A stretch of 64,000 bases of DNA from Kutzneria chonburiensis. Lineage in GTDB: Bacteria; Actinomycetota; Actinomycetes; Mycobacteriales; Pseudonocardiaceae. The DNA is taken from contig NZ_CP097263.1 of assembly GCF_028622115.1 (NCBI RefSeq), forward strand, positions 7,130,001 through 7,194,000. The letters run 5' to 3'. The position numbers and the translations under genes are program-made. Shown here piece after piece: positions 1 to 64,000 of this stretch; positions within the stretch are counted from its first letter, which is position 1; every line of letters starts with the position of its first letter. Below the pieces are notes generated by a model. That model was not told the DNA's origin. It saw only the letters and a program-made list of their open reading frames with translations, and ran no database searches.

Positions 1-1
1 G

Positions 2-64
2 GAACACCTGGTCGACCGGCGGGCGCGGGCGGCTCGGAGTGAGCAGCCGGCGGCCGGCCAGTAG
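2..64 (+). CDS. C-terminal tail of a truncated gene (unknown product)
   Basis: Frame 2 is open from the window edge to a TAG at 62-64 and encodes about 20 residues rich in Arg, Ala and Glu. Seventeen of its twenty codons end in G or C, as expected for coding sequence in this genome, whereas frame 1 stops at 40-42 and has A/T-rich third positions. A perfect hairpin follows immediately, which fits the end of a transcription unit. The product cannot be named from so short a tail. Confidence 0.4.
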   Translation, partial: EHLVDRRARAARSEQPAAGQ

Positions 65-100
65 GTGCCCGCGACGCCCCATCTCGACAGTCGCGGGCAC
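65..100. terminator. Hairpin terminator between converging genes
   Basis: A perfect 10-bp inverted repeat, GTGCCCGCGA (65-74) and TCGCGGGCAC (91-100), encloses a 16-nt loop. It lies one base after the stop of the partial plus-strand gene and 11 bp beyond the stop of the minus-strand SnoaL-like gene, so it could end transcription from both sides. There is no U-tract, which is common for actinobacterial terminators. Confidence 0.6.
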
Positions 101-111
101 CGGGACGTGAC

Positions 112-582
112 TCAGACGGCGACGTGGTGGCCGTCGCCGGTGACCGGGGACAGGAAAAGGTTCCAGTTGGTCATCCCCTCGCCGAAAATGGCCGCGTAGC
201 CCTCGACGACCCGGCCGTTCTCCCACTTGAGCACATCGACGCCCTCGAATCGCATCTGGTCATAGGGCGAGGTGCTGTCCGGCGCGGCGCCTACCCTGGT
301 CGCGTGACAGCGATTCATATCGATCGAGTAACCGTCCTCGTTGACCAGTACGGAAAACATCTCCATCCTGATCGATCCACCAGACAGCTCGACCAGCTTG
401 TTGTGGAACGACATGAACTCGTCGAGACCCTCCCGCCAGCCGGCGTAGGGGTGATTACCGGGAACGAGGAACCGAACGCCAGGATCCCAGTATTTGGCAA
501 TCTCGTCCCGATCGCGCGACCGCATGGCGGCCTGGGCCGCCTTCACCAACTCAGGCGTGAGCTGAAAGGTGGTCTGCGTCAT
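112..582 (-). CDS. SnoaL/NTF2-like domain protein
   Basis: The 156-residue product has the size and pattern of the NTF2-like cone fold: an N-terminal helix around residues 10-25, then the RDRDEIAKYWDPGVRF segment typical of SnoaL-like proteins, and alternating strands to the end. Members act as cyclases, isomerases, hydrolases or stand-alone ligand-binding proteins, so the substrate cannot be told. There is no signal peptide. The gene stands alone on the minus strand, with a 788-bp gap on its 5' side and a hairpin after its stop. No enzymatic role is implied by its neighbours. Confidence 0.75.
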   Translation of the reverse strand: MTQTTFQLTPELVKAAQAAMRSRDRDEIAKYWDPGVRFLVPGNHPYAGWREGLDEFMSFHNKLVELSGGSIRMEMFSVLVNEDGYSIDMNRCHATRVGAAPDSTSPYDQMRFEGVDVLKWENGRVVEGYAAIFGEGMTNWNLFLSPVTGDGHHVAV

Positions 583-943
583 GACACGTTTCCCCTATTC
601 TGACGAACGGAGCGGTCGACAACACGATCACCGAGCCGCGGTTCGAGGGTCAACGGAATACGAGGGAGGGCGGCACGGTGCAGCGAGTGCCCCACCATTC
701 CCCGTCAAGTCGGGAACAACACCTACGGCCTTATACCGACGCCACCCGAAGGTGTCAATCCGCCACCGTGGGCTACCCGTTCACAGGCCGGACCGGCCGT
801 TCCTGGTCACCTGATGCGGCGCGACGATCGCCGCGACCGGAACGGGCACATCACATCGTTCCCCGAAGCAAATACCTCTCGACCGGGTAAGACAACGGGC
901 GGCCCGTGATGATTGCCCGAACACAAAACCAGAGGCCTGACGC

Positions 944-973
944 TTGACTCATCCGATGAGCGACTCCTATCCT
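944..973 (+). promoter_or_regulatory. Sigma70-like promoter TTGACT-N18-TATCCT
   Basis: TTGACT at 944-949 and TATCCT at 968-973 are separated by 18 bp, which predicts a transcript starting near 980. No good gene begins just downstream, and the next recognisable start is ATG 1371, almost 400 nt away. The element could serve that gene with a long leader or a separate short RNA. Confidence 0.4.
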
Positions 974-979
974 GGCCAG

Positions 980-1180
980 GTCTCACCACTGCGAATAATT
1001 CAGGCACGGTACGTATCCGACCACTGGGCGGTGAACACCATGGCCACAATGACATTCGTCGTTGGATGCGGCCTTGTGGCGCCGAAACCGACGCCACCCA
1101 TCGCACCGCAGGCGGATCCGACCGCCATTCAGCCGGGACTCGAGCACGGTCGATCGGCGAAACCGATCCTCGTGCTCTAC
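980..1180 (+). ncRNA. Candidate small RNA ending in a 13-bp hairpin
   Basis: This is inferred from a promoter-like element (944-973) followed, without a convincing gene, by a strong hairpin. Arms GAGCACG (1142-1148) and CGTGCTC (1171-1177), plus GATCGG (1152-1157) and CCGATC (1163-1168), give 13 base pairs with a small internal loop and the pentaloop CGAAA. A transcript of about 200 nt would result. Alternatives are a long 5' leader of the regulator at 1371 or a chance structure. Confidence 0.2.
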
Positions 1181-1330
1181 GAGGCCGATCGACCCGCCCG
1201 CAGGGGACTCTGACCGCCGGCCGACTTTCTCCGCGCCAATACCAACGGTCCACAGTAGACCGGAATTGACGCGCGCGCCGGCCGTGACCACGGGGACCGA
1301 CCGATAGAGAAATCCTTTTCTTCTCGATTC

Positions 1331-1352
1331 TCCCGCGGCCGCCGCCGCGGGA
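1331..1352 (+). promoter_or_regulatory. Perfect hairpin in the leader of the LuxR-type regulator
   Basis: TCCCGCGGC (1331-1339) and GCCGCGGGA (1344-1352) pair perfectly around a 4-nt loop. The stem ends 6 nt before the Shine-Dalgarno GGAGGAG (1359-1365) of the gene starting at 1371. It could be an attenuator or could influence ribosome access. This is structure seen in the sequence, and function is inference. Confidence 0.4.
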
Positions 1353-1370
1353 TCCTGCGGAGGAGACTTC

Positions 1371-3707
1371 ATGCCTCGCTGCGCCTGTGGTTCCAGTTGT
1401 GCCACCCATTCACCCGCGCTTCCCGTCCGATTGGACCGCTTTGTCGGGCGGGATTCGGAGGTGGCCGAGCTCAGGCGGCTGCTCGGCCGGTCGCGGCTGG
1501 TGACGCTGCTCGGCGCGGGCGGTGTCGGCAAGACCCGGCTGGCGGTCGAGCTGGCGCGCCGGCGCGAGGACGCGGTGTACGTCGATCTCGGCTCGGCGAC
1601 CGATCCGGCGCGGCTGCCGCTGGTGCTCGCCGACGCGCTCTCGATCCGGCTGCCGTCGGCCGACTGCCCGCTCGACACGATCGCCGAGGAGCTGCTGGAC
1701 CGGCGGGTGCTCATGCTGCTGGACGGCTGCGAACAGCTGGCCCAGCGCTGCGCCGAGATCGTGGACGAGCTGCTGCGGCGGTGCCGCGGCCTGCGGGTGC
1801 TGGCCACCAGCCAGGAGTCGCTGCGGGTGCCCGGCGAGATCACCATGGCCGTGTCGCCGTTGCCGGTGCCGGACAGCCACGCCGGCATGCTGCGGTCGGA
1901 CGCGGTGCGCCTGTTCGTGGAACGGGCGCGTGAGCACGTCCCCGATTTCGAGCCGACCCCGGCCGTCGCCGACATCTGCACCCAGCTGGACGGGGTGCCG
2001 CTGGCGATCGAGTTCGCGGCCCGCTGGGTCCGCCTGCTGCCCGCCGATGAACTGCTGGCCCGGCTGGACGACCAGCTCGACCTGCTCACCGCCGGCCCGA
2101 GGACGGCGACCGGCCGACACCGCAGCCTGCGGGCCGCGATCACCTGGAGCGTGGGTCTGCTGACCGAGGTCGAACGGCGCGTGCTGCGCCGGCTCGCGGT
2201 GTTCGCCGGCGGGTTCGAGGTGGCGGCGGCCACCGCGGTCTGCGCCGACGTGCCGTCGGGTGCGGTGTTGGTGACGCTGGCCAGCCTGGAGGCGAAGTCC
2301 CTTGTGGTGCCGGTGAAAGCCCGACTCAGGCTGCTCGAGTCGATCCGCCTTTTCGGCCTCGAGGAGCTGACCGCGGCCGGCGAGCTGGAGGTCACAAGGG
2401 ACCGGCTCGCGGACTGGCTCTGCGCCCTGGTCGACTCGTTGCCGGAACGGGTCTTCGCCTGCGCGGAGACGGTGCGAAGACTCGAGGACGAGCGGGCGAA
2501 CCTGGCGCAGGCGATGCGCTGGGTCACCGGCGACCGGTGGGCGCAGCTGGCCACGACGGCGGCCCGGCACCTGTGGGAACGCGGCGAAACCGCGCAGGCG
2601 TGCGCGATGGCGGCGCACATCCTGGCCGACGACGATCTCGTGCCGGCCCACCGCAGCGTCGCGTTCCAGCAGGCGGCCTGGTTCGCCTGCTGGGAGGGAC
2701 GGCACGAGCAGGCGCTGCGGCTGGCCGAGGTCGCCGTCGAACTGGAGCGCTCGCTGGACCGGCCGCTGGTGCTCGGTGAGGCGCTGGGCATTCTCGGCCT
2801 GGCCCGGCTCACCCGCGCGGAGTTCGCCGCCGCCGCCGCGTGCTACGAGGAGTGCCTGGTCATCGTGCAGCCGCTCGGCCAGCCGCGGCACATCGCCCGC
2901 TGGCTGCACGACCTGGCCTGGGCGACGTTGCGCGCCGGCGATCCGCAGCGGGCGGCCACGCTGCTGGCCGAGGCGCTGAAGGTGATCCGGATCCATGCGA
3001 TTTCCGCGCTGCTCGCCGGCGCGTTGCACACCGCCGGCGCGCTCGACCTGGAACTGGACCGCACCGACCCGGCCGAGCACCGGTTCCGGGAGGCACTGCG
3101 CAGCGGCCGCATCACCCCGTACCTCACGCCGCGGGCGTTGGAGGGACTGGCAATCGTGGCGACCCGACGCGGCCAGCACGAACGGGCGTTGCGTCTGTTC
3201 GGGTCGGCCGCGGCGACCCGTCGCAACTTCGCCGAGCCCGACGGGAAGTGGCGGGAGGCTGTCCAGGAGGCCACCGAGCAGGCTCGGGCGCGGCTGCGGC
3301 GGCCGTTCGCCGAGTCGGCGCTGGCCGCCGGGCATCGCATGCGGCCAAAGGAGTTCATCCTCTACGCGTTGCACGACACCCCGCCGGCCGGCGCCGGCGG
3401 CGGGGTCGCCGAGCACAACCTGACCGACCGCGAATGGGAAGTGGCACGGCTGGTCTCCGGTGGCATGACGAATCGTCAGATCGCCTGTCGGCTCGCGGTG
3501 TCCGGCCGCACCGTCGACGCGCACCTCCAGCACGTCCGCGACAAACTCGGTCTGCGGTCACGGACCCAGGTCGCGGTGTGGGCGGCCGAGCACGTCCGTC
3601 AGGAGGCGACCAGCGCATCGACGAGTTCGCCGGCGTCGGTGGCCAGGATGAGATTGTCCAGGGATCCCGGCCCCATGAAGCCGTCCGCGATGGCGCGATC
3701 GACGTAG
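1371..3707 (+). CDS. STAND-type ATPase regulator with C-terminal LuxR HTH
   Basis: This 778-residue regulator has an NB-ARC-like ATPase with Walker A GAGGVGKT at residues 48-55 and a Walker B-like VLMLLDG near 114-120. An alpha-helical TPR-like middle covers roughly 350-650, and a LuxR/GerE helix-turn-helix (NLTDREWEVARLVSGGMTNR onward) covers about 683-745. It matches LAL/STAND activators that couple a ligand or protein signal and ATP to DNA binding. ATG 1371 is preceded by GGAGGAG at 5-nt spacing. The last roughly 36 codons lie beyond the HTH and overlap the convergent LOG-family gene by 109 bp. The neighbours do not reveal the regulon. Confidence 0.9.
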   Translation: MPRCACGSSCATHSPALPVRLDRFVGRDSEVAELRRLLGRSRLVTLLGAGGVGKTRLAVELARRREDAVYVDLGSATDPARLPLVLADALSIRLPSADCPLDTIAEELLDRRVLMLLDGCEQLAQRCAEIVDELLRRCRGLRVLATSQESLRVPGEITMAVSPLPVPDSHAGMLRSDAVRLFVERAREHVPDFEPTPAVADICTQLDGVPLAIEFAARWVRLLPADELLARLDDQLDLLTAGPRTATGRHRSLRAAITWSVGLLTEVERRVLRRLAVFAGGFEVAAATAVCADVPSGAVLVTLASLEAKSLVVPVKARLRLLESIRLFGLEELTAAGELEVTRDRLADWLCALVDSLPERVFACAETVRRLEDERANLAQAMRWVTGDRWAQLATTAARHLWERGETAQACAMAAHILADDDLVPAHRSVAFQQAAWFACWEGRHEQALRLAEVAVELERSLDRPLVLGEALGILGLARLTRAEFAAAAACYEECLVIVQPLGQPRHIARWLHDLAWATLRAGDPQRAATLLAEALKVIRIHAISALLAGALHTAGALDLELDRTDPAEHRFREALRSGRITPYLTPRALEGLAIVATRRGQHERALRLFGSAAATRRNFAEPDGKWREAVQEATEQARARLRRPFAESALAAGHRMRPKEFILYALHDTPPAGAGGGVAEHNLTDREWEVARLVSGGMTNRQIACRLAVSGRTVDAHLQHVRDKLGLRSRTQVAVWAAEHVRQEATSASTSSPASVARMRLSRDPGPMKPSAMARST

Positions 3708-4126
3708 CCGAGCAGACCGTCGTAGAAGCCGAGCACGTTGAGCAGCGCGCAGGGCTTGCTGTGCAGGCCTTGTCGCAGCCAGGTCCAGGCCTCGAAGAAC
3801 TCCTCGAGCGTGCCGATCCCGCCGGGCAGGGCGACGAAGGCGTCCGAGAGGTCGGCCATCATGGCCTTGCGCTCGTGCATGCCGTCGACGATGTGCAGCT
3901 GTGACAGGCCGTCGTGTCGGATGTCGTACTCCTGGAGGTATCGGGGCATCACGCCGATCACCTCGCCGAGCGCGCCGTCGGCGACCTCACCCATCAGCCC
4001 CACCCGCGCGCCGCCGTAGACCAGCCCGATTCCCTTGGCGGCCAACGCACGCCCCAGTTCCCGGGCGGCGTCACGGTAGGGCGCGGCCGGACCGGGTCGC
4101 ACGCCGCAGAACACACAGACTCGCAT
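3599..4126 (-). CDS. LOG family protein (TIGR00730, nucleoside monophosphate ribohydrolase)
   Basis: The 175-residue Rossmann-like protein opens with MRVCVFCG and carries the family signature PGGIGTLEEFFE, which in LOG proteins binds the phosphate and supplies the catalytic Glu for hydrolysing cytokinin riboside 5'-monophosphate or other nucleotides. Bacterial members are often annotated as lysine decarboxylases, but that activity is not established for them. ATG 4126 is chosen because MRVCVFCG is the conserved N-terminus. The same frame runs open upstream, but that stretch is antisense-type sequence over the peptidase and XRE genes. Its 3' end overlaps the convergent LuxR-type gene. Confidence 0.88.
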   Translation of the reverse strand: MRVCVFCGVRPGPAAPYRDAARELGRALAAKGIGLVYGGARVGLMGEVADGALGEVIGVMPRYLQEYDIRHDGLSQLHIVDGMHERKAMMADLSDAFVALPGGIGTLEEFFEAWTWLRQGLHSKPCALLNVLGFYDGLLGYVDRAIADGFMGPGSLDNLILATDAGELVDALVAS

Positions 4127-4173
4127 GATCGAAGTCAAGCAGGGCCGAGGCGGCCGTGGCGAGACCGGGATTC

Positions 4174-4683
4174 TCAGCCGTGCCGGTGCGGACCGGCCAG
4201 CCCCTCGGCCACGCGCAGCGCGTGCGCCGACAGCTCGGGAACGTCGCTGGTCCGCGGCTCGGTGAGCCTGGCCATCAGCTGGTCGGCGAACTCCTCGGCG
4301 GCCCGCTCCTTGTCCTCGCTGTGACAGCTCCGCCCGGCGAGGATGGCCATCACGCCGCTCGGCAGGTGCGGCACGACCTGCCGCAGCCCGCGGCCGGTGT
4401 CCGACGCCACCGGCACGTGCCCGAGCGCGACGTGCGCCAACTCGTGCAACAGGATGCCGAGCCGGTGGTACCAGGACGAGGATTTCGCGCAGTAGACGAC
4501 ATAGCTGCCGTCCCGGTACCGCACGGTGGCACCGCTCAGGCCCGCGTCCCGCATGGAGACGAAGCGCAGCTCCACCGTGGCCTTGAGCAGTTCGCTCATG
4601 ACCGCGCCCACCTGCCGGCAGGCGTCCCGGTAGGTCGCCTTGTCCGGCAGCGTGAACCGCTCGAACACCTCGGCCTCGTTCAT
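4174..4683 (-). CDS. ImmA/IrrE family metallo-endopeptidase
   Basis: The 169-residue protein has the zinc-protease motif HELAH at residues 80-84 followed by a helix with VALGH, and an acidic EDKERAAEEFADQL segment near 122-135 that likely supplies the third zinc ligand. Members of this family cleave or inactivate an XRE-type repressor in response to a signal, as ImmA does with ImmR in Bacillus and IrrE/PprI with DdrO in Deinococcus. Its start codon overlaps the stop of the upstream XRE gene by 4 bp (ATGA), so the two are translationally coupled and very probably form a regulator-protease pair. Confidence 0.9.
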   Translation of the reverse strand: MNEAEVFERFTLPDKATYRDACRQVGAVMSELLKATVELRFVSMRDAGLSGATVRYRDGSYVVYCAKSSSWYHRLGILLHELAHVALGHVPVASDTGRGLRQVVPHLPSGVMAILAGRSCHSEDKERAAEEFADQLMARLTEPRTSDVPELSAHALRVAEGLAGPHRHG

Positions 4684-5399
4684 GACTCACCGTCCGGAGC
4701 CGGGTAGACCCAGTTCGTCTCGCCGGACTCGACGGCCTGGGTGAAGGCACTGACGGCCTGGCGTCGCATCTCCGGGCTCCAGTGCGGCGCCCGCTCGGCC
4801 ACCCTGGTGACCAGCTCGACCACGCCGGCCTCCCGGAGCGCGATGAAGTCGTCGAGCTCGGCGTCGAAGGTCGCGGCCACCCGGTCGTCAAGGAAGTACG
4901 TCGCCTGCGGGCCGTTGTCGTCGGCCAGGCCGAAGTGGTCGGCCAGGCCGAGCAGGTGCTTGAGCCGCGGGTTGGGCAGCGTGTCCGGCGCCGGGTTGAG
5001 CAGTTCTCGCAGATAGCTGGACGAGATCGAGCCGTACGTGCCGCGCTCGCTGACCGCCCGAGCCACTTCTTCCGGCGTGAACGGTCCTCGGCTGACCGGG
5101 TACACCTTGTCGAACAGGCGGCGCAGGCGGGCCGGGAACGACCGGCGCGGCCACTCCTGCCCCAGCCGCTCGGTGCGGCCACCGACGAACGCGGCCGGGC
5201 ACACGTCCAGCGCGGCCGCGAGGTACTCGATCGTCTGGAGCGTGGGGTTGTCCCGAAGTCCCTTGCGCAGATGGGAGATGTAGCTGTTGGTCATGTCGCC
5301 GCCGAGCGCCGCGACGGCCTTCGCGAGGTCGGTGTTGGCGATCTTGCGTCGGCCGCAGAGGTCGTCGAGCGTCGCGGCGAAGGACCGCGTCATGGCCAC
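4680..5399 (-). CDS. XRE-family regulator with two HTH-like domains
   Basis: The 239-residue protein has an N-terminal XRE helix-turn-helix at about residues 8-70 (LAKAVAALGGDMTNSYISHL) and a second related region at about 88-150 (EEVARAVSERGTYGSISSSY) preceding an acidic tail. It is the usual partner of ImmA/IrrE peptidases and is probably a repressor removed by proteolysis. ATG 5399 follows GGAGG at 5-nt spacing. The divergent 141-bp region toward the nucleoside hydrolase holds two copies of AGTTGTAC that may be its operators. Confidence 0.88.
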   Translation of the reverse strand: MAMTRSFAATLDDLCGRRKIANTDLAKAVAALGGDMTNSYISHLRKGLRDNPTLQTIEYLAAALDVCPAAFVGGRTERLGQEWPRRSFPARLRRLFDKVYPVSRGPFTPEEVARAVSERGTYGSISSSYLRELLNPAPDTLPNPRLKHLLGLADHFGLADDNGPQATYFLDDRVAATFDAELDDFIALREAGVVELVTRVAERAPHWSPEMRRQAVSAFTQAVESGETNWVYPAPDGES

Positions 5400-5450
5400 C
5401 TCCGTGAGGCTTTACTGCCGTAGAAGCCTAACCGGCCCGCACGTCACACC

Positions 5451-5495
5451 AGTTGTACCTTACCGCGCCGCCCGCTACGCTGCGGAGAGTTGTAC
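5451..5495 (+). promoter_or_regulatory. Promoter with paired AGTTGTAC repeats (candidate XRE operator)
   Basis: AGTTGTAC occurs at 5451-5458 and 5488-5495, on the same strand and 37 bp apart. The first copy contains TTGTAC (5453-5458), which with TACGCT (5476-5481) makes a 17-bp spaced promoter toward the nucleoside hydrolase. The second copy then falls at the predicted start of transcription. Repeats at -35 and +1 are a classic repressor layout. The link to the XRE protein is inference. Confidence 0.4.
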
Positions 5496-5540
5496 TGATG
5501 TGGTGAGAGAGGGGGAAAAATTTACACACAAGTACGAGCC

Positions 5541-6563
5541 ATGGCCGTGGTGCTGGCGTTGCTCGGCACCGCCGCGCCCGTGGCCGCCGACCCCGTTCAC
5601 CCGCCGGACGTCATCGTCGACACCGACATGAGCTTCGACGACGTGGCGGCCCTGTCCTATCTCGCCGAGGAAGCCTCGCGGCGGCTCGTCACGATCGACG
5701 CCGTCACGGTGAGCACCGCCGGGATCGCCTATCCGGGCCGCGGTCTCGGCCATGCCCGCTGCCTGCTGACCAGGTTGGGGCTCGACGTCCCGACCTCCGA
5801 CGGCGACCTGCCGGCGCGATACCCCGTGCCGGACGCCGTCCGCGGCCCCAGTGACCAGCTCGTCGCCGACGCGCTGGGTGACTGCCCGTCGGCGCGGCCC
5901 GAAGGAGGCGCCGCGGATCTGCTGGTCTCCGCGCTGCTGGCCGCACCGGGCGAGGTCCAGCTGATCCTGCTCGGCCCACTGACCGATCTCGTCGAGGCCC
6001 TGCAACGAAATCCGGCCGTCGCCGACAAGATCGGCGGCGTTGTCCTGATGGGCGGCAGCACGACCCACGGCAACCTCGACTGGGATCCCGCCTTCGACGG
6101 CAGCCAGGAGTTCAACATCTGGGCGGACGCCCCGGCCGCGCAGGCGGCGTTCACGGCACTGTCCGGGCGGATCGCGCTCACCCCGCTCAATGCCACCGAC
6201 TCGGTGCCCGTCACCGCCTCGTTCCGTGATCGGCTGGCCGGGGACCGCGAGACGGTGGCGGCCGAGATCGTGTACCGGATCGCGGCGGACCTCAGCACCG
6301 GCGGTGGGTCCACACCGCTGTACTGGTGGGACCCGCTGGCCGTGGTCGCCGCGACCGTCGACGGCGTGGAAACCTTTGCGCCGGCACAGCTTCGCGTCGT
6401 GCAGGGCGGTCGGGCCGACGGGCGCACCGAGGCCTGTTCCGCCGGGGCCACCGTGTGGTTCGGCGTCGCCGCGGCGACCGACCGGTTCGAGGATGCCTTC
6501 ATCGACGGCCTCAACGGTCGCTTCGACGGTCGTAGGCGCGGGCAACCTGGAGCCACCAGCTGA
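5541..6563 (+). CDS. Exported inosine/uridine-preferring nucleoside hydrolase-like protein
   Basis: The 340-residue product carries the IUNH calcium-binding motif DVIVDTDMSFDD at about residues 23-34 and a later GGVVLMGGS stretch typical of the family, which hydrolyses the N-glycosidic bond of nucleosides. The first 20 residues are hydrophobic and end in an AAD cleavage-like site, so it is probably exported, but they lack the usual basic n-region. No in-frame ATG or GTG lies between a stop at 5496 and ATG 5541, and the best Shine-Dalgarno-like run (5505-5515) is 25 nt away. The 3' end overlaps the convergent membrane-protein gene by 53 bp. Confidence 0.85.
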   Translation: MAVVLALLGTAAPVAADPVHPPDVIVDTDMSFDDVAALSYLAEEASRRLVTIDAVTVSTAGIAYPGRGLGHARCLLTRLGLDVPTSDGDLPARYPVPDAVRGPSDQLVADALGDCPSARPEGGAADLLVSALLAAPGEVQLILLGPLTDLVEALQRNPAVADKIGGVVLMGGSTTHGNLDWDPAFDGSQEFNIWADAPAAQAAFTALSGRIALTPLNATDSVPVTASFRDRLAGDRETVAAEIVYRIAADLSTGGGSTPLYWWDPLAVVAATVDGVETFAPAQLRVVQGGRADGRTEACSAGATVWFGVAAATDRFEDAFIDGLNGRFDGRRRGQPGATS

Positions 6564-7680
6564 GTTCGGCCTGGATGTCGGTGCCGTCACGGATGTCGCC
6601 GTCGGAGGTCGACGGCGCGGCGGCGCGGACGCCGCGGCGCCAGGCTTCCGCGGCGGCCTTGAGCTGGGCGGCCTCCCGGACCGCGCGCAGCCGCTCACCG
6701 GTGGCGCCGTCGGCGGCCGCCTCGGCCATGTCGGCCACCAGGGGGTCGAACAGCGGAGCGAGCAGCCACCGCCAGTCGCCGAGTTCCATCACCATCCGCC
6801 GCACCCGATGGTTCGAATCCAAACGAGACTTCCGGGCGACCAGCACGGCGCCGGGATCGATGTCAGCCAGGGCTTGGTGCAACGGCCGCAGGATCCACCA
6901 GGCGCGCCAGCGGGACAACCACGTGCGCAGCAGCGGCCAGCGCGGCCCCCAGGCTGGTAGCAGCAGCGCGGCGGCGAGGATGAAGTTCACGGCCAACGCA
7001 GCGACCACCGGCGACGCGGTGTCGAGCCCGTTCATGGTGGTGACGCCGAACCAGTTGGCGCACACCACGACGATGCGGAACAGGGTGAAGACGGCGTAGA
7101 CCGCGCCGCTGAGACCGTAGAGCCGCAGCCCGAGCCGAAGCCATGGCAGCGCAGCGAAATCCGGCCGGCGGGCCCAGCTGAAGCACCACCCGGTGATGAC
7201 CGCCCAGCCGCCGCCCGCGGACAGCAGCCAGATCAGCACGGTGGCGGCGACCGTCGGCTCCGTCGCGTAGTACGTCACGAAGTCGACCGGGCGCTCGTCC
7301 GGCACCGACGACAGCGTGAACAGCACCGTCATGGCGACGATCGCGCTGCCGCAGAAGAGGAAAACGGTGCGCACCCGGGTGCGCACCGCGTCGGCCGGAT
7401 AACCCCAGTACAGGGCGAGCGTGGTGGCGGATCCGGTGCCGGCGGTGACGACCACGAAGCTCAACAGCGCCGCGAGGTTCGGCGTCGCGGTGACGCGGTC
7501 GACCCACGCGTGCGTGGCCGGCGCGATGATCCAGGCGGTCGCGGCGTAGCACAGGATGAACGCGCACAGCGCCCACAGCGACGGCGTTCCCCATGGCCGG
7601 GACCGATGCCGGAGCTTGTACACCGCGAGGCTGATCGCGCACACCGTCACGGCCAGATAGATGGCATCGACGGCGGTCAT
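6511..7680 (-). CDS. MAB_1171c-like integral membrane protein
   Basis: The 389-residue protein has about seven hydrophobic helices in its first 250 residues and a cytoplasmic-looking charged C-terminal third (RKSRLDSNHRVRRMVMELGD and onward). This pattern matches the MAB_1171c family of putative transporters, which in streptomycetes is often encoded beside XRE regulators and ImmA/IrrE peptidases, as here (family neighbourhood from general knowledge). No substrate is known. Its start overlaps the stop of the upstream HDO gene by 4 bp (ATGA), so the two are co-translated. Confidence 0.75.
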   Translation of the reverse strand: MTAVDAIYLAVTVCAISLAVYKLRHRSRPWGTPSLWALCAFILCYAATAWIIAPATHAWVDRVTATPNLAALLSFVVVTAGTGSATTLALYWGYPADAVRTRVRTVFLFCGSAIVAMTVLFTLSSVPDERPVDFVTYYATEPTVAATVLIWLLSAGGGWAVITGWCFSWARRPDFAALPWLRLGLRLYGLSGAVYAVFTLFRIVVVCANWFGVTTMNGLDTASPVVAALAVNFILAAALLLPAWGPRWPLLRTWLSRWRAWWILRPLHQALADIDPGAVLVARKSRLDSNHRVRRMVMELGDWRWLLAPLFDPLVADMAEAAADGATGERLRAVREAAQLKAAAEAWRRGVRAAAPSTSDGDIRDGTDIQAELSWWLQVARAYDRRSDR

Positions 7681-9188
7681 CCGAGCCTCGTCGGCATGAG
7701 CGCCTCCTGCCGGCAGCGGAAGGCGTGCGCGAGCTCCTCGATCATGGTCACCGCCCGGTCCACGACGTCGGCGTCGACCGGCAGGTCGGCAAACCTGATC
7801 GCGTCGGCCTCCGGATCCGGCTCAAGGCCGGGACGGTCGGCGGTGAGCTTGAGCGTCAGGTACGGCAGCGGGCGACCGAGTTGCCGCTCCGCGACCCGGG
7901 CCAACGCGGCGGTGGGCTCGGCGTGGGCCGCGTTCAACGACTTCATCGCGACGATCGTCCAGTACCGCACCACCGGATTCCGGGTGCTGTCGATGTGGTG
8001 CGTGGCCACCGCACGCAGATCCCGCCACGGTTCGGTGGCGGCGTCGAGGTAGATGAACTCCAGCATCCGGCTCGGCGACCAACCCAGGGTCTCGTCCAGT
8101 TCGAGCGAGGCCCAGTCCACGTAGAACAGGGAACGGCGGTTGACGCCGCTGTCGGCCCGGCCGCCCAGCCGCACGGCCAGCCGGTTGAGCGCTCGCTCCG
8201 CGGCGTCGACCGGCCACGGATACGAGATCATGTAGCGGTACAGGGAAATCGAGCCCAGCGTGTCAGTCGCGTTGAACAGCAGCGTCCGGCGGAGCCGCTC
8301 GACGATGTCATCGGGCTCTTCGAAGCGCGGCAGGCCCGCCACGGCACGGTGCAGCGCGTCGAGGATCGGCCGCTGCGCCGGGTGGGTCTCGGTCGGGTGG
8401 AGCAGGCTGTCACGCGCGGGCGGGTCGACGGCGGGCACCTCGCGCGGCGGCGTCGCGTGCCGAGCGGTGCGCGCCGCGAAACCGCCCTGCGAGACCGTTT
8501 CCTGGGCCAGCGTCAGCATCTCGCTGTTCTGCTCGTCGATCAGTTCGAAGACCCGCTCGACCCGCCGCACGGCATCGCGCCGCTGCACGGGGGTGAGCTC
8601 AAGGCCGTCGAACGCGTCGTCGTCCACCGCGTGGCCGGTCTCCCGCGCCAGGTGGAACTCCCCCCAGTAGACCAGCCGGCGGCCGGTGCGCCGCTCGTAG
8701 CGGCCGGCCGCCTCGGTGGTGTGCCGGAACAGCGCGTTGCCACAGGTCTCGATCGATTCGACGACCGCGTAGCGCACCGCCGGATCGTCGGCCTCGATGA
8801 CCAGCTTGGCCAACGCGGTGGTGCGCCGTCGCAGCCCCTCGGTGACCTCGCTGGAGAACAGCCAGTGCAGCACTTCGGACGGGCGCCAGTCGAGCAGGTC
8901 GTCCCAGCCGAGCGTGGCGAAGTCCCGCATGAACAGCCGGGAATGGGTCATGTCCTCGTCGGCGTGCGCCGAGATGGCCTCCCGGTGGCGGTCGAGACCA
9001 CGCCGTTCGCCGTACGAGATGTGGTAGAGGTTCATTTCCCGGAAATACATGATAAAATTCGTAAAATAGAGGGCGAACCACAGCCGGTGTTCGGGTGGCA
9101 GGTCGTCGTCGGTCGCGAGCCATCGGTGCAGCGGATGGTCCTCGATACGGTTGCGCCATTCGTCCACAACCCGAAGCACGTGTTCCAT
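7677..9188 (-). CDS. Tandem haem-oxygenase-like (HDO) iron redox protein, second half degenerate
   Basis: The 503-residue all-helical protein is an internal duplication: residues 101-188 align with 370-458 (WRPSEVLHWLF with WSPSRMLEFIY, and DPAVRYAVV with NPVVRYWTI). The first half keeps HDO-type metal-ligand candidates (E51, HADEDMTH at 75-82, ETGH at 183-186). In the second half the ETGH position reads DRPG. HDO enzymes bind one or two irons and oxidise amines, fatty acids or amino acids, so the first half is the likely enzyme and the second a structural or pseudoenzyme half. ATG 9188 follows GAGGAGG. It is divergent from the P450. Confidence 0.7.
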   Translation of the reverse strand: MEHVLRVVDEWRNRIEDHPLHRWLATDDDLPPEHRLWFALYFTNFIMYFREMNLYHISYGERRGLDRHREAISAHADEDMTHSRLFMRDFATLGWDDLLDWRPSEVLHWLFSSEVTEGLRRRTTALAKLVIEADDPAVRYAVVESIETCGNALFRHTTEAAGRYERRTGRRLVYWGEFHLARETGHAVDDDAFDGLELTPVQRRDAVRRVERVFELIDEQNSEMLTLAQETVSQGGFAARTARHATPPREVPAVDPPARDSLLHPTETHPAQRPILDALHRAVAGLPRFEEPDDIVERLRRTLLFNATDTLGSISLYRYMISYPWPVDAAERALNRLAVRLGGRADSGVNRRSLFYVDWASLELDETLGWSPSRMLEFIYLDAATEPWRDLRAVATHHIDSTRNPVVRYWTIVAMKSLNAAHAEPTAALARVAERQLGRPLPYLTLKLTADRPGLEPDPEADAIRFADLPVDADVVDRAVTMIEELAHAFRCRQEALMPTRLG

Positions 9189-9267
9189 GTTCGAATAACC
9201 TCCTCGTGCCTGGCGGCAGGCCGAATGACGCTTCGGTTTCGAAGTTGGCGGCGGCGGCGGCGACTGT

Positions 9268-9336
9268 CATCGGTAGAACGCGCAACCCCACCCACATCAC
9301 TCGTTCGGGTGAGGGGTGTTGCGCATTCGACCGATG
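9268..9336. promoter_or_regulatory. 19-bp inverted repeat between HDO and P450 genes
   Basis: The arms CATCGGTAGAACGCGCAAC (9268-9286) and GTTGCGCATTCGACCGATG (9318-9336) are reverse complements at 17 of 19 positions, separated by 31 bp. The element sits in the 182-bp divergent region, 35 bp before the P450 ATG. It may be two inverted binding sites for one regulator controlling both genes, or a stem-loop in the P450 leader. Confidence 0.5.
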
Positions 9337-9370
9337 CCGCACCGGCCGTCGGCGGTCACTGTCGACCACC

Positions 9371-10555
9371 ATGGAATCCCCAGCTCGGTTCCCGTTCCCG
9401 CCCCGCCCCGACGGCGGCCCGCCGGTCGAGTTCGGCCACCGGCACCGCACCGCCCCGCTCGGCGAGGTGGTGCTGCCGACCGGCGACCGGGCCACCATGG
9501 CGGTGCGGTACGACGACGTGCGCGGGGTGCTCTCCGACCCGCGGTTCAGCCGCGACCTGCGCTTCCCGGGCGCCCCGAGGCTGACCGAGCCGCCGGACGT
9601 CACGGTGGACGACGACAGCGTGCTGATCAACATGGACCCGCCGGAGCACACCCGGTTGCGCCGGATCGTGGCCCGGTCGTTCAGCCGGCGCAACGCGCGG
9701 CAGTGGCGGGCCCTGGCCGAGCGAACCGCGACCGGCCTGCTCGACCGGATGCCGGCCGCCGGCGGCACGGCCGACCTGATGGCCGATTACGCGTTCCCGC
9801 TGTCGCTGGAGGTCATCTGCGCCGTGCTCGGCGTGCCGGAGGCCGACCGCGGGTGGCTGCGCGCCGGCCCGGACACCTTCCTGCCCTCCGTGCTGATGCC
9901 CGGCGAACGGCGACGCATCATGTTGAAGGTGCTGGAGGCGTTCGCGGACAAGCTCATCGCCGACCGCCCCGGCGGCCTGATCGGCCTGCTGGCCGAAGCG
10001 CATGAGAACGGGCAGCTGCGGGCGGCGGAGCTCACGACCATGGTGTCCAGCTTGATCACGGTCGGCTACGAGAGCACGGCCGCGACCCTGGGCCGTGGCG
10101 TCTTCGCGCTGCTGCGCCACCCGAACCAGTACCGCGCGCTGTGCGCGGATCCCGGGCTGCTGGCCGGGGCGGTCGAGGAGGTGCTGCGCTACGGGTTCCC
10201 CACCGACGGCTCGGCGCTGCGGGTCGCGACCGAGGACGTCCCGCTGGCGTCCGGCCTGGTACGCAAGGGCACCTGCGTGCTGCCGAACGTCTATGCGGCC
10301 AACCATGATCCGGCCCGCTTCGACCGGCCGGAGCGCTTCGACATCACCCGTCCGAGCGGCCCGCATCTGGCGTTCGGCTACGGGATCCACCGCTGCCTCG
10401 GCGCCCACCTGGCCCGGATGGAGCTCGAGGTCGGCCTGGCCGTGCTCGTCGACCGGCTGCCGGGGCTCGCCCTGGCCGTGCCGCCTGAGCAGGTCGAATG
10501 GACGACGGGCATGCTGTCGCGCCGGGTGGCCACCCTGCCGGTCGTACTGGCGTAG
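9371..10555 (+). CDS. Cytochrome P450 (actinobacterial class I type)
   Basis: The 394-residue protein has the expected P450 landmarks: I-helix GYESTAATLG, K-helix E-V-L-R near 270, and haem-binding loop FGYGIHRCLG at about 335-344 with the thiolate Cys. The length fits soluble bacterial P450s that need separate ferredoxin partners, and none is encoded nearby. ATG 9371 gives the usual short N-terminus, though the frame is open further upstream and no strong ribosome-binding site is visible. It is divergent from the HDO/membrane-protein pair, which suggests a small oxidative gene set, but the substrate cannot be predicted. Confidence 0.9.
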   Translation: MESPARFPFPPRPDGGPPVEFGHRHRTAPLGEVVLPTGDRATMAVRYDDVRGVLSDPRFSRDLRFPGAPRLTEPPDVTVDDDSVLINMDPPEHTRLRRIVARSFSRRNARQWRALAERTATGLLDRMPAAGGTADLMADYAFPLSLEVICAVLGVPEADRGWLRAGPDTFLPSVLMPGERRRIMLKVLEAFADKLIADRPGGLIGLLAEAHENGQLRAAELTTMVSSLITVGYESTAATLGRGVFALLRHPNQYRALCADPGLLAGAVEEVLRYGFPTDGSALRVATEDVPLASGLVRKGTCVLPNVYAANHDPARFDRPERFDITRPSGPHLAFGYGIHRCLGAHLARMELEVGLAVLVDRLPGLALAVPPEQVEWTTGMLSRRVATLPVVLA

Positions 10556-10584
10556 AAGACTTTTCCGATTCATCGTCACAGCAG

Positions 10585-10613
10585 TTGAAAGCCGACCCGT
10601 TCGGGCCTATACT
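10585..10613 (+). promoter_or_regulatory. Sigma70-like promoter TTGAAA-N17-TATACT
   Basis: TTGAAA (10585-10590) and TATACT (10608-10613) are separated by exactly 17 bp. This is a near-consensus housekeeping promoter, starting about 30 bp after the P450 stop. Transcription from about 10620 would give the IS701-like gene at 10758 a leader of roughly 140 nt, so that gene is not simply the tail of the P450 transcript. Confidence 0.65.
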
Positions 10614-10757
10614 CATAGTCACGAAGCCGTCACCGACGGAAGGGATGTCGTCGTCCTCTCGTTTCCGCTGGATCGGGACGAGCCGACCTTCCGGCGGACA
10701 TCGCCGCCGGCACCATGCCGCCACATTTCCACCCTGTCGAGATTTCCGATTGTCACC

Positions 10758-12050
10758 ATGGGGGCGGGCTCGTCGGCGAAGAAAAACAGGCAGGTGATCA
10801 GGGTGTTGTTCGACGAGGCCGAATTGGTCGAGTTTTGCCGCCAGGTCTTCGCGTCACTCGCCAGGAGCGACCAACGCAGGTACGCCGAAGTCTATTTGCG
10901 CGGTCTTATGCACCCGACCGCGCGCAAGTCGATGCAGCGGATCGCGGCCGAGGTGGCCGGCACCCAGAGCGGGCAGTCGCTGCAGCAGTTCGTCAACCAG
11001 AGCCCGTGGGATCCGCAGGCCGTCCGCAGCCGGGCCGCCGGGCTGGTGACCGACCAGGCCGCCGCCGCGGCGTGGGTGATCGACGAGGTCGCGTTCCCCA
11101 AGAACGGGCGGTTCTCGGCCGGGGTCGACCGCCAGTACGCCCGGCCGCTCGGCAAGGTCGTCAACTGCCAGGTCGGCCTGACCGCGGCGCTGACGAGCGC
11201 GGAGTTCAGCCTGCCGGCGAACTGGACGCTGTGCCTGCCCGAATCCTGGGACCGGGACGAGAAACGGCGGTCGCGGGCGCACATCCCGGCCGACGAGCGG
11301 CATCGGGCGCGCTGGCAGCACGCGGTCGAACTGGTTGACGACATGAGCGTGGACTGGGGGCTGCCGGTCGCGCCGATCGTCTGCGACATCAGCCACTGCT
11401 ACGACCCCGGCGAGTTCCTCGCCGCACTCGACGACCGCAGCCTGGACTACGTGGTCCAGGTCAACAGCGGGTGCCTGGTGCGGGCCAGCCTGACCTGGCA
11501 GCGGCCGCGCATGAACACCATCCCCGGCCAGGAGTCGGGCCGGGTCGTGCCGCTGACCGACGTCGCGACGATGGCCGAGCGGGCGACCAGGCAGACCGTG
11601 ACCTGGGTCGGCGGCCCCGACGGGCAGATGTTCCGGTCCCAGTTCGTGGTGATCCCGGTCGGCCCGGTCGAGGCCGGACCGAGTCCCGACGCGGCCCGGC
11701 GACGCCGGCGGCTGCTGGTGGAATGGCCGCTCGGCAAGGCCCATCCGCGGGCGTTCTGGTTCACCAACCTGGTCGACCGGCCGATCGAGGAACTGGTGTC
11801 GCTGGCCAAGCTGACCTGGCGGGCCCGTGCGGGCATCACCGAGCTGGCCGACGGATTCGGCCTGTACCACTACGAGGGCCGGTCCTTCCTCGGCTGGCAC
11901 CACCATGTCACGCTCGCGTCCGCGGCCTACGCGTTCCACCTGCGCGAGCAGCTACGGCGGCGGCGCCCGAGCTCGGCGCCCGAACGGTCGGCGCAGCACG
12001 AGCTGAGCGCCATGCCGCTGCCACGGCGGGCCAGCCCGGGCCCGCTATGA
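10758..12050 (+). CDS. IS701-type transposase homologue, probably inactive or domesticated
   Basis: The 430-residue protein follows the IS701/DDE_5 transposase pattern: RRYAEVYLRGL near 41-50, WVIDEVAFPKNG with the first Asp at 109, QYARPLGKVVNCQVG, LPESWD, a second Asp at 210 (IVCDISHCYD), and the C-terminal HYEGRSFLGWHHHVTLASAA. In active relatives as I recall them the third acidic residue lies in W-R-I-E-R-D, whereas here the equivalent 354-359 reads WRARAG. No terminal inverted repeats flank the gene and it has its own near-consensus promoter. This favours an immobile, possibly regulatory protein. The start could instead be GTG 10794 or 10803. Confidence 0.75.
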   Translation: MGAGSSAKKNRQVIRVLFDEAELVEFCRQVFASLARSDQRRYAEVYLRGLMHPTARKSMQRIAAEVAGTQSGQSLQQFVNQSPWDPQAVRSRAAGLVTDQAAAAAWVIDEVAFPKNGRFSAGVDRQYARPLGKVVNCQVGLTAALTSAEFSLPANWTLCLPESWDRDEKRRSRAHIPADERHRARWQHAVELVDDMSVDWGLPVAPIVCDISHCYDPGEFLAALDDRSLDYVVQVNSGCLVRASLTWQRPRMNTIPGQESGRVVPLTDVATMAERATRQTVTWVGGPDGQMFRSQFVVIPVGPVEAGPSPDAARRRRRLLVEWPLGKAHPRAFWFTNLVDRPIEELVSLAKLTWRARAGITELADGFGLYHYEGRSFLGWHHHVTLASAAYAFHLREQLRRRRPSSAPERSAQHELSAMPLPRRASPGPL

Positions 12051-12097
12051 CCGGGTGCCCGGGATGCGTCTACCAGGGCATCCCGGGCACTCGGTCA
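12048..12097. terminator. 20-bp stem terminator containing the stop codon
   Basis: The left arm 12048-12067 begins at the TGA of the IS701-like gene and pairs with 12078-12097 over 20 positions, with a single G-T wobble and a 10-nt loop. A second, shorter hairpin (CAAGGG / CCCTTG) follows at about 12100-12119. The pair lies between two converging genes and is well placed to stop both transcripts. Confidence 0.8.
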
Positions 12098-12139
12098 CCC
12101 AAGGGCGGCGCGCCCCTTGTCCTCAGGGCGATCCGCATC

Positions 12140-13414
12140 TCACACCCGCTCGGGGACGGGCATGTCGGCCGGCACCACGCAGTTCGGGTCGATCCGTGCG
12201 CCGGTCAGCGAAGCGCCGGCGCACACCGTGACCTCGTGCCCGATCGCGCTGTAGCCGTCCAGCGTGGTCACGGCGTCCGAAGTGGACTCGACCCGGGCCA
12301 TGACGCCGACGTGCGCGTGGATCACCCTGGCGTCCGGACCGACCACCGCGCCGTCCAGCACCGCCGAGCCGCGCACCTGGCACCGCGCGTGCAGGTCGAC
12401 ACCGTCGCCGATGTGGGAGTCGGCAACGACCACGCCCGGCTCGATCTCCACCTCACGGCCGATCAGCACGTTCGGGCCGATCCGGACCAGGCCGAACTCC
12501 AGCTTCTCGGCCAGCGTCATGCCGGTGATCGCGTCCCGCAGCCGCAGCGACGACTCGTGGATCCACACGTGGTCCCGGTAGCCCGGCCCCATTCGCTTGA
12601 GCAGGAAGGGATACTCGCCGGCCAGCGCGTCGGTGAGGGTGTCGAGGTAGTCCCGGGGGTTGCCGAGGTCGCCGATCTTGGCGATGCCCGCGGCCCGCAC
12701 CGGATAGCCGCGGTCGACCAGCCACGGCAACAGGTCGTGGCCCCAGTCCAGCCGGTCGCGCGCCATCGCGCGCATCGCCGGCGTCCGGGCCACTTCCCGC
12801 AGCCGCGCGCAGTCGATCAGGTACAGGCCCGCGTTGATCGGCACCCGGTTCGGGTCGCGGACGAGATCGAGCACACGGTCCAGCGGCGGCTTCTCCACGA
12901 ACCCGCGCAGCCGGCGGTCGGCGCTGGTCACCACGACCCCGTACTTGCCGGCGACCTCCGCCGCGGTGCGGTCGACGGTGCCGACCGTCACCAGTGCGCC
13001 GGCGGCGCGGTGCGCGCGGACCATCTCCCGCAGGTCGAACTCGAACAGCGAGTCGGTCGGGAACACCAGGGCCAGCCCGTCAAGGCCCCAGTGCTCGATG
13101 CTGGACAGCGTGGCCTCGCCGGACCCGGTGTTGTGCCGGTCCATCCGCGGCCGCGAGTATCGGACCCGGACCCCGAGGCCCTCCCCGTGCCCGATGGCCT
13201 CCTTCACCTGGTACCGGTTCTCCCGGCCGTTGGCGATCACGTAGAAGCTGCCGATGCCCTGCTCCTGCAACGCGATCACCTGCCATTCGACCAACGGCCG
13301 GCCCGCGAAGCACATCGCCGCCTTGCTGCGCTGGTACTCGCGGGCCTCCAGGGTCAGCGGCCGGGCACGCACGCCCTGGCCGCCCGCGAGCCCGATGCCG
13401 ACAACGCCGTCCAT
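12140..13414 (-). CDS. NDP-sugar pyrophosphorylase (GlgC/GlmU-like)
   Basis: The 424-residue enzyme begins with the nucleotidyltransferase signature GLAGGQGVRARPLT at residues 8-21 and ends in a left-handed beta-helix region (GPNVLIGREVEIEPGVVVAD and later hexapeptide-like repeats). It transfers NMP from an NTP to a sugar 1-phosphate, and the exact sugar is not clear. The middle (RMGPGYRDHVWIHESS) is not typical of classical GlgC. ATG 13414 follows AGGGG at 7-nt spacing. It is the last gene of the 16-gene minus-strand run, 13 bp after the phosphatase gene, and is followed by terminator hairpins. Confidence 0.82.
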   Translation of the reverse strand: MDGVVGIGLAGGQGVRARPLTLEAREYQRSKAAMCFAGRPLVEWQVIALQEQGIGSFYVIANGRENRYQVKEAIGHGEGLGVRVRYSRPRMDRHNTGSGEATLSSIEHWGLDGLALVFPTDSLFEFDLREMVRAHRAAGALVTVGTVDRTAAEVAGKYGVVVTSADRRLRGFVEKPPLDRVLDLVRDPNRVPINAGLYLIDCARLREVARTPAMRAMARDRLDWGHDLLPWLVDRGYPVRAAGIAKIGDLGNPRDYLDTLTDALAGEYPFLLKRMGPGYRDHVWIHESSLRLRDAITGMTLAEKLEFGLVRIGPNVLIGREVEIEPGVVVADSHIGDGVDLHARCQVRGSAVLDGAVVGPDARVIHAHVGVMARVESTSDAVTTLDGYSAIGHEVTVCAGASLTGARIDPNCVVPADMPVPERV

Positions 13415-13427
13415 GGTGCGACCCCTT

Positions 13428-14555
13428 TTACAAGTTGGGAGAATCCGGTTGCCACACCGGAACAAGCTGGCGCAGCAGCGCGACCATGGTGATGTCGTCG
13501 AACCGCTCCGCGGTGCCCACGTGCCCGCTGATCTCCCGGTCGAACCGGTCGAGCAGGTCCTCGGTCCCCGTGGTGTGCCCGCGGACGAGCGCGAGCATCC
13601 GTTCCTCGCTGAAGAACCGGCCGTGCTCGTCGCGGGCGTCGGTGACCCCGTCGGTGTACACGAACAGCAGGTCGCCGTGATCGAGCTGGGTGTGGTCCAG
13701 CTCGAACGTCGAGTCCGGCAGCAGGCCCAGCGCCGGGCCGGTCGGTCCCAACAGCTGGTGCGCACCGTCGGCGTTGCGCAGCACCGGCGGGTTGTGGCCG
13801 CAGTTGCTGAACACCAGCGCCCCGGTCGCCGGGTCGAGCACGGCGAAGAACAGCGTCGCGAAATACCCGTCACGCAGGTGGTTCGTGGTGAGGTAGTCGT
13901 TGGTGGCGTCGATCGCCCGCAGCAGCCAGGCCGTGTCGGACGGCTGCTCGGACTCGAAGGCCGCCGCGGTGTAGCGCAGCAGGCTGCGGATCAGCGCCAT
14001 GTACAGGGCGGCCCCGATGCCCTTGTCGCAGACGTCGGCGACGACCAGCCCGATCCGCTCCCCGCCCGGCAGCTCGAACACGTCGTAGAAGTCCCCCGAG
14101 ACCCCGCCGGCCGGCAGGAATCGCGCGTCGAGCTGCCAGCCGGACCGCACCGGCAGCACCTCGGGCAGGAAGCCGGCCTGGCTCTCGCGACCGGTACGGA
14201 ACTCCCGCCGGTACTTGCGCAGCGCGGTCCGGATGTCGATCTCCCGGACCGCGCCGGGCACCAGGAAGTTCACCGCGGACAACACGTTGGGCTCCTGGCC
14301 GGTGACATCGTCGGCGGTGAACGTGACGACCCGGGTGGATCTGTTGGTGCGCAAGGAGATCAGGCAGGCCCATTCCCGCACCAGTCTCACGTCGACCGAG
14401 GCGTCGGCGAGCACGAGTCCGGGGCTGTCCCCGATACCGTCCAACCGGCTCGGATCCACCAGCCGGACCGCGACACCGTTGTCGTCCAACAGTTCACGAA
14501 GCCGGTCGGTGATCGCCGAGCGCTTGCCGACCACCAGGATCAACTCGATTGCCAT
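13428..14555 (-). CDS. SpoIIE/RsbU-type PP2C phosphatase with receiver-like N-terminus
   Basis: Residues about 140-365 form a PPM phosphatase with the metal motifs GGVSGDFYDVF and VADVCDKGIGAALYMAL and the terminal DDITMVALL. This is the class that dephosphorylates STAS anti-sigma antagonists. The first 115 residues (IELILVVGKRSAITDRLREL) look like a receiver-type alpha/beta domain, but no clear phosphoacceptor pattern is visible. With the RsbW-like and two STAS genes just upstream it completes a partner-switching circuit: phosphatase, kinase/anti-sigma and antagonists. No cognate sigma factor is in this operon. Confidence 0.88.
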   Translation of the reverse strand: MAIELILVVGKRSAITDRLRELLDDNGVAVRLVDPSRLDGIGDSPGLVLADASVDVRLVREWACLISLRTNRSTRVVTFTADDVTGQEPNVLSAVNFLVPGAVREIDIRTALRKYRREFRTGRESQAGFLPEVLPVRSGWQLDARFLPAGGVSGDFYDVFELPGGERIGLVVADVCDKGIGAALYMALIRSLLRYTAAAFESEQPSDTAWLLRAIDATNDYLTTNHLRDGYFATLFFAVLDPATGALVFSNCGHNPPVLRNADGAHQLLGPTGPALGLLPDSTFELDHTQLDHGDLLFVYTDGVTDARDEHGRFFSEERMLALVRGHTTGTEDLLDRFDREISGHVGTAERFDDITMVALLRQLVPVWQPDSPNL

Positions 14556-14573
14556 GGACCACGCCCCATCGGT

Positions 14574-15008
14574 TCACACGGCGTGCTGCCGGAGCAGGAC
14601 CACCGTGGTGCGATTTCGGCCGTCGGCGTAGTCGTAGCTCATCGTGTCGACCACCGATCTGGCCAGGTACAGCCCCAGGCCGCCGGGCGCGCGTTCGGCC
14701 AGCGGTCGGTCCAGGTCGGCGGGAGCGGCGGCTCCGGTGGGATCGAACGGCGGCGCGGCATACGCCAGTCGCAGCCACGTGCGGTCCTGCTCGACCCCGC
14801 CCGCCAGCTCGATCTCCTTGGTCTCACCGTGGGTGACCACGTTGGCCACCAGTTCCTCCATGGCCAGTCGCAGCCGGTTGAACTGCCGCTCGGACAGGCC
14901 GGCCAGGCCGGCGGTGGTCCGGACGTACCGGACCACCGCGTCGAGCGAGTCGAGTTCGGCGACCAACGCGATCGGCTCGACGTGCCGGCTACTCGGGTAA
15001 CCGGTCAC
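14574..15008 (-). CDS. RsbW-like serine kinase/anti-sigma factor (HATPase_c)
   Basis: The 144-residue GHKL ATPase has the N-box MEELVANVVTHG near 50-61 and a G-box ERAPGGLGLYLARSVVDT near 105-123. These proteins sequester a sigma factor or other target and phosphorylate the partner STAS protein on Ser. Its first 20 bp overlap the end of the upstream STAS gene, so it is probably co-translated with it. The SpoIIE-type phosphatase follows 18 bp later. Confidence 0.88.
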   Translation of the reverse strand: MTGYPSSRHVEPIALVAELDSLDAVVRYVRTTAGLAGLSERQFNRLRLAMEELVANVVTHGETKEIELAGGVEQDRTWLRLAYAAPPFDPTGAAAPADLDRPLAERAPGGLGLYLARSVVDTMSYDYADGRNRTTVVLLRQHAV

Positions 15009-15309
15009 TGAACACCACGCTCTGGTGGAAGCCCACCAACCGGATCGTCTGCTCGACCGCGTCGTTCGCGCCGACCAGCACGATCTGCACCCCGTCGGCC
15101 ATCTTCTGGCGGGCGAAGACCAGCCCGCGCAGCCCCGCCGAGGACAGGTAGCTCAGCTCGGTCATGTCCAGCACCAGCTGGTCCAGCTCGGCCTCGGCCG
15201 CGCGTTCGACCTCTTCGCGGAAGACCCAGGCGGTCAGCGCGTCCAGCTCACCGGTGAGGGTGATCAGCGTGACCCCGCCGTTACGGCTCGAGATTGCGGT
15301 GAATGCCAT
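14989..15309 (-). CDS. STAS-domain anti-sigma factor antagonist
   Basis: The 106-residue single STAS domain has the strand-turn-helix DMTELSYLSSAGLRGLVFA, in which Ser56/Ser57 occupy the phosphorylation site of SpoIIAA/RsbV proteins. In the dephosphorylated state such proteins bind the anti-sigma kinase and release its target. ATG 15309 gives the conserved short N-terminus. The long frame extending further upstream is out of register with the glgX frame and is not coding. It overlaps the RsbW-like gene by 20 bp and is the second STAS gene of the operon. Confidence 0.87.
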   Translation of the reverse strand: MAFTAISSRNGGVTLITLTGELDALTAWVFREEVERAAEAELDQLVLDMTELSYLSSAGLRGLVFARQKMADGVQIVLVGANDAVEQTIRLVGFHQSVVFSDRLPE

Positions 15310-15320
15310 CGTTGCTCTCC

Positions 15321-17464
15321 TCAGTCCCTGTTCTCCGGTCGACGTCCGACCAGCACAACCGAAGCCCGGCCCGGCACCGTGGCCGACGAGTCGTCGTCGA
15401 GCAGCGGTTCCCGGCCGGGGAAGCTCACGTCGTCCGGCGACGCCGCGGAGGTGTCGGCGAACAGGTGCCAGCGGTGGCCGTCGGGCAGCGCCGGCAGCTC
15501 CACCGCGTGCCCCTCCCAGTGGGCGTTGGCCGCCACGTACACGAACTCGGGCTCGCCGTCCGGGCCCTGGCCCGTCCGCATCATCGCGAGCAGCCGGCTG
15601 GTCGGCGACCAGTCGGGCTGATAGGCCCTGCTTCCGTGCCAGCTCACGTCGGAGCTCTGCGCGCAGGCCACGTAGTCGCCGCACGGCTGGCGGCGGGCCC
15701 GCAGCATCGGGTGCGCGGCCCGGAACGCGATGCAGTTGCGCACGAACCGCAGCAGATCGGTGTTGCGGTCGACCAGGTTCCAGTCGAACCACGACAGCGG
15801 GCCGTCGTGGCAGTAGCCGTTGTTGTTGCCCAGCTGGGTGCGGCCGACCTCGTCGCCGGCCAGCAGCATCGGGATTCCCTGGCTGAGCAACAACAGCAGC
15901 AGCGCGTTGCGCTGCTGCCGGCCCGCAGCGCGAGCACGTCCTGGTCGTCGGTGGGGCCTTCGGCCCCGCAGTTCCAGCTGTTGTTGTCGTTGCCGCCGTC
16001 GCGGTTGCCCTCGCCGTTGGCCTCGTTGTGCTTGTCGTTGAAGGAGAACAGGTCGGCCAGGGTGAATCCGTCGTGCGCGGTGACGAAGTTGACCGACGCC
16101 AGCGCGCCCCGGTGCCGGTAGAGGTCGGGCGAGCCGACCATCCTGGTGGCCAGCTCGCCCACCGTGCCCTGGTCCCCCTTGAGGAACCGGCGCAGGGTGT
16201 CGCGGTACTTGCCGTTCCACTCCGACCAGTGCCTGGAGTTGCTGAAGTTGCCGACCTCGTAGAGGCCGCCGGCGTCCCACGCCTCGGCGATCAGCAGGCA
16301 GTCCTTGAGCAGCGGGTCGTAGGCCAGCGCCTCGGGCAGCGGCGGGTTGGTCAGCGGGGCGCCGTCGGGGCCACGGTCCAAAATGGACGCGAGGTCGAAG
16401 CGGAAGCCGTCGATGTGGTACTCGCCGGCCCAGTACCGCAGGCAGGACAGCACGAAGTCGCGGACGACCGGGTTGTTGCAGTTGAACGTGTTGCCGGTGC
16501 CGCTGAAGTTGTAGTAGTACCCCTCGGCCGTGAGCATGTAGTAGGTGCGGTTGTCCAGGCCGCGGAAGTGGATCGTGGGACCGTGCTCGTTGCCCTCCGC
16601 GGTGTGGTTGAACACCACGTCCAGCACCACCGCGATATCGGCGGCGTGCAGCTGCTTGACCAGGTTCTTGAACTCGTCGCACTGCATGCCGAACCGACCG
16701 GTCGCGGCGTAGCCCGCCTTCGGCGCGAAGAACCCGACCGTGGAGTAGCCCCAGTAGTTGTACAGCCGCTCGCCGGTCTCCGGGTTGAGCCGGCCGTTCT
16801 CGAACTCGTCGAACTCGAACACCGGCATCAGCTCGACGCAGTTGACGCCGAGCGCCTTGAGATAGGGGATCTTCTCGGCCAGCCCGGCGTAGGTGCCCGG
16901 CTGGTCCACCCCGGACGACGGGTCCCGGGTGAATCCGCGCACGTGCAGCTCGTAGACCACCAGGTCCTCGACCGGGATCCGGACCGGCTGGTCGCCCTCC
17001 CAGTCGAAGTCGTCGAACGTCAACCGGGACCGGTACATGTACTGGTCGTCCCAGTCCGGCTCGACGCCCCACACCGCCCGGCCCGACATCGACCGCGCGT
17101 ACGGGTCGGCCAGGATCTTGGTGGCGTCGAACCGGTCGCCGACCCGTGGCTGGGCCGGCCCCTGGATCCGGTAGCCGTACTCGACGTCCTCGTACTCGAG
17201 GTCGAACACGGTCATCGACCACACCCCGCCGACCCGGAACTCGTCGGGAAAGGGCAGCTCCGCCATGGGATCGCGCTCGCCGCGACGGAACAGCACCAGC
17301 GAGACCGCCTCCGCGCCGCGGGAGTACACCGAGAAGTTCACGCCGCCCGGCACGAACGTGGCACCGAAGGGCAGCGCGTGCCCAGGGCGGACGCCGTAGC
17401 CGTCGATCTGGTGCGTCGGGAACGAGTCGATCCGGTCCCGGATGACGTGACGGGGGGCGCTCAT
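15321..17464 (-). pseudogene. glgX: Glycogen debranching enzyme GlgX with a one-base frameshift
   Basis: From ATG 17464 the frame encodes GlgX (GH13_11 plus CBM48) with catalytic Asp in DGFRFDLASIL, the general-acid Glu in IAEAWDAGG and the later NFVTAHDGFTL. About residue 513, near 15918-15925, the frame is lost: it continues as a cysteine-rich nonsense run to 15644, while the family sequence (NALLLLLLSQGIPMLLAGDE) resumes in another frame and runs to 15321. One missing base in CCGGCCCG (15918-15925), expected CCGGGCCCG, restores a normal 714-residue enzyme. It is either a sequencing error or a real mutation losing the last 200 residues. ATGA overlap couples it to the upstream STAS gene. Confidence 0.85.
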
Positions 17465-17823
17465 GCCACACCACTGCGTTCCTGGCCGGCCGCGCTCAGC
17501 GCGCGCACGCCGTCGGCGAGGTTGTCCGCGATCACGAAGAACCGCAGGAAACCCGTGACGGACAACACCCAGCGCAGTTCCTCGGACAGCCCGACCAACG
17601 CCACCGAGCTGTTCACGCACTGCGCCTGCCGGTAGATCAGCAGCAGGATCCGCAGACCCGCGCTGGACACGTAGGTCACCCCGACCAGGTCGAACAGAAT
17701 CCGCTGCCGGATCGGCAGCAGCGGCAGGATCTTGTCCTTGGCGGCCGCCGCCGCGTGGCCGTCGAGCTCACCGACCAGGCTGATGACCGTCACCGAGGCG
17801 ACCGTGCGCTTCCTGATCTCCAT
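17461..17823 (-). CDS. STAS-domain protein (anti-sigma antagonist-like)
   Basis: The 120-residue STAS domain has FDLVGVTYVSSAGLRILLLI with candidate phosphoserines at 53/54. It differs clearly from the second STAS protein at 14989-15309, with a longer C-terminus and different helices, so the operon encodes two distinct antagonists. ATG 17823 is preferred over an upstream in-frame start, which would add a non-conserved Arg-rich tail. The start of glgX overlaps its stop by 4 bp, an unusual coupling of a regulatory protein with a glycogen enzyme. Confidence 0.85.
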   Translation of the reverse strand: MEIRKRTVASVTVISLVGELDGHAAAAAKDKILPLLPIRQRILFDLVGVTYVSSAGLRILLLIYRQAQCVNSSVALVGLSEELRWVLSVTGFLRFFVIADNLADGVRALSAAGQERSGVA

Positions 17824-17884
17824 TGTCTGCTCCAAACTCCCCCACTGGCGCCGGCGGCCGCGACGGTGCGGCCCCGGCATGGCC

Positions 17885-19693
17885 TCAGCTCGTCGGCACC
17901 AGGCGGACCCGGACCGACAGCGACTCCGTCGACTTCGGCAGCTCCACGGTCATCGCCCGCGCGTCGAACACCTCGTGCGGCTTGCCGTCCACGCTGACCT
18001 CCGCCAGCACGACACTGCCCGGCGGCAACAGGTCCGGCGCGACGCGCAGGGTGCGCGACGCGTCCGGACGCGGCTTGAAGTACAGGTCGAGCGGCTGCTT
18101 GGTGATGAGCAGGTTGGTGTACACGGCGGCCAGGTAACACAGCTCGGCCGAGTGGTACATGCTCATCGAGTGGCTGCCCTTGAGCCGCTCGGTGCCGAGC
18201 AGGTAGGGCATGCCGTCGGCCAGCACGTTGAAGTACACGCCGCCCTCGTCGTGGTCGAGGAAGAAGGTGTTGTAGAAGGCGGCGGCCTGCCGGCCCTGCT
18301 GGCGGTACTGGTCGCCGCCGAGCGAGCCGTAGAGGATCAGGTAGGCCAGGATCGCCTGTTCCTGCTGCCACCACGCCTTCCGGTCGTGCCAGGCGAACCG
18401 GTGCCAGTCCTGGCCGGGCGCCAGTATCCGCTCGACCACGTCGTACCAGCCGCCGCGCTGCTGGTCGCTGCCGACCGCGGGCATGATGGCCGCGATGTGC
18501 TCGGCCAGCCCCTGGTAGGACTGCTTCGGCTGCTGGGCGTGCATCCGCATCAGGTTCCAGGCGATCTTCAGGTTGTGCCCGACCACCGCCCGGTTCTGCT
18601 GCCAGCTGTGCCCGTGGTCGGGGTTCCAGTCGGTGTCGAACCGCTCGTTGACGAACGGGCTGCGGTCGTAGTCGGGGAACCGCCCCACGATCGTGTCGAA
18701 GGTGCGGGCCAGCATGTCGGCGTGCCGCTGCTCGCCGGTGGCCAGGAACAGGTTGATCAGGTACGCCGGCGCGTGGTCGCCGACCGAGTTCCAGTTCTTG
18801 CAGGACTTGTTGGGCCCCAACGACTCGTGGTGCGGGTCGAACGAGATCGGGTCGATGTGCGAGTAGTAGCCGCCGCCGTCGTGGTCGCGGAAGTGCTTCT
18901 CGAACAGGCGGAGCGTGGCGTCGGTGTCCGAGGCGATCCGGCGGTCCCCGGTGACGCGGAAGGTCTGCGTCGGGCCGGCCAGCGCGTAGATCTGCTCGTA
19001 CATCGGGACCGCGTCGTAGTCGTCGGCGAACTCCGAGGTGAACAGCTTCTTCTCGGCGCCGTCGTTGACCTCGATGCCGTGGTACCAGAACACCACGTCG
19101 TCGTCCGGGTCCACGCAGCGCATGTGGTCGCGCAGGTAGAGCGTGCCCCGCTCGGCCACGTCCAGGTAGTCGTCGTTGCCGGTCAGCAGGTAGGCCGACG
19201 CCATGCCGTAGACCATCCGGGAGATGGTGTCGGTCTCCTGGACGTGGCTGGTGGTCTTGCCGCCGCCCAGCCGGATCAGCGTGCGGTAGTCGCGGTAGTC
19301 GACCGCCCCGTCGCCGAACTGCGCGTGGCGGTAGAACCGGGCCAGCGAGTCGATCTGCCGGATCCACCAGTCGGGCTGCTCGAAGTTGTACTCGCCGACG
19401 GCGGCCCCGGGCAGCACAACGCGCTTGGCCTCGAACCGGTGCTGGCCGGCCTCCGGATAGAAGATGCCGGACACGAACAGGTGCCGGCCGGGCGTGAGCG
19501 CGCCGGCCAGGTCCGCGCCCTGGTACGGCTCGTCCAGGTTGCGCAGCAGCTCCGCGGCCACATCGCTGCCCAGCGTGATGTCGAACCGCCGGCCGTCGAT
19601 GGTCTCCAACTCGAAGTCGCGGCCGTCCGACGGACCCGCGGTGATCACGCCGGCGATGGTGTCGGAGAACGGGAAGTGCATCGCCTCAGACAT
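17885..19693 (-). CDS. AGE-family epimerase/isomerase-like (alpha/alpha)6-barrel protein
   Basis: The 602-residue protein has an N-terminal beta-rich extension (about 1-100) and a long helical region with repeated aromatic motifs (WNSVGDHAPAYLINLFLATG, RKAWWQQEQAILAYLILYG, HSMSMYHSAELCYL) typical of N-acylglucosamine 2-epimerase/cellobiose epimerase barrels. A small beta domain closes the C-terminus. It is longer than simple AGE epimerases (about 400 residues), so it may be a distinct subfamily acting on an oligosaccharide or a keto-sugar. Its start overlaps the preceding DJ-1 gene by 8 bp. The role in sugar isomerisation is inferred. Confidence 0.7.
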   Translation of the reverse strand: MSEAMHFPFSDTIAGVITAGPSDGRDFELETIDGRRFDITLGSDVAAELLRNLDEPYQGADLAGALTPGRHLFVSGIFYPEAGQHRFEAKRVVLPGAAVGEYNFEQPDWWIRQIDSLARFYRHAQFGDGAVDYRDYRTLIRLGGGKTTSHVQETDTISRMVYGMASAYLLTGNDDYLDVAERGTLYLRDHMRCVDPDDDVVFWYHGIEVNDGAEKKLFTSEFADDYDAVPMYEQIYALAGPTQTFRVTGDRRIASDTDATLRLFEKHFRDHDGGGYYSHIDPISFDPHHESLGPNKSCKNWNSVGDHAPAYLINLFLATGEQRHADMLARTFDTIVGRFPDYDRSPFVNERFDTDWNPDHGHSWQQNRAVVGHNLKIAWNLMRMHAQQPKQSYQGLAEHIAAIMPAVGSDQQRGGWYDVVERILAPGQDWHRFAWHDRKAWWQQEQAILAYLILYGSLGGDQYRQQGRQAAAFYNTFFLDHDEGGVYFNVLADGMPYLLGTERLKGSHSMSMYHSAELCYLAAVYTNLLITKQPLDLYFKPRPDASRTLRVAPDLLPPGSVVLAEVSVDGKPHEVFDARAMTVELPKSTESLSVRVRLVPTS

Positions 19694-20303
19694 GCTGGAC
19701 CTCCCGGTCCGGGTTGGTCAGGCGGTCGATGATGGTGTGGGCGAACAGGTGGCACTCGTGCACGGTGCGGCCGGTGATCAGGTTCCCGTCGATGACGACG
19801 TCCTGGTCGACGTACTCCGCGCCCATGTTGCGCAGGTCGCCGATCAGGTTGGCGTGCGCGACCACGTGCCGGCCCTTGATCAGGTCGGTCGCCGTCGACA
19901 TCAGCCACATGCCGTGGCAGATGATGCCGACGGTGATCGACGGCTCCGCGAACGCGCGGCGCAGGAACGCCGTCGCGGGCGCCAGCTGGTAGGCGTACTC
20001 GGTGTAGCGCAGGCGATCCGAGACCATGCCGGCCGGCACGATCACCGCGGAGTAGCCGCGCAGCTCGGCGTCGGACATGCCTTCGAAACTGCGGTCCACC
20101 GTGAACGGCGCCCGCAACTCGTGCCCGGTGAAGGTCAGCGACGGGTTGCCGTAGAGCCGGGTCATGAAGTGGACCTCGGCGCCCTCCTCGGCGAACCGGC
20201 GCTCGTAGTAGAAGATCTCCTGCTCGACGTAGTCGCTCTCCATGAGCACGGCGATCTTGTGACCGACCAGCGGTCCCGTCGTGCTCGCAGCGATGTCAGA
20301 CAT
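19686..20303 (-). CDS. DJ-1/PfpI family protein
   Basis: The 205-residue flavodoxin-like protein has the nucleophile elbow GIICHGMW with Cys129-His130 and the C-terminal NLITGRTVHECHLFAHTII of PfpI/Hsp31-type members. Such proteins act as glyoxalases, hydratases or deglycases on reactive carbonyls, or as amidases. It sits between the ThDP enzyme (9 bp upstream) and the AGE-type epimerase (8-bp overlap), so it may process an aldehyde or keto product of the pathway. A second, unlike DJ-1 protein lies on the other side of the ThDP gene. Confidence 0.82.
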   Translation of the reverse strand: MSDIAASTTGPLVGHKIAVLMESDYVEQEIFYYERRFAEEGAEVHFMTRLYGNPSLTFTGHELRAPFTVDRSFEGMSDAELRGYSAVIVPAGMVSDRLRYTEYAYQLAPATAFLRRAFAEPSITVGIICHGMWLMSTATDLIKGRHVVAHANLIGDLRNMGAEYVDQDVVIDGNLITGRTVHECHLFAHTIIDRLTNPDREVQHV

Positions 20304-20312
20304 GGCCGTCCC

Positions 20313-21938
20313 CTAGTTGGTCACGAGGTCGATGAGGAAGGGACCGTCGTGGGCCAGCATCTGCTCGACGGCCGGCTCGACCTCGCCGGGCTTGTCCACC
20401 CGCACGGCGGCGACGCCGTGGCCGCGGGCGATGTCGACGAAGCCGATCTCCGGGTGCGACAGGTCGAACGATCGCGGGAAGCCATGCCTCGTGATCTCAC
20501 GTTCCCGCCAGTACTGCGCGATGTTCTCGTTGAGCAGTCCGTAGCTGTGGTTGTTGCACACCACGAACTTCGCGTCGATGCCGTGCCGAACGGCGGTGGC
20601 CAGCGCCTGGATCGTGTACATGCTGCCGCCGTCGCCGGTGAAGCCGATCACGGTCTTGTCCGGCATGGCCAGCTTGATGCCGACCGCGCCGGGAATGCCG
20701 ACCCCGAGCGAGCCGCCGCGGGTGGCGAACCAGCGCCGTGGCCGGGCCGCCCGCAGGTACTCGCCGATCGCCGGCGACGAGGTGAGCGCCTCGTCGAAGA
20801 CGATCATGTCCGCCGGCCCGCGCTCGGCCAGCGTGCGGGCGAACGTCGCCAGCATCGAGCCGTCGTCGGGCGCGGGCGTGGTCTCGGCGGCCCGCTGCCG
20901 CAGCCGGTCCACGGCGGCGATGCGGTCGTCCTCGGTGAGCACCCGGTCCAGCTCGCCGGCCAAGGCGTCCAATGTGGACTTCGGATCGGCCACCAGCCCG
21001 AGTGCCACCGGATGGTTCTTGGCGATCTCGTAGGCGTCCAGGTCGATGTGCACGATCCGGGCGTCCCGGCGGAACGGGTTCTCCAGCGCGGGGAACACCT
21101 CAGGGAACAGGTACGTGCCCACCACCAGCACCGCGTCGGCTTCGCGCACCGCCGCCGTGCTGACCTCGCCGAACATGTGCCCCAGCTGGCCGCGCCAGAG
21201 CGGGTGGCGGGTGTCGAAGTCCGCCTCCGCGAACTCGACGCCCCACACGTCCGCGCCGAGCAGTTCGGCCACCCGGGTCAGCTCCGGCTGCGCCTCCGAC
21301 ACCGACACGCCGTCGCCGATCAGCACGATCGGCCGCCGTGCGCCGGCCAGCAGCTCGCCCGCGCGCTTGACCAGACGGGGCACCGGCACCGTCTGGGTGT
21401 GCGGGAAATGCGTCGGCACAACGGGTTCGGTGTTCGGCGCGTCGAGCACGTCCATCGGCAGCGCGACGAACACCGGACCGCGCGGCGGCGTCATCGCGAT
21501 CTTCAGGGCCCGCCGCAGCACCCGCAGCACCGAGTTCGGATCGGTGACCCTGGTCGCGTACTTCGTCACCGGACGGGCCATGGCCACCAGGTCGGCCGCC
21601 ATCTGGGCGTCCATCGCCTCGTACCGCACGCCCGACTCGCCGGCGACCACCACCAGCGGGGTGTGGCCGCGCTTGGACTGGTAGAGCATGCCGATGGCGT
21701 TGCCGAGCCCGACGCCGCTGTGCAGCTGGAGCAGCGCGGGGCCGCCGGTCGCCCGGGCGTAGCCGTCCGCGATGCCCGCGGCGACGGTCTCCTGGAGGGC
21801 CAGGATGTAGTGGAAGCCGTCGAACTTCTCCAATTCGTCGAGAAAACCCTGCTCGACCGTTCCCGGATTGCCGAACATGTAGCTCAGCCCGTCGGCGAGG
21901 AACTGTTCGATGATCGCCGTCTTGCCCAGTCTGGCCAC
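20313..21938 (-). CDS. ThDP-dependent enzyme, benzoylformate decarboxylase-like
   Basis: The 541-residue enzyme has the ThDP-activating Glu50 (ILALQETVAAGIADGYARAT), QLHSGVGLGNAIGML at 71-85 matching the active-site His motif of benzoylformate decarboxylase, and the cofactor motif GDGGSMYTIQALATAV ending in NN near 435-462. Like MdlC it should decarboxylate a 2-keto acid to an aldehyde or ligate two carbonyls. It lacks clear acetolactate-synthase FAD features. Adjacent GMC oxidoreductases and DJ-1 proteins suggest carbonyl chemistry on a small alcohol, aldehyde or keto acid. ATG 21938 gives the typical N-terminus. Confidence 0.87.
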   Translation of the reverse strand: MARLGKTAIIEQFLADGLSYMFGNPGTVEQGFLDELEKFDGFHYILALQETVAAGIADGYARATGGPALLQLHSGVGLGNAIGMLYQSKRGHTPLVVVAGESGVRYEAMDAQMAADLVAMARPVTKYATRVTDPNSVLRVLRRALKIAMTPPRGPVFVALPMDVLDAPNTEPVVPTHFPHTQTVPVPRLVKRAGELLAGARRPIVLIGDGVSVSEAQPELTRVAELLGADVWGVEFAEADFDTRHPLWRGQLGHMFGEVSTAAVREADAVLVVGTYLFPEVFPALENPFRRDARIVHIDLDAYEIAKNHPVALGLVADPKSTLDALAGELDRVLTEDDRIAAVDRLRQRAAETTPAPDDGSMLATFARTLAERGPADMIVFDEALTSSPAIGEYLRAARPRRWFATRGGSLGVGIPGAVGIKLAMPDKTVIGFTGDGGSMYTIQALATAVRHGIDAKFVVCNNHSYGLLNENIAQYWREREITRHGFPRSFDLSHPEIGFVDIARGHGVAAVRVDKPGEVEPAVEQMLAHDGPFLIDLVTN

Positions 21939-21969
21939 GGCCCGTCCTCCCTGTTCGCGGTGACGCCGG

Positions 21970-22797
21970 TTACCAGCCGAAGCGGCGCAGGCCGTTCTCC
22001 AGGACCTCGATGACCTTCTGCCCGGTCAGCACGGAGTCCGGCGTGGAACGGCCCGTGATGAACGGGTAGTCCACGATGACCGACGTCTCCTTGCCGAAGT
22101 TGCCGATATAGCGGCCGTCCGGACCGGTGGCGTCGCGCAGGATGTACTCCAGCGGGTACGGCGGCGGCCCCATGTTGAAGTCGACCACCCCGACGAATCC
22201 GGTGCCGTCCTTGTAGTCGTACTCCTTGCAGTGCCCGGTCACGCGTTTGCCGCGGATCAGGCTCTCCCTCGTCTCCCAGTCGCGGGCGAAGGCGAGGCAG
22301 GCCACGCCGTAGCACTCGGCCGCCACCGGCTTGTCCGACCGGAGGAAGGCCATGATCAGCGCGTGCACCCGCTCGTTGTTGGCCAGGTCGACGATCGGTC
22401 CGGAGCCACCGACGATCAGCAGCGCGTCGTACTCGGCGATGTCGGTGAGGACCTTGTCCAGCTCCCGGTGGTAGGACTCCAGGTGCCGCAGGTAGTTCTC
22501 GTCGGCGGTGTACGGGCGCTCCGGCAGCCACGCGGCCAGGCTGATCGGGGTGGCCAGCCGGGCGGACTCGTCGACGTCGCGGACCAGCTGGGCCATCTCC
22601 GCGGTGGTGACGGAGCGGCCGAGCGGCGGGTCGATGTAGTCCGGGTCCATGCTCGGCGGTAACGCGCGCGGCTGTTTGCCACTCGGGGTGGCGAACACGA
22701 CGCGGTATCCCCGGTCGTCGAACTGGACCAGCGGGCCGACCAGTTCCTCACCCCAGTACCCGTATTCGGAAAGGACCACGAGGACCTGTTTTGTCAC
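21970..22797 (-). CDS. DJ-1/PfpI-like class I glutamine amidotransferase-fold protein
   Basis: The 275-residue protein starts KQVLVVLSEYGYWGEELVGP and carries the elbow AAECYGVACLAFA with Cys162. A GGSGPIVDLANNE loop lies near 130-142, the pattern of Hsp31-like DJ-1 proteins with a longer cap. GTG 22797 is chosen because GGGAG lies 5 nt upstream and a conserved beta-strand follows directly. The frame extends upstream but is not conserved-looking. It precedes the ThDP gene by 31 bp and belongs to a different subfamily from the other DJ-1 protein in the operon. Confidence 0.78.
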   Translation of the reverse strand: MTKQVLVVLSEYGYWGEELVGPLVQFDDRGYRVVFATPSGKQPRALPPSMDPDYIDPPLGRSVTTAEMAQLVRDVDESARLATPISLAAWLPERPYTADENYLRHLESYHRELDKVLTDIAEYDALLIVGGSGPIVDLANNERVHALIMAFLRSDKPVAAECYGVACLAFARDWETRESLIRGKRVTGHCKEYDYKDGTGFVGVVDFNMGPPPYPLEYILRDATGPDGRYIGNFGKETSVIVDYPFITGRSTPDSVLTGQKVIEVLENGLRRFGW

Positions 22798-22861
22798 GAC
22801 AACTCCCGGGAGAAGTAGGGCGGTGTGAACAATGAATCGCGCCTCGAACGGCCGGATTTCG

Positions 22862-23569
22862 TCACGGCGTTTCCGGGCCGATGACCCAGTCCTCGCGGGC
22901 GACAAGGGAGAACACGTACTTCGGGTCGACCAGCTCGTCCAGCGCGGGCTTCACCCGCGTGGTGAAGTACGGCCCGGTCAGCGCCGCGCGCAGCGCCTCG
23001 ACGTCGTCGAACCACAGCTGCTCGACGCTGTCGAAGGGCGCCTCGCCGAAAACGTATGCGCCGTCCCTGGTGTGGCACTGGAGGTAACGGCGCAGGCCGG
23101 GCAACCTGCTCGCGTTCGCCGAATAGGTGCCGAGAAGTCGCTGCCGGTACTCGGCCAGCGCCAGGCCGGGCCGGCGCTTGAGCAGCATCGTCAGCTTGAC
23201 CCAGTCCGGGTGCCGGTCGTTGCGTGGCGGCCCGGCGAACACGGTGTGGGCGGTGGTGTCCAGCACGATGCTGGACCAGAACGCGGCCCAGTTCGGCTCG
23301 TCGGCCCTGGCGCCCTGTAGGAACTCCTCGGTCTGCAACGAGGCCAGCTGCTCCTGCTCGTTCTCCAGCCAGATCTCGGCGACGCCCTGGTGCGGCAGCA
23401 CCGGGTCGCCCATGTCCCCCTCGTACGGTATGCGGGAGTCGATCAGGTACCGCTTGATCTGCGGGATCTTGCTCGCGTACTTCACGGCGTGCACGTTGAG
23501 CCAGTAGTCCTGGAACTCCTCGGCGGTCCACCCCGGTTTCGGGGCGCCGAAGATGAACTGGTGGATCAT
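22862..23569 (-). CDS. EthD-domain protein, tandem dimeric alpha-beta barrel
   Basis: The 235-residue protein contains two ferredoxin-like EthD/DABB repeats: residues about 1-110 (PGWTAEEFQDYWLNVHAVK) and about 120-225 (PGLALAEYRQRLLGTYSANA). EthD-fold proteins include cyclases, decarboxylases and ether-degradation accessory proteins and usually act without cofactors. Its start precedes the GMC oxidoreductase gene on the coding strand's upstream side: the GMC start is upstream and GMC1's stop overlaps this ATG by 4 bp, so the two are translationally coupled. A role as pathway enzyme in the oxidative cluster is inferred. Confidence 0.8.
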   Translation of the reverse strand: MIHQFIFGAPKPGWTAEEFQDYWLNVHAVKYASKIPQIKRYLIDSRIPYEGDMGDPVLPHQGVAEIWLENEQEQLASLQTEEFLQGARADEPNWAAFWSSIVLDTTAHTVFAGPPRNDRHPDWVKLTMLLKRRPGLALAEYRQRLLGTYSANASRLPGLRRYLQCHTRDGAYVFGEAPFDSVEQLWFDDVEALRAALTGPYFTTRVKPALDELVDPKYVFSLVAREDWVIGPETP

Positions 23570-25155
23570 CGCGTGCTCTCCCCGTTACGGATGAAGTCGG
23601 CCGCCCGCTCACCGATCATGACGACGGTGGTGTGCGGGTTGGCCGACACGATCGACGGCATGACCGAGGCGTCGGCCACCCGAAGTCCTTCCACACCACG
23701 GACCCTGAGCTGGGGATCGACCACGGCGAGGTGGTCGACACCCATCCGGCAGGAGCCGGCGAAGTGGTAGTACGAGCCGGTGTTGGCTCGCACCCATGCC
23801 TTGAGTTCCTTGCGGGACTTGACGTCCGGCCCCGGCGCGAGCTCCTGGAGGTCGTAGCGCTCGCGGAAGGCCTTGCTGGCGTAGATGTCCCGTGCGACCT
23901 GCACCATCGTGGTGGCGGCCTCGAGGTCGACGGGCTCGGCGTAGTAGTTGGCACTGATCCTCGGGTGCACGGTCGGATCGTCCTTGGCCAGCCGCACCCA
24001 GCCCCGCGACAGCGGGCGCACCAGCCCGGGCAGGCTCAGGATCACCCGGGGATCGACCAGGTCGGTGACGTCCTGGAGCGGCTGGCCGGTCTGCACGCGC
24101 TTGATCACGTTGGCGAAGAAGTTCTCCCCGAACGGCGCGCGGTGCACCATGCAGATCTCCATGTCCGGCACGGCAAGCCCGGGCACCGAGCCCCAGAACA
24201 GCGCCGCCTCGGTGACGTTGCCGAGCGGATCCGGCGGCGGCTCCGACAGGTAGCCGATCGGCCCGATGATCAACGGGTGGTCGTGGAAGTTCTCGCCGAC
24301 GCCGGGCAGCGCCACCCGGACCGGGATGCCGATCTCGGCCAGGTGGTCGGGATTGCCGATGCCCGAGAGCATCAGCAGCTTGGGCGACTGGATGGCGCCG
24401 GCGCTGACGATCACCTCCCGCGCGGCCCTGACCGTGATGGTCTGCCCGCCCCGCAGGTACTCCACGCCGACGCAGCGCCGGTTCTCCAGCACCAGCCGGC
24501 CGACGAGCGCGCCGGCCAGCAGGGTCAGGTTGGACCGGCGCAGCGCCGGTTCGAGATAGCCGGCCCTTGCCCCGCAACGACGTCCGTCCGCGATGTCGAC
24601 GTGCTGCCAGCCCGCGCCGAACATGTCCACGTTGAAATCGTCGACCGTCGGATAGCCCAGCTCCGCGCAGGCGTCGAGAAACACCTGGGACACGGGGTTT
24701 CCGGTGTGCTTGGCGCTGATCACGTTGATCGGGCCGTCGTGGCCGGCGGTCGGGTTGGTGTCGTCCCGCTGGTTCTCCAGCCGTTGCAGGAACGGCAGCA
24801 CCTCGTCGGCCGACCAGCCGGTGGCGCCGCCGTAGGCCCACGAGTCGTAGTCGGCGCGGCGGCCCCGGGTGTGGATCATGTGGTACACGTTCGACGTGCC
24901 GCCGGGGCCCCGGCCGGCGGCCGAGTACACCTGGGAACCGCGCAGGCCGGGCTGAGGCTCGCTCATGTATGCCCAGTCCAACTCGGTCAGCAGCACCTCG
25001 TTCCACCGGGTCGGATCGGTGACGGTGTCGCCGATGCGCGGGTCGCCCTCCTCCAGCACCAGCACGGTGACGTCGGGGTCCTCGGTGAGCCGGTTGGCGA
25101 TGACCGAACCGGCCGTGCCACCGCCCACGATGATGTAGTCGAATGTTTCGGTCAT
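23566..25155 (-). CDS. GMC-family FAD oxidoreductase 1
   Basis: The 529-residue flavoenzyme has the N-terminal dinucleotide motif GGGTAGSVIANRL at 11-23, the GMC signature region GRGPGGTSNVYHMIHTRG and the second signature GAIQSPKLLMLSGIG. Active-site elements lie in YYHFAGSCRMG and SANPHTTVVMIGERAADFI. Members oxidise alcohols such as choline, glucose and aryl alcohols to aldehydes or acids with oxygen or another acceptor. ATG 25155 gives the standard N-terminus. It lies 14 bp after the second GMC gene, from which it is clearly diverged, so the two probably act on different substrates or form a pair. Confidence 0.92.
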   Translation of the reverse strand: MTETFDYIIVGGGTAGSVIANRLTEDPDVTVLVLEEGDPRIGDTVTDPTRWNEVLLTELDWAYMSEPQPGLRGSQVYSAAGRGPGGTSNVYHMIHTRGRRADYDSWAYGGATGWSADEVLPFLQRLENQRDDTNPTAGHDGPINVISAKHTGNPVSQVFLDACAELGYPTVDDFNVDMFGAGWQHVDIADGRRCGARAGYLEPALRRSNLTLLAGALVGRLVLENRRCVGVEYLRGGQTITVRAAREVIVSAGAIQSPKLLMLSGIGNPDHLAEIGIPVRVALPGVGENFHDHPLIIGPIGYLSEPPPDPLGNVTEAALFWGSVPGLAVPDMEICMVHRAPFGENFFANVIKRVQTGQPLQDVTDLVDPRVILSLPGLVRPLSRGWVRLAKDDPTVHPRISANYYAEPVDLEAATTMVQVARDIYASKAFRERYDLQELAPGPDVKSRKELKAWVRANTGSYYHFAGSCRMGVDHLAVVDPQLRVRGVEGLRVADASVMPSIVSANPHTTVVMIGERAADFIRNGESTR

Positions 25156-25169
25156 GGTTGGCCGGCCTC

Positions 25170-26720
25170 TCAGTCGCGGCCCGCGCTGATCATGTCCGCG
25201 GCTTTCTCGGCGATCATGATGGTCGCGGCGTTGGTGTTGCCACTGGTGATCGTGGGCATGATCGAGGCGTCCGCGACGCGCAACCCGGCGACGCCGTGCA
25301 CCCGCAGGGCGGAATCCACCACCGCCTCGCGATCCTTGCCCATCTTGCAGGTGCCGACGGGATGCCAGACGGTCGATGCGCTCTCCCGCACATAGCGCAC
25401 GAGCCCGGCCCGGTCCCGCACCTCGTCGCCCGGCGCGAGCTCGCGGCCGCGGAACGGGGCGAAGGCCTTGGCGCCGACCAGTTCCCGCGCCAGCGAAATC
25501 GCGTCGACCAGCACGTCGAGGTCGGCCGAGCACTCCAGGTAGTGCGGGTCGACCACGACCAGGTCGGCCGGGTCCTTCGAGCGCAGCGTCACCGTGCCCC
25601 GGCTCTGCGGGCGGGCCAGGATCGGCGCGAAGGTGAACGCCGGCCCGTCGATCCGGTACGTCTCGTCGACGTACTGGATGGGGCCGAAGAAGAACTGGAG
25701 GTCCGGCGACGCGGCTTCGCACCGCGGCCTGGTATGCGTGAACAGGCCCGCCTCCGCGAGCAGCTGTGGGAACTTCTGCTCGCGCCTGCTCTCGTAGCCG
25801 ACCCCGAACAGCAGGTGGTCCTGGAGGTTGCGGCCGACGCCGGGCAGGTCGACCACGGCCCGGATGTTGTTGTCCCGCAGGTGCTCCACCGGACCGATGC
25901 CGGAAAGCATCAGCAGCTGGGGCGACGCGAACGCGCCGCAGGCGAGTATCACCTCACCGTCCACTGTGGCCCGTTGCAGCAGGCCGTCGCGGACGTACTC
26001 GACGCCGAACGCCCGCCCGCCCTCGATCAACACCCGGCAGGCCCGCGCGCCGGTCAGCACGGTCAGGTTCGGGTTGGCCAGCACCGGCCGCAGGTAGGCA
26101 TCCGCCGTGCTGCACCGGCGATCGCGGTCGTACCGCGCCGACTGGTAGAAGAACGCGCCCTCGTCCTGCCACGCGCCGTTGTAGTCCTGGCCGGCGGCCC
26201 CGAACCCGAGTTCCTCGGCCGCGGCGACGAACGCCTGCGACACCTCGGACGGCTCCGGGTAGGAGATCACCCGCAGCGGGCCGCCGACGCCACGGTACTC
26301 GGAGGCGCCGCCGTCGAAGTCCTCGGAACTCCTGAAGTACGGCACCACATCCCGGTGGGACCAGCCCTCGTTGCCCAGGTAGTTCCAGTGGTCGAAGTCC
26401 AGCCGGTTGCCCCGGACGTGCATCATGGCGTTGACGGAGCTGCCGCCGCCGAGCACCTTGCCCTGCGGGACGGGAATGGTCCGTCCGTTCAGGTTCGGCT
26501 GCGGCGTGGTGACGTGCGGCCAGGTCACGTCCGCGTTGCCCCACAACGAGGTCATCGATCCGATGTCGGTACGGTGCACCGCGTCGGCGTAGTCGGGACC
26601 GCCGGCCTCCAGTACCAGGACCCGGCAGTCCGACCCGTCGACCAGGCGTCGCGCGAGGACGGACCCGGCAGTGCCCGCGCCGACGACGACGTAGTCGTAG
26701 GCGCCGTGGTTGTCCATCAT
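25170..26720 (-). CDS. GMC-family FAD oxidoreductase 2
   Basis: The 516-residue enzyme has VVVGAGTAGSVLARRL at 11-26, GGGSSVNAMMHVRGN (first GMC signature), GAFASPQLLMLSGIG (second) and the active-site stretches STVWHPVGTCKMG and TSGNTNAATIMIAEKAADMI, giving the usual His/Asn pair. It is closest in appearance to choline or alcohol dehydrogenase-like GMC enzymes. ATG 26720 follows AAGGG at about 5-nt spacing. A 67-bp gap with a GC-rich hairpin (26739-26755) separates it from the Nif11-domain genes, the largest gap in the operon. Confidence 0.92.
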   Translation of the reverse strand: MMDNHGAYDYVVVGAGTAGSVLARRLVDGSDCRVLVLEAGGPDYADAVHRTDIGSMTSLWGNADVTWPHVTTPQPNLNGRTIPVPQGKVLGGGSSVNAMMHVRGNRLDFDHWNYLGNEGWSHRDVVPYFRSSEDFDGGASEYRGVGGPLRVISYPEPSEVSQAFVAAAEELGFGAAGQDYNGAWQDEGAFFYQSARYDRDRRCSTADAYLRPVLANPNLTVLTGARACRVLIEGGRAFGVEYVRDGLLQRATVDGEVILACGAFASPQLLMLSGIGPVEHLRDNNIRAVVDLPGVGRNLQDHLLFGVGYESRREQKFPQLLAEAGLFTHTRPRCEAASPDLQFFFGPIQYVDETYRIDGPAFTFAPILARPQSRGTVTLRSKDPADLVVVDPHYLECSADLDVLVDAISLARELVGAKAFAPFRGRELAPGDEVRDRAGLVRYVRESASTVWHPVGTCKMGKDREAVVDSALRVHGVAGLRVADASIMPTITSGNTNAATIMIAEKAADMISAGRD

Positions 26721-26787
26721 GCATCCCTTCGGAACTCTCGGCCGTGCGGCGGCCGCGGCCCCACCACCGCGACCGCCAGGTATGCGC

Positions 26788-27084
26788 TCAGATCAGGTTC
26801 TTCTCCTCGAGGCTCGGGATGAGGTCGACCACCACGTACTCCAGGTAGGTCTTGCCCCACATCACGTGCCAGAGCGGGAACGTCGAGTCGAACTGCTCGC
26901 CGCGCTCCTGCGCGAGCCGCATCTCCAGGTCCCAGACCAGCGTGTTGAAGTCGTTCTCGCTGAACGGAAGCCCGAATCCGGCGGCCGCCGCGAGGACCTC
27001 GTGCTTGCTCCGGGCCTTGAGGCTGTCCAGCACCCCCGGCCGGCCCGCGACCGTGCGCAGGAACTCGATCACGTTGTCGGTCAT
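26788..27084 (-). CDS. Nif11-domain protein B
   Basis: The 98-residue protein has a Nif11-like helical domain at about residues 3-46 (VIEFLRTVAGRPGVLDSLKA, then VLAAAAGFGLPFSENDF) and a C-terminal segment LWHVMWGKTYLEYVVVDLI at 71-89. The same segment, as LWRDMWGRPYLDYVV, occurs in the neighbouring Nif11 protein A. It has no cysteine and no Gly-Gly cleavage site, so it does not look like a standard Nif11-type RiPP precursor. ATG 27084 overlaps the stop of gene A. A carrier, chaperone or substrate-presenting role is possible but unproven. Confidence 0.72.
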   Translation of the reverse strand: MTDNVIEFLRTVAGRPGVLDSLKARSKHEVLAAAAGFGLPFSENDFNTLVWDLEMRLAQERGEQFDSTFPLWHVMWGKTYLEYVVVDLIPSLEEKNLI

Positions 27085-27407
27085 GCCGCCGCCAGCCGCA
27101 GCAGTGACCGGATCTCCTTGTCGGTGTGACGCGCGATCACGTGCCCGACGACGTAGTCGAGGTAGGGCCGGCCCCACATGTCGCGCCACAGGCTGCTGTT
27201 GCCGTCCACCGCCTCGCCGTCCTTGGCCACGATGATGTTGATCTCCAGCTGGCCGACCACCGCGGTCACGTCCTCGGCGGTGAAGTCGAAGCCGTCGTTC
27301 TTGGCGTGGAACAACAGCTGTCCGAGATCGCGCCGGCCGTAGCGGGCCGACATCGCGGCATCGGAGCGCACCGCGGTCAGGAAGGCCAGGAAGCTCTCCG
27401 CCGACAT
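27081..27407 (-). CDS. Nif11-domain protein A
   Basis: The 108-residue paralogue of the next gene has a Nif11-like domain at 2-47 (AESFLAFLTAVRSDAAMSAR, then GFDFTAEDV) followed by a linker and the shared motif LWRDMWGRPYLDYVVGHVI at 73-91, then a helical basic tail. No cysteines, no Gly-Gly site and no Ser/Thr/Cys-rich core are present. ATG 27407 lies 5 bp after the hydrolase stop and its own stop overlaps gene B by 4 bp, so the pair is made in similar amounts. Confidence 0.72.
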   Translation of the reverse strand: MSAESFLAFLTAVRSDAAMSARYGRRDLGQLLFHAKNDGFDFTAEDVTAVVGQLEINIIVAKDGEAVDGNSSLWRDMWGRPYLDYVVGHVIARHTDKEIRSLLRLAAA

Positions 27408-27412
27408 GCCCG

Positions 27413-28309
27413 CTACCGCATCGGGTTCTTGGCGAAGAAGGCCTGCACGGCCTCGCCGACCGCGAACGGGTTCATGATCTGCATGCCGTGACTGGCGCCG
27501 ATGATGCCGGCCCGCTCCGCCTGCGGCAGCCAGTCCAGCAGGAACCGCTGGGTCTCCCGGAAGCCGGGCATCGCGGCCTCGCTGTCCTGGCCCATCACGG
27601 CCAGCACCGGCATGGTCGGCTTGTTCTTCACCATCGCGTCGGCCTCGGACATCCGGAACGACCAGCCGCCCAGCGCCGGGAAGTCCACGCCGAAGGTCAC
27701 GTCGGCGCACTGCTCGACCTTCTCCCAGGTGTCCAGTGGGCAGGTCGTGTCGACCGACGCGAGGTAGCTCGGGCCGCAGACGTCGGCCATGAACTGGGTC
27801 GCGGCCGCCCGCTTGTCACCCTTCTTGTACAGCTCGAACGCGCTGGTGATGGCGTCCATGTTGGCCTTGACGCCGGCCTCGCTCTCGCGCGGCAGGTACG
27901 GCTCCAGCAGCACGGCGGTGTGCGCGCGCTCCGGGTAGGACAGGAGGAACTGGAAACCGACGACGCCGCCGAAGGAGTAGGCGATCACATGCGCCTTGTC
28001 GATGCCGAGGTGGTCGAGCACCTGCTTGGCGTGCTCGGCGCTCTCCTCGATGCTCAGGCTGTCCTTCTCCAGCGTGCTGCCGCTGTAGCCGGCCCGGTGG
28101 TAGCTGATGAACTGGTAGCGCTCCAGCAGCTCCGGGTAGAAGCGGAGCAGCGGCGTGACCAGGCCGTCGGCGATGGACGTGCAGTGGATCAGGAGGACCG
28201 GCTCCCCCTTGCCCAGCACGGTGTACTCCAGCTCAGCATTGTTGACCTTGACCCGCTTGTCGTGCTCGATCTTCCATTCGCGGCCGAGATAAAGCGTGTT
28301 GCTGGTCAT
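27413..28309 (-). CDS. Alpha/beta hydrolase
   Basis: The 298-residue alpha/beta hydrolase has an oxyanion region VLLIHCTSIAD, the nucleophile elbow AYSFGG (Ala replaces the first Gly of GxSxG), a likely acid in GQDSEAAMPG and a catalytic His in GASHGMQIMNP. Substrate class is unknown; esterase, lactonase or C-C hydrolase are possible. ATG 28309 is chosen because GAAAGG lies 7-8 nt upstream; an in-frame ATG 39 bp earlier lacks such a site. It is the first gene of the 16-gene minus-strand run and follows a TTGACA-containing palindrome. Confidence 0.85.
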   Translation of the reverse strand: MTSNTLYLGREWKIEHDKRVKVNNAELEYTVLGKGEPVLLIHCTSIADGLVTPLLRFYPELLERYQFISYHRAGYSGSTLEKDSLSIEESAEHAKQVLDHLGIDKAHVIAYSFGGVVGFQFLLSYPERAHTAVLLEPYLPRESEAGVKANMDAITSAFELYKKGDKRAAATQFMADVCGPSYLASVDTTCPLDTWEKVEQCADVTFGVDFPALGGWSFRMSEADAMVKNKPTMPVLAVMGQDSEAAMPGFRETQRFLLDWLPQAERAGIIGASHGMQIMNPFAVGEAVQAFFAKNPMR

Positions 28310-28444
28310 TTCACAGCCTTTCGCGTGACCGACGGAATAGTCCGACACGATCCGGACGTGAAACGAGCATCCGCACCGGCGGGCCGACCGGTCAACGCCT
28401 CGTCCGCGCTTGCCATCCGGGTGACCACCTCAACCGGCGGTCTT

Positions 28445-28465
28445 TGTCAAGTACGGGCCGTACTT
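28445..28465 (-). promoter_or_regulatory. Palindromic operator overlapping a TTGACA -35 of the 16-gene operon
   Basis: On the minus strand a perfect TTGACA (28450 to 28445) directly joins a 17-bp palindrome AAGTACGGGCCGTACTT (28449-28465), whose arms are 8 bp with one central base. It lies about 136 bp before the hydrolase ATG. No matching TANNNT -10 was found at 17-18 bp, so the promoter is incomplete or uses another sigma factor. The palindrome is a good candidate for repressor binding. Confidence 0.45.
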
Positions 28466-28552
28466 CCCGGACCTGACCGAGGGTGGCTCCCGACCTGGCC
28501 ATCGGCGACGAGAACGGCGCGCATACGCTCAGGTCACGCCTACTCTCGGTGC

Positions 28553-29665
28553 ATGACAGCCGTTGACGCGGTGAAACGGGTGAGTTGGGCCGAGCTGTTC
28601 TACGACCTCGTGTTTGTATTCGCCGTCATGCAGGTTGCGATTATTCTGGCCGATGACGTCTCGGTGGCCGGGATGCTCCGCGCATGGGTGTTGTTCACCC
28701 CGTTCTGGTGGGCCTGGGTCGGCACCGGAATTCTGTCCAACTTCACCGACCTCGACCGGGTCAAGGACCGGCTGAGGCTGTTCGGTATCGGATTGTTCAC
28801 CTTTCTGATGACCGTGGCCGCGCCGTCCGCCTTCGGTGTTCACTCGGTGTTCTTCGCGGCGATGTTCGTGGTGCTGCGGCTGCTGCTGCTCTGGTGGTCG
28901 GTGGACCGGTTCGGCCGCATCGGGCTGACGCCGTTCAGCACGTCGGCGGTGGTCACCGGCCCGCTGCTGCTGGCGACGTCGTTGCTGGCCCCCGAAACCC
29001 GGCTGGTCGCGTGGACCCTGCTGATGGTCGCGGAGCTGTCGACGACGTGGGTGCTGCGCGATCGGCTCAAGGACCTGCGGGTCGACGCCGCACACCTGCC
29101 GGAGCGGTTCGGCCTGGTGGTCATGATCGCGCTCGGCGAGTCGCTGGTGTCCACCGGCGGCGCGGTGTCGCACGGGTTCGGCGGCATCGAGGCGCTGTCG
29201 CTGGCCGCCTGCTTCGCGCTGACGTGTGGCCTGTGGTGGCTCTACTTCCACCGCTCGTACGACGCGCTGGTGCAGCTGCTGCGCAGCGAGCGGAACCAGA
29301 GCAGGGTGATCCGCGATCTGCTCGCGTACGGCCACTACGGGCTGATCTGCGCCATCGTGGCCATCGCGGTCGGCATGAAGTTCGTCGTCAAGCATCCGGG
29401 CGACCGTCCACAGCAGACGGTGGACTGGCTGCTCTGCCTTGGCACCGCGTTGTTTCTGGTGGTGTTCATCTGGACGCGGTGGTGGGTCTTCCGCCTGCTG
29501 GCCGCGGTCCGCGTGCCGGCCGTCGGGCTGTGCGTCGCCGTCGGACTGGTCGGCCCGCTGATGCCCGCCGCCGCGCTGGCGGCGCTGCTGGCCGCGCTGC
29601 TGATCATCGTGGCGCTCGTGGAGACCGGGTACGTGCGGCGGGCCCGCGCCCGGCAGCAGACGTGA
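28553..29665 (+). CDS. Low-temperature-requirement protein A (LtrA) family membrane protein
   Basis: The 370-residue polytopic protein has the LtrA hallmarks VSWAELFYDLVFVFAV at the N-terminus and ERFGLVVMIALGESLVSTGG mid-protein, with about ten membrane helices. The family was named from a Listeria cold-growth mutant, and its biochemical role is unknown. A -10-like TACTCT (28541-28546) ends 6 nt before ATG 28553 and no Shine-Dalgarno is present, which suggests a leaderless mRNA. It is transcribed away from the large operon and shares its 243-bp upstream region. Confidence 0.9.
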   Translation: MTAVDAVKRVSWAELFYDLVFVFAVMQVAIILADDVSVAGMLRAWVLFTPFWWAWVGTGILSNFTDLDRVKDRLRLFGIGLFTFLMTVAAPSAFGVHSVFFAAMFVVLRLLLLWWSVDRFGRIGLTPFSTSAVVTGPLLLATSLLAPETRLVAWTLLMVAELSTTWVLRDRLKDLRVDAAHLPERFGLVVMIALGESLVSTGGAVSHGFGGIEALSLAACFALTCGLWWLYFHRSYDALVQLLRSERNQSRVIRDLLAYGHYGLICAIVAIAVGMKFVVKHPGDRPQQTVDWLLCLGTALFLVVFIWTRWWVFRLLAAVRVPAVGLCVAVGLVGPLMPAAALAALLAALLIIVALVETGYVRRARARQQT

Positions 29666-29680
29666 TCGCGGCTCGTCCGG

Positions 29681-30631
29681 TCAGCGTGCGGTCAGCTTCT
29701 CCGACAGGACCCACAGCCGCTCGGCGTGGTCGGGATCCACCGCGTACGGCAGGTAGTGGCCGTTGGGCGGGTCGCCGTCCTTGGTCCACGGCTCGGCGAT
29801 CGCGCAGTTGTCCAGGTACTTGCCGCCGACGCCGGCCAGCTCCGGCGCGACCGCCGCCCACACCGAGGTGGCCGCACCCTGCTCGGGTGTCTTCCAACCG
29901 GGTTTGTTCCGCACCAGCCCGTTCTCGTCGGCCCAGCCCATCTCCACCAGCCGCTCGTGCGGGAGGTGCCGCTGGAGGTCGGTCATGATCGCGCCCGGCA
30001 TCACCGAGTTGGCGGTGATGCCGTCAGCCTCGTGGCGGTGGCTGAAGCCCACCGCGAACAACGCGACCGCGGTCTTGGACTGGCCGTACGCCTGCCACGG
30101 ATCGTAGGCCCGCCGGCGATAGTTGGGATCGTCGAAGTAGATGTCGCCCCTGCGGTGCGCCCGCGAGGACAGTGCCACCACACGGGCGTCGCCGGCCGCC
30201 CGCAGCGCCGGCAGCAGGCCGGTGGTGAGGGCGAAGTGGCCGAGGTGGTTGGTGCCGAACTGCGTCTCGAACCCGTCGTCGGTGTAGGCCAACGGGCACG
30301 CCATCACACCGGCGTTGTTCACCAGGATGTGCAGCGGCCGCCCGGTGGCCAGGAAGTCCCGCACGAACACCGCCACCGAGGCCAGGGAACCCAGGTCCAG
30401 CGCCCCGAACTCGATCGCGCCGTTGCCGGTGGCCGCCCGCAGCTCCGCGGCCTTCGCCGCACCCTTGACCTCGTTACGGCCGGCCAACACCAGCTGCGCC
30501 CCGGCACTGGCCAGGGCACGGGTGGTCGCGGCGCCAAGGCCCGACGCGCCGCCGGTGACCACCGCGACCTTGTCCCGCAGATCGTGCCCGTCGATCACGT
30601 CCATCGCGGTCGAACCCTCGTCGAAGCTCAT
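29681..30631 (-). CDS. Short-chain dehydrogenase/reductase
   Basis: The 316-residue SDR has the NAD(P) motif VTGGASGLG near 25-33, NNAGVMA, the YxxxK pair in YGQSK and the WWW/retinol-dehydrogenase-like extension NHLGHFALT. It probably reduces or oxidises a carbonyl or hydroxyl group, with no substrate evident. It is divergent from a MmyB-type regulator 100 bp away, a common arrangement in actinomycetes in which the regulator controls the SDR. An alternative start nine codons in (AMDVIDG) is possible. Confidence 0.9.
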   Translation of the reverse strand: MSFDEGSTAMDVIDGHDLRDKVAVVTGGASGLGAATTRALASAGAQLVLAGRNEVKGAAKAAELRAATGNGAIEFGALDLGSLASVAVFVRDFLATGRPLHILVNNAGVMACPLAYTDDGFETQFGTNHLGHFALTTGLLPALRAAGDARVVALSSRAHRRGDIYFDDPNYRRRAYDPWQAYGQSKTAVALFAVGFSHRHEADGITANSVMPGAIMTDLQRHLPHERLVEMGWADENGLVRNKPGWKTPEQGAATSVWAAVAPELAGVGGKYLDNCAIAEPWTKDGDPPNGHYLPYAVDPDHAERLWVLSEKLTAR

Positions 30632-30731
30632 CGCTCCACCTTCGTGGTGATCGCCGTTTTGTTGCAGGCAGCGACGTTCCTGGTAGTCACACGGCTACCC
30701 ACCGGCACCGTCGGACTGCCACACTCGAAGT

Positions 30732-31571
30732 ATGGGGGCGTCGAACGAACTCGGGGAGTTCCTCCGGGCCCGCCGGGCCCGGCTGCTGCCCGGCGACGTC
30801 GGCCTGCCGTCGGGGACCGGGCTGCGGCGCATTCCCGGCCTGCGGCGCGAGGAGGTCGCCGCACTCGCCGGCATCAGCATCGACTACTACATCCGGCTGG
30901 AGCAGGGCAAGGAAACCAACCCCAGCACGGCGGTCCTGGACGCGCTGACCAGCGCGCTGCGACTGAACGAGGACGAGCACTCGCACCTGTGCGCGCTGGC
31001 CACCTACCTGGCCCAGCGGCCGTCGCACCGGCCGGCCCGGCGCAGCCGAACCGTGCGGCCGGGCATCCGGCAACTGCTGGAGACGCTGCGCCCCTGTCCC
31101 GCGTACGTGCTGAACGCGACCAGCGACATCCTCGCCGCCAACCCGGAGGGCCTCGCGCTGCTGGCCGGAATCACCGACTGGCCGGCGGATCGGCGCAACA
31201 CCACCCGGTACACGTTCCTGCATCCAGGCGCCCGCACGCTGTTCGCCGACTGGGACAAGGCCGCCGTCGGCAGCGTCGCCCAGCTGCGCACCGCCGTTGC
31301 CGCCGATCCCGAGGCCCCCGAGCTGCTGGCGCTGGTCGAGGAGCTCACCGCCGGCAGCCCGGAGTTCGCCGGCCTGTGGCACCGGTACGACGTGCGGCAC
31401 CGGCGCAGCGAGCAGAAGACCTTCCACCATCCACAGGTCGGCGAGGTGACCTTCGCCTACGAGGTGGTCGGCCTTGACGAGGACGGCCAGCGCATGACCA
31501 TCTACCAGGCGGCGCCGGGCAGCGGCGACCACGACGCGATGACCCTGCTGTCGCTGGCTGTTTCCGAGTAG
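30732..31571 (+). CDS. XRE-type regulator with MmyB-like ligand-binding domain
   Basis: The 279-residue regulator has an N-terminal HTH (GLRREEVAALAGISIDYYIR) at about 35-60 and a PAS-like MmyB domain at about 105-270 (PAYVLNATSDILAANPEG through WHRYDVR). MmyB proteins bind small hydrophobic ligands and usually regulate a neighbouring SDR, which fits the divergent gene at 29681-30631. The intergenic region holds the inverted repeat GGTAG (30682-30686) / CTACC (30695-30699), a possible operator. Confidence 0.9.
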   Translation: MGASNELGEFLRARRARLLPGDVGLPSGTGLRRIPGLRREEVAALAGISIDYYIRLEQGKETNPSTAVLDALTSALRLNEDEHSHLCALATYLAQRPSHRPARRSRTVRPGIRQLLETLRPCPAYVLNATSDILAANPEGLALLAGITDWPADRRNTTRYTFLHPGARTLFADWDKAAVGSVAQLRTAVAADPEAPELLALVEELTAGSPEFAGLWHRYDVRHRRSEQKTFHHPQVGEVTFAYEVVGLDEDGQRMTIYQAAPGSGDHDAMTLLSLAVSE

Positions 31572-31574
31572 TCC

Positions 31575-32711
31575 TCAGTAGCCCTGGTAGGCGCCGCCGT
31601 GCGACATGGCCCGGATGCCCGGCACGTTGGACACCGAGCCGTAGCGGGCGATCGAGTAGCGGACGCCGGCGATGATGTTGTCCACCGGGTTGTAGATGTC
31701 GTCGTGGCCGGGCAGCTTGTTCGACTGGAACGTGCCGTCGATGCACTGCATCAGACCCTTGGACGGGTGGCCGGCCTTGGCGTTGGAGTCCCACAGGTTG
31801 ATCGCGTGCGGGTTGCCGCCGGACTCGTGCTGGATGATCGCCCAGATGTCGTTCTCGCTCATCTTCGAGGTGTCGACACCGTTCTCCTGGAGGATCTTCA
31901 TCGCCTCCTCGATCCACTCCTTGACCTGGCCCTGCGGCGCGGGGCCGCCGCCGCCCTCGGGCGGGCCGCCGCTGGGGCCGAGGCCGCCGCCACCGCCGCC
32001 GCCATCACCGCCACCGCCGTAGCTGCCGCCTCCGCCGCCACCGCCTCCCCCGCCGCTCGAATGCTGGCTCTCGGTGGAGGTGGTGGTCGGATTGGGGTCG
32101 GGGTTGGCCTTCCAGTCGATGGTGCGGCCGGGGCCGGGCACGAAGGTCTGCTCGCCCGGGGCGGGCAGCACGGAGAACTTGGAGCCGATGAAGGTCGCGC
32201 TCTTGAGCTGGTTGAGAGCATTGCTCAGCTCGTTGTTGGCCGCGTCCACCGACTTCTGCACGTCACCCTTGGCCGCGTTGCACAGCCGCTCGATCGCCGC
32301 CTCACGCTCGCCGTCCTTGGGCTGCGGATGGGCCGCGTCCCAGCTGCGGACCTCGCCCAGCAGCCCTTCGCAGCGACTGTCCACCGCGGACTTGGCCTGC
32401 TCAACGGTGTTCGCCGCCGACTCCAGCGCCGCCGCGCCGTTGTTCAGCGCCTCCGACATCGAGCCGCCGGCCTTGGTGAAGTTGCCCATGTAGGCCGTGA
32501 ACGAGTCGGCCGAGCCGCCGGACCAGGCGCCGTCCAGGGCGTTCACCGCCGACGTGACGGCCTTGCCCTGGTTGTCGCATTTGGACGCGCTGTCCCGCCA
32601 GTGCTTGGCCACGTCCCGGATCGCCTGGGGCTGGGCCTTCTCCACCTTGCGGGCGATCTCGGCGACCGCGCCGCCACCGGGCAGGGCCGCGACGTCGTCG
32701 ACCGCACTCAT
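31575..32711 (-). CDS. WXG100-like N-terminus fused to a lytic transglycosylase domain
   Basis: The 378-residue protein has an N-terminal helical region of about 120 residues with a W-x-G turn (GAWSGGSADSF), like ESX/WXG100 substrates. A Gly-rich linker follows near 220-260, then a C-terminal lysozyme-like transglycosylase domain with catalytic Glu in IIQHESGGNPHAINLWD and GLMQCIDGTF. It probably is exported by a type VII system and cuts peptidoglycan. There is no signal peptide. Four-bp overlap with the upstream WXG-like gene suggests the two are made, and perhaps exported, together. It is the last gene of the ESX-associated run. Confidence 0.82.
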   Translation of the reverse strand: MSAVDDVAALPGGGAVAEIARKVEKAQPQAIRDVAKHWRDSASKCDNQGKAVTSAVNALDGAWSGGSADSFTAYMGNFTKAGGSMSEALNNGAAALESAANTVEQAKSAVDSRCEGLLGEVRSWDAAHPQPKDGEREAAIERLCNAAKGDVQKSVDAANNELSNALNQLKSATFIGSKFSVLPAPGEQTFVPGPGRTIDWKANPDPNPTTTSTESQHSSGGGGGGGGGGSYGGGGDGGGGGGGLGPSGGPPEGGGGPAPQGQVKEWIEEAMKILQENGVDTSKMSENDIWAIIQHESGGNPHAINLWDSNAKAGHPSKGLMQCIDGTFQSNKLPGHDDIYNPVDNIIAGVRYSIARYGSVSNVPGIRAMSHGGAYQGY

Positions 32712-33013
32712 GTCGCCGTCAGTCCCCTCGCGTTGGCCTTCTCCTGGTCCTGCAGCGTCGTCTCGATCGAGTCCAGCGAGGACTCCACCTTGCGCAGCAG
32801 GCTTTCCGCCGCCTGGAGCTCACCGTGCAGGGCACTCTGGAAGCCGTCGATCGCGCTCGCGAAGCCCGCCGAGGCGTCCAGCTGGCCGAACACGTCCGCG
32901 CTGGTCGTCCCGCCCTGGAAGCCGTCGCCGACGCCGCCGTACTGGCCGGCCTGGGTGCTCATCGCGCCGCGGCAGGCGTCGATCGCGTCGAAGTTGTACT
33001 TCGTTGCCGTCAC
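32708..33013 (-). CDS. ESX-associated small helical protein (WXG100/EspC-like)
   Basis: The 101-residue helical protein (YNFDAIDACRGAMSTQAGQY to SLDSIETTLQD) has the size and hairpin layout of ESX substrate partners but lacks a clear W-x-G. GTG 33013 is chosen because AAGGGGG lies 5-6 nt upstream. The next gene starts within its stop codon, so it is probably the dimer partner of the WXG100-transglycosylase fusion. The family assignment rests on context and helical pattern. Confidence 0.7.
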   Translation of the reverse strand: MTATKYNFDAIDACRGAMSTQAGQYGGVGDGFQGGTTSADVFGQLDASAGFASAIDGFQSALHGELQAAESLLRKVESSLDSIETTLQDQEKANARGLTAT

Positions 33014-33083
33014 GGTGCCCCCTTCTCGCTTCACTCTGACGGGCGTCGGCCGCCGGCGGTTCCGATTTCAGCCCGACGGGTGA

Positions 33084-33842
33084 TCAGGCCTCGTCCAGCA
33101 GCTCCCGCACGCTCGTCGCCAGCAGCCGGTTGTCCGCCGGGGTGATCGTGCTCCACTCCGTGCGGTCCGCGCTGGGTTTCACCAGATGCAGATAGCGTCC
33201 GTTGGGCGTGTCGTGGAAGGCCACCACCCGGCTCGCCCGCGTCGGCCGCTCCGCGCCCTGCGCCGTCTCCACGCCGAACTGGCCGCGGGTCGTCATGCCC
33301 GCCACCATGCCGACCAGCACTTGGGCCTGGCCCAGCGGCACGTTCTCGTCCGACAACTCCAGGACCAGGCGCTGCGGGTCGCCATTGGCCCGGGCATCCG
33401 CGCTGGTCAGCAGCGCCGTCGGCAGGCTGACCGACTGCCCAGGTCCCGGCCTCGCCTCACCTGCCACCGACACCGCCGCGTCCGCGATCGACTCGGTTTT
33501 GATCAGCCACACCTCATCGCCGTCCACCACACCCATCAGCGCACTGCCGCCGTTCGACGCCGCCAGCAGCGAGATCTTGCGGTCCGGCGCCCAGATGAAG
33601 CCGTACACCGCCTGCCTCGGGTAGGCCAGCAGCGCCAGATCATCCGCCAGATCCGGCGCCGCCCGCCCGCGTTCGGCCAGGCCCCTCTGCTCCAGCGAGC
33701 GCCACGTCTCCTGGACCAGGCGGGCCCGCTCCGTGTGCGTCTCACCCGGGCTCGGCACAGTCAACGCCACGTGGCGGCGGGGGAAGCGTTCGTTCTCCCA
33801 CAGGACGTCGAAGTCCAGGCGGGACAGCACCGTCGGCTGCAT
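33084..33842 (-). CDS. ESX secretion-associated protein EspG family
   Basis: The 252-residue protein begins with VLSRLDFDVLWENERFP, characteristic of EspG, and has the mixed alpha/beta pattern of the family throughout. In mycobacteria EspG is a cytosolic chaperone that binds PE-PPE pairs and delivers them to the type VII secretion channel. The PPE-like gene lies directly upstream, with a gap of only 3 bp, so this EspG probably serves that substrate. Confidence 0.87.
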   Translation of the reverse strand: MQPTVLSRLDFDVLWENERFPRRHVALTVPSPGETHTERARLVQETWRSLEQRGLAERGRAAPDLADDLALLAYPRQAVYGFIWAPDRKISLLAASNGGSALMGVVDGDEVWLIKTESIADAAVSVAGEARPGPGQSVSLPTALLTSADARANGDPQRLVLELSDENVPLGQAQVLVGMVAGMTTRGQFGVETAQGAERPTRASRVVAFHDTPNGRYLHLVKPSADRTEWSTITPADNRLLATSVRELLDEA

Positions 33843-33845
33843 CGG

Positions 33846-35033
33846 CTAGGCGTCCGGGTCTTCGCCGAGCACCGTCGGCGCGACGCGGCGGTGGTCCCCG
33901 AACAGGTCCTCTTCCACCGTGTACTTCCGCTCGTGCTCGCTGTCTTCTTCCTTCTTGCCCCCGCGGCCCGCCGCCCCCGCTTGGCCGCCGGCGCCCGGTG
34001 CCCCCGCCTTCCCCGGCGCAATCCGCTCCGCCGCCCGGGCCTGCGCCGCCTTCTCTTCGTCGATCGCCCCCGCCGTCGCACTAGCCCGGCTCGGCGTGTT
34101 CGCCTTCTCTCCCGGCTGGGCGCTCGTTCCGCCGCCCCGCACCATCGCGTTCGGGTTACCGCTCCTGGCCCCGGCAGCCACCGCCCCAGCACCGCCGGCC
34201 AGCGCCGCTCCCAGCCCCACTTCTTCCGCCAGCAGCCCACTCGCCGCTGCCGCTGCCGGCGGCATCGCCCCCGGCAGCCTTCCCGTGCCCGGTCCGATCC
34301 CCGTCACGCCACCCGGTCCCGGCACCCCGCCGCCCGGCACCCCTCCTGGCGGCGTGAAGCCACCCCCGCCACCACTTCCGCCCGGGTACCCCGCGTAGCC
34401 CCCACCGCTGCCCCCCGGGCCGCCGTAGCTGCCCGCCGTGGTTCCGTAGCCGCCCATCCCCGTCATCGAGGTCCCTTGCACCGGCTGCGCCGTCAGCCCG
34501 ATCGTCGGCGGCGCACTCATCGGGGTCGTGCTGGCAATGGCATCCTGCGAGTTCGACTGATAGGCATTCAGCTGCGCGATGGCCTGCTCCCGATCGGCCT
34601 GCGCCTGCTCCACCTCTTTGGCGTGATCCGTCTGATACCCGAAGAACCCGGCCACGTTGTCGCCGAAGTTCTTGTTGGTGTCAGTGGACGGCGCCGGCGC
34701 ACTCTGCGCCACCGTGTGCGAGTCGCTCTGCGTCGTCAGCGCATTGTTCGCGCCGGTGATGTTGTACTGAGCGTCATCGCCGTAGTTCACGTTGGACGAC
34801 ATGATGTTGCTCGCCCCCTGCCCAGCCACACTGTGCCAGTCCACCCCGAGCTTCGCCAGCTGCGTGGTCAACAGCTGGTTCGTCGAGGTCAGGTCCTGGG
34901 CGACACTGTGCAGCGTGTCGATCGCCGGCTGCAGCGCCCTCGACCCCGCCCCAGACTTGATCTTGTTGACCTGGTCCGCGAGGTCGCCGTTGCTGTACCC
35001 GTCGAACCGGAAGTCACCGAGTTGGTCCGCCAT
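33846..35033 (-). CDS. PPE-family-like ESX substrate with Gly/Pro-rich C-terminus
   Basis: The 395-residue protein has an N-terminal helical domain of about 170 residues, a long Gly/Pro/Ala-rich middle (about 195-290) and an acidic C-terminus ending EEDLFGDHRRVAPTVLGEDPDA. This pattern, next to EspG, matches PPE proteins of Pseudonocardiaceae. It lacks a signal peptide and is probably secreted or surface-exposed through a type VII system encoded elsewhere. GGAGGG precedes ATG 35033. Confidence 0.8.
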   Translation of the reverse strand: MADQLGDFRFDGYSNGDLADQVNKIKSGAGSRALQPAIDTLHSVAQDLTSTNQLLTTQLAKLGVDWHSVAGQGASNIMSSNVNYGDDAQYNITGANNALTTQSDSHTVAQSAPAPSTDTNKNFGDNVAGFFGYQTDHAKEVEQAQADREQAIAQLNAYQSNSQDAIASTTPMSAPPTIGLTAQPVQGTSMTGMGGYGTTAGSYGGPGGSGGGYAGYPGGSGGGGGFTPPGGVPGGGVPGPGGVTGIGPGTGRLPGAMPPAAAAASGLLAEEVGLGAALAGGAGAVAAGARSGNPNAMVRGGGTSAQPGEKANTPSRASATAGAIDEEKAAQARAAERIAPGKAGAPGAGGQAGAAGRGGKKEEDSEHERKYTVEEDLFGDHRRVAPTVLGEDPDA

Positions 35034-35049
35034 TGGTCGCCCTCCGCCT

Positions 35050-35658
35050 CTACTGGTTCGCCAACAACGTGGTCATGGCAAGATCGGCCAGCTGCTTCGA
35101 CAGATCGCACAGCTGAGCCGTGGTGAGGCCCTTTTTCAAATCCTGTAGGGCACCCGCGTGCAACTCTTGCCCGGCCGCTGTGCTCACGAGCGTCTGACAA
35201 CCGCCGGCATTGGGATCCGAAAACTTCTCAGCGAGCAGCAGGGTCTGCGCCGCCGGGTAGGACTGGACCGAGAGCTTCCGCAGATCCTGCCCCTCGTACT
35301 TGCCGCCCAGCCAGTCCTCAACACCGAGCTTGGAGTCAAGTGCGATGTTCATCGAGTATGGGATCGGCTTGAGCACCGTGTAGGAGCAACTCGACGGCGA
35401 TCCGCTATCGGCGGAACCTGGTCCCGGTCCGGTATGAGTGACTTTCAACTGCGTCTTTTGCGCATCCGTGAGCAGTGAACACGGGTCCACGTTGGCGATT
35501 TTCAGGTCCTTCGGGCGCGACAGCTTCGGGTTGGCCGAACTCGAACTGGACGTGGTCGACGTCGGATCCGCGTGCCCGGGATCGGTGGTCGTCGAGCAGG
35601 CGGCCAGCGCGACCGCCGCCAGTGCGATCGTCGCGCCGAATCGGATCCGAAAGGTCAC
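35050..35658 (-). CDS. DUF3558 lipoprotein
   Basis: The 202-residue protein has a lipoprotein signal peptide with lipobox VALAAC and acylated Cys21, then a Ser/Thr/Pro linker and the DUF3558 domain beginning DPCSLLTDAQKTQL. DUF3558 lipoproteins are common in actinomycetes near ESX-associated genes and their role is unknown. Its start overlaps the stop of the upstream gene by 4 bp, so it belongs to the same unit. Confidence 0.88.
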   Translation of the reverse strand: MTFRIRFGATIALAAVALAACSTTTDPGHADPTSTTSSSSSANPKLSRPKDLKIANVDPCSLLTDAQKTQLKVTHTGPGPGSADSGSPSSCSYTVLKPIPYSMNIALDSKLGVEDWLGGKYEGQDLRKLSVQSYPAAQTLLLAEKFSDPNAGGCQTLVSTAAGQELHAGALQDLKKGLTTAQLCDLSKQLADLAMTTLLANQ

Positions 35659-36068
35659 CCTGCCGCTCCAAACGCGTCCGTGATCTGCTCTTCGGTGTAG
35701 CCATACTGCTGAGCGGCCGTTCTGAGATTGTCGGCCAGAGCCTTCAGACCGTCGATGTACTGGAAGATCCGGTTGTAGTACGAGTCGTCATTGGTCACCA
35801 GTACGGCGTTCCACGCCGTAGTTGCCGCCGCGCTGACCTTGTCGTCACCGATCTTGTTGACATTCAGGTGGAACAGCTTCGGCTTGGTGACGTCGGTCAA
35901 CTGCTGCCACTGGTCGTGGATGATCTTGCCGACCTGGAGGACGGTGTCGTGGTTGACCGTGATCTGGCCGCCGCTCACCGCGGCGTACTCGTCAGCCACC
36001 CCGGCCAGTGGGTTCAGGATGGCGCCGATGGCGCCGAGGTCGGCGCCGACCTGTTTTGCCATGTCCAT
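35655..36068 (-). CDS. ESX-associated helical protein (PE/WXG-like)
   Basis: The 137-residue helical protein (LGAIGAILNPLAGVADEYAA and IIHDQWQQLTDV) heads the ESX-associated run and has the length of PE-like or WXG100-type partners in Pseudonocardiaceae. No export motif can be pointed to with certainty. It is coupled to the DUF3558 lipoprotein by an ATGA overlap. It could be the heterodimer partner of the PPE protein. Name and role are inferred from context. Confidence 0.6.
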   Translation of the reverse strand: MDMAKQVGADLGAIGAILNPLAGVADEYAAVSGGQITVNHDTVLQVGKIIHDQWQQLTDVTKPKLFHLNVNKIGDDKVSAAATTAWNAVLVTNDDSYYNRIFQYIDGLKALADNLRTAAQQYGYTEEQITDAFGAAG

Positions 36069-36174
36069 GAAGACCGCCCCCGCACGCTTCGTGACTACTC
36101 GGACCCGGTTCGCAGGCTACCAACGTTGGCGTGTGCCGTGCCTGAGTTCGACGGAGGCGGGGGCGGGACGGTTC

Positions 36175-37431
<1,257 letters not shown>

Positions 37432-37456
37432 GACCGAACAGCCTACAGGTGCGGTT

Positions 37457-37708
37457 TCAGACGAGTTGGTCGTCCACGAAACACCACCGCCAGGACTCCC
37501 GGGGCTCGAGGGAGCGCATCACCGGATGCCCGCTGGAGCGGTAGTGCGCGGAGGCGTGCCGGCCGACGCTGGAGTCGCAGCAGCCGACGTGTCCACAGGT
37601 CAGGCACAGTCGCAGGTGGACCCAGCGCTGGCCGGCGGCGATGCAGTCCTGGCAGCCGGCCGAGCTCTGCGGGACCGCGACCTCGGTAGGCACGTGAACA
37701 CAGGTCAT
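37457..37708 (-). CDS. UBP-type zinc finger protein
   Basis: The 83-residue protein has the ZnF-UBP cysteine/histidine arrangement (C3, H5, C19, C22, C35, C38, H40, C43 and later His residues) and the WRWCFVDD end seen in bacterial stand-alone UBP fingers. In eukaryotes the domain binds ubiquitin C-termini; the bacterial role is unknown. ATG 37708 has AAAGGA upstream. It is only 20 bp from the divergently transcribed antiporter gene, so its promoter must overlap that gene. Confidence 0.87.
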
Positions 37709-37714
37709 CTTGCA

Positions 37715-37720
37715 TATCCT
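37715..37720 (+). promoter_or_regulatory. Leaderless-type -10 element TATCCT before the antiporter GTG
   Basis: TATCCT at 37715-37720 ends 8 nt before the GTG start at 37729 and there is no Shine-Dalgarno sequence, so transcription would begin at or next to the start codon. A clear -35 box was not found at 17-18 bp. The divergent gap to the UBP gene is only 20 bp. Confidence 0.4.
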
Positions 37721-37728
37721 TTCCGCTC

Positions 37729-39285
37729 GTGCAGGGCGTCGAGATTCTCTTGTTGCTGGCCGGCTCGCTCGCGGTGACGGCGCTGGCCCGCCGCCTGGAC
37801 TGGCCGGCCCCGCTGCTGCTGGTCGGGGTCGGTCTGGCCGCGTCGTTCGTGCCGGGCATGCCGGATTTCCGGCTGGAGCCGGAGCTGGTGCTGGTGCTCG
37901 TGCTGCCGCCGCTGCTCTACACCTCCGCCCTGGAGTCCTCGTACGTCAACATCCGCCGCAACATCCGGGCGATCGGGCTGCTGGCGATCGGCCTGGTGCT
38001 GGCGACAACGCTAGGCGTCGGGCTGGTGGCGCACCTGCTGATTCCCACGCTTCCGTTGCCCGCGTCACTGGTACTTGGTGCAATCGTGGCCCCGCCGGAC
38101 GCGGTGGCGGCGGTGGCGATCGGCCGCAAGCTGGGCCTGCCGCGCCGGATCATGACGGTGCTGACGGGCGAGAGCCTGGTCAACGACGCGACGGCGCTGA
38201 CGGCGTACAAGGTGGCGGTCGCGGCGGCCGCGGGCACGGCGATGTCCTGGGGCACCGGCATCGTGACGTTCCTGGAGGCCTCGGTCGGCGGCGCGCTGAT
38301 CGGCTACGTGATCGGCGTGATCGTGCACTGGATCCGCCAGCGCCTGCACGACAACGTGCTGGAGAGCGGCCTTGGCATGCTGGTGCCGTTCGGCGCCTAT
38401 CTGATCGGCGAGTCGCGGGGCACCTCGGGCGTGCTGGCGGTGGTGGTGGCCGGCCTGTACCTGGGCCACAAGGCGCCGCAGGCGGGCTACGCGACGCGGC
38501 TTCAGGAGACGGCGGTCTGGGCCGCGATGGACCTGCTGCTGGAGTCGTGGGTGTTCGGCCTGATCGGCCTGCAGCTGCGGTTCGTGCTGGCCGAAAGCGG
38601 CGCGACCTGGCCGCTGTTCGGGGCGGCGCTGCTGGTGTTGCTGGCGGCCATGGTGATCCGCGTGCTGTGGGTCTACCCGGGCACGTATCTGCCGCGCCTG
38701 CTGTCACGCAAGATCCGCGCCCGCGAGCCGATGCCGCCGCCGCGCTGGGTGTTCATCGTGGCCTGGACGGGCATGCGCGGCGTGGTGTCGCTGGCGGCGG
38801 CCTTCGGCCTGCCGCTGAACCTGCCCGGCCGCGAGGTGATCATCCTCTGCACGTTCGTCGTCACGGTCGGAACCCTGATGGTGCAAGGACTCACGCTGCC
38901 GTGGTTGATCCGGCTGCTCCGCATCAGGAGCACCGACGAGCACACCGACACGCTGGCCGAGGCCCAGGTGAAATACCACGCGGCCAAGGTGTCGGTTGAG
39001 CGTCTTGACACGGTGGCCGACGACGAGACCCCGGAGCACGTGGTGACGAGGTTGAAGCTGCTGGCCGAGCACCGCGGCAACGCCGCGTGGGAGCGCCTCG
39101 GCCGTGACGAGAAGGAGGTCGGCGAGATGCCGGCGGCCCGCTGGCAGCGGCTGCGTCTGACGATGTTGACGGCCGAGCGCGAGGTGTTTCTCGCGGCCCG
39201 GAACGACGGGCAGATCGACGACGAGGTTTTCCGCCGGGTGCAACGGGAACTGGACCTGGAGGAGGCCGCGCTCATCCGCGAGTGA
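37729..39285 (+). CDS. Na+/H+ antiporter, CPA1 family (1)
   Basis: The 518-residue CPA1/NhaP-type exchanger has about twelve helices, the core motif APPDAVAAVAIGRKLGLPRR with the ion-binding Asp in the PPDAV region, SLVNDATALTAYK, and a cytoplasmic C-terminal tail of about 120 charged residues. It exchanges Na+ or K+ for protons. GTG 37729 is the only reasonable start and looks leaderless. A second antiporter at 43122-44651 shares long identical motifs, and the sulfonate operon lies between the two. Confidence 0.92.
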   Translation: MQGVEILLLLAGSLAVTALARRLDWPAPLLLVGVGLAASFVPGMPDFRLEPELVLVLVLPPLLYTSALESSYVNIRRNIRAIGLLAIGLVLATTLGVGLVAHLLIPTLPLPASLVLGAIVAPPDAVAAVAIGRKLGLPRRIMTVLTGESLVNDATALTAYKVAVAAAAGTAMSWGTGIVTFLEASVGGALIGYVIGVIVHWIRQRLHDNVLESGLGMLVPFGAYLIGESRGTSGVLAVVVAGLYLGHKAPQAGYATRLQETAVWAAMDLLLESWVFGLIGLQLRFVLAESGATWPLFGAALLVLLAAMVIRVLWVYPGTYLPRLLSRKIRAREPMPPPRWVFIVAWTGMRGVVSLAAAFGLPLNLPGREVIILCTFVVTVGTLMVQGLTLPWLIRLLRIRSTDEHTDTLAEAQVKYHAAKVSVERLDTVADDETPEHVVTRLKLLAEHRGNAAWERLGRDEKEVGEMPAARWQRLRLTMLTAEREVFLAARNDGQIDDEVFRRVQRELDLEEAALIRE

Positions 39286-39300
39286 GCGCGGCCCCGCGGA

Positions 39301-40437
39301 CTACAGCGCCGGCACCAGGGCCCGTGGCGCGGCCTTGGGCAGCTCGGCGGAGATCAGGCCGCGGCGCACGAGCTCCGGACGCACGCCCTCGCCGAACCAG
39401 TAGGCCTCCTCGAGGTGCGGGTAGCCGGAGAAGATGAACTCCTCGATGCCCAGCGAGTGGTACTCCTCGATCCGGTCGGCGACCTCCTGGTGGCTGCCGA
39501 CCAGCGCGGTGCCGGCGCCGCCGCGGACGAGCCCGATGCCGGCCCACAGGTTGGGGTAGATCTCCAGCTTGTCCAGCCGCCCGCCGTGCAGGGCGACCAT
39601 GCGCTGCTGCCCGACGGACTGGCTGGTCCCCAGCTGGGCCTGGGCCTTGGCCAGCGACGCGGGGTCGATGGCCGCGATCAGCTTGTCGGCTTCGGCCCAG
39701 GCCTCACGGGAGCTGTCCCGGCTGATGGTGTGCAGCCGGATGCCGAAGCGCAACGTGCGTCCCTGGGCCTCGGCCAACGCCCGCACCCGGGCGATCTTCT
39801 CCGCGACCTGGGCCGGCGGCTCGCCCCAGGTCAGGTACACGTCCACGTGCCGCGCGGCGACCGGCAGAGCGGCGTCGGAGGAGCCGCCGAAGTAGATCTG
39901 CGGCAACGGATCCGGCGGCACGGGGACCAGCCCGCCGGCGATGCGAAGGTGCTGACCGGCGAAGTCGACCGGCACACCGGACCACAGCTTGCGCACGATG
40001 CTCAGGAATTCATCGGTACGGGCGTAGCGCTGGTCGTGCTCCAGCCAGTCCCCGAACCGCTGCTGCTCGATGGCATCCCCGCCGGTGACCACGTTGAGCA
40101 GCAGGCGACCGCGCGAGATGCGCTGGTACGTGGCGGCCATCTGCGCGGCCAGCGTCGGCGAGATGGTGCCCGGTCGGAAGGCGACGAGGAACTTCAGCCG
40201 CTCGGTCTGGGCGATCAGCGCGGCCGTGGTCAGCCAGGCGTCCTCGCACCAGGTCCCGGTCGGCGTGAGCACACCGACGAAGCCCAGCTGCTCGGCGGCG
40301 CGGGCGATCTGCGCCAGGTAGTCGATGTCCGGACCGCGCTGGGCCGGCGCACCGGCCTCCTGGGAGCCGTGGAAGCGGTCGACGATGGTGCGCCCGTCGC
40401 CCGAGGTGGGCAGGAACCAGTGCAGGACAACGCTCAT
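39301..40437 (-). CDS. ssuD: FMNH2-dependent alkanesulfonate monooxygenase
   Basis: The 378-residue luciferase-like TIM-barrel enzyme cleaves alkanesulfonates to aldehyde and sulfite using reduced flavin. It shows the SsuD landmarks WFLPTSGDGRTI, LTPTGTWCEDAWLTTAAL and RLLLNVVTGGD and the family length of about 380. It follows ssuA after 2 bp. No flavin reductase (SsuE) is visible in the window, so one must be encoded elsewhere. Confidence 0.93.
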   Translation of the reverse strand: MSVVLHWFLPTSGDGRTIVDRFHGSQEAGAPAQRGPDIDYLAQIARAAEQLGFVGVLTPTGTWCEDAWLTTAALIAQTERLKFLVAFRPGTISPTLAAQMAATYQRISRGRLLLNVVTGGDAIEQQRFGDWLEHDQRYARTDEFLSIVRKLWSGVPVDFAGQHLRIAGGLVPVPPDPLPQIYFGGSSDAALPVAARHVDVYLTWGEPPAQVAEKIARVRALAEAQGRTLRFGIRLHTISRDSSREAWAEADKLIAAIDPASLAKAQAQLGTSQSVGQQRMVALHGGRLDKLEIYPNLWAGIGLVRGGAGTALVGSHQEVADRIEEYHSLGIEEFIFSGYPHLEEAYWFGEGVRPELVRRGLISAELPKAAPRALVPAL

Positions 40438-40439
40438 CG

Positions 40440-41399
40440 TCAGCTCCCGGTGCTCTCGTACTGCTTGTCGACGAAGTTCGCGAACGTCAACCGGCCCGGG
40501 ATCACCTTGGCCGTGGCGAAGGCGTCGGCCAGCTGCTGCTCGGAGGCGATCACCTTGTCATCCAACGGGATCGGCAGCGTCGCCCCGTCGTTGACGGACG
40601 CCTTGGCCACCGCCGGGTCCAGCCCGGTGACCTTGGACCACGCGGCCGCCCACTCGTCCTTGTGCGTGTCGGACCACTTCTGCGCCTTGGCGATGCGGGC
40701 CAGGTAGTCCTTGATCGCGGCGGCCTTGGCCGTGTCGGCCAAGGCCCTGGACGCCGCCACCTGGAACGAGTAGCCGTTGGCGGTGCCGCTGCTGCCGTTG
40801 ACGATCGACCGGGCATGGGCCTGCAACAACGCCTGCGAGGTATAGGGATCCCAGATCGACCAGGCGTCGATGCGGTGCTGGGTGAAGGCGGCGTAGGCGT
40901 CCGACGGCTGCAGATAGTTGATCTTCACGTCGGACACCGCGATGCCGTACTTGTTCAACACCGACAACAGCTGGCCGTGCGCCGAGCTGCCCTGCGCCAC
41001 GCCGATGGTCTTGCCCTTGAGCTGATCAGGCTGCTGGATCGGCGAGTCGCCCGGCACCAGGATCGCGTCGCCCGGGCCCTTGTGCTGCCCGGCCTGCACG
41101 ACGGTGATCTTGGCGTTGGCCGCGGCCGAGAAGATCGGCGGCGTGTTGCCGACGCCGCCGATGTCGATCGCGCCGGCGTTGGCCGCCTCCAGCAGCGGCG
41201 GCCCGGACGTGAAGGTCGACCACTCGATCTTGTACGGGGTGCCGTCCAGCAACCCGGCGGCCTGCAACAACGCCTGCGAGCCGCCCTTCTGGTCACCGAC
41301 CTTGAGCACCACCGGCCCGGACGCGGCGGAGGCGCCGCCGCAGCCGGCCAACGCCAGCGTGGCCACGGCCAGCACGGCTAACAGGTTAGGCAGCTTCAT
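40440..41399 (-). CDS. ssuA: Aliphatic sulfonate ABC transporter substrate-binding lipoprotein
   Basis: The 319-residue periplasmic-type binding protein has a lipoprotein signal peptide with LALAGC (Cys20) and the family motifs VGDQKGGSQALLQAAG, GVGNTPPIFSAAANAKI and AWSIWDPYTSQALLQ. It captures sulfonates for the SsuBC importer. The ATG lies 14 bp inside the end of ssuB, which couples the two. Confidence 0.93.
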   Translation of the reverse strand: MKLPNLLAVLAVATLALAGCGGASAASGPVVLKVGDQKGGSQALLQAAGLLDGTPYKIEWSTFTSGPPLLEAANAGAIDIGGVGNTPPIFSAAANAKITVVQAGQHKGPGDAILVPGDSPIQQPDQLKGKTIGVAQGSSAHGQLLSVLNKYGIAVSDVKINYLQPSDAYAAFTQHRIDAWSIWDPYTSQALLQAHARSIVNGSSGTANGYSFQVAASRALADTAKAAAIKDYLARIAKAQKWSDTHKDEWAAAWSKVTGLDPAVAKASVNDGATLPIPLDDKVIASEQQLADAFATAKVIPGRLTFANFVDKQYESTGS

Positions 41400-42090
41400 C
41401 GACGGTCACTCCCAGGTCGGCGAGCACGCGGGCTCGCAGTTCGGTCAAGTCGGCCGGCCGGCGCGGCCGGGAAACGGGCGGGGTGTGCTCGGCAACGATC
41501 CGGCCCTCGTCCAGCACGAGCACCCGGTCGGCCAGGGTCAACGCCTCGTCGACGTCGTGGGTGACCAGCAGCACCGACGGCTTGTGCCGCTGCCAGAGGT
41601 CGTCGACCAGCCGGTGCATGGCGAGCCGGGTCAACGCGTCCAGCGCGCCGAACGGCTCGTCGAGCAGCAGCAGGTCGGGTTCACGGACCAGCGCACGGGC
41701 CAGGGAGACGCGCTGCGCCTCGCCACCGGACAACGTCAGCGGCCACGCCTGGGCATGATCGGTGAGCTGCACTTCGGCCAGCGCCTTCTCGGCCACCGAC
41801 CGCCCGTCGACCCCATGCAGGCCAAGGGAAACGTTGCGCCAGACCCGTCGCCACGGCAGCAGTCGCGGCTGCTGGAAGGCGACGGACACCGTGCCGTTGA
41901 CGGCGATCTCGCCGTCGCCGTCACGGTCGATGCCGGCGAGAATCCGCAGCAGCGTCGACTTGCCGGAGCCGCTGCGCCCCAGCAGTGCGACGAATTCTCC
42001 TTGCCGTACAACGAGATCCAGGTCGTCGAGCACGCGGCGGGGCCCGAACTGACGGACCAGGCCGCGCACGGTCACCGTGTGCTGCGCCAT
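41386..42090 (-). CDS. ssuB: Sulfonate ABC transporter ATP-binding protein
   Basis: The 234-residue ATPase has Walker A GRSGSGKST, ABC signature LSGGEAQRVSLARAL and Walker B LLLLDEPFGALDALTR, as in nitrate/sulfonate/taurine importers. It powers uptake together with the SsuC permease and SsuA. Its first 19 bp overlap ssuC. Confidence 0.93.
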   Translation of the reverse strand: MAQHTVTVRGLVRQFGPRRVLDDLDLVVRQGEFVALLGRSGSGKSTLLRILAGIDRDGDGEIAVNGTVSVAFQQPRLLPWRRVWRNVSLGLHGVDGRSVAEKALAEVQLTDHAQAWPLTLSGGEAQRVSLARALVREPDLLLLDEPFGALDALTRLAMHRLVDDLWQRHKPSVLLVTHDVDEALTLADRVLVLDEGRIVAEHTPPVSRPRRPADLTELRARVLADLGVTVDEAA

Positions 42091-42893
42091 CTGAGCGCCT
42101 TCCTCTCCAGCGCGCGGACCAGCGCGTCGGTGGCCAGCCCCAGCCCCGCGTAGACCACGAGGCCGACCACGACCTGGTCCGTACGCAGGAAGTCGCGGGC
42201 GTTGTTGATCAGGTAGCCGAGGCCGGCGTCGGCGTTGATCTGCTCACCGACGATCAGCGACAGCCAGGCCACGCCGAGCCCCTGCCGCAGCCCGACCAGG
42301 GCCTGCGGCAACGCCGCCGGCAGCACCACGTGCAGCAGCCGCTCCCAGCGGGTGAAGCCGAGCACCGCCGTCGCCTCCAGCAGCTGCGGGTCGGTGTCGC
42401 GGATGCCGGCGTACACGTTGAGGTACAAGGGAAAGGCGAAGCCCAGCGCGACCAGCGCGATCTTGGGCTCCTCGCCGATGCCGAACCAGATGATGAACAA
42501 CGGGATCAGGCCGAGGAACGGCAGCGTCCGCAGCATTTGCACGGGCGGGTCGACGAGCACCGCGCCCCACCGGGACAGGCCGGCGGTGAGGCCCAGCGCC
42601 AGCGCGATCACCGCCCCGACGGCGACGCCGAGCAGCACCCGGGTCAACGACACCGCAAAGGCGTCGCCGAGCTGCCCGGAGTCGGCCAGGTCGACACCGG
42701 CCGCCAGCACGCGAAGCGGGGACGCCAGCTTGTCCTCGGGCAGGATGCCGGTGCCGCTGGCGACCTGCCAGACCAGCAGCAGGGTGACCGGGCTGAGCCA
42801 GCGCCAGGCCCCGGACAGCGGGCGGCGGCGGCGTTTACGGGGTGGGGCGACCGAAGCCGGAAGGGCGCGGTCGGCCAGGACGGGAATCGCCAC
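42072..42893 (-). CDS. ssuC: Sulfonate ABC transporter permease
   Basis: The 273-residue permease has six predicted helices and the EAA-type loop LQLLEATAVLGFTRWERLLHV region (shown in part: ATAVLGFTRWERLLHV) plus GLGVAWLSLIVGEQ. GTG 42893 is chosen because GGAGG lies 4-5 nt upstream. It is the first gene of ssuCBAD. A palindrome at 42994-43003 lies about 100 bp upstream in the shared gap with the second antiporter. Confidence 0.92.
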   Translation of the reverse strand: MAIPVLADRALPASVAPPRKRRRRPLSGAWRWLSPVTLLLVWQVASGTGILPEDKLASPLRVLAAGVDLADSGQLGDAFAVSLTRVLLGVAVGAVIALALGLTAGLSRWGAVLVDPPVQMLRTLPFLGLIPLFIIWFGIGEEPKIALVALGFAFPLYLNVYAGIRDTDPQLLEATAVLGFTRWERLLHVVLPAALPQALVGLRQGLGVAWLSLIVGEQINADAGLGYLINNARDFLRTDQVVVGLVVYAGLGLATDALVRALERKALRWRSTR

Positions 42894-42993
42894 GATTCCT
42901 CCGAGGCGTGAATGGCGCGCGAAGGTGAGAGGTTCTCAGCTGGTGGGAGGAAATCAGCGAACCGGACAGACCGCGCTGGCCTGCCGGCGCAGG

Positions 42994-43003
42994 TCCACGT
43001 GGA
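42994..43003. promoter_or_regulatory. Palindrome TCCACGTGGA upstream of ssuC
   Basis: A perfect 10-bp palindrome lies in the 228-bp divergent region between ssuC and the second antiporter, about 100 bp from the ssuC start. It is a possible operator for the sulfonate operon. Chance occurrence cannot be excluded. Confidence 0.25.
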
Positions 43004-43121
43004 TCCGTGCGACCAGTCGTTCACCCATGCGTGGGAGTCTTGGCGAGCCGTCGAGGGTGTGTCAACGCTGGTCGGCGGCGCTCCCGGATCCTGGGAGTCT
43101 GTCGTACAGGGAGGTTTTCGG

Positions 43122-44651
43122 ATGCACGGAGCCCAGTTGCTGCTCCTGGTCGTCGGCTCGATCGCGGTCACGGCGGCGGCCCGCCGCTGGGATCTGCCCG
43201 CGCCGCTCCTGCTGGTCGTGGTCGGCTTGGCGATCTCGTTCCTGCCCGGGGCCGACGACTATCAGCTGGATCCGCACATCCTGTTGGGCGTCGTGCTGCC
43301 ACCGCTGCTGTACTCGGCCTCGCTGGACAGCTCGTACCTGAGTTTCAAGGCCGTGGCCGATCCGATCATCCAGCTCGGCGTGGTGCTGGTGGTGATCACC
43401 GCCTTCGCCGTCGGGCTGCTGGCACACCTGTTGATTCCCGAGCTGCCCTGGGAGGTCGCGCTGCTGCTGGGGGCGGTCGTCGCGCCGCCGGACGCGGTCG
43501 CCGCGGTGGCCATCGGCCGCAAGCTGGGCCTGCCGCGGGGCGCGATGACCGTGCTCACCGGCGAGTCCCTGGTCAACGACGCCTCCGCGCTGACCCTGTA
43601 CAAGGTCGCGTTGGCTGGTGTCGCCGGGGCCAGCACCGGCCTGTTCGCCCAGCTGTCGACGTTCGTCATCGCGGTCGTGGTGGGCATCGCCGTCGGTCTG
43701 GTGATCGGCGTCGCCGCCCATTTCGCCCGGACCCATCTGGACGACACGGTGCTGGAATCCGTGCTGGGACTGGTGGTTCCGTTCGCCTGCTACCTGGTGG
43801 CCGAGGAGCTGTACGGCTCCGGCGTGCTGGCCGTCGTCGCCGCCGGCCTCTATCTCGGGCACAACTCCCCGAAGGCCGGCTACGCTACCCGGCTCCAGGA
43901 GCAGTCGGTCTGGACCACTGTGGACGTTCTGCTGGAGTCGTTGGTGTTCGGCCTGATCGGCCTGGAACTCCCGTTCGTGCTCAAGGGCATCAGCGACTTC
44001 AGCATTCTGCCCATCGCACTGGCCCTGCTCGGCGCGGTGATCCTGGTACGGGTCGCTTTCGTGTTCGGCCGCAACGTGTTGCTGCGCATGGTCCGCCGGC
44101 GGCGCCGGCCGTCCTGGAAGATCAGCACCGTGCTGTCGTGGACCGGCATGCGCGGCGTGGTCACACTGGCCGCGGCGGCCGCCATCCCCGAGAACACGCC
44201 CGGCTGGGCCTACATCCAGTTCGTCGCGTTCGTGATCACGGTCGGAACCCTGCTGTCGCAAGGGATCTCGCTGCCGTGGCTGATCCGTGCGCTGAAGATC
44301 CAGCAGCCCGAGGACCACACACAGGAGCGGCGGGCCCGCAAGGCCGCCGCCAAGGCGGCCAAGGCCATGCTGTCCGACCTCGTGCCGGCCGAGATCCCGG
44401 TCGAGCAGCGCAAGCTGTTCGGCCAGCGGATGCACCAGATGATGCAGATGCGCGACCGGATGATCGAGCAGGACCCGTCGCAGGAAGGCGCGATCACCCG
44501 TGTGCGCCGGGAAATGCTGGCCAGGCAACGGGAAGTGCTGGTGGCCGAACGCTCGGCCGGCCGGCTGGACGACGCGGTGATGCGCAAGGTCATGCGCGAG
44601 CTGGACCTGGAGGAGGCCATGCTCGCCGGCACGTGGAGGTCACGCCTCTGA
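43122..44651 (+). CDS. Na+/H+ antiporter, CPA1 family (2)
   Basis: The 509-residue exchanger is paralogous to the one at 37729-39285: both have APPDAVAAVAIGRKLGLPR, SLVND and GTLxxQG-type motifs, and similar charged tails ending in a REL/DLEEA helix. ATG 43122 follows GGGAGG with 7-nt spacing, unlike the leaderless first copy, so the two are probably expressed differently. Its TGA is inside a 16-bp stem terminator facing purA. Confidence 0.92.
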   Translation: MHGAQLLLLVVGSIAVTAAARRWDLPAPLLLVVVGLAISFLPGADDYQLDPHILLGVVLPPLLYSASLDSSYLSFKAVADPIIQLGVVLVVITAFAVGLLAHLLIPELPWEVALLLGAVVAPPDAVAAVAIGRKLGLPRGAMTVLTGESLVNDASALTLYKVALAGVAGASTGLFAQLSTFVIAVVVGIAVGLVIGVAAHFARTHLDDTVLESVLGLVVPFACYLVAEELYGSGVLAVVAAGLYLGHNSPKAGYATRLQEQSVWTTVDVLLESLVFGLIGLELPFVLKGISDFSILPIALALLGAVILVRVAFVFGRNVLLRMVRRRRRPSWKISTVLSWTGMRGVVTLAAAAAIPENTPGWAYIQFVAFVITVGTLLSQGISLPWLIRALKIQQPEDHTQERRARKAAAKAAKAMLSDLVPAEIPVEQRKLFGQRMHQMMQMRDRMIEQDPSQEGAITRVRREMLARQREVLVAERSAGRLDDAVMRKVMRELDLEEAMLAGTWRSRL

Positions 44652-44664
44652 CCTCCACGTGCCG
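44627..44664. terminator. 16-bp perfect stem terminator between antiporter 2 and purA
   Basis: The arms 44627-44642 and 44649-44664 are perfectly complementary over 16 bp around a 6-nt loop (CGCCTC). The antiporter's TGA (44649-44651) is the first three bases of the right arm, and the purA stop lies 6 bp beyond. The position and strength indicate a bidirectional terminator for two converging genes. Confidence 0.85.
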
Positions 44665-44670
44665 CTGAGC

Positions 44671-45975
<1,305 letters not shown>

Positions 45976-45976
45976 C

Positions 45977-45986
45977 TAGTCGACTA
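45977..45986. promoter_or_regulatory. Palindrome TAGTCGACTA between purA and the DAG-kinase-like gene
   Basis: A perfect 10-bp palindrome lies in the 68-bp divergent region, 17 bp before the purA ATG. It may be an operator or part of a promoter for either gene. No complete -35/-10 pair could be assigned. Confidence 0.25.
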
Positions 45987-46028
45987 AAGGCCGAATGCCG
46001 GTGCACGACTGTAGACCAGGAGGTGGCG

Positions 46029-46712
46029 ATGGGTGCACTAGTGCTGGCCTGCGGAAAGAACGCGGGTCACGCTCAGTCACAAGCCTTTGCCGACCGTGAC
46101 GACATTGAGCTGCGCCCGGTTCCGGAGCGCCCCGGCAAGGACGATGTCGATCACCTGGTCAAGGGCCTGGACGGACGCCGCCTCGTGGTGGTCGGCGGCG
46201 ACGCCGACCTGGCCGCGGTGGTGCTCCGGCTGGTGCGCAAGGACCTGCTCCGGGACGTGACGGTCGGTTTCGTGCCGACCGAGGCCGACTCGACCGTGGC
46301 CTCGCTGTGGGATCTGCCACTCGACACCGGCCGGGCGGTCGACGTGGCGCTGACCGCGGACTCCGACTCGGTGCCGCTGATCCGCGACGACAGCGGCGGT
46401 GTGCTGGTCGGCCGAGGCGAGATCGGGCCGGTTCGGGGAATGGCCTACTGCGACGAGACCGTGGTCCTGCGGGGCCAGGCCAGCCGCATTACGGTCAGTC
46501 CGGACCCGGACCGCGGCGCCGGCCTGCTCGTCCATGTGACGAAGCGGGCGCTGGTGGTCAAGCGCGTCAGCACGGCGCTGGGCCGGGCCTGCCAGATCGG
46601 CTGCGTGCCGGCGATCGTGCGGCTGGACGGCGTGCCGCACCCGCGCCCGGTGACCAAGTGGACCTGGTACCGCAACTCCGACGACCTGAGGTTGGCGAGG
46701 GGCTTGCTGTGA
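46029..46712 (+). CDS. Diacylglycerol-kinase catalytic-domain-like protein
   Basis: The 227-residue protein resembles the N-terminal ATP domain of lipid kinases: LVVVGGDADLAAVV at 53-66 stands where they have GGDGTL, and FVPTEADSTVASLWDLP at about 81-97 where they have a P-L-G-T-G-N-D-F-A-R stretch followed by L-x-x-P. Both loops are altered, so catalysis is doubtful. The phosphate-binding GGDGT is incomplete and the N of GTGND is missing. ATG 46029 is chosen because AGGAGG lies 5 nt upstream; the earlier in-frame GTG 46023 lies within that site. It is divergent from purA. Confidence 0.65.
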   Translation: MGALVLACGKNAGHAQSQAFADRDDIELRPVPERPGKDDVDHLVKGLDGRRLVVVGGDADLAAVVLRLVRKDLLRDVTVGFVPTEADSTVASLWDLPLDTGRAVDVALTADSDSVPLIRDDSGGVLVGRGEIGPVRGMAYCDETVVLRGQASRITVSPDPDRGAGLLVHVTKRALVVKRVSTALGRACQIGCVPAIVRLDGVPHPRPVTKWTWYRNSDDLRLARGLL

Positions 46713-46957
46713 CGCTCACTTCCCTGTTCAAGGCCGGGCCCGGCGGCGTGATGACCGACGACGTCGGCGTGATCACCGGCGACCTGGAGCTGCGCACCAC
46801 GCTGGCCGACGACGGCGCGGTGACCGTCGAGGTCCGCTACGAGGGCGCGGACGAGTGGTACCGCCTGTCGGCCGCCGACTGCCAGCTGGCCGACCCCAAG
46901 GACCACGAGCCCCTGCACAACGCCCTACACGGCGTGCTGAACCGCCCGGAAGGCTGA
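46709..46957 (+). CDS. Small conserved-type hypothetical protein
   Basis: The 82-residue acidic protein has an alternating strand pattern (TDDVGVITGDLELRTTLADD and VTVEVRYEGADEWYRLSA) and a C-terminal helix. I do not recognise a family. GTG 46709 overlaps the stop of the DAG-kinase-like gene (GTGA), so the two are translationally coupled and may work together. Confidence 0.65.
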   Translation: MTLTSLFKAGPGGVMTDDVGVITGDLELRTTLADDGAVTVEVRYEGADEWYRLSAADCQLADPKDHEPLHNALHGVLNRPEG

Positions 46958-46959
46958 CA

Positions 46960-48087
46960 TCAAAGCGCCATTCCCAAACTCCGAGTTGAGGAATGGTCCG
47001 TTCCGAACTTCACGCTAGAGCGGGGGAGGGCGGAGAGGGCGTCGGAGCGGGTCACGCCGGCGGCCACAAGCAGGTCGACGACTATGGAGCGGAGCTGGGC
47101 GACCATTACCCGGACCGAGAAGTCGTCGACGGCCAGAAGGGAGTCCATTTCGGCGGCGGATGTGCGCAGCAGGGCCCGAGTGCGGACCGGATCGACGCCA
47201 CGGGCCAGCTCGTCGCGCAGGGCATCGACGGCGCTGCCCAGGCCGTCGAGCACCGCCGGCAGCTTGGCCGGTACCTGCTCGCCGTCCCGCAGCACCGCCA
47301 GCGCCCGCCGGGCCAGCACACGGGTGTTGCGCACGGCCAGGTCGACTGGTCCGGAAGCGGCGCGGTAGCGGTCGAGCTCCCCTCGGTTGCGCCAGCGCAG
47401 CGGCGCGATGGTGGCGACCTCGGCGCTGGTGACCAGGGCGGTCTTGAACTCGTCGATGACCTTCTGCGACGCCCGCGCCCGGCTCAGCGCGGCCGCCGCG
47501 GCCACGGTGTCGTGCTCCAGCACGGCCCCGCCGATGGCCCGCAGCACGCCGGCCAGCTCGCCCAGCACGACCCGGCCGTGCCGGTGGGCCAGGTTCAGCG
47601 GATTGGGCGGAAACAGGGCGATGGCGATCAGCCCCATGGCCCCGCCGATCAGGGCGTCGATCATCCGGTCGAAGCCGCCGGTGGTGGTCGGCGGGGCCAG
47701 CGTGGCGATCAGCACGGCCGAGGTGCCGGACTGCAGCGCGATCACCGCCCCGCCGTCCAGGAACACCGCCGCGGCCATGGCCAACATCACCACCAGCATG
47801 ATCTGCCAGGTGCCGGCGCCGATACGGGAGATCAGCACGTCACCGACGCCGACCCCGACGCTGACGCCGACCACCAGCTCGATGACCCGGCGCAGCTTCT
47901 GGCCCAGCGCCACGCCGATACAGGTGACCGCGGCCGCGGGCGCGAAGAACGGCTGGGCGTGGCCGACGAGGTCGGTGGCGACCAGCCACGACCCGCCGGC
48001 AGCCAGGCCGGCCTGGGCGATGGGCAGGGCCGTGCGCTGCACCCGCCGCAGCCGGCGGCGCAGCTGCGCCCGCAGCCGTTCCAGCAC
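46960..48087 (-). CDS. FUSC/aromatic acid exporter-like membrane protein
   Basis: The 375-residue protein has a hydrophobic N-terminal half with about six helices (QPFFAPAAAVTCIGVALGQ and DGGAVIALQSGTSAVLIATL) and a soluble helical C-terminal half, the architecture of FUSC/ArAE exporters. The substrate is unknown. It converges on the small hypothetical gene with a 2-bp gap and follows the DUF3151 gene after 6 bp on the same strand. Confidence 0.83.
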   Translation of the reverse strand: MLERLRAQLRRRLRRVQRTALPIAQAGLAAGGSWLVATDLVGHAQPFFAPAAAVTCIGVALGQKLRRVIELVVGVSVGVGVGDVLISRIGAGTWQIMLVVMLAMAAAVFLDGGAVIALQSGTSAVLIATLAPPTTTGGFDRMIDALIGGAMGLIAIALFPPNPLNLAHRHGRVVLGELAGVLRAIGGAVLEHDTVAAAAALSRARASQKVIDEFKTALVTSAEVATIAPLRWRNRGELDRYRAASGPVDLAVRNTRVLARRALAVLRDGEQVPAKLPAVLDGLGSAVDALRDELARGVDPVRTRALLRTSAAEMDSLLAVDDFSVRVMVAQLRSIVVDLLVAAGVTRSDALSALPRSSVKFGTDHSSTRSLGMAL

Positions 48088-48093
48088 GTCGGA

Positions 48094-48510
48094 TCAGGCC
48101 AGGCCGAGGGCCGCGGGCGCCTGCGGGTCGCTGTCGGCCAGGAAGGTGCGGCAGCGGTCGTACTCCTCGGTCTCGCCGATCTCACCGGCCGCCTTGGCCA
48201 GCGCGGCGAGCGCGCGCAGGAAGCCCTGGTTGCCGCGGTGCGCGAACGGCACCGGGCCGAAGCCCTTCCAGCCGTTGCGGCGCAGCTGGTCGAGGCCACG
48301 GTGGTAGCCCGTACGGGCGTAGGCGTACGCCGCGACGGCGTCGCCCTGATCGAGGGCGCGCTCGGCCAGCGCCGCCCACGCCTCGCTGAAGTCGGGCGCG
48401 CCGCGGACCACGGTCGCCGGGTCGGCGCCGCCCTCCAGCTGGGCCTGGAGCTCAGGACGGTCGGGCAGCAGGGTGGGGCCGGGGCCGAGCAGGTTGTCGT
48501 TCAGGCTCAT
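48094..48510 (-). CDS. DUF3151 protein
   Basis: The 138-residue protein has LLPDRPELQAQLEGGADPAT, DFSEAWAALAERAL, YAYARTGYHRGLDQLRRNGWKG and the closing REP-like helices of DUF3151, a TPR-like family conserved across actinobacteria and found between purA and fba in mycobacteria. Its function is unknown. ATG 48510 is used; GTG 48516 would add two residues, and neither has a strong ribosome-binding site. Confidence 0.85.
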   Translation of the reverse strand: MSLNDNLLGPGPTLLPDRPELQAQLEGGADPATVVRGAPDFSEAWAALAERALDQGDAVAAYAYARTGYHRGLDQLRRNGWKGFGPVPFAHRGNQGFLRALAALAKAAGEIGETEEYDRCRTFLADSDPQAPAALGLA

Positions 48511-48547
48511 GGCCACATCGTGCCCGACGCCCGGCGGACCCGGAGAT

Positions 48548-48634
48548 TCAGCTCAGCAGCATCCGGACGAGCACCCCGCCGGTCACCAGCACCAGCGCGG
48601 CAACCACAACGCCCGCGACGACACGCTTGTTCAC
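48548..48634 (-). CDS. Possible 28-residue single-helix membrane peptide
   Basis: From GTG 48634 a short frame encodes NKRVVAGVVVAALVLVTGGV and then LVRMLLS before TGA at 48548-48550, a basic start followed by one clear membrane helix. GGGAG lies about 9 nt upstream. Third positions are almost all G, C or T in a coding-like pattern. It lies between the DUF3151 gene and the divergent membrane-protein gene. Its size makes the call tentative. Confidence 0.4.
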   Translation of the reverse strand: MNKRVVAGVVVAALVLVTGGVLVRMLLS

Positions 48635-48792
48635 TTCTGATCACTCCCGTACTCGGTGGTAGACCGGTGACATTGCCCACTCGGCCCGGCCCGGGCAACG
48701 CGCCTCACCCACTCGATCGGGTGGTATGCGCCTGATCTCGGTTCGGCCGAAACGGTGGAATCGGCTCCGGGGAGCGTTCATGCTCGCTAGCT

Positions 48793-49947
48793 ATGAGCAC
48801 GAAGGGCTGGGGAGTGGCGCGCGTGCGCGAGCTGTGGTCGCTGTACTGGACGCGCGGCGCCGCCGGCCGCGAGACGCCGGCCGAGCTGGTGTCGATCATG
48901 TACGCGTGGTGGTTCGTCGCGCTGGCGCTCAAGCTGCTCGGCGGCTCGTGGGACATCTCATGGCACTTCTGGACCATCCGCGACAACCTCGCGCCGCCGC
49001 ACGACCTGAACACGGTCGGCACGTGCATCGCGGTGGTGCTGGTGCTGTTCCACACCTACACCGGCTACGGCGCCGACAAGGCGACCCTGCGCTGGATGCA
49101 GTGGGGCACCGGGCTGTTCCTCATCGCCATCCCGATCGACGTGGTCAACCACACCGTGAACGGGTTGGACATCACCACCTGGAGCCCGTCGCACTCGCTG
49201 CTGTTCATCGGCACCGCCGGCATGCTCATCGGCGTGGCCATGGGCTGGTACCGCAACGCGGCCCGCGGCCGCTGGTTCGCGCCGGGCCTGATCGTGCTGC
49301 TGACGCTGGTCTTCGAGGACTTCTGGTTCCCGAACGAGCAGCAGGAGTACGGCGTGCTGGAGATCGCCTCCTGGGACGCCAACCCGGGCCATCCCTACGC
49401 CAACGACGAGCTGCTGAAGTTCGCGTCCGACCAGATCCACCAGCCGATGGGCCGGGCCGGCGTCGTGCACTTCTCGCTGCCCATGCCGGACTGGGTGTAC
49501 CCGGTGTGGGGCCTCGGTGTCTGCGTGCTGCTGTTCGCGCTGGGCCGGCAGATCGTGGGCCTGCGCTGGACGGCGACCGCGATGGCCGGTCTGTACGTGG
49601 GTTTCCGCACGGTGCTGTGGCTGGTGCTGACCGCCACGGCCTTCCCGCCGTCGGCGGTGCCGTTCTTCCTGCTCGGCGCGGGCGTGGCCATCGACCTGGT
49701 GTTCCTGGTGCCGATGTCCCAGTGGCTACGGCCCTTTGTCGGGGCGATTGCCGTGACGGCCGTGACGTACGGGCTGTTGTTCGTGCAGTCGGTGCTGCTG
49801 GCCGCCCCGCCGCGGGCCGACTGGGCCGCGCCGGTCAGCGCCGCCGTGCTGGCCGTCCTGTGGCTGGCCGCAACCGTGGTAACCCGGCGAGTCCCGCTCT
49901 CCGACACACCGAAATCCGGTTTGAGGCAGCCGACCCTAAGGGGGTGA
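48793..49947 (+). CDS. Tandem polytopic membrane protein 1 (unknown family)
   Basis: The 384-residue protein has about eight to nine membrane helices and is a paralogue of the next gene. Shared motifs include GGSWDISWHF, HTYTGYGADK, DVVNHTVNGLDITTWS followed by PSHSLLF, FPNEQQEYGVL and DQIHQPMGRAGVVHFSLPMP. Several His, Asp and Glu residues are strictly kept, which suggests a metal or haem site or a proton path. I do not recognise the family. ATG 48793 lacks a strong ribosome-binding site, and GTG 48814 is an alternative start. Confidence 0.75.
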   Translation: MSTKGWGVARVRELWSLYWTRGAAGRETPAELVSIMYAWWFVALALKLLGGSWDISWHFWTIRDNLAPPHDLNTVGTCIAVVLVLFHTYTGYGADKATLRWMQWGTGLFLIAIPIDVVNHTVNGLDITTWSPSHSLLFIGTAGMLIGVAMGWYRNAARGRWFAPGLIVLLTLVFEDFWFPNEQQEYGVLEIASWDANPGHPYANDELLKFASDQIHQPMGRAGVVHFSLPMPDWVYPVWGLGVCVLLFALGRQIVGLRWTATAMAGLYVGFRTVLWLVLTATAFPPSAVPFFLLGAGVAIDLVFLVPMSQWLRPFVGAIAVTAVTYGLLFVQSVLLAAPPRADWAAPVSAAVLAVLWLAATVVTRRVPLSDTPKSGLRQPTLRG

Positions 49948-50021
49948 CCCGGGGTTCCCCTACCCCCGCTGGGGGCCATTACCTATTCATTCCGGACGGC
50001 CGTGCCGCGACGATTGTCGGC

Positions 50022-51185
50022 ATGAGGGGGACACTGCGGCAGTTCGGTCCATTGTGGACACGCGGCGAGCCGGGGAGGGCAACGCCGCCGGGACTGACGG
50101 TCGCGCTGCTCACGTCCTGGCTGGTCGCCCTGGCGTTCAAGACGCTGGGCGCCAGCTGGGACGTGGCCTGGCACTTCAAGTGGATCCGGGACACGACGGC
50201 CCCGCCACACCTGATCAACTTCCTCGGCACCGGCATCGCGGTGACCCTGGTGCTGATCCACACCTACACCGGCTACGGCGTCGACCGGCGGTCGCTGCGG
50301 TTCCTCCAGGTCGGCATGGGCTCGTTCCTGGTGACGATCCCGATGGACATCGTCAACCACACGGTCAACGGCCTCGACCTGACCGCGTGGAGCGTCACGC
50401 ACGTGTTGCTCTACACCGGAACCACGGTCTCGCTGGTCGGCCTGCTCATGGCCTGGCACAAGCAGTTCCCGCGTTCGCACCGGTTCTACCGGCTCGGCTT
50501 CGGGGCGTTGTGGCTGTCGCTGATGGAGAACCTGTGGTTCCCCAACGAGCAGCAGGAGTACGGCGTGCTGTCGCTGGCGGCGTGGGATCGCGGCCAGACT
50601 TACGCGGAGCCGGAGCTGTTGCAGTTCGCGGCGGCACAGATCCACCATCCGGTCGACCGGGCTGCCGTCGAGCATTTCAGCCTGGGCCTGCCGGAATGGC
50701 TCTATCCGGTGTGGTGCGTGCTGTCGGCGACGATCGCGCTGATGCTGGCCAAACGGTTCCTGGGCGGCCGGTTCACCGCCACGCTCATCGCCGCCGGCTA
50801 CGTCGGTTACCGCACGCTCGCGCTGGGATTCATTGCCGGCATCGGCTTTCCTCCCTACGCGGTGCCGGTATGGGCGCTGGGCATCGGTCTCGCGGTGGAC
50901 CTCGCCTACCTGTTGCGAGCCCCGCTCACGGCTGCCGTGCTCGCCCCCGGGTTGGCGTATCTGGCTCTGTGGGGCCAAAGCGTGGTCCTTGTCGCGCCGC
51001 CGTCGGATCTCCGGTCGGGGCCGGTGGCCGTCGCGGCACTGCTGGTAGCACTGGTCTGCGTCGGGGGGATAACCCCCGTCGGACTCGGGTGGACGCCGCC
51101 TGTCCGCGCCGTTCAGTCCCGGACACGCTGGCAGTATGGCAAAAGCGGCAACACGGGCGCGCTACTCAGTAGCGGTCGCCGATGA
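50022..51185 (+). CDS. Tandem polytopic membrane protein 2 (paralogue of the preceding gene)
   Basis: The 387-residue paralogue has about eight to nine helices and repeats the motifs of the previous protein: GASWDVAWHFKWIRD, HTYTGYGVDR, DIVNHTVNGLDLTAWSVTHV, FPNEQQEYGVL and AQIHHPVDRAAVEHFSLGLP. Its last 50 bp overlap the start of olsB, so the two are probably co-transcribed and perhaps linked to ornithine-lipid membranes. The function is unknown. Confidence 0.75.
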   Translation: MRGTLRQFGPLWTRGEPGRATPPGLTVALLTSWLVALAFKTLGASWDVAWHFKWIRDTTAPPHLINFLGTGIAVTLVLIHTYTGYGVDRRSLRFLQVGMGSFLVTIPMDIVNHTVNGLDLTAWSVTHVLLYTGTTVSLVGLLMAWHKQFPRSHRFYRLGFGALWLSLMENLWFPNEQQEYGVLSLAAWDRGQTYAEPELLQFAAAQIHHPVDRAAVEHFSLGLPEWLYPVWCVLSATIALMLAKRFLGGRFTATLIAAGYVGYRTLALGFIAGIGFPPYAVPVWALGIGLAVDLAYLLRAPLTAAVLAPGLAYLALWGQSVVLVAPPSDLRSGPVAVAALLVALVCVGGITPVGLGWTPPVRAVQSRTRWQYGKSGNTGALLSSGRR

Positions 51186-51834
51186 CGAGGACACCGTCCG
51201 CGCGGCCCAGAAGCTGCGCAACGACGTGTTCGGCCTCGACCGTCCCGGCGGTCTGGACATCGATCCGTACGACGAGTTCTGCGACCACATCGTGGTCCGG
51301 GCGGAGGACGAGGTCGTCGGCACCTATCGGCTGCTGCCGCCGGGGCGGACGGATCGGCTCTACTCCGAGGACGAGTTCGATCTCGGCGCGTTGCGAGGGG
51401 TGCGCGCCGATCTGGTGGAAGCCGGCCGCTCCTGTGTGCATCCAGCCCACCGGAGCGGCGCGGTCATCACGCTGCTGTGGGGCGCGTTAGCTCGATACGT
51501 CTTGCTGTCGGGGCATCAGTGGCTGGCCGGCTGCGCCTCGGTGCCGCTGGCCGACGGGCCCGATGTGGCCGGCGCCGCCTGCGCCAAGGCCGCCGCGCAT
51601 CTGTCGCCACCGGAGCTACGAGTGCGGCCTTATAAGCCGTGGACGCCACCATCTCCACTTTCGCGTCAGGTGCCCCTGCCCCCACTGCTCCAGGGCTACC
51701 TTCGCCTCGGCGCCTGGGTGTGTGGGCCGCCGGCGCACGACCCGGACTTCGGCACTGCCGACCTGTTCGTGCTGCTGTCCATGGACCGGGTGCATCCGCG
51801 CTACCTGGAGTTCTTCCTGGCGGCCCAAGCATGA
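51136..51834 (+). CDS. olsB: L-ornithine N-alpha-acyltransferase, OlsB-like
   Basis: The 232-residue GNAT-fold acyltransferase matches OlsB: the N-terminal AAQKLRNDVFGLD, then VVGTYRLLPPGRTDRLYSED, EAGRSCVHPAHRSGAVITLL and WLAGCASVPLADG. OlsB transfers a 3-hydroxyacyl group from ACP to ornithine to form lyso-ornithine lipid. ATG 51136 lies inside the end of the preceding membrane-protein gene, and its stop overlaps the olsA-like ATG by 4 bp, so the two steps of the pathway are coupled. Confidence 0.85.
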   Translation: MAKAATRARYSVAVADDEDTVRAAQKLRNDVFGLDRPGGLDIDPYDEFCDHIVVRAEDEVVGTYRLLPPGRTDRLYSEDEFDLGALRGVRADLVEAGRSCVHPAHRSGAVITLLWGALARYVLLSGHQWLAGCASVPLADGPDVAGAACAKAAAHLSPPELRVRPYKPWTPPSPLSRQVPLPPLLQGYLRLGAWVCGPPAHDPDFGTADLFVLLSMDRVHPRYLEFFLAAQA

Positions 51835-52529
51835 CTGCCTGGTTGCCGACCTCACCGTGCACGCCGCGCTGCGCGACTTCGCCGGAGCCGCCGGTGTCGT
51901 ATCCGAGGGCCACGACCAGAGCGCTCAAGATGATCCGCCCGGTCCTCCACCGCGACGCCGCGGGCCTGCTGCGGGCCCTGGACGTCGAGCTGACGTCCAC
52001 CATGGACCGGCTCAGCGCCGGCCGCGGCACGCTGGTCGTGGCCAATCACGTGTCCTGGCTGGACATTCCGGCACTGCTGGCGGTGGAACCGCTGCGGCTG
52101 CTGGCCAAGCGCGAGGTCGCCGACTGGCCGCTGATCGGGGCGATGGCCCGGCGCAACGGGACGATCTTCATCGAACGTGACAACTTACGTTCACTGCCCA
52201 TTACTGTCGCCGCGCTGGCCGACGCCTTACGTTCAGGCTGTTCCGTTCTCGTCTTCCCGGAGGGAACCACCTGGTGTGGGCGGCAAATGGGGGTGTTCCG
52301 GCGGGCCGCGTTCCAGGCCGCGCTGGACGCCGACGCGCCGGTCCGGCCGGTGACCATCCGTTACAGCACGCCGGTCGCGGCCTACGTCGGCGACGACTCG
52401 CTGACGTCCTCGCTGGTCCGGGTCGCCCGGGCCGGCGGCCTCCGCGTGCACGTCACCGCGCATCCGTTGGTACACGGGACAGACCGGCGGGAGCTGGCCG
52501 CGGCGGCGAGGCGGTCGATCGATGCTTGA
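51831..52529 (+). CDS. olsA: Lyso-ornithine lipid O-acyltransferase, OlsA-like (PlsC family)
   Basis: The 232-residue acyltransferase has the PlsC H-x4-D motif in VVANHVSWLDIPALL, the FIERDN block, and the FPEGTTWCGRQMGVF block. In context it acylates lyso-ornithine lipid made by the upstream enzyme. It could also act on lysophosphatidate. ATG 51831 overlaps the OlsB stop by 4 bp, and its end overlaps the DedA start by 8 bp. Confidence 0.85.
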   Translation: MTAWLPTSPCTPRCATSPEPPVSYPRATTRALKMIRPVLHRDAAGLLRALDVELTSTMDRLSAGRGTLVVANHVSWLDIPALLAVEPLRLLAKREVADWPLIGAMARRNGTIFIERDNLRSLPITVAALADALRSGCSVLVFPEGTTWCGRQMGVFRRAAFQAALDADAPVRPVTIRYSTPVAAYVGDDSLTSSLVRVARAGGLRVHVTAHPLVHGTDRRELAAAARRSIDA

Positions 52530-53127
52530 GCTCGTACGGGAACTCGCGAACTCCCCCTGGCTGTGGACCGCCGTCTTCTTCATCGCCGCCCTCGACGCCC
52601 TGCTGCCGTTCATGCCCAGCGAAACCACCGTCGTGCTGGTCGGCGTCCTCGTCGCGCCCAGCGCCACCGGCTTGATCCAGCTCATCCTGGTCGCCGCTGC
52701 CGGGGCTTTCGCCGGCGACGTCGCCGCGTTCTACCTTGGCCGCACCACCGGCAATGCCGTGCTCACCCGACTCACGCGCCGCGAACGCGGCGTCCAGGCC
52801 CGCGAGTGGGCCCACCAGCAGCTCATCCGCCGCGGCCGACTACTGATCGTCTTCGGCCGCTACGTTCCCGGCGGCCGCGCCGCCACCCTGGCCACCGCCG
52901 GCGCCCTCGGTTTCTCCCCGTCCTGGTTCCTGCCGCCCGAAGTCGCCGGCGTTCTCCTCTGGGGCACGCAGGCCGCGCTCGTCGGATTCGTCGGCGGCAC
53001 CGCTTTCCAGGACCAGCCCCTGCTCGGCATGGCCGTCTCCTATGGATTCGTCATCCTTGTAGTGGTCGGTTCCGCTGTCGCCCATCGTGTTCGGCACAAC
53101 GGGCTTACACTGCGGAGTCGGCGTTGA
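52522..53127 (+). CDS. DedA family membrane protein
   Basis: The 201-residue protein has the DedA/VTT pattern: PFMPSETTVVLVGVLV with its membrane-embedded acidic Glu, GDVAAFYLGRTTG, and GRYVPGGRAATLATAGALG. DedA proteins include phospholipid flippases and are needed for membrane homeostasis. It lies in the same run as the ornithine-lipid genes (8-bp overlap), consistent with a membrane-lipid role. Confidence 0.9.
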   Translation: MLELVRELANSPWLWTAVFFIAALDALLPFMPSETTVVLVGVLVAPSATGLIQLILVAAAGAFAGDVAAFYLGRTTGNAVLTRLTRRERGVQAREWAHQQLIRRGRLLIVFGRYVPGGRAATLATAGALGFSPSWFLPPEVAGVLLWGTQAALVGFVGGTAFQDQPLLGMAVSYGFVILVVVGSAVAHRVRHNGLTLRSRR

Positions 53128-53137
53128 ATGGGGGTTC

Positions 53138-55876
53138 ATGGCTGCTGAGTTCGACTTCCGTGTGCTCGGACCGATGGAGGTCAGCCACCACGGCACGCCC
53201 GTGACGGTCGGCGCCGCGCGCCAGCGCACTCTGCTCGCCGCCTTGCTGATGCGGGCCAACCAGGTCGTCTCCCTGGACGAGCTGGTGCGCAACGTGTGGG
53301 AGGAGAACCCCACCGCCGGCGCCCGCACCACCGTGCAGAACTACGTCATGCGCCTGCGCAACGCCTTGCGCGGCGCCTCCGGCACGTCGCCCATCGTCAC
53401 CGCCTCCGACGGCTACCTGATCTCCGTCGGCCCGTCCGAACTGGACATCTGGCGCTTCCGCGAACTCGTCGACCAGGCCCGCGCCGCCGATCCCGAGTCC
53501 GCGTCCAAGCTGCTCACCGACGCCCTCTCACTCTGGCGTGGCGATCCCTTGGCCGACGTCCAGTCCGAGACCTTGCGCCGGGAGTTCGCGCCTCGTATCA
53601 CCGAGCAGCTCCTCTCCGCCGCCGAGCTCCACCTGGACGTCGAACTCGGCCTCGCCCGCCACAACGCCGTCATCGGCGAGCTGCGCGACCTCACCCAGCG
53701 CCATCCCCTGCGGGAGCGCTTCTGGGCCCAGCTCATCACCGCCCTCTACCGCTCCGGCCGGCAGGCCGAGGCCCTCCAGGCCTTCACCGACGTCCGCACC
53801 GCGCTCTCCGACGAGCTCGGTATCGACCCCGGCCCCGAGCTGCAGGAACTGCACCGCCAGGTGCTTACCGGCGACCCCGCGCTGGCCAGCGCTGCGAACA
53901 ACCGGCAACCGCTGCCTCGTCAGCTCCCGCAGCCCGTCGGCGGCTTCGTCGGCCGCACCGCCGAACTCGAGGCCCTCGACCGCCTGCTCGATCGCCGTCC
54001 CGGCATCGCCGTCGTCTCCGCCGGCGGCGGCTTCGGCAAGAGCTCCCTGGTGCTGCGCTGGGCCCATGACCGAGCCGACCGCTTCCCCGACGGCCAGCTC
54101 TTCGTCAACCTGCGCGGCTTCGACCCGTCCGGGCCGGCGACGTCACCGAGCACGGCGGTGCGGGGCTTCCTGGAGGCGTTCGGCGTGACCGGCGCTTCCG
54201 TGCCGACCGACCTGGAGGCCCAGACCGCGCTCTACCGCAGCCTGGTGGCCGACAAGCGCATGTTGATCGTGCTGGACAACGCCGCCGACTCGAACCAGGT
54301 GACGCCGCTGCTGCCCGGGACCCCCGGATCCGTGGTGGTCGTGACCAGCCGCAACCAGCTCAGCGGCGTGCTCATCACCCAGCGGGCCATGCACATGGCG
54401 CTGGACGTGCTGCCTGATCGCGAGGCGTACGAGCTGCTGACGGCCCAGCTGGGTGCACAGCGCGTGCTGGCCGAGCCGACGGCGGTCGCCGATCTCGTGC
54501 GGCTCTGCGCCGGATTGCCGTTGGCACTCAACATCGTGGCCGCCCGTGCCGCCACCCATCAGGACTTTCCGCTGGCCGCGCTGGCCGCCGAGCTGTCCGA
54601 CGCCCGATTGGATGCCCTTGACGCCGGCGAGCTGTCGGCCAACCTGCGGGCCGTGTTCGCGTGCTCGTACCAGGCCCTTGGCAGCCCGGCGGCCGAAATC
54701 TTCGGACTGCTTGGCCTGAACACCGGCCCCGACATCAGCCTGCCGGCCGCCGCGTCGTTGGCCGGACTGTCCGCGCAACGGGCGCGGACCCTGTTGCGAG
54801 AGGTGGAAAACTCGCACCTGGTCGTCGAGCACGCGCCCGGCCGTTACCGCATGCACGACCTGGTCCGGCTCTACGCCGCCGAGCGCGGCCTGCCCGGCCC
54901 GGTGCGTCGGGCGGCGATCACCCGGCTGCTCGACTTCTACCTGCACACCGCCAACGCCGGCGAGCTGCGGCTGTACGAGCACGCCCAGCCGATCTCCCTG
55001 CCACCGGCCGAGCCCGGCACCCAGCCACTGGCGTTCGCCGACCAGGAGGCGGCCAAGGCGTGGTTCGATGTCGAGTACGCCAACCTGGTCGCGACCATGC
55101 GCAACGCCGTGCAGCAGCAACGGCATCATGCCGTCTGGGGGCTGGCCTGGTCGATGAGCAGCTACCACTGGCGGCGCAGCCGCCTGACCGAGGACCTCGC
55201 GTTCTGGCGGGCGGCACTCAAGTCCACCGAGGCAATTGGCGAGCACACCGGGACCGCCAACCGCTTCCTCGGCCGCGCCCTGACCCGCCTCGGCGTATCG
55301 GACGAGGCCCTCGTACGCCTAACCCAGGCCACCTCCGACGAGGATCCGCACGAGCGGGCGCAGGCGTTCCACACACTGGCCTTCTACTGGGAACGCAACG
55401 GCGACGACCACGCCGCAGTCGCTGCCGCGCGACAGGGACTCGCGCTCTTCCGCCAGGTCGGAGCACGGGCCTCCACGTCAAAGGCCCTCAACGCTGTCGG
55501 CTACTACGAGGCCCGGGTCGGCGACTTCGAACAGGCCCGCCTGCACTGCGAACAGGCCCTGGAGCTGTCCAGCGACCTCGTGCCCGAGGTGCGCTACGGC
55601 CTGTACGACAGCCTCGGCTTCATCGCCTACTCGCTGGGCGACACCGACGCGGCGCGCGGCTACTACCGGCAGGCCCTCACCCTCATCCAGGAGATGGGCA
55701 ACATCTACGAGGAGCCCAACGTCCTCGTCCAACTCGGAGTCATCGCCCGGGCCGACGACGAACCGGACCAGGCCCGCCAGCACTGGTGGCAGGCCGTCGA
55801 CCTGTACCGGTCGCAACACCGCCAGAACGACGTCGAGCGCGTCCAGCGGCTGCTGGACGCGCTCGACGGGGACTGA
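53138..55876 (+). CDS. AfsR/SARP-type regulator with NB-ARC and TPR domains
   Basis: The 912-residue regulator has an OmpR-type winged helix (FRVLGPMEVSHHGTPVTVGA, about 5-95), a bacterial activation domain (about 100-245), an NB-ARC ATPase with Walker A SAGGGFGKSSLVLRW near 290-305 and a TPR-rich C-terminus from about 640. It matches AfsR, which integrates signals and activates secondary-metabolism and morphology genes. Which genes it controls is not visible. It is not obviously linked to the convergent fba gene, whose stop is 7 bp away. Confidence 0.92.
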   Translation: MAAEFDFRVLGPMEVSHHGTPVTVGAARQRTLLAALLMRANQVVSLDELVRNVWEENPTAGARTTVQNYVMRLRNALRGASGTSPIVTASDGYLISVGPSELDIWRFRELVDQARAADPESASKLLTDALSLWRGDPLADVQSETLRREFAPRITEQLLSAAELHLDVELGLARHNAVIGELRDLTQRHPLRERFWAQLITALYRSGRQAEALQAFTDVRTALSDELGIDPGPELQELHRQVLTGDPALASAANNRQPLPRQLPQPVGGFVGRTAELEALDRLLDRRPGIAVVSAGGGFGKSSLVLRWAHDRADRFPDGQLFVNLRGFDPSGPATSPSTAVRGFLEAFGVTGASVPTDLEAQTALYRSLVADKRMLIVLDNAADSNQVTPLLPGTPGSVVVVTSRNQLSGVLITQRAMHMALDVLPDREAYELLTAQLGAQRVLAEPTAVADLVRLCAGLPLALNIVAARAATHQDFPLAALAAELSDARLDALDAGELSANLRAVFACSYQALGSPAAEIFGLLGLNTGPDISLPAAASLAGLSAQRARTLLREVENSHLVVEHAPGRYRMHDLVRLYAAERGLPGPVRRAAITRLLDFYLHTANAGELRLYEHAQPISLPPAEPGTQPLAFADQEAAKAWFDVEYANLVATMRNAVQQQRHHAVWGLAWSMSSYHWRRSRLTEDLAFWRAALKSTEAIGEHTGTANRFLGRALTRLGVSDEALVRLTQATSDEDPHERAQAFHTLAFYWERNGDDHAAVAAARQGLALFRQVGARASTSKALNAVGYYEARVGDFEQARLHCEQALELSSDLVPEVRYGLYDSLGFIAYSLGDTDAARGYYRQALTLIQEMGNIYEEPNVLVQLGVIARADDEPDQARQHWWQAVDLYRSQHRQNDVERVQRLLDALDGD

Positions 55877-55883
55877 GCCGGAC

Positions 55884-56915
<1,032 letters not shown>

Positions 56916-56954
56916 CGGTCGTCACTCCTCGGGATTTCGACGTTTTCGCGCACC

Positions 56955-56982
56955 ATCCTACGAGGCGGCCGCCGGCAGCCAA
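56955..56982 (-). promoter_or_regulatory. Promoter TTGGCT-N16-TAGGAT of fba
   Basis: On the minus strand TTGGCT (56982 to 56977) and TAGGAT (56960 to 56955) are separated by 16 bp. Transcription would start about 30 nt before the fba ATG, a sensible distance. The assignment rests on similarity to sigma70 elements only. Confidence 0.45.
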
Positions 56983-57045
56983 GCGCCGAGCGGGTCCACC
57001 CGCTGGAACGATACAGTCAGCACCCGCCGAGCGACATGCCCAGAT

Positions 57046-58338
57046 TCAGGCCGCGATCGCCAGCACGGGTTTGCGTAGGGCCGTACTGGCCACCACGCGA
57101 TTTCGCCCGCTGTTCTTGGCCTGGTAGAGCGCGGCATCGGCCGCCAGGAGCAAGGGTTCTATGTCGTCACCGGCCTGCGGGAAGGTCGAGACGCCGATGG
57201 ACGCGGAGAGATTTCGGATGATGGTCGTCCGGCCTTCGACCGGAGCTTCCACCACCAGTTGGGTCACCGCATGTCGAATCCGCTCGGCGACACCGACGCC
57301 GTCGGCCTCGGACATGCCGGGTAGCAGCACCACGAACTCCTCGCCGCCGAACCGGCCGACCGAGTCGTAGTCGCGGACCTCGCCGGAGATGGCGTCGGCC
57401 ACCGCCTTGAGCACCGCGTCGCCGGCCACGTGGCCGTAGGTGTCGTTGACCTTCTTGAAGTGGTCGAGGTCGACCATCAGCAGCCCGAAGCCCTCGTTGG
57501 TGCGCTGCGCCCGGGAACGCTCACGGTTGGCCCTGGTGTGCCAGCCCTCGCTGTTGAACAGGCCCGTCTTGGCGTCCTTGCTCGCCTTCTCCTCGACCTG
57601 CTTGAGCAGCACCGACCGGTGCAGCATCAGCACCGGCGGCAGCGCCAGCACGACAAGCGCCGGACTGTAGGACAAGGCAAAAGCAAGCAATGCTCCATAA
57701 AACAGGGTGGAGATCTCCAGCATGTGCTTGGACACGTCGCCGAAAACCTTGCGCACCGTGACGCCAGGGGTGCCATAGAGCGCGATGCGGCCGGCGATCA
57801 GCGCGACGTCGGCGACGGCGTAGACCATAATCCCGGCGACGATGGCGACCACGGTGACGGCGTCGACCGTCGGGCCGAACAAATGACCAGGACCGCCGAC
57901 CAACGACAACAAGCTGGTGGTCGCCTGCGCGGACAATATCAACACACCCATGCCGAACAGCCGTCGATGCCAAGCAACGAACGGATTGCGCAGCTGGTAA
58001 TGGATGTAGACCAGCGTGATCAACGCCGCGGTCAGCGGCGCCGGCAGCACCAGCACACCGGCGAACAACCAGACCGATGCGAGGTCGACGTGTCCGGGGC
58101 CGGCGAGCTCTCGGCGGGCCCGCTCGATTCCACGAGCGAGTTCGGTGTGCGCCAATGCACAGAAGACCAGAACACCGAATATCAACCACTGACTCGAGCT
58201 CACCGTCACGTTCAGCGCAGATATCACTACAGTAAGTAGCGCCACCAGCTGAACGAGGAGGAGATACCCGATCGCTCTCCTGGGCACCGAGAACAGGGCC
58301 CACCTGGGCAAAATTGAGCTCGCCGACACACCGGACAC
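57046..58338 (-). CDS. Membrane diguanylate cyclase (GGDEF domain)
   Basis: The 430-residue protein has about six membrane helices in its first 240 residues and a C-terminal GGDEF domain with GGEEF at 331-335, so it should make cyclic di-GMP. RDYD at 322-325, exactly five residues before GGEEF, is an inhibitory I-site, implying product feedback. No EAL domain is present. GTG 58338 is chosen because GAGGGGG lies just upstream, and a longer frame upstream lacks conserved-looking sequence. Confidence 0.9.
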   Translation of the reverse strand: MSGVSASSILPRWALFSVPRRAIGYLLLVQLVALLTVVISALNVTVSSSQWLIFGVLVFCALAHTELARGIERARRELAGPGHVDLASVWLFAGVLVLPAPLTAALITLVYIHYQLRNPFVAWHRRLFGMGVLILSAQATTSLLSLVGGPGHLFGPTVDAVTVVAIVAGIMVYAVADVALIAGRIALYGTPGVTVRKVFGDVSKHMLEISTLFYGALLAFALSYSPALVVLALPPVLMLHRSVLLKQVEEKASKDAKTGLFNSEGWHTRANRERSRAQRTNEGFGLLMVDLDHFKKVNDTYGHVAGDAVLKAVADAISGEVRDYDSVGRFGGEEFVVLLPGMSEADGVGVAERIRHAVTQLVVEAPVEGRTTIIRNLSASIGVSTFPQAGDDIEPLLLAADAALYQAKNSGRNRVVASTALRKPVLAIAA

Positions 58339-58527
58339 GGAGACCCCCTCTGGGACGGCGGAACACGAAATTGCATCGGCGCTTGTCACAGACCTGGAAA
58401 ACTCACCATGGGGAGTGCACACTGACCACGGCGAAGCCTGCAAGACCTGTTCGGGAAGGGGTACGGCTGATGACGGTGTCGCCGCTGAGAAGCTGGGAGC
58501 CCTCGTAGAGCTCCGCTGCCGTGGCGG

Positions 58528-58553
58528 GGCGGGTCGAAGATCTTCGGCCCGCC
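58528..58553 (-). terminator. 13-bp stem terminator at the end of the MFS gene
   Basis: The arms 58528-58540 and 58541-58553 pair over 13 positions with one G-T wobble, and the right arm ends at the last base of the MFS gene's TAG (58553-58555 on the plus strand as CTA). The tip would open into a small loop. It lies 190 bp before the diguanylate cyclase GTG and should keep the two transcripts separate. Confidence 0.6.
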
Positions 58554-59788
58554 TAGGCAACATGACCGACCTCGTGCAACCGGCTCCGCCGCCATGCGAC
58601 GGACAACCCGATCCCGGCGACAACAGCCGCCAATCCCGCGATCGCGATGGTTCCTGACGGACCCACGCCATCGGCGAGAACCCCGGCGAGCGCCACAGAA
58701 ATGCCTTGTGCGGCAATCGCTCCCGAGGACATCAACCCGATCGTCTGCCCCCTGCCGACGACGGGCGTGCGCTGGATGAAGGCGGGCGGCGCGACCACCA
58801 TGTAGGCGGCGGCCACCCCGGACAGCGCGAACAACACGCAGGAGACCACGAGCCCGGGCTCCAGCGCACAGACGAACAGCGGCAACCCCGACAGGGCGGC
58901 CAGCGGTCCGATCAGCCGGAGCCGGAGCTCCGGAGCAATTCTGGTGATGACGAGCGCGCCGACGATGGCGCCGACCGGCGTCGCCGCGAGCAGCCAGCCG
59001 ACATCGACCGGGTTCGGCGTCGGCGTGTGGTTCAGCGCCGACAGGTAGGGCACGACCAAGCCCTCCGCGGCCACCGGCAGGCCGATCATCCAGATCATCA
59101 GGGCCAGCGTGCGCAGCTGGGCGTCCGCCCAGATCAGCCGCGCACCGCGGCGCGTCGAGGCCCACAGCGTCACATGCTCGCCAGCCACCACGCCGGTCGC
59201 CGGCCGACTCCGCACGCCGAGCACGAGGAGGGCGGCGGACGCGGCGAAGCTGGCCGCGTTCACCGCGAGCGCGCCGTACGGCGTCAACAACGTCACCAGA
59301 AAACCACCGCCGGCAAAGCCGGCGACCTGAGAGATCTGGCCGACAACCGCACGCAGACTCTGTCCGACCGTGAGTTCGTCACCCGCGAGAACATCAGCCA
59401 ATAGGGCTCCGCGCGCCGCATTCGACGGCGACCCAAGCAGTTGGGTGACGAAAAGCAGGACAAACAAGGGTGGAAGCGAAACTCCCGGGGTGGCCATGAT
59501 CGCCATCAGTGCCGCGCGGGCAAGATCGGCGCACACCATCACGGTGCGCCGCGGATAGCGATCGGCCAGGCCGGCGAGCAATGGTCCGAACAACGCGGGC
59601 AGCATGGTGAACGCAAAGGTCAATGCGGCCAATGCAGCGGAGCGTGTTCGATCGAACACAAGAAGTGACAATGCGACCCGGGCGATCTGGTCACCCGCGG
59701 TGGAAACGAGCTCGGCCAGCCACAAGGCCCGGAACTCGCCGTTGGCGAAAACATCCCGGTACCTGGCAGCGCGCCCGGTGCCCTCCAA
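58553..59788 (-). CDS. MFS transporter
   Basis: The 411-residue transporter has twelve predicted helices and the MFS loop GLADRYPRRTVMVCADLARA between helices 2 and 3, as in drug or siderophore exporters (MFS_3/enterobactin-type). TTG 59788 is preferred because GAGGGG lies 6 nt upstream and the protein then starts close to helix 1. A GTG at 59872 would add 28 residues of Arg/Gly-rich sequence. No regulator is adjacent. Confidence 0.85.
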   Translation of the reverse strand: MEGTGRAARYRDVFANGEFRALWLAELVSTAGDQIARVALSLLVFDRTRSAALAALTFAFTMLPALFGPLLAGLADRYPRRTVMVCADLARAALMAIMATPGVSLPPLFVLLFVTQLLGSPSNAARGALLADVLAGDELTVGQSLRAVVGQISQVAGFAGGGFLVTLLTPYGALAVNAASFAASAALLVLGVRSRPATGVVAGEHVTLWASTRRGARLIWADAQLRTLALMIWMIGLPVAAEGLVVPYLSALNHTPTPNPVDVGWLLAATPVGAIVGALVITRIAPELRLRLIGPLAALSGLPLFVCALEPGLVVSCVLFALSGVAAAYMVVAPPAFIQRTPVVGRGQTIGLMSSGAIAAQGISVALAGVLADGVGPSGTIAIAGLAAVVAGIGLSVAWRRSRLHEVGHVA

Positions 59789-60315
59789 CTTGCGCCCCTC
59801 GTCTCCCCCGTACCCCGCCCTCCCAGTAGCGGAGACAGTTCGTTTCCTGTCGTTTGTCCGGCAGCCCGTCACCCCTGGCAGGCTCTTCCTCTCTCACCGT
59901 AGCCAGCGCTATCCCGCCAACCCAGCTCATTCCGATATCGATCGCGTCATTCACAGTTGACTTTCCGTGATCGTACGGTCGCAGGGCCGATCCGCAAAGG
60001 TGTGACCGGGAGTTCGGGTCGAACCGCCCGCCCGGGACGATCACCGCCGGCAGTGCGCCCTGGTTCAGGACTGTGTTCGAATCTCGGGGAAGGTCCGAAC
60101 ATCGGACCTTGACATCCACGAGTTGGACGATCACGGGCGGCCGGAAACATCGTTCACCGGCCTTCCCACATATGTCGAGGCCGAGGCCGATTTTCCGGCC
60201 GACCCGACCCCTACCCTCCACCCGACCGGACGGGTTCGTATTGAACTCGCCAGTAGCTTACTGACGGTAGGTTGCGTTACCGTGCCCACCAGGAGCCGTC
60301 GGCGAGGAGGCACGT
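59789..60315. other. Intergenic region of about 530 bp
   Basis: This gap lies between the divergent MFS and SDR genes. Open frames here do not have coding character. It contains the 21-bp palindrome at 60090-60110 and the short inverted repeat CAGTA-GCT-TACTG (60251-60263) close to the SDR start. It most likely holds the promoters of both genes. Confidence 0.55.
60090..60110. promoter_or_regulatory. 21-bp perfect palindrome in the MFS-SDR gap
   Basis: AAGGTCCGA (60090-60098) and TCGGACCTT (60102-60110) are perfect inverted repeats around ACA. The element lies about 300 bp from the MFS start and 206 bp from the SDR start. It fits a dimeric repressor site, and a 3-nt loop also permits a hairpin. 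Confidence 0.45.
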
Positions 60316-61209
60316 GTGACCACGAACACCATGGCCGGCAAGGTGGTGCTGATCACCGGCGCGGCACGCGGCATCGGGGCCGAGACGGCGCGCCGGCTGG
60401 CCGCGCTGGGGGCCAAGGTCGCGCTGGTCGGCCTGGAGCGGGAGCTGCTCGAGGCCACGGCCAAGGACTGCGGCCCGGAGGCCGGCGCCTGGGAGGCCGA
60501 CGTCACCGACTGGCAGGCGCTGGAGACCGCGGTGGCCGCGGTGAAGGACCGCTACGGCCGGATCGACGTGGTGATGGCCAACGCCGGCATCGCCGCCACC
60601 GGCTTCGTCCGCTCCATCGACCCGGCGGCCTTCGAGCGGACCATCGAGATCAACCTGCTCGGCGTGTGGCGCACGGTCCGGGTCACCCTGCCGCACCTCA
60701 TCGAGAGCCGTGGCTACTGCCTGGTGGTGTCGTCGCTGGCCGCCATCTCGCACGCCCCCGGCATGGCCGCCTACGCGGCCAGCAAGGCCGGCTGCGACGC
60801 CTTCGCCGACAGCCTGCGGGCCGAGGTCCGCCACCTTGGCGTCGACGTCGGCACGGCCTACTTCTCCTGGATCGCCACGGACATGGTCACCAGCGCCGAC
60901 CAGCACCCCGTCTTCGGCAAGATGCGCAGCCGCCTGCCCGGCCCGCTCGGCCGCACCTACCAGGTCGCCGACGTGGGCAAGGCCGTGGTCGCCGGCATCA
61001 ACCGGCGGGCCAAGGCGATTCACGTGCCGGGCTGGGTCGGCGGCCTCAAGCTGTTCCGCGGCGTGGTCAACCAGCTGTCGCTGCCGATCACGTCGATGGG
61101 TGCGAAGGACGCCGACCAGGCAGCGCTGGACGACATCAAGGCCCGCGGCGCCGAGGCGTCCCGGCCGGTCGGTCCCGGCGGCGCCGCCGGCTTCGACAGT
61201 CGTCGCTAG
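60316..61209 (+). CDS. Short-chain dehydrogenase/reductase
   Basis: The 297-residue SDR has ITGAARGIG near 13-21, ANAGIA, the catalytic Ser in VVSSLAAISHAPG and YxxxK in YAASK. The C-terminal extension (GWVGGLKLFRGVVNQLS) is typical of a common actinobacterial SDR group of unknown substrate. GTG 60316 has GAGGAGG 5 nt upstream. Its stop overlaps the convergent YciI gene by 4 bp. Confidence 0.9.
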   Translation: MTTNTMAGKVVLITGAARGIGAETARRLAALGAKVALVGLERELLEATAKDCGPEAGAWEADVTDWQALETAVAAVKDRYGRIDVVMANAGIAATGFVRSIDPAAFERTIEINLLGVWRTVRVTLPHLIESRGYCLVVSSLAAISHAPGMAAYAASKAGCDAFADSLRAEVRHLGVDVGTAYFSWIATDMVTSADQHPVFGKMRSRLPGPLGRTYQVADVGKAVVAGINRRAKAIHVPGWVGGLKLFRGVVNQLSLPITSMGAKDADQAALDDIKARGAEASRPVGPGGAAGFDSRR

Positions 61210-61487
61210 TCGACCCAGACGCCCAGGACCGGGGTCCACGCGGTGACCTTGGTCGACGCGATGACCTCGGCCCCGTTGTACGGGTCGTTGTCGAGGATCT
61301 TCCGGAGCTCGGCCTCGTCGTCCACCTCGAACACCAGCAGGCCGCCGTCGTCCGCGGTCCATGCCCCGGCGACCAGGCATTTGCCCTGCTTGGCCAGGTC
61401 GCGGAGGAAGTCGCGGTGCTCCGGCCGGACGGCGTGCCGCTTCGGCACGTCCTCGATGTAGCGGTACTCGACGGCGAACTTGGGCAA
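61206..61487 (-). CDS. YciI family protein
   Basis: The 93-residue protein has the ferredoxin-like YciI fold with RPEHRDFLRDLAKQGK, GAWTADDGGLLVFEVDDEAE and DPYNGAEVIASTKVTAW. YciI proteins have a conserved His-Asp pair and are proposed enzymes or accessory factors, with function mostly unknown. It converges on the SDR gene and diverges from the sigma factor gene. Confidence 0.88.
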   Translation of the reverse strand: MPKFAVEYRYIEDVPKRHAVRPEHRDFLRDLAKQGKCLVAGAWTADDGGLLVFEVDDEAELRKILDNDPYNGAEVIASTKVTAWTPVLGVWVD

Positions 61488-61550
61488 CGCGGCCTCCCTT
61501 GTGAGCGTTCGACAGCCAAACTAATGCACCGGTTGGGTATTCTCGCCGCC

Positions 61551-62108
61551 GTGGACGTGCAGCCGAACAGCGTCGAACGGACCCTCTCCAGCCTGCGGGC
61601 GGTGGACGGCCCGGAACCCTCGACGGCTGCCCCGCTGACCTTGGAGGACCTGTACCGCCAGCACCGGATGCGGCTGGTCCGGCTGGCCATCCTGCTGGTG
61701 GACGAACCGGCCACGGCCGAGGACGTGGTGCAGGAGGCCTTCACCGGCCTGCACCGCAACTGGGGCGGCCTGCGGGACGCCCAGGCGGCCGTCGGCTACC
61801 TGCGCACGGCCGTGGTGAACGGCAGCCGGTCGGTGCTGCGCCGCCGCAAGACCGCCCGCGACTACACGCCGCCGCACACCGCCAACGCCCGGTCGGCCGA
61901 GAGCCTGGCCATGCTGACCGCCGAGCACCAGGCCGTGGTCAACGCCCTGTCCAAGCTGCCGCCGCGCCAGCGTGAGGTGCTCGTGCTGCGCTACTACGGC
62001 GACCTGTCCGAGGCCGAGATCGCGGAGGCCACCGGCATCTCCAAGGGCACCGTGAAGTCCACCGCCAGCCGGGCCCTCGACGCCCTGCAGAAGGCGATGG
62101 CCGGTTAG
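61551..62108 (+). CDS. SigE-family ECF-like sigma factor
   Basis: The 185-residue sigma factor has region 2 (LYRQHRMRLVRLAILLVDEP, then AEDVVQEAFTGLHRNW) and region 4 (LPPRQREVLVLRYYGDLSEA, then EATGISKGTVKSTASRALDA). It has no adjacent anti-sigma gene. GTG 61551 follows a -10-like TATTCT (61538-61543) by 7 nt without a ribosome-binding site, suggesting a leaderless mRNA. ATG 61524 would give nine extra residues and lies before that -10. Its regulon is unknown. Confidence 0.85.
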   Translation: MDVQPNSVERTLSSLRAVDGPEPSTAAPLTLEDLYRQHRMRLVRLAILLVDEPATAEDVVQEAFTGLHRNWGGLRDAQAAVGYLRTAVVNGSRSVLRRRKTARDYTPPHTANARSAESLAMLTAEHQAVVNALSKLPPRQREVLVLRYYGDLSEAEIAEATGISKGTVKSTASRALDALQKAMAG

Positions 62109-62126
62109 ACCCGAGCTAGACCCCAG

Positions 62127-62891
62127 CTAGACCAACTGCACGTCGATGCCACGGTCGCGGAACTGCGCGACCACGGTTTCGTCGGCCTCGCTGTCGGTGA
62201 TCAGGGCGTGCACCTCGTCGATGGGGCAGATCCGCACGAAGGCCGAGCCGCCCAGCTTGGACGAGTCGGCGACCACCACGACCCGTCCGGACCGCTGCAC
62301 CAGCAGCCGGTTGATGGCGGCTTCGCCCTCGTTGCGGGCCGACGCGCCGAGCTTGGGGTCCACGTGGTCGACGCCGAGGAAGATGACGTCCAGCGTGAGC
62401 TCGTCGGGGATGAGCCGGGCCAGCGGGCCGATCAGCTCGTACGACTGCGGCCGGACCACGCCGCCGGTGACGACCAGCTTGATCTGCTGGCGGACGGCCA
62501 GCTCGTTGGCGATGTTCAGGGCGTTGGTGACGACGGTCAGGTCCAGCTCGGAGCGGGCGGCCAGGGCCCGGGCCACCTCGGTGGCGGTGGTGCCGCCATT
62601 CAGCCCGACCACGGCCGCCTTGTCCACCAGCGCGGCCGCGGCCCGGGCGATGCGGAGCTTGGCGTCGGCGTGCCGGGCGGTCTTGTACCGCAGCGGCAGG
62701 TCGTAGGACACGGCGTGGGCCACCGCGCCGCCCCTGGTCCGGGTCAGCAGCTGCTGCTCGGCCAGGTGGTCGAGATCGCGGCGGATGGTCGCGGCGGAGA
62801 CCTGGAGCTCGTCGGCGATGTCGTCGACCTCCACCCGGCCCCGCTCGGCGAGCAGCTCCAGCAGCGCGGTGAGCCGCTCGTACCGATTCAT
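62127..62891 (-). CDS. DeoR/GlpR family transcriptional regulator
   Basis: The 254-residue regulator has the DeoR winged HTH (EVDDIADELQVSAATIRRDL near 20-39) and the DeoRC sugar-phosphate sensor (VGLNGGTTATEVARAL, VTGGVVRP, ARNEGEAAINRL). It is divergent by 76 bp from the SIS-domain gene and probably represses it until a phosphorylated amino sugar binds. A -10-like TATCCT at 62926-62931 points toward the SIS gene. Confidence 0.92.
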   Translation of the reverse strand: MNRYERLTALLELLAERGRVEVDDIADELQVSAATIRRDLDHLAEQQLLTRTRGGAVAHAVSYDLPLRYKTARHADAKLRIARAAAALVDKAAVVGLNGGTTATEVARALAARSELDLTVVTNALNIANELAVRQQIKLVVTGGVVRPQSYELIGPLARLIPDELTLDVIFLGVDHVDPKLGASARNEGEAAINRLLVQRSGRVVVVADSSKLGGSAFVRICPIDEVHALITDSEADETVVAQFRDRGIDVQLV

Positions 62892-62967
62892 CCCCGAACC
62901 CCTTCATTGCGCGTTAGTGCACCAGTATCCTGCGTTGCGGACAGTTATGAGCAGTCGAGGGGGCACT

Positions 62968-63855
62968 GTGCGCGAACACTTCGTCGAGACGGAGATCATC
63001 TCGCAACCGGACTGCTGGCGTCAGGCGATCACGCTGGCGCCCGACAGTCTGCCAGCGCCGGGGATGCGCGTCGCGGTGATCGGCTGCGGCACGTCGTGGT
63101 TCGTCGCCCAGTCCTACGCCCAGCTGCGGGAGGCCGCCGGCCAGGGCGAGACCGACGCCTTCGCCGCGTCCGAGTTCCCGCACCGCCGAGCCTACGACCG
63201 GGTCGTCGCGATCACCCGCTCCGGCACCACCACCGAGGTGCTGGATGTGCTGGACCGGTTGCACGGCCGGATCCCGACCGTCGCGCTGATCGGCGACCCC
63301 GAGACGCCGATCGTCGGCCGGGCCGACCAGCTGGTGGTGCTGGACTTCGCCGACGAGCGGTCGGTGGTGCAGACCCGGTTCGCCACCACCGTGCTGGCCC
63401 TGCTGCGGTCCAGCCTTGGCGAGGACCTGAGCCGGGCCATCGCCGACGCCGAGCTGTCGGTGGTCGAGCCGCTGCCCGACGAGTTGCTCACGGCCGAGCA
63501 GTTCACCTTCCTCGGCCGCGGCTGGACCAACGGCCTGGCCCTGGAGGCCGGCCTGAAGATGCGCGAGGCGGCCGGGGCCTGGACCGAGTCGTACCCGGCG
63601 ATGGAGTACCGGCACGGCCCGATCAGCATCACCGGCCCGAACCGGGTGGCCTGGATGTTCGGCACCGCGCCAGAGGGGCTGCCCGAGCAGGTGGCGGCGA
63701 CCGGCGGCCTGTTCCGGGCCGGCGACCGCGATCCGCTGGCCGAACTCGTGACCGTTCAGCGGCTGGCCGTGGCGATCGCCCTGAACCAGGGCCTGAACCC
63801 GGACCAGCCCCGGCATCTGACCCGGTCCGTTGTCTTGCGAGGTGTAGACCAATGA
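62968..63855 (+). CDS. SIS-domain sugar isomerase/deaminase-like protein
   Basis: The 295-residue protein has two SIS repeats: IGCGTSWFVAQSYAQLRE with ITRSGTTTEVLDVL in the first half and LGRGWTNGLALEAGLKMREA in the second, as in AgaS or the isomerase half of GlmS. It probably handles an amino-sugar phosphate. GTG 62968 has GAGGGGG 4 nt upstream; ATG 62947 is an alternative. A ROK kinase gene follows after 15 bp. Confidence 0.88.
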   Translation: MREHFVETEIISQPDCWRQAITLAPDSLPAPGMRVAVIGCGTSWFVAQSYAQLREAAGQGETDAFAASEFPHRRAYDRVVAITRSGTTTEVLDVLDRLHGRIPTVALIGDPETPIVGRADQLVVLDFADERSVVQTRFATTVLALLRSSLGEDLSRAIADAELSVVEPLPDELLTAEQFTFLGRGWTNGLALEAGLKMREAAGAWTESYPAMEYRHGPISITGPNRVAWMFGTAPEGLPEQVAATGGLFRAGDRDPLAELVTVQRLAVAIALNQGLNPDQPRHLTRSVVLRGVDQ

Positions 63856-63870
63856 TGCTTACCTCCGCTC

Positions 63871-64000
63871 GTGGCTCGCACTAGGTACGTGGTGGCCGTC
63901 GACGTCGGCGGCACGGACATGAAGGCCGCCCTGGTCGCCGGGACGGCAACCGAGGCGAACGCGGTGACCACCCGTCGCCGTGGCACCCCGCGCGGCGAGG
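63871..64000 (+). CDS. ROK-family sugar kinase (5' part, cut by window end)
   Basis: From GTG 63871 the frame encodes RTRYVVAVDVGGTDMKAALV, the phosphate-1 ATP motif of ROK kinases (VDVGGTDMK), and is open to the window end. With the upstream SIS and DeoR genes it forms an amino-sugar or N-acetylhexosamine use locus. An in-frame stop at 63853 excludes an earlier start. Only about 43 residues are visible. Confidence 0.82.
   Translation, partial: MARTRYVVAVDVGGTDMKAALVAGTATEANAVTTRRRGTPRGE

Follow-up and report, generated by a model that had tools for sequence, protein, structure and literature searches.

The window, a stretch of 64,000 nucleotides from contig NZ_CP097263.1 of Kutzneria chonburiensis, carries at 12140-28309 a run of 16 genes, all located on the minus strand (table 1). 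Pfam placed in each of them the domain under which it had first been named, in agreement with the original prediction. For the starts chosen here, the 15 junctions range from a 20-base overlap to a 67-base gap, the widest being that of Nif11B to GMC1, and five gene pairs overlap (Nif11A/Nif11B, GMC2/EthD, DJ-1b/AGE, STAS1/GlgX, and STAS2/RsbW). The run is probably transcribed as an operon.

Table 1. Features of the sixteen-gene run and its upstream DNA (L056, L058 of Actinoplanes sp. KI2, L060 of Nonomuraea spiralis, and L140 of Gemmobacter aquarius are related loci)
Feature	Position	Strand	Evidence
Palindrome AAGTACGGCCCGTACTT overlapping TTGACA	28445..28465	-	palindrome not conserved upstream in three relatives
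Alpha/beta hydrolase (hyd)	27413..28309	-	Pfam Abhydrolase_1; homologue at equivalent place in L056 and L058 (67-69%); L140 homologue 55%
Nif11-type protein A, all-helical, C-terminal WxxMWG	27081..27407	-	Pfam Nif11 under cut-off; alignment; AlphaFold2
Nif11-type protein B	26788..27084	-	Pfam Nif11 under cut-off; WxxMWG as in A
GMC oxidoreductase 1	25170..26720	-	Pfam GMC N and C
GMC oxidoreductase 2	23566..25155	-	Pfam GMC N and C; nearest solved structures choline dehydrogenase/oxidase
EthD-domain protein	22862..23569	-	Pfam EthD; TIGR02118 above cut-off
DJ-1 superfamily protein a (ThiJ-like), GTG start	21970..22797	-	Pfam ThiJ_like
ThDP enzyme, closest to benzoylformate decarboxylase, GTG start	20313..21938	-	Pfam TPP enzyme N/M/C; nearest PDB 6a50
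DJ-1/PfpI-type protein b	19686..20303	-	Pfam DJ-1_PfpI
AGE-family sugar epimerase/isomerase, extra N- and C-terminal beta parts	17885..19693	-	Pfam GlcNAc_2-epim; model
STAS protein 1 (anti-sigma-antagonist type), SSAG motif	17461..17823	-	Pfam STAS; motif kept in relatives
glgX debranching enzyme, frameshifted near 15,92x	15321..17464	-	Pfam CBM48 and alpha-amylase; frames, alignment to L058
STAS protein 2, SSAG motif	14989..15309	-	Pfam STAS; start and stop checked
RsbW-like serine kinase (HATPase_c_2), GTG start	14574..15008	-	Pfam HATPase_c_2; N-box pattern
SpoIIE/PP2C phosphatase	13428..14555	-	Pfam SpoIIE (152 bits); ADVCDKG
NDP-sugar pyrophosphorylase-like, hexapeptide C-terminus	12140..13414	-	Pfam NTP_transferase; likewise after SpoIIE in L058 and L060

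The palindrome with TTGACA first noted before the first gene is present, but it is not conserved. Located at 28449-28465 and overlapping TTGACA at 28450-28445, it occurs exactly once in the whole genome, and no such palindrome was found in the upstream DNA available of L056 (~130 bases), L058 (~186 bases), and L060. The window contains 31 perfect palindromes with 8-base arms and spacers of 0-5 bases, this one among them, and an operator at this site is not supported. The shorter ACTTGAC upstream of the first gene is also found in L058 and L060, and is absent from the short L056 stretch; its recurrence in these two loci favours a putative promoter at the TTGACA site. The promoter scan gave no sites (1.2 expected from shuffles), and the four terminator-like sites show no excess over the 4.8 expected from shuffles.

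The enzymes were compared with characterised families. Among the matches listed, none of the 10 proteins (of the 16) scanned with NCBIfam, two of them by their best 25 matches, reached an equivalog cut-off that would name the enzyme, and GMC1 stays below every cut-off listed. The ThDP enzyme had been called benzoylformate-decarboxylase-like, and this family, which includes 6a50, is indeed the nearest. However, the score against the NCBIfam equivalog is 325 bits for a cut-off of 493, and of the residues which we take to be catalytic in the ThDP active site, the Glu and the first His are in place, whereas the second His is not. DJ-1b is closest to the PfpI deglycases.

In the case of glgX, the GlgX identity first assigned holds (CBM48 and alpha-amylase), but not an intact single frame. 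The length of its span is not divisible by 3. Comparison with Actinoplanes KI2 (L058) places a one-base shift at about 15,92x, past which the C-terminal part is read in a different frame; a 12-pair hairpin lies next to the shift, at 15920-15894. Either the gene is frameshifted, or the shift is an error of sequencing.

The AGE protein has the predicted fold of its superfamily, its model matching cellobiose 2-epimerase 3wkf and glucose 2-epimerase 8h1l (TM 0.72-0.74 on target), with low confidence at residues 419-425, 428-439, and 480-509. The GHN motif is aligned with both structures and contains the presumably catalytic His; on these grounds of modelled fold and GH motif, it is a member of the AGE superfamily. 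Identity to the two structures is 17-18%, the window protein adds N- and C-terminal beta parts, and its best NCBIfam score is 23.7 bits against a cut-off of 600, far from characterised epimerases. A further difference from 3wkf and 8h1l is a STAS-like tail on the AGE of some relatives from other phyla. Such a tail was found in 17 relatives by ORF length and tail, and Pfam confirmed the fusion in locus L138; another 15 AGE frames were rejected as fusions, being over-extended at the N-terminus by crude ORF calling. None of the 13 named cyanobacterial loci with the fusion has an RsbW or SpoIIE match in its stretch, and the STAS tail may therefore have lost its partner or acquired another. In 11 of these 13, TT or TA stands at the SS site.

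The assignment of the Nif11 domains is partly retained: Pfam matched both proteins, but weakly (22.9 bits for A and 20.6 for B), under the 23.8-bit cut-off. Precursors of RiPPs with Nif11-like leaders carry a GG-type cleavage site and a core with modifiable Cys, and a RiPP or other natural-product cluster would agree with the annotation of the Nostoc copies as "Nif11-like leader peptide family natural product precursor" and with the KS-AT polyketide synthase gene that 18 of 115 related stretches contain (three of these being duplicates, with Pfam run on one). However, A scores 27.4 bits against TIGR03798, the Nif11-like leader family (cut-off 32.3), and B gave no match to it in the NCBIfam scan. 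WxxMWG, common to A and B, is invariant in all 11 aligned sequences. AlphaFold2 predicts confidently (mean pLDDT 89.3) an all-helical fold over the full length of A, conserved C-terminal part included, and both window proteins lack Cys and GG. The pair is thus rejected as RiPP precursors, and a natural-product cluster is a very improbable explanation of the locus. No PDB structure matched the Nif11A model at E <= 0.001 in a fold search. Most likely, the two proteins act as folded partners to the GMC enzymes and not as a peptide precursor.

The sixteen genes form a conserved unit beyond chance. Actinoplanes sp. KI2 (Micromonosporaceae) has all 16 in identical order and strand, Nonomuraea spiralis (Streptosporangiaceae) has 15, with only the hydrolase missing, and L056 has 12 of 12 in order and strand up to the contig end. 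Of 394 genomes of the class, 8 have the ThDP enzyme (E <= 1e-100) and the same 8 have the AGE epimerase (E <= 1e-60); neither occurs alone at these limits. Nif11A relatives were found in 2 of 72,556 plasmid records, both adjoining the same genes as in the run. That a polysaccharide block lies next to an oxidative one by chance could be argued from the icfG-like half (see below), which lacks Nif11 and GMC1 in most of 109 loci, and from the Nif11/GMC half, which lacks GlgX and RsbW in the Nostoc stretch read. This is extremely improbable and is rejected on gene order and the co-occurrence counts, among them the matches to 13 of the 16 genes on the alphaproteobacterial plasmid of Gemmobacter. That the genes belong together, as first proposed, is borne out by order, strand, and co-occurrence in relatives; the neighbourhoods of homologues, put forward then as the check, also speak against chance adjacency, though both halves occur apart too.

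Among 109 non-duplicate AGE-anchored loci, GlgX is found in 103, STAS2 in 99 (AGE tails counted), DJ-1b in 95, ThDP and DJ-1a in 85 each, RsbW in 75, and SpoIIE in 73, proportions biased upward because the set was anchored on AGE and its most similar relatives. The glucan/AGE side, with GlgX in nearly all of these loci, is the most conserved part of the run, and the original interpretation had no place for it. Among 83 actinobacterial loci, seven have no ThDP match in their stretch. The hydrolase-to-ThDP part, whole or minus the hydrolase only, occurs in just five other loci (L056, L058, L060, L140, and L146).

Many actinomycetes carry whole or partial copies of the gene set, as do plasmids of Deinococcus, Runella, Streptomyces, Nostoc, and Gemmobacter, and the window copy looks horizontally acquired. 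Several plasmid copies adjoin glucan genes, that is, GlgE, maltokinase, GlgB, TreS, glycogen synthase, and phosphoglucomutase. On plasmid pNsp_a of Nostoc sp. ATCC 53789 (L146), nine of the 16 genes are matched, with the Nif11 pair, the GMC pair, EthD, DJ-1a, ThDP, DJ-1b, and AGE together as in the window; its AGE is 35% identical, whereas GlgX, STAS, RsbW, and SpoIIE are unmatched over the 18 kb covered, a stretch that breaks off within the second GMC gene. The Gemmobacter aquarius plasmid (L140) includes the hydrolase and the Nif11 pair among its 13 matched genes, but their order differs, its Nif11, GMC, and EthD genes are on the opposite strand, STAS is there only as an AGE tail, and STAS1, RsbW, and SpoIIE are unmatched.

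One half of the run resembles the icfG operon of Synechocystis sp. PCC 6803 (slr1852-slr1862). According to the available portions of its descriptions (PMC12329169, PMC8670252), the operon includes AGE slr1855, STAS slr1856, GlgX slr1857, STAS slr1859, the SpoIIE-type phosphatase IcfG slr1860, and the RsbW-type kinase slr1861. AGE, STAS, GlgX, STAS, RsbW, and SpoIIE, in one co-directional run of the window, agree with it in the names of the genes and almost in their order, the comparison being of descriptions and not of sequences. In locus-tag order, the Synechocystis phosphatase precedes the kinase, whereas in the window RsbW precedes SpoIIE. The window, from an actinomycete and not a cyanobacterium, adds the hydrolase, the Nif11 and GMC pairs, EthD, DJ-1a, ThDP, and the NDP-sugar pyrophosphorylase. 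Because of this resemblance, the original statement that the gene set matches no known pathway is not supported for the AGE-to-SpoIIE half, as far as these partial descriptions go; for the Nif11-GMC-EthD-DJ-1-ThDP half it stands, since no matching pathway was found. A literature search with combined terms for the gene set gave no description of this unit in the partial texts returned.

The phosphatase-kinase-STAS switch, proposed from the start, is complete, and its motifs are found in the window proteins as well as in most of the relatives. A kinase, a putative STAS substrate, and a PP2C phosphatase with intact motifs are present, as in RsbV/RsbW/RsbU-type systems. The N-box pattern of the kinase is kept in 75 of 75 relatives and ADVCDKG of the phosphatase in 74 of 75; together with SSAG, these are presumably the working motifs of the switch in these proteins.

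The target of the switch is less evident. No sigma factor is encoded in the run according to the Sigma70_r2 profile, which within the window matches only the frame 60006-62105, outside the run. A sigma gene was found in one of 116 related stretches (L135), although distant sigma factors could be missed because the profile was built from the own genome. Among the named members of the icfG operon, the available portions of PMC12329169 and PMC8670252 likewise include no sigma gene. The absence from the unit and from all but one related stretch, together with the 17 AGE proteins with a STAS-like tail, suggests that the switch may act on the sugar enzymes directly or on a sigma factor in trans.

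An ordinary sigma-factor switch, in which RsbW would be the anti-sigma of a factor encoded elsewhere and the enzymes an adjoining regulon, has somewhat less than an even chance. It is favoured by Slr1861, the RsbW of the icfG operon, for which analysis of the RNA polymerase holoenzyme and modelling led to a proposed anti-SigC role, and which is also reported as the kinase of Ssr1600, Slr1856, and Slr1859 (PMC12329169, in the portions available). The own genome, moreover, holds 75 Sigma70_r2 places, the nearest (7124018-7124212) lying outside the window, ~18 kb past the 3′ end of the run. Against it are the lack of a sigma gene in the run, the scarcity of such genes in relatives, and the AGE-STAS fusions, which point to enzyme contact.

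A switch with enzyme output is tentatively proposed instead, as a possible reading still on the unlikely side. STAS would be a detachable regulatory subunit of AGE and/or GlgX, with its own kinase and phosphatase as the gate, in a cassette which spread between phyla on plasmids and gained the Nif11-GMC-ThDP pathway, with Nif11 as enzyme partners.

Based on gene content, order, co-inheritance, the switch motifs, the predicted AGE fold, the lack of a sigma gene in the unit, and the AGE-STAS fusions elsewhere, the run is fairly probably one conserved, horizontally moving functional unit of two modules, that is, an icfG-type carbon-reserve module and one processing a carbonyl or sugar-derived compound. 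The activities and substrates of all the enzymes, the Nif11 role, and the switch target are putative, as are the small alcohol or keto acid and the response to stress originally suggested. In the first module (DJ-1b, AGE, STAS1, GlgX, STAS2, RsbW, and SpoIIE), GlgX would debranch glycogen or an alpha-glucan and AGE would epimerise the released sugar. The STAS proteins would change partners because the kinase adds and SpoIIE removes their phosphate. In the second (hydrolase, Nif11 A and B, GMC1, GMC2, EthD, DJ-1a, and ThDP), the processing of the compound would involve oxidation with FAD and a decarboxylation or carboligation dependent on ThDP, with the DJ-1 proteins guarding against reactive carbonyls.

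Several observations count against a two-module unit: the cyanobacterial fusions without RsbW or SpoIIE, the rarity of the second module, and the rearranged order and strand in L140. The glgX frameshift of the window and the distance of AGE from characterised epimerases do so as well.

Alternatively, the locus could be a defence island against carbonyl stress or desiccation, its enzymes merely detoxifying by-products of glucan turnover. The two DJ-1 proteins, the second nearest the PfpI deglycases, the GlgE/TreS neighbours, and a copy in the desert-rock cyanobacterium Gloeocapsopsis dulcis agree with this. However, it is rather unlikely; it leaves unexplained why two GMC enzymes, EthD, and ThDP are kept together, and the icfG operon is described as salt-repressed in the available portion of PMC8670252.

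The Nif11-domain proteins of this kind have a conserved enzymatic context unlike that of peptide natural products, and the GMC pair, EthD, ThDP, and DJ-1 compose a pathway common to members of three phyla, without known product. The icfG operon was described for Synechocystis, with its kinase proposed to control a sigma factor (PMC12329169, in the portions available), and here the same genes are found without a sigma gene nearby. The spread of the set in this form, together with the AGE proteins bearing a STAS-like tail, makes a direct action of the switch on sugar enzymes a testable question.

Sixteen minus-strand genes form a unit, as judged from their order in the window and in related loci. 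The original prediction of this run, with its domains, was borne out by Pfam and confirmed as a whole, with corrections needed that include a broken reading frame in glgX (table). At the 15 junctions, neighbouring genes overlap by up to 20 bases or are separated by as many as 67. A strong 12-pair hairpin adjoins the glgX frameshift site, and the frame is open in the related loci L058 (Actinoplanes sp. KI2), L060 (Nonomuraea spiralis) and L061. The host genome (10.41 Mb, with the window at 7130001-7194000) carries another glgX in a related cluster at ~9.25 Mb (L036). In the window and also in L058 and L060, the motif ACTTGAC precedes the leading gene of the run and is possibly a shared -35 element.

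Positions of the features discussed in the text
Feature	Location	Coordinates	Strand	Remark
Sixteen-gene run	window	28309-12140	-	
glgX	window	15321-17464	-	one-base frameshift near 15,92x; reference, Actinoplanes KI2
ACTTGAC	window	28450-28445	-	5' of first gene
Transposase, DDE_5 (IS701-like)	window	10098-12047	+	convergent with operon 3' end
Cytochrome P450 gene	window	9095-10555	+	near operon end
Sigma-70 region-2 profile frame	window	60006-62105	+	~33 kb from operon 5' end
Closest sigma-70 region 2 by Pfam	host genome	7124018-7124212		~18 kb past operon 3' end, beyond window
KS-AT polyketide synthase gene	L036, ~9.26 Mb	16700-19990	-	adjoins second cluster
Response regulator-glutaredoxin-thioredoxin reductase fusion	L132	12531-14192		
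Same fusion	L138	14492-16150		

All 16 genes are retained in L058 and 15 of the 16 in L060, with order and strand as in the window, and the metagenome-assembled contig L056 has 12 of 12 genes as far as its end. An extra frame of 334 aa lies between Nif11 B and GMC1 in L056 and L058. Outside the Actinobacteria, a plasmid of the alphaproteobacterium Gemmobacter aquarius (L140) matches 13 of the 16 genes; its STAS match is the tail of the sugar epimerase-family gene AGE, and the Nif11, GMC and EthD genes are on the other strand. In the 18 kb covered of a Nostoc sp. ATCC 53789 plasmid, nine of the 16 genes are matched: the half with Nif11, GMC, EthD, DJ-1a and the benzoylformate-decarboxylase-like ThDP gene lies beside AGE and DJ-1b, but GlgX and the switch (kinase, phosphatase and two STAS genes) have no match in this stretch.

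With AGE as query, the gene was present in 19 of 200 family genomes, the host included, and genome contigs gave the named loci, the best 80 of at least 583 relatives among at least 587 matching stretches; 75 of these 80 were left after removal of five duplicates. The AGE-anchored set holds 109 non-duplicate loci (22 family, with the second copy of the host counted, 75 named and 12 plasmid); it represents the high-similarity end of a larger set, and some loci are truncated at contig ends. In detail, tblastn with identity floors found GlgX in 103, STAS2 in 99 (AGE tails taken in), DJ-1b in 95, DJ-1a and ThDP in 85 each, RsbW in 75, and STAS1 and SpoIIE in 73 each. GMC2 was found in 45, EthD in 31, the NDP-sugar pyrophosphorylase-like gene in 19, GMC1 in eight, Nif11 A and Nif11 B in five each and the hydrolase in three. 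Among the 83 actinobacterial loci, no match lay in the stretch for ThDP in seven, RsbW in 13 and SpoIIE in 14. When 394 genomes were sampled evenly across the class, ThDP (E <= 1e-100) and AGE (E <= 1e-60) occurred in the same eight, the host among them, and neither occurred alone at these limits; in the other seven, both lie inside one 20 kb stretch. Nif11 A gave two credible matches in this sample, both in the host genome; a third match was weak and had a stop codon. Among 72,556 plasmid records it matched two, the Gemmobacter and Nostoc plasmids.

The half of the unit running AGE-STAS1-GlgX-STAS2-RsbW-SpoIIE resembles the Synechocystis icfG operon in how its genes are named and, nearly, in their order. 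That operon encodes an N-acetylglucosamine 2-epimerase (slr1855), an isoamylase/GlgX (slr1857), two anti-sigma antagonists (slr1856 and slr1859), the phosphatase IcfG (slr1860) and a kinase (slr1861); Slr1861 is the reported kinase of both antagonists, and IcfG dephosphorylates Slr1856 but not Slr1859 (PMC12329169, PMC8670252). Also reported are carbon- and glucose-dependent growth defects in mutants of the operon, and its repression by salt (PMC12329169, PMC8670252). By analogy, this half is an icfG-type module, found here in a host that is not a cyanobacterium. The second half is a conserved gene set made up of the hydrolase, both Nif11 genes, both GMC genes, EthD, DJ-1a and ThDP. No description of the combined unit was found in the open-access literature, judged mostly from listings.

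Motifs of the switch, whose roles we take as those usual for STAS, RsbW and SpoIIE proteins, were counted in 115 stretches, duplicates included. Of 77 STAS1 relatives, at least 71 have SS where phosphorylation is presumed to occur. Among 88 STAS2 relatives, at least 47 have SS and at least 28 AS; the latter, with Ala for the first Ser of SSAG, may not be phosphorylated. The N-box pattern is found in 75/75 RsbW relatives and the G-box pattern in 57/75, and SpoIIE relatives keep GDFYD and ADVCDKG (74/75 each) and YTDG (53/75). A region-2 profile made from 20 host sigma-70 domains found a single frame in the window, ~33 kb from the operon 5' end, and one among 116 related stretches (L135, ~7 kb off AGE), so no sigma gene lies inside the unit.

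Thirty-three AGE frames exceed 660 aa, and 17 of them are this long because they end in a STAS-like domain; these come from 13 named cyanobacterial loci and from L138, L139, L140 and L128. The Pfam scan covered two of the 17 tails and, at the limit applied, backed STAS in L138 (41.3 bits) but not in L140. None of the 13 cyanobacterial loci has an RsbW or SpoIIE match in its stretch. In the cyanobacterial loci L109, L118 and L131 and on the plasmids of L138 and L139, the neighbours of AGE-STAS are a cyclic-nucleotide-binding histidine kinase and a fusion of response regulator and thioredoxin reductase. A response regulator-glutaredoxin-thioredoxin reductase fusion was seen in 66 of 115 stretches, duplicates counted, and this recurrence suggests a redox input to the unit.

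The predicted AGE fold (mean pLDDT 81.6) matches cellobiose and glucose 2-epimerases, and its GHN motif lines up with that of 8h1k in a profile alignment. For the ThDP enzyme the closest match is benzoylformate decarboxylase; of the residues that we take to be catalytic, Glu and the LHS histidine are kept and the second histidine is not. GMC2 is nearest by sequence to choline dehydrogenase and oxidase. The closest match of DJ-1a is plant DJ-1 homolog D, and those of DJ-1b are PfpI-type deglycases. None of ten scanned proteins reached the NCBIfam equivalog cut-offs shown; a subfamily model is passed by the EthD protein. Both Nif11 proteins contain WxxMWG, a motif without variation across all 11 proteins of the alignment (the L060 A protein, whose frame was called short, is left out). 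The model of Nif11 A is confident and all-helical, with no PDB match at E <= 0.001. As a RiPP precursor, Nif11 A scored under the cut-off.

We infer that the window copy was acquired horizontally, because of AGE identities, tree placement and the occurrence of AGE on plasmids in five phyla. Against its nearest Actinoplanes/Nonomuraea counterparts (L057, L058 and L060) the window AGE shows 72-75% identity, but only 65% against the host's other AGE. A tree built from 43 AGE sequences places it with those three loci (88/87, under the tool's star limit), whereas the host's other AGE falls with two sequences from the host genus, one of them from Kutzneria sp. 744 (100/100).

A transposase lies next to the operon, and transposases of a related family occur in 38 of the 115 stretches, with duplicates counted. 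Polyketide synthase cluster members were observed in 18 of 115 related stretches (three of the 18 being duplicates), and a P450 gene lies near the operon in the window. GlgE-type, maltokinase, GlgB, TreS or glycogen synthase genes flank the cassette on the Streptomyces plasmids L136, L137, L142 and L145 and in Runella (L144). These neighbours tie the cassette to alpha-glucan and trehalose metabolism.
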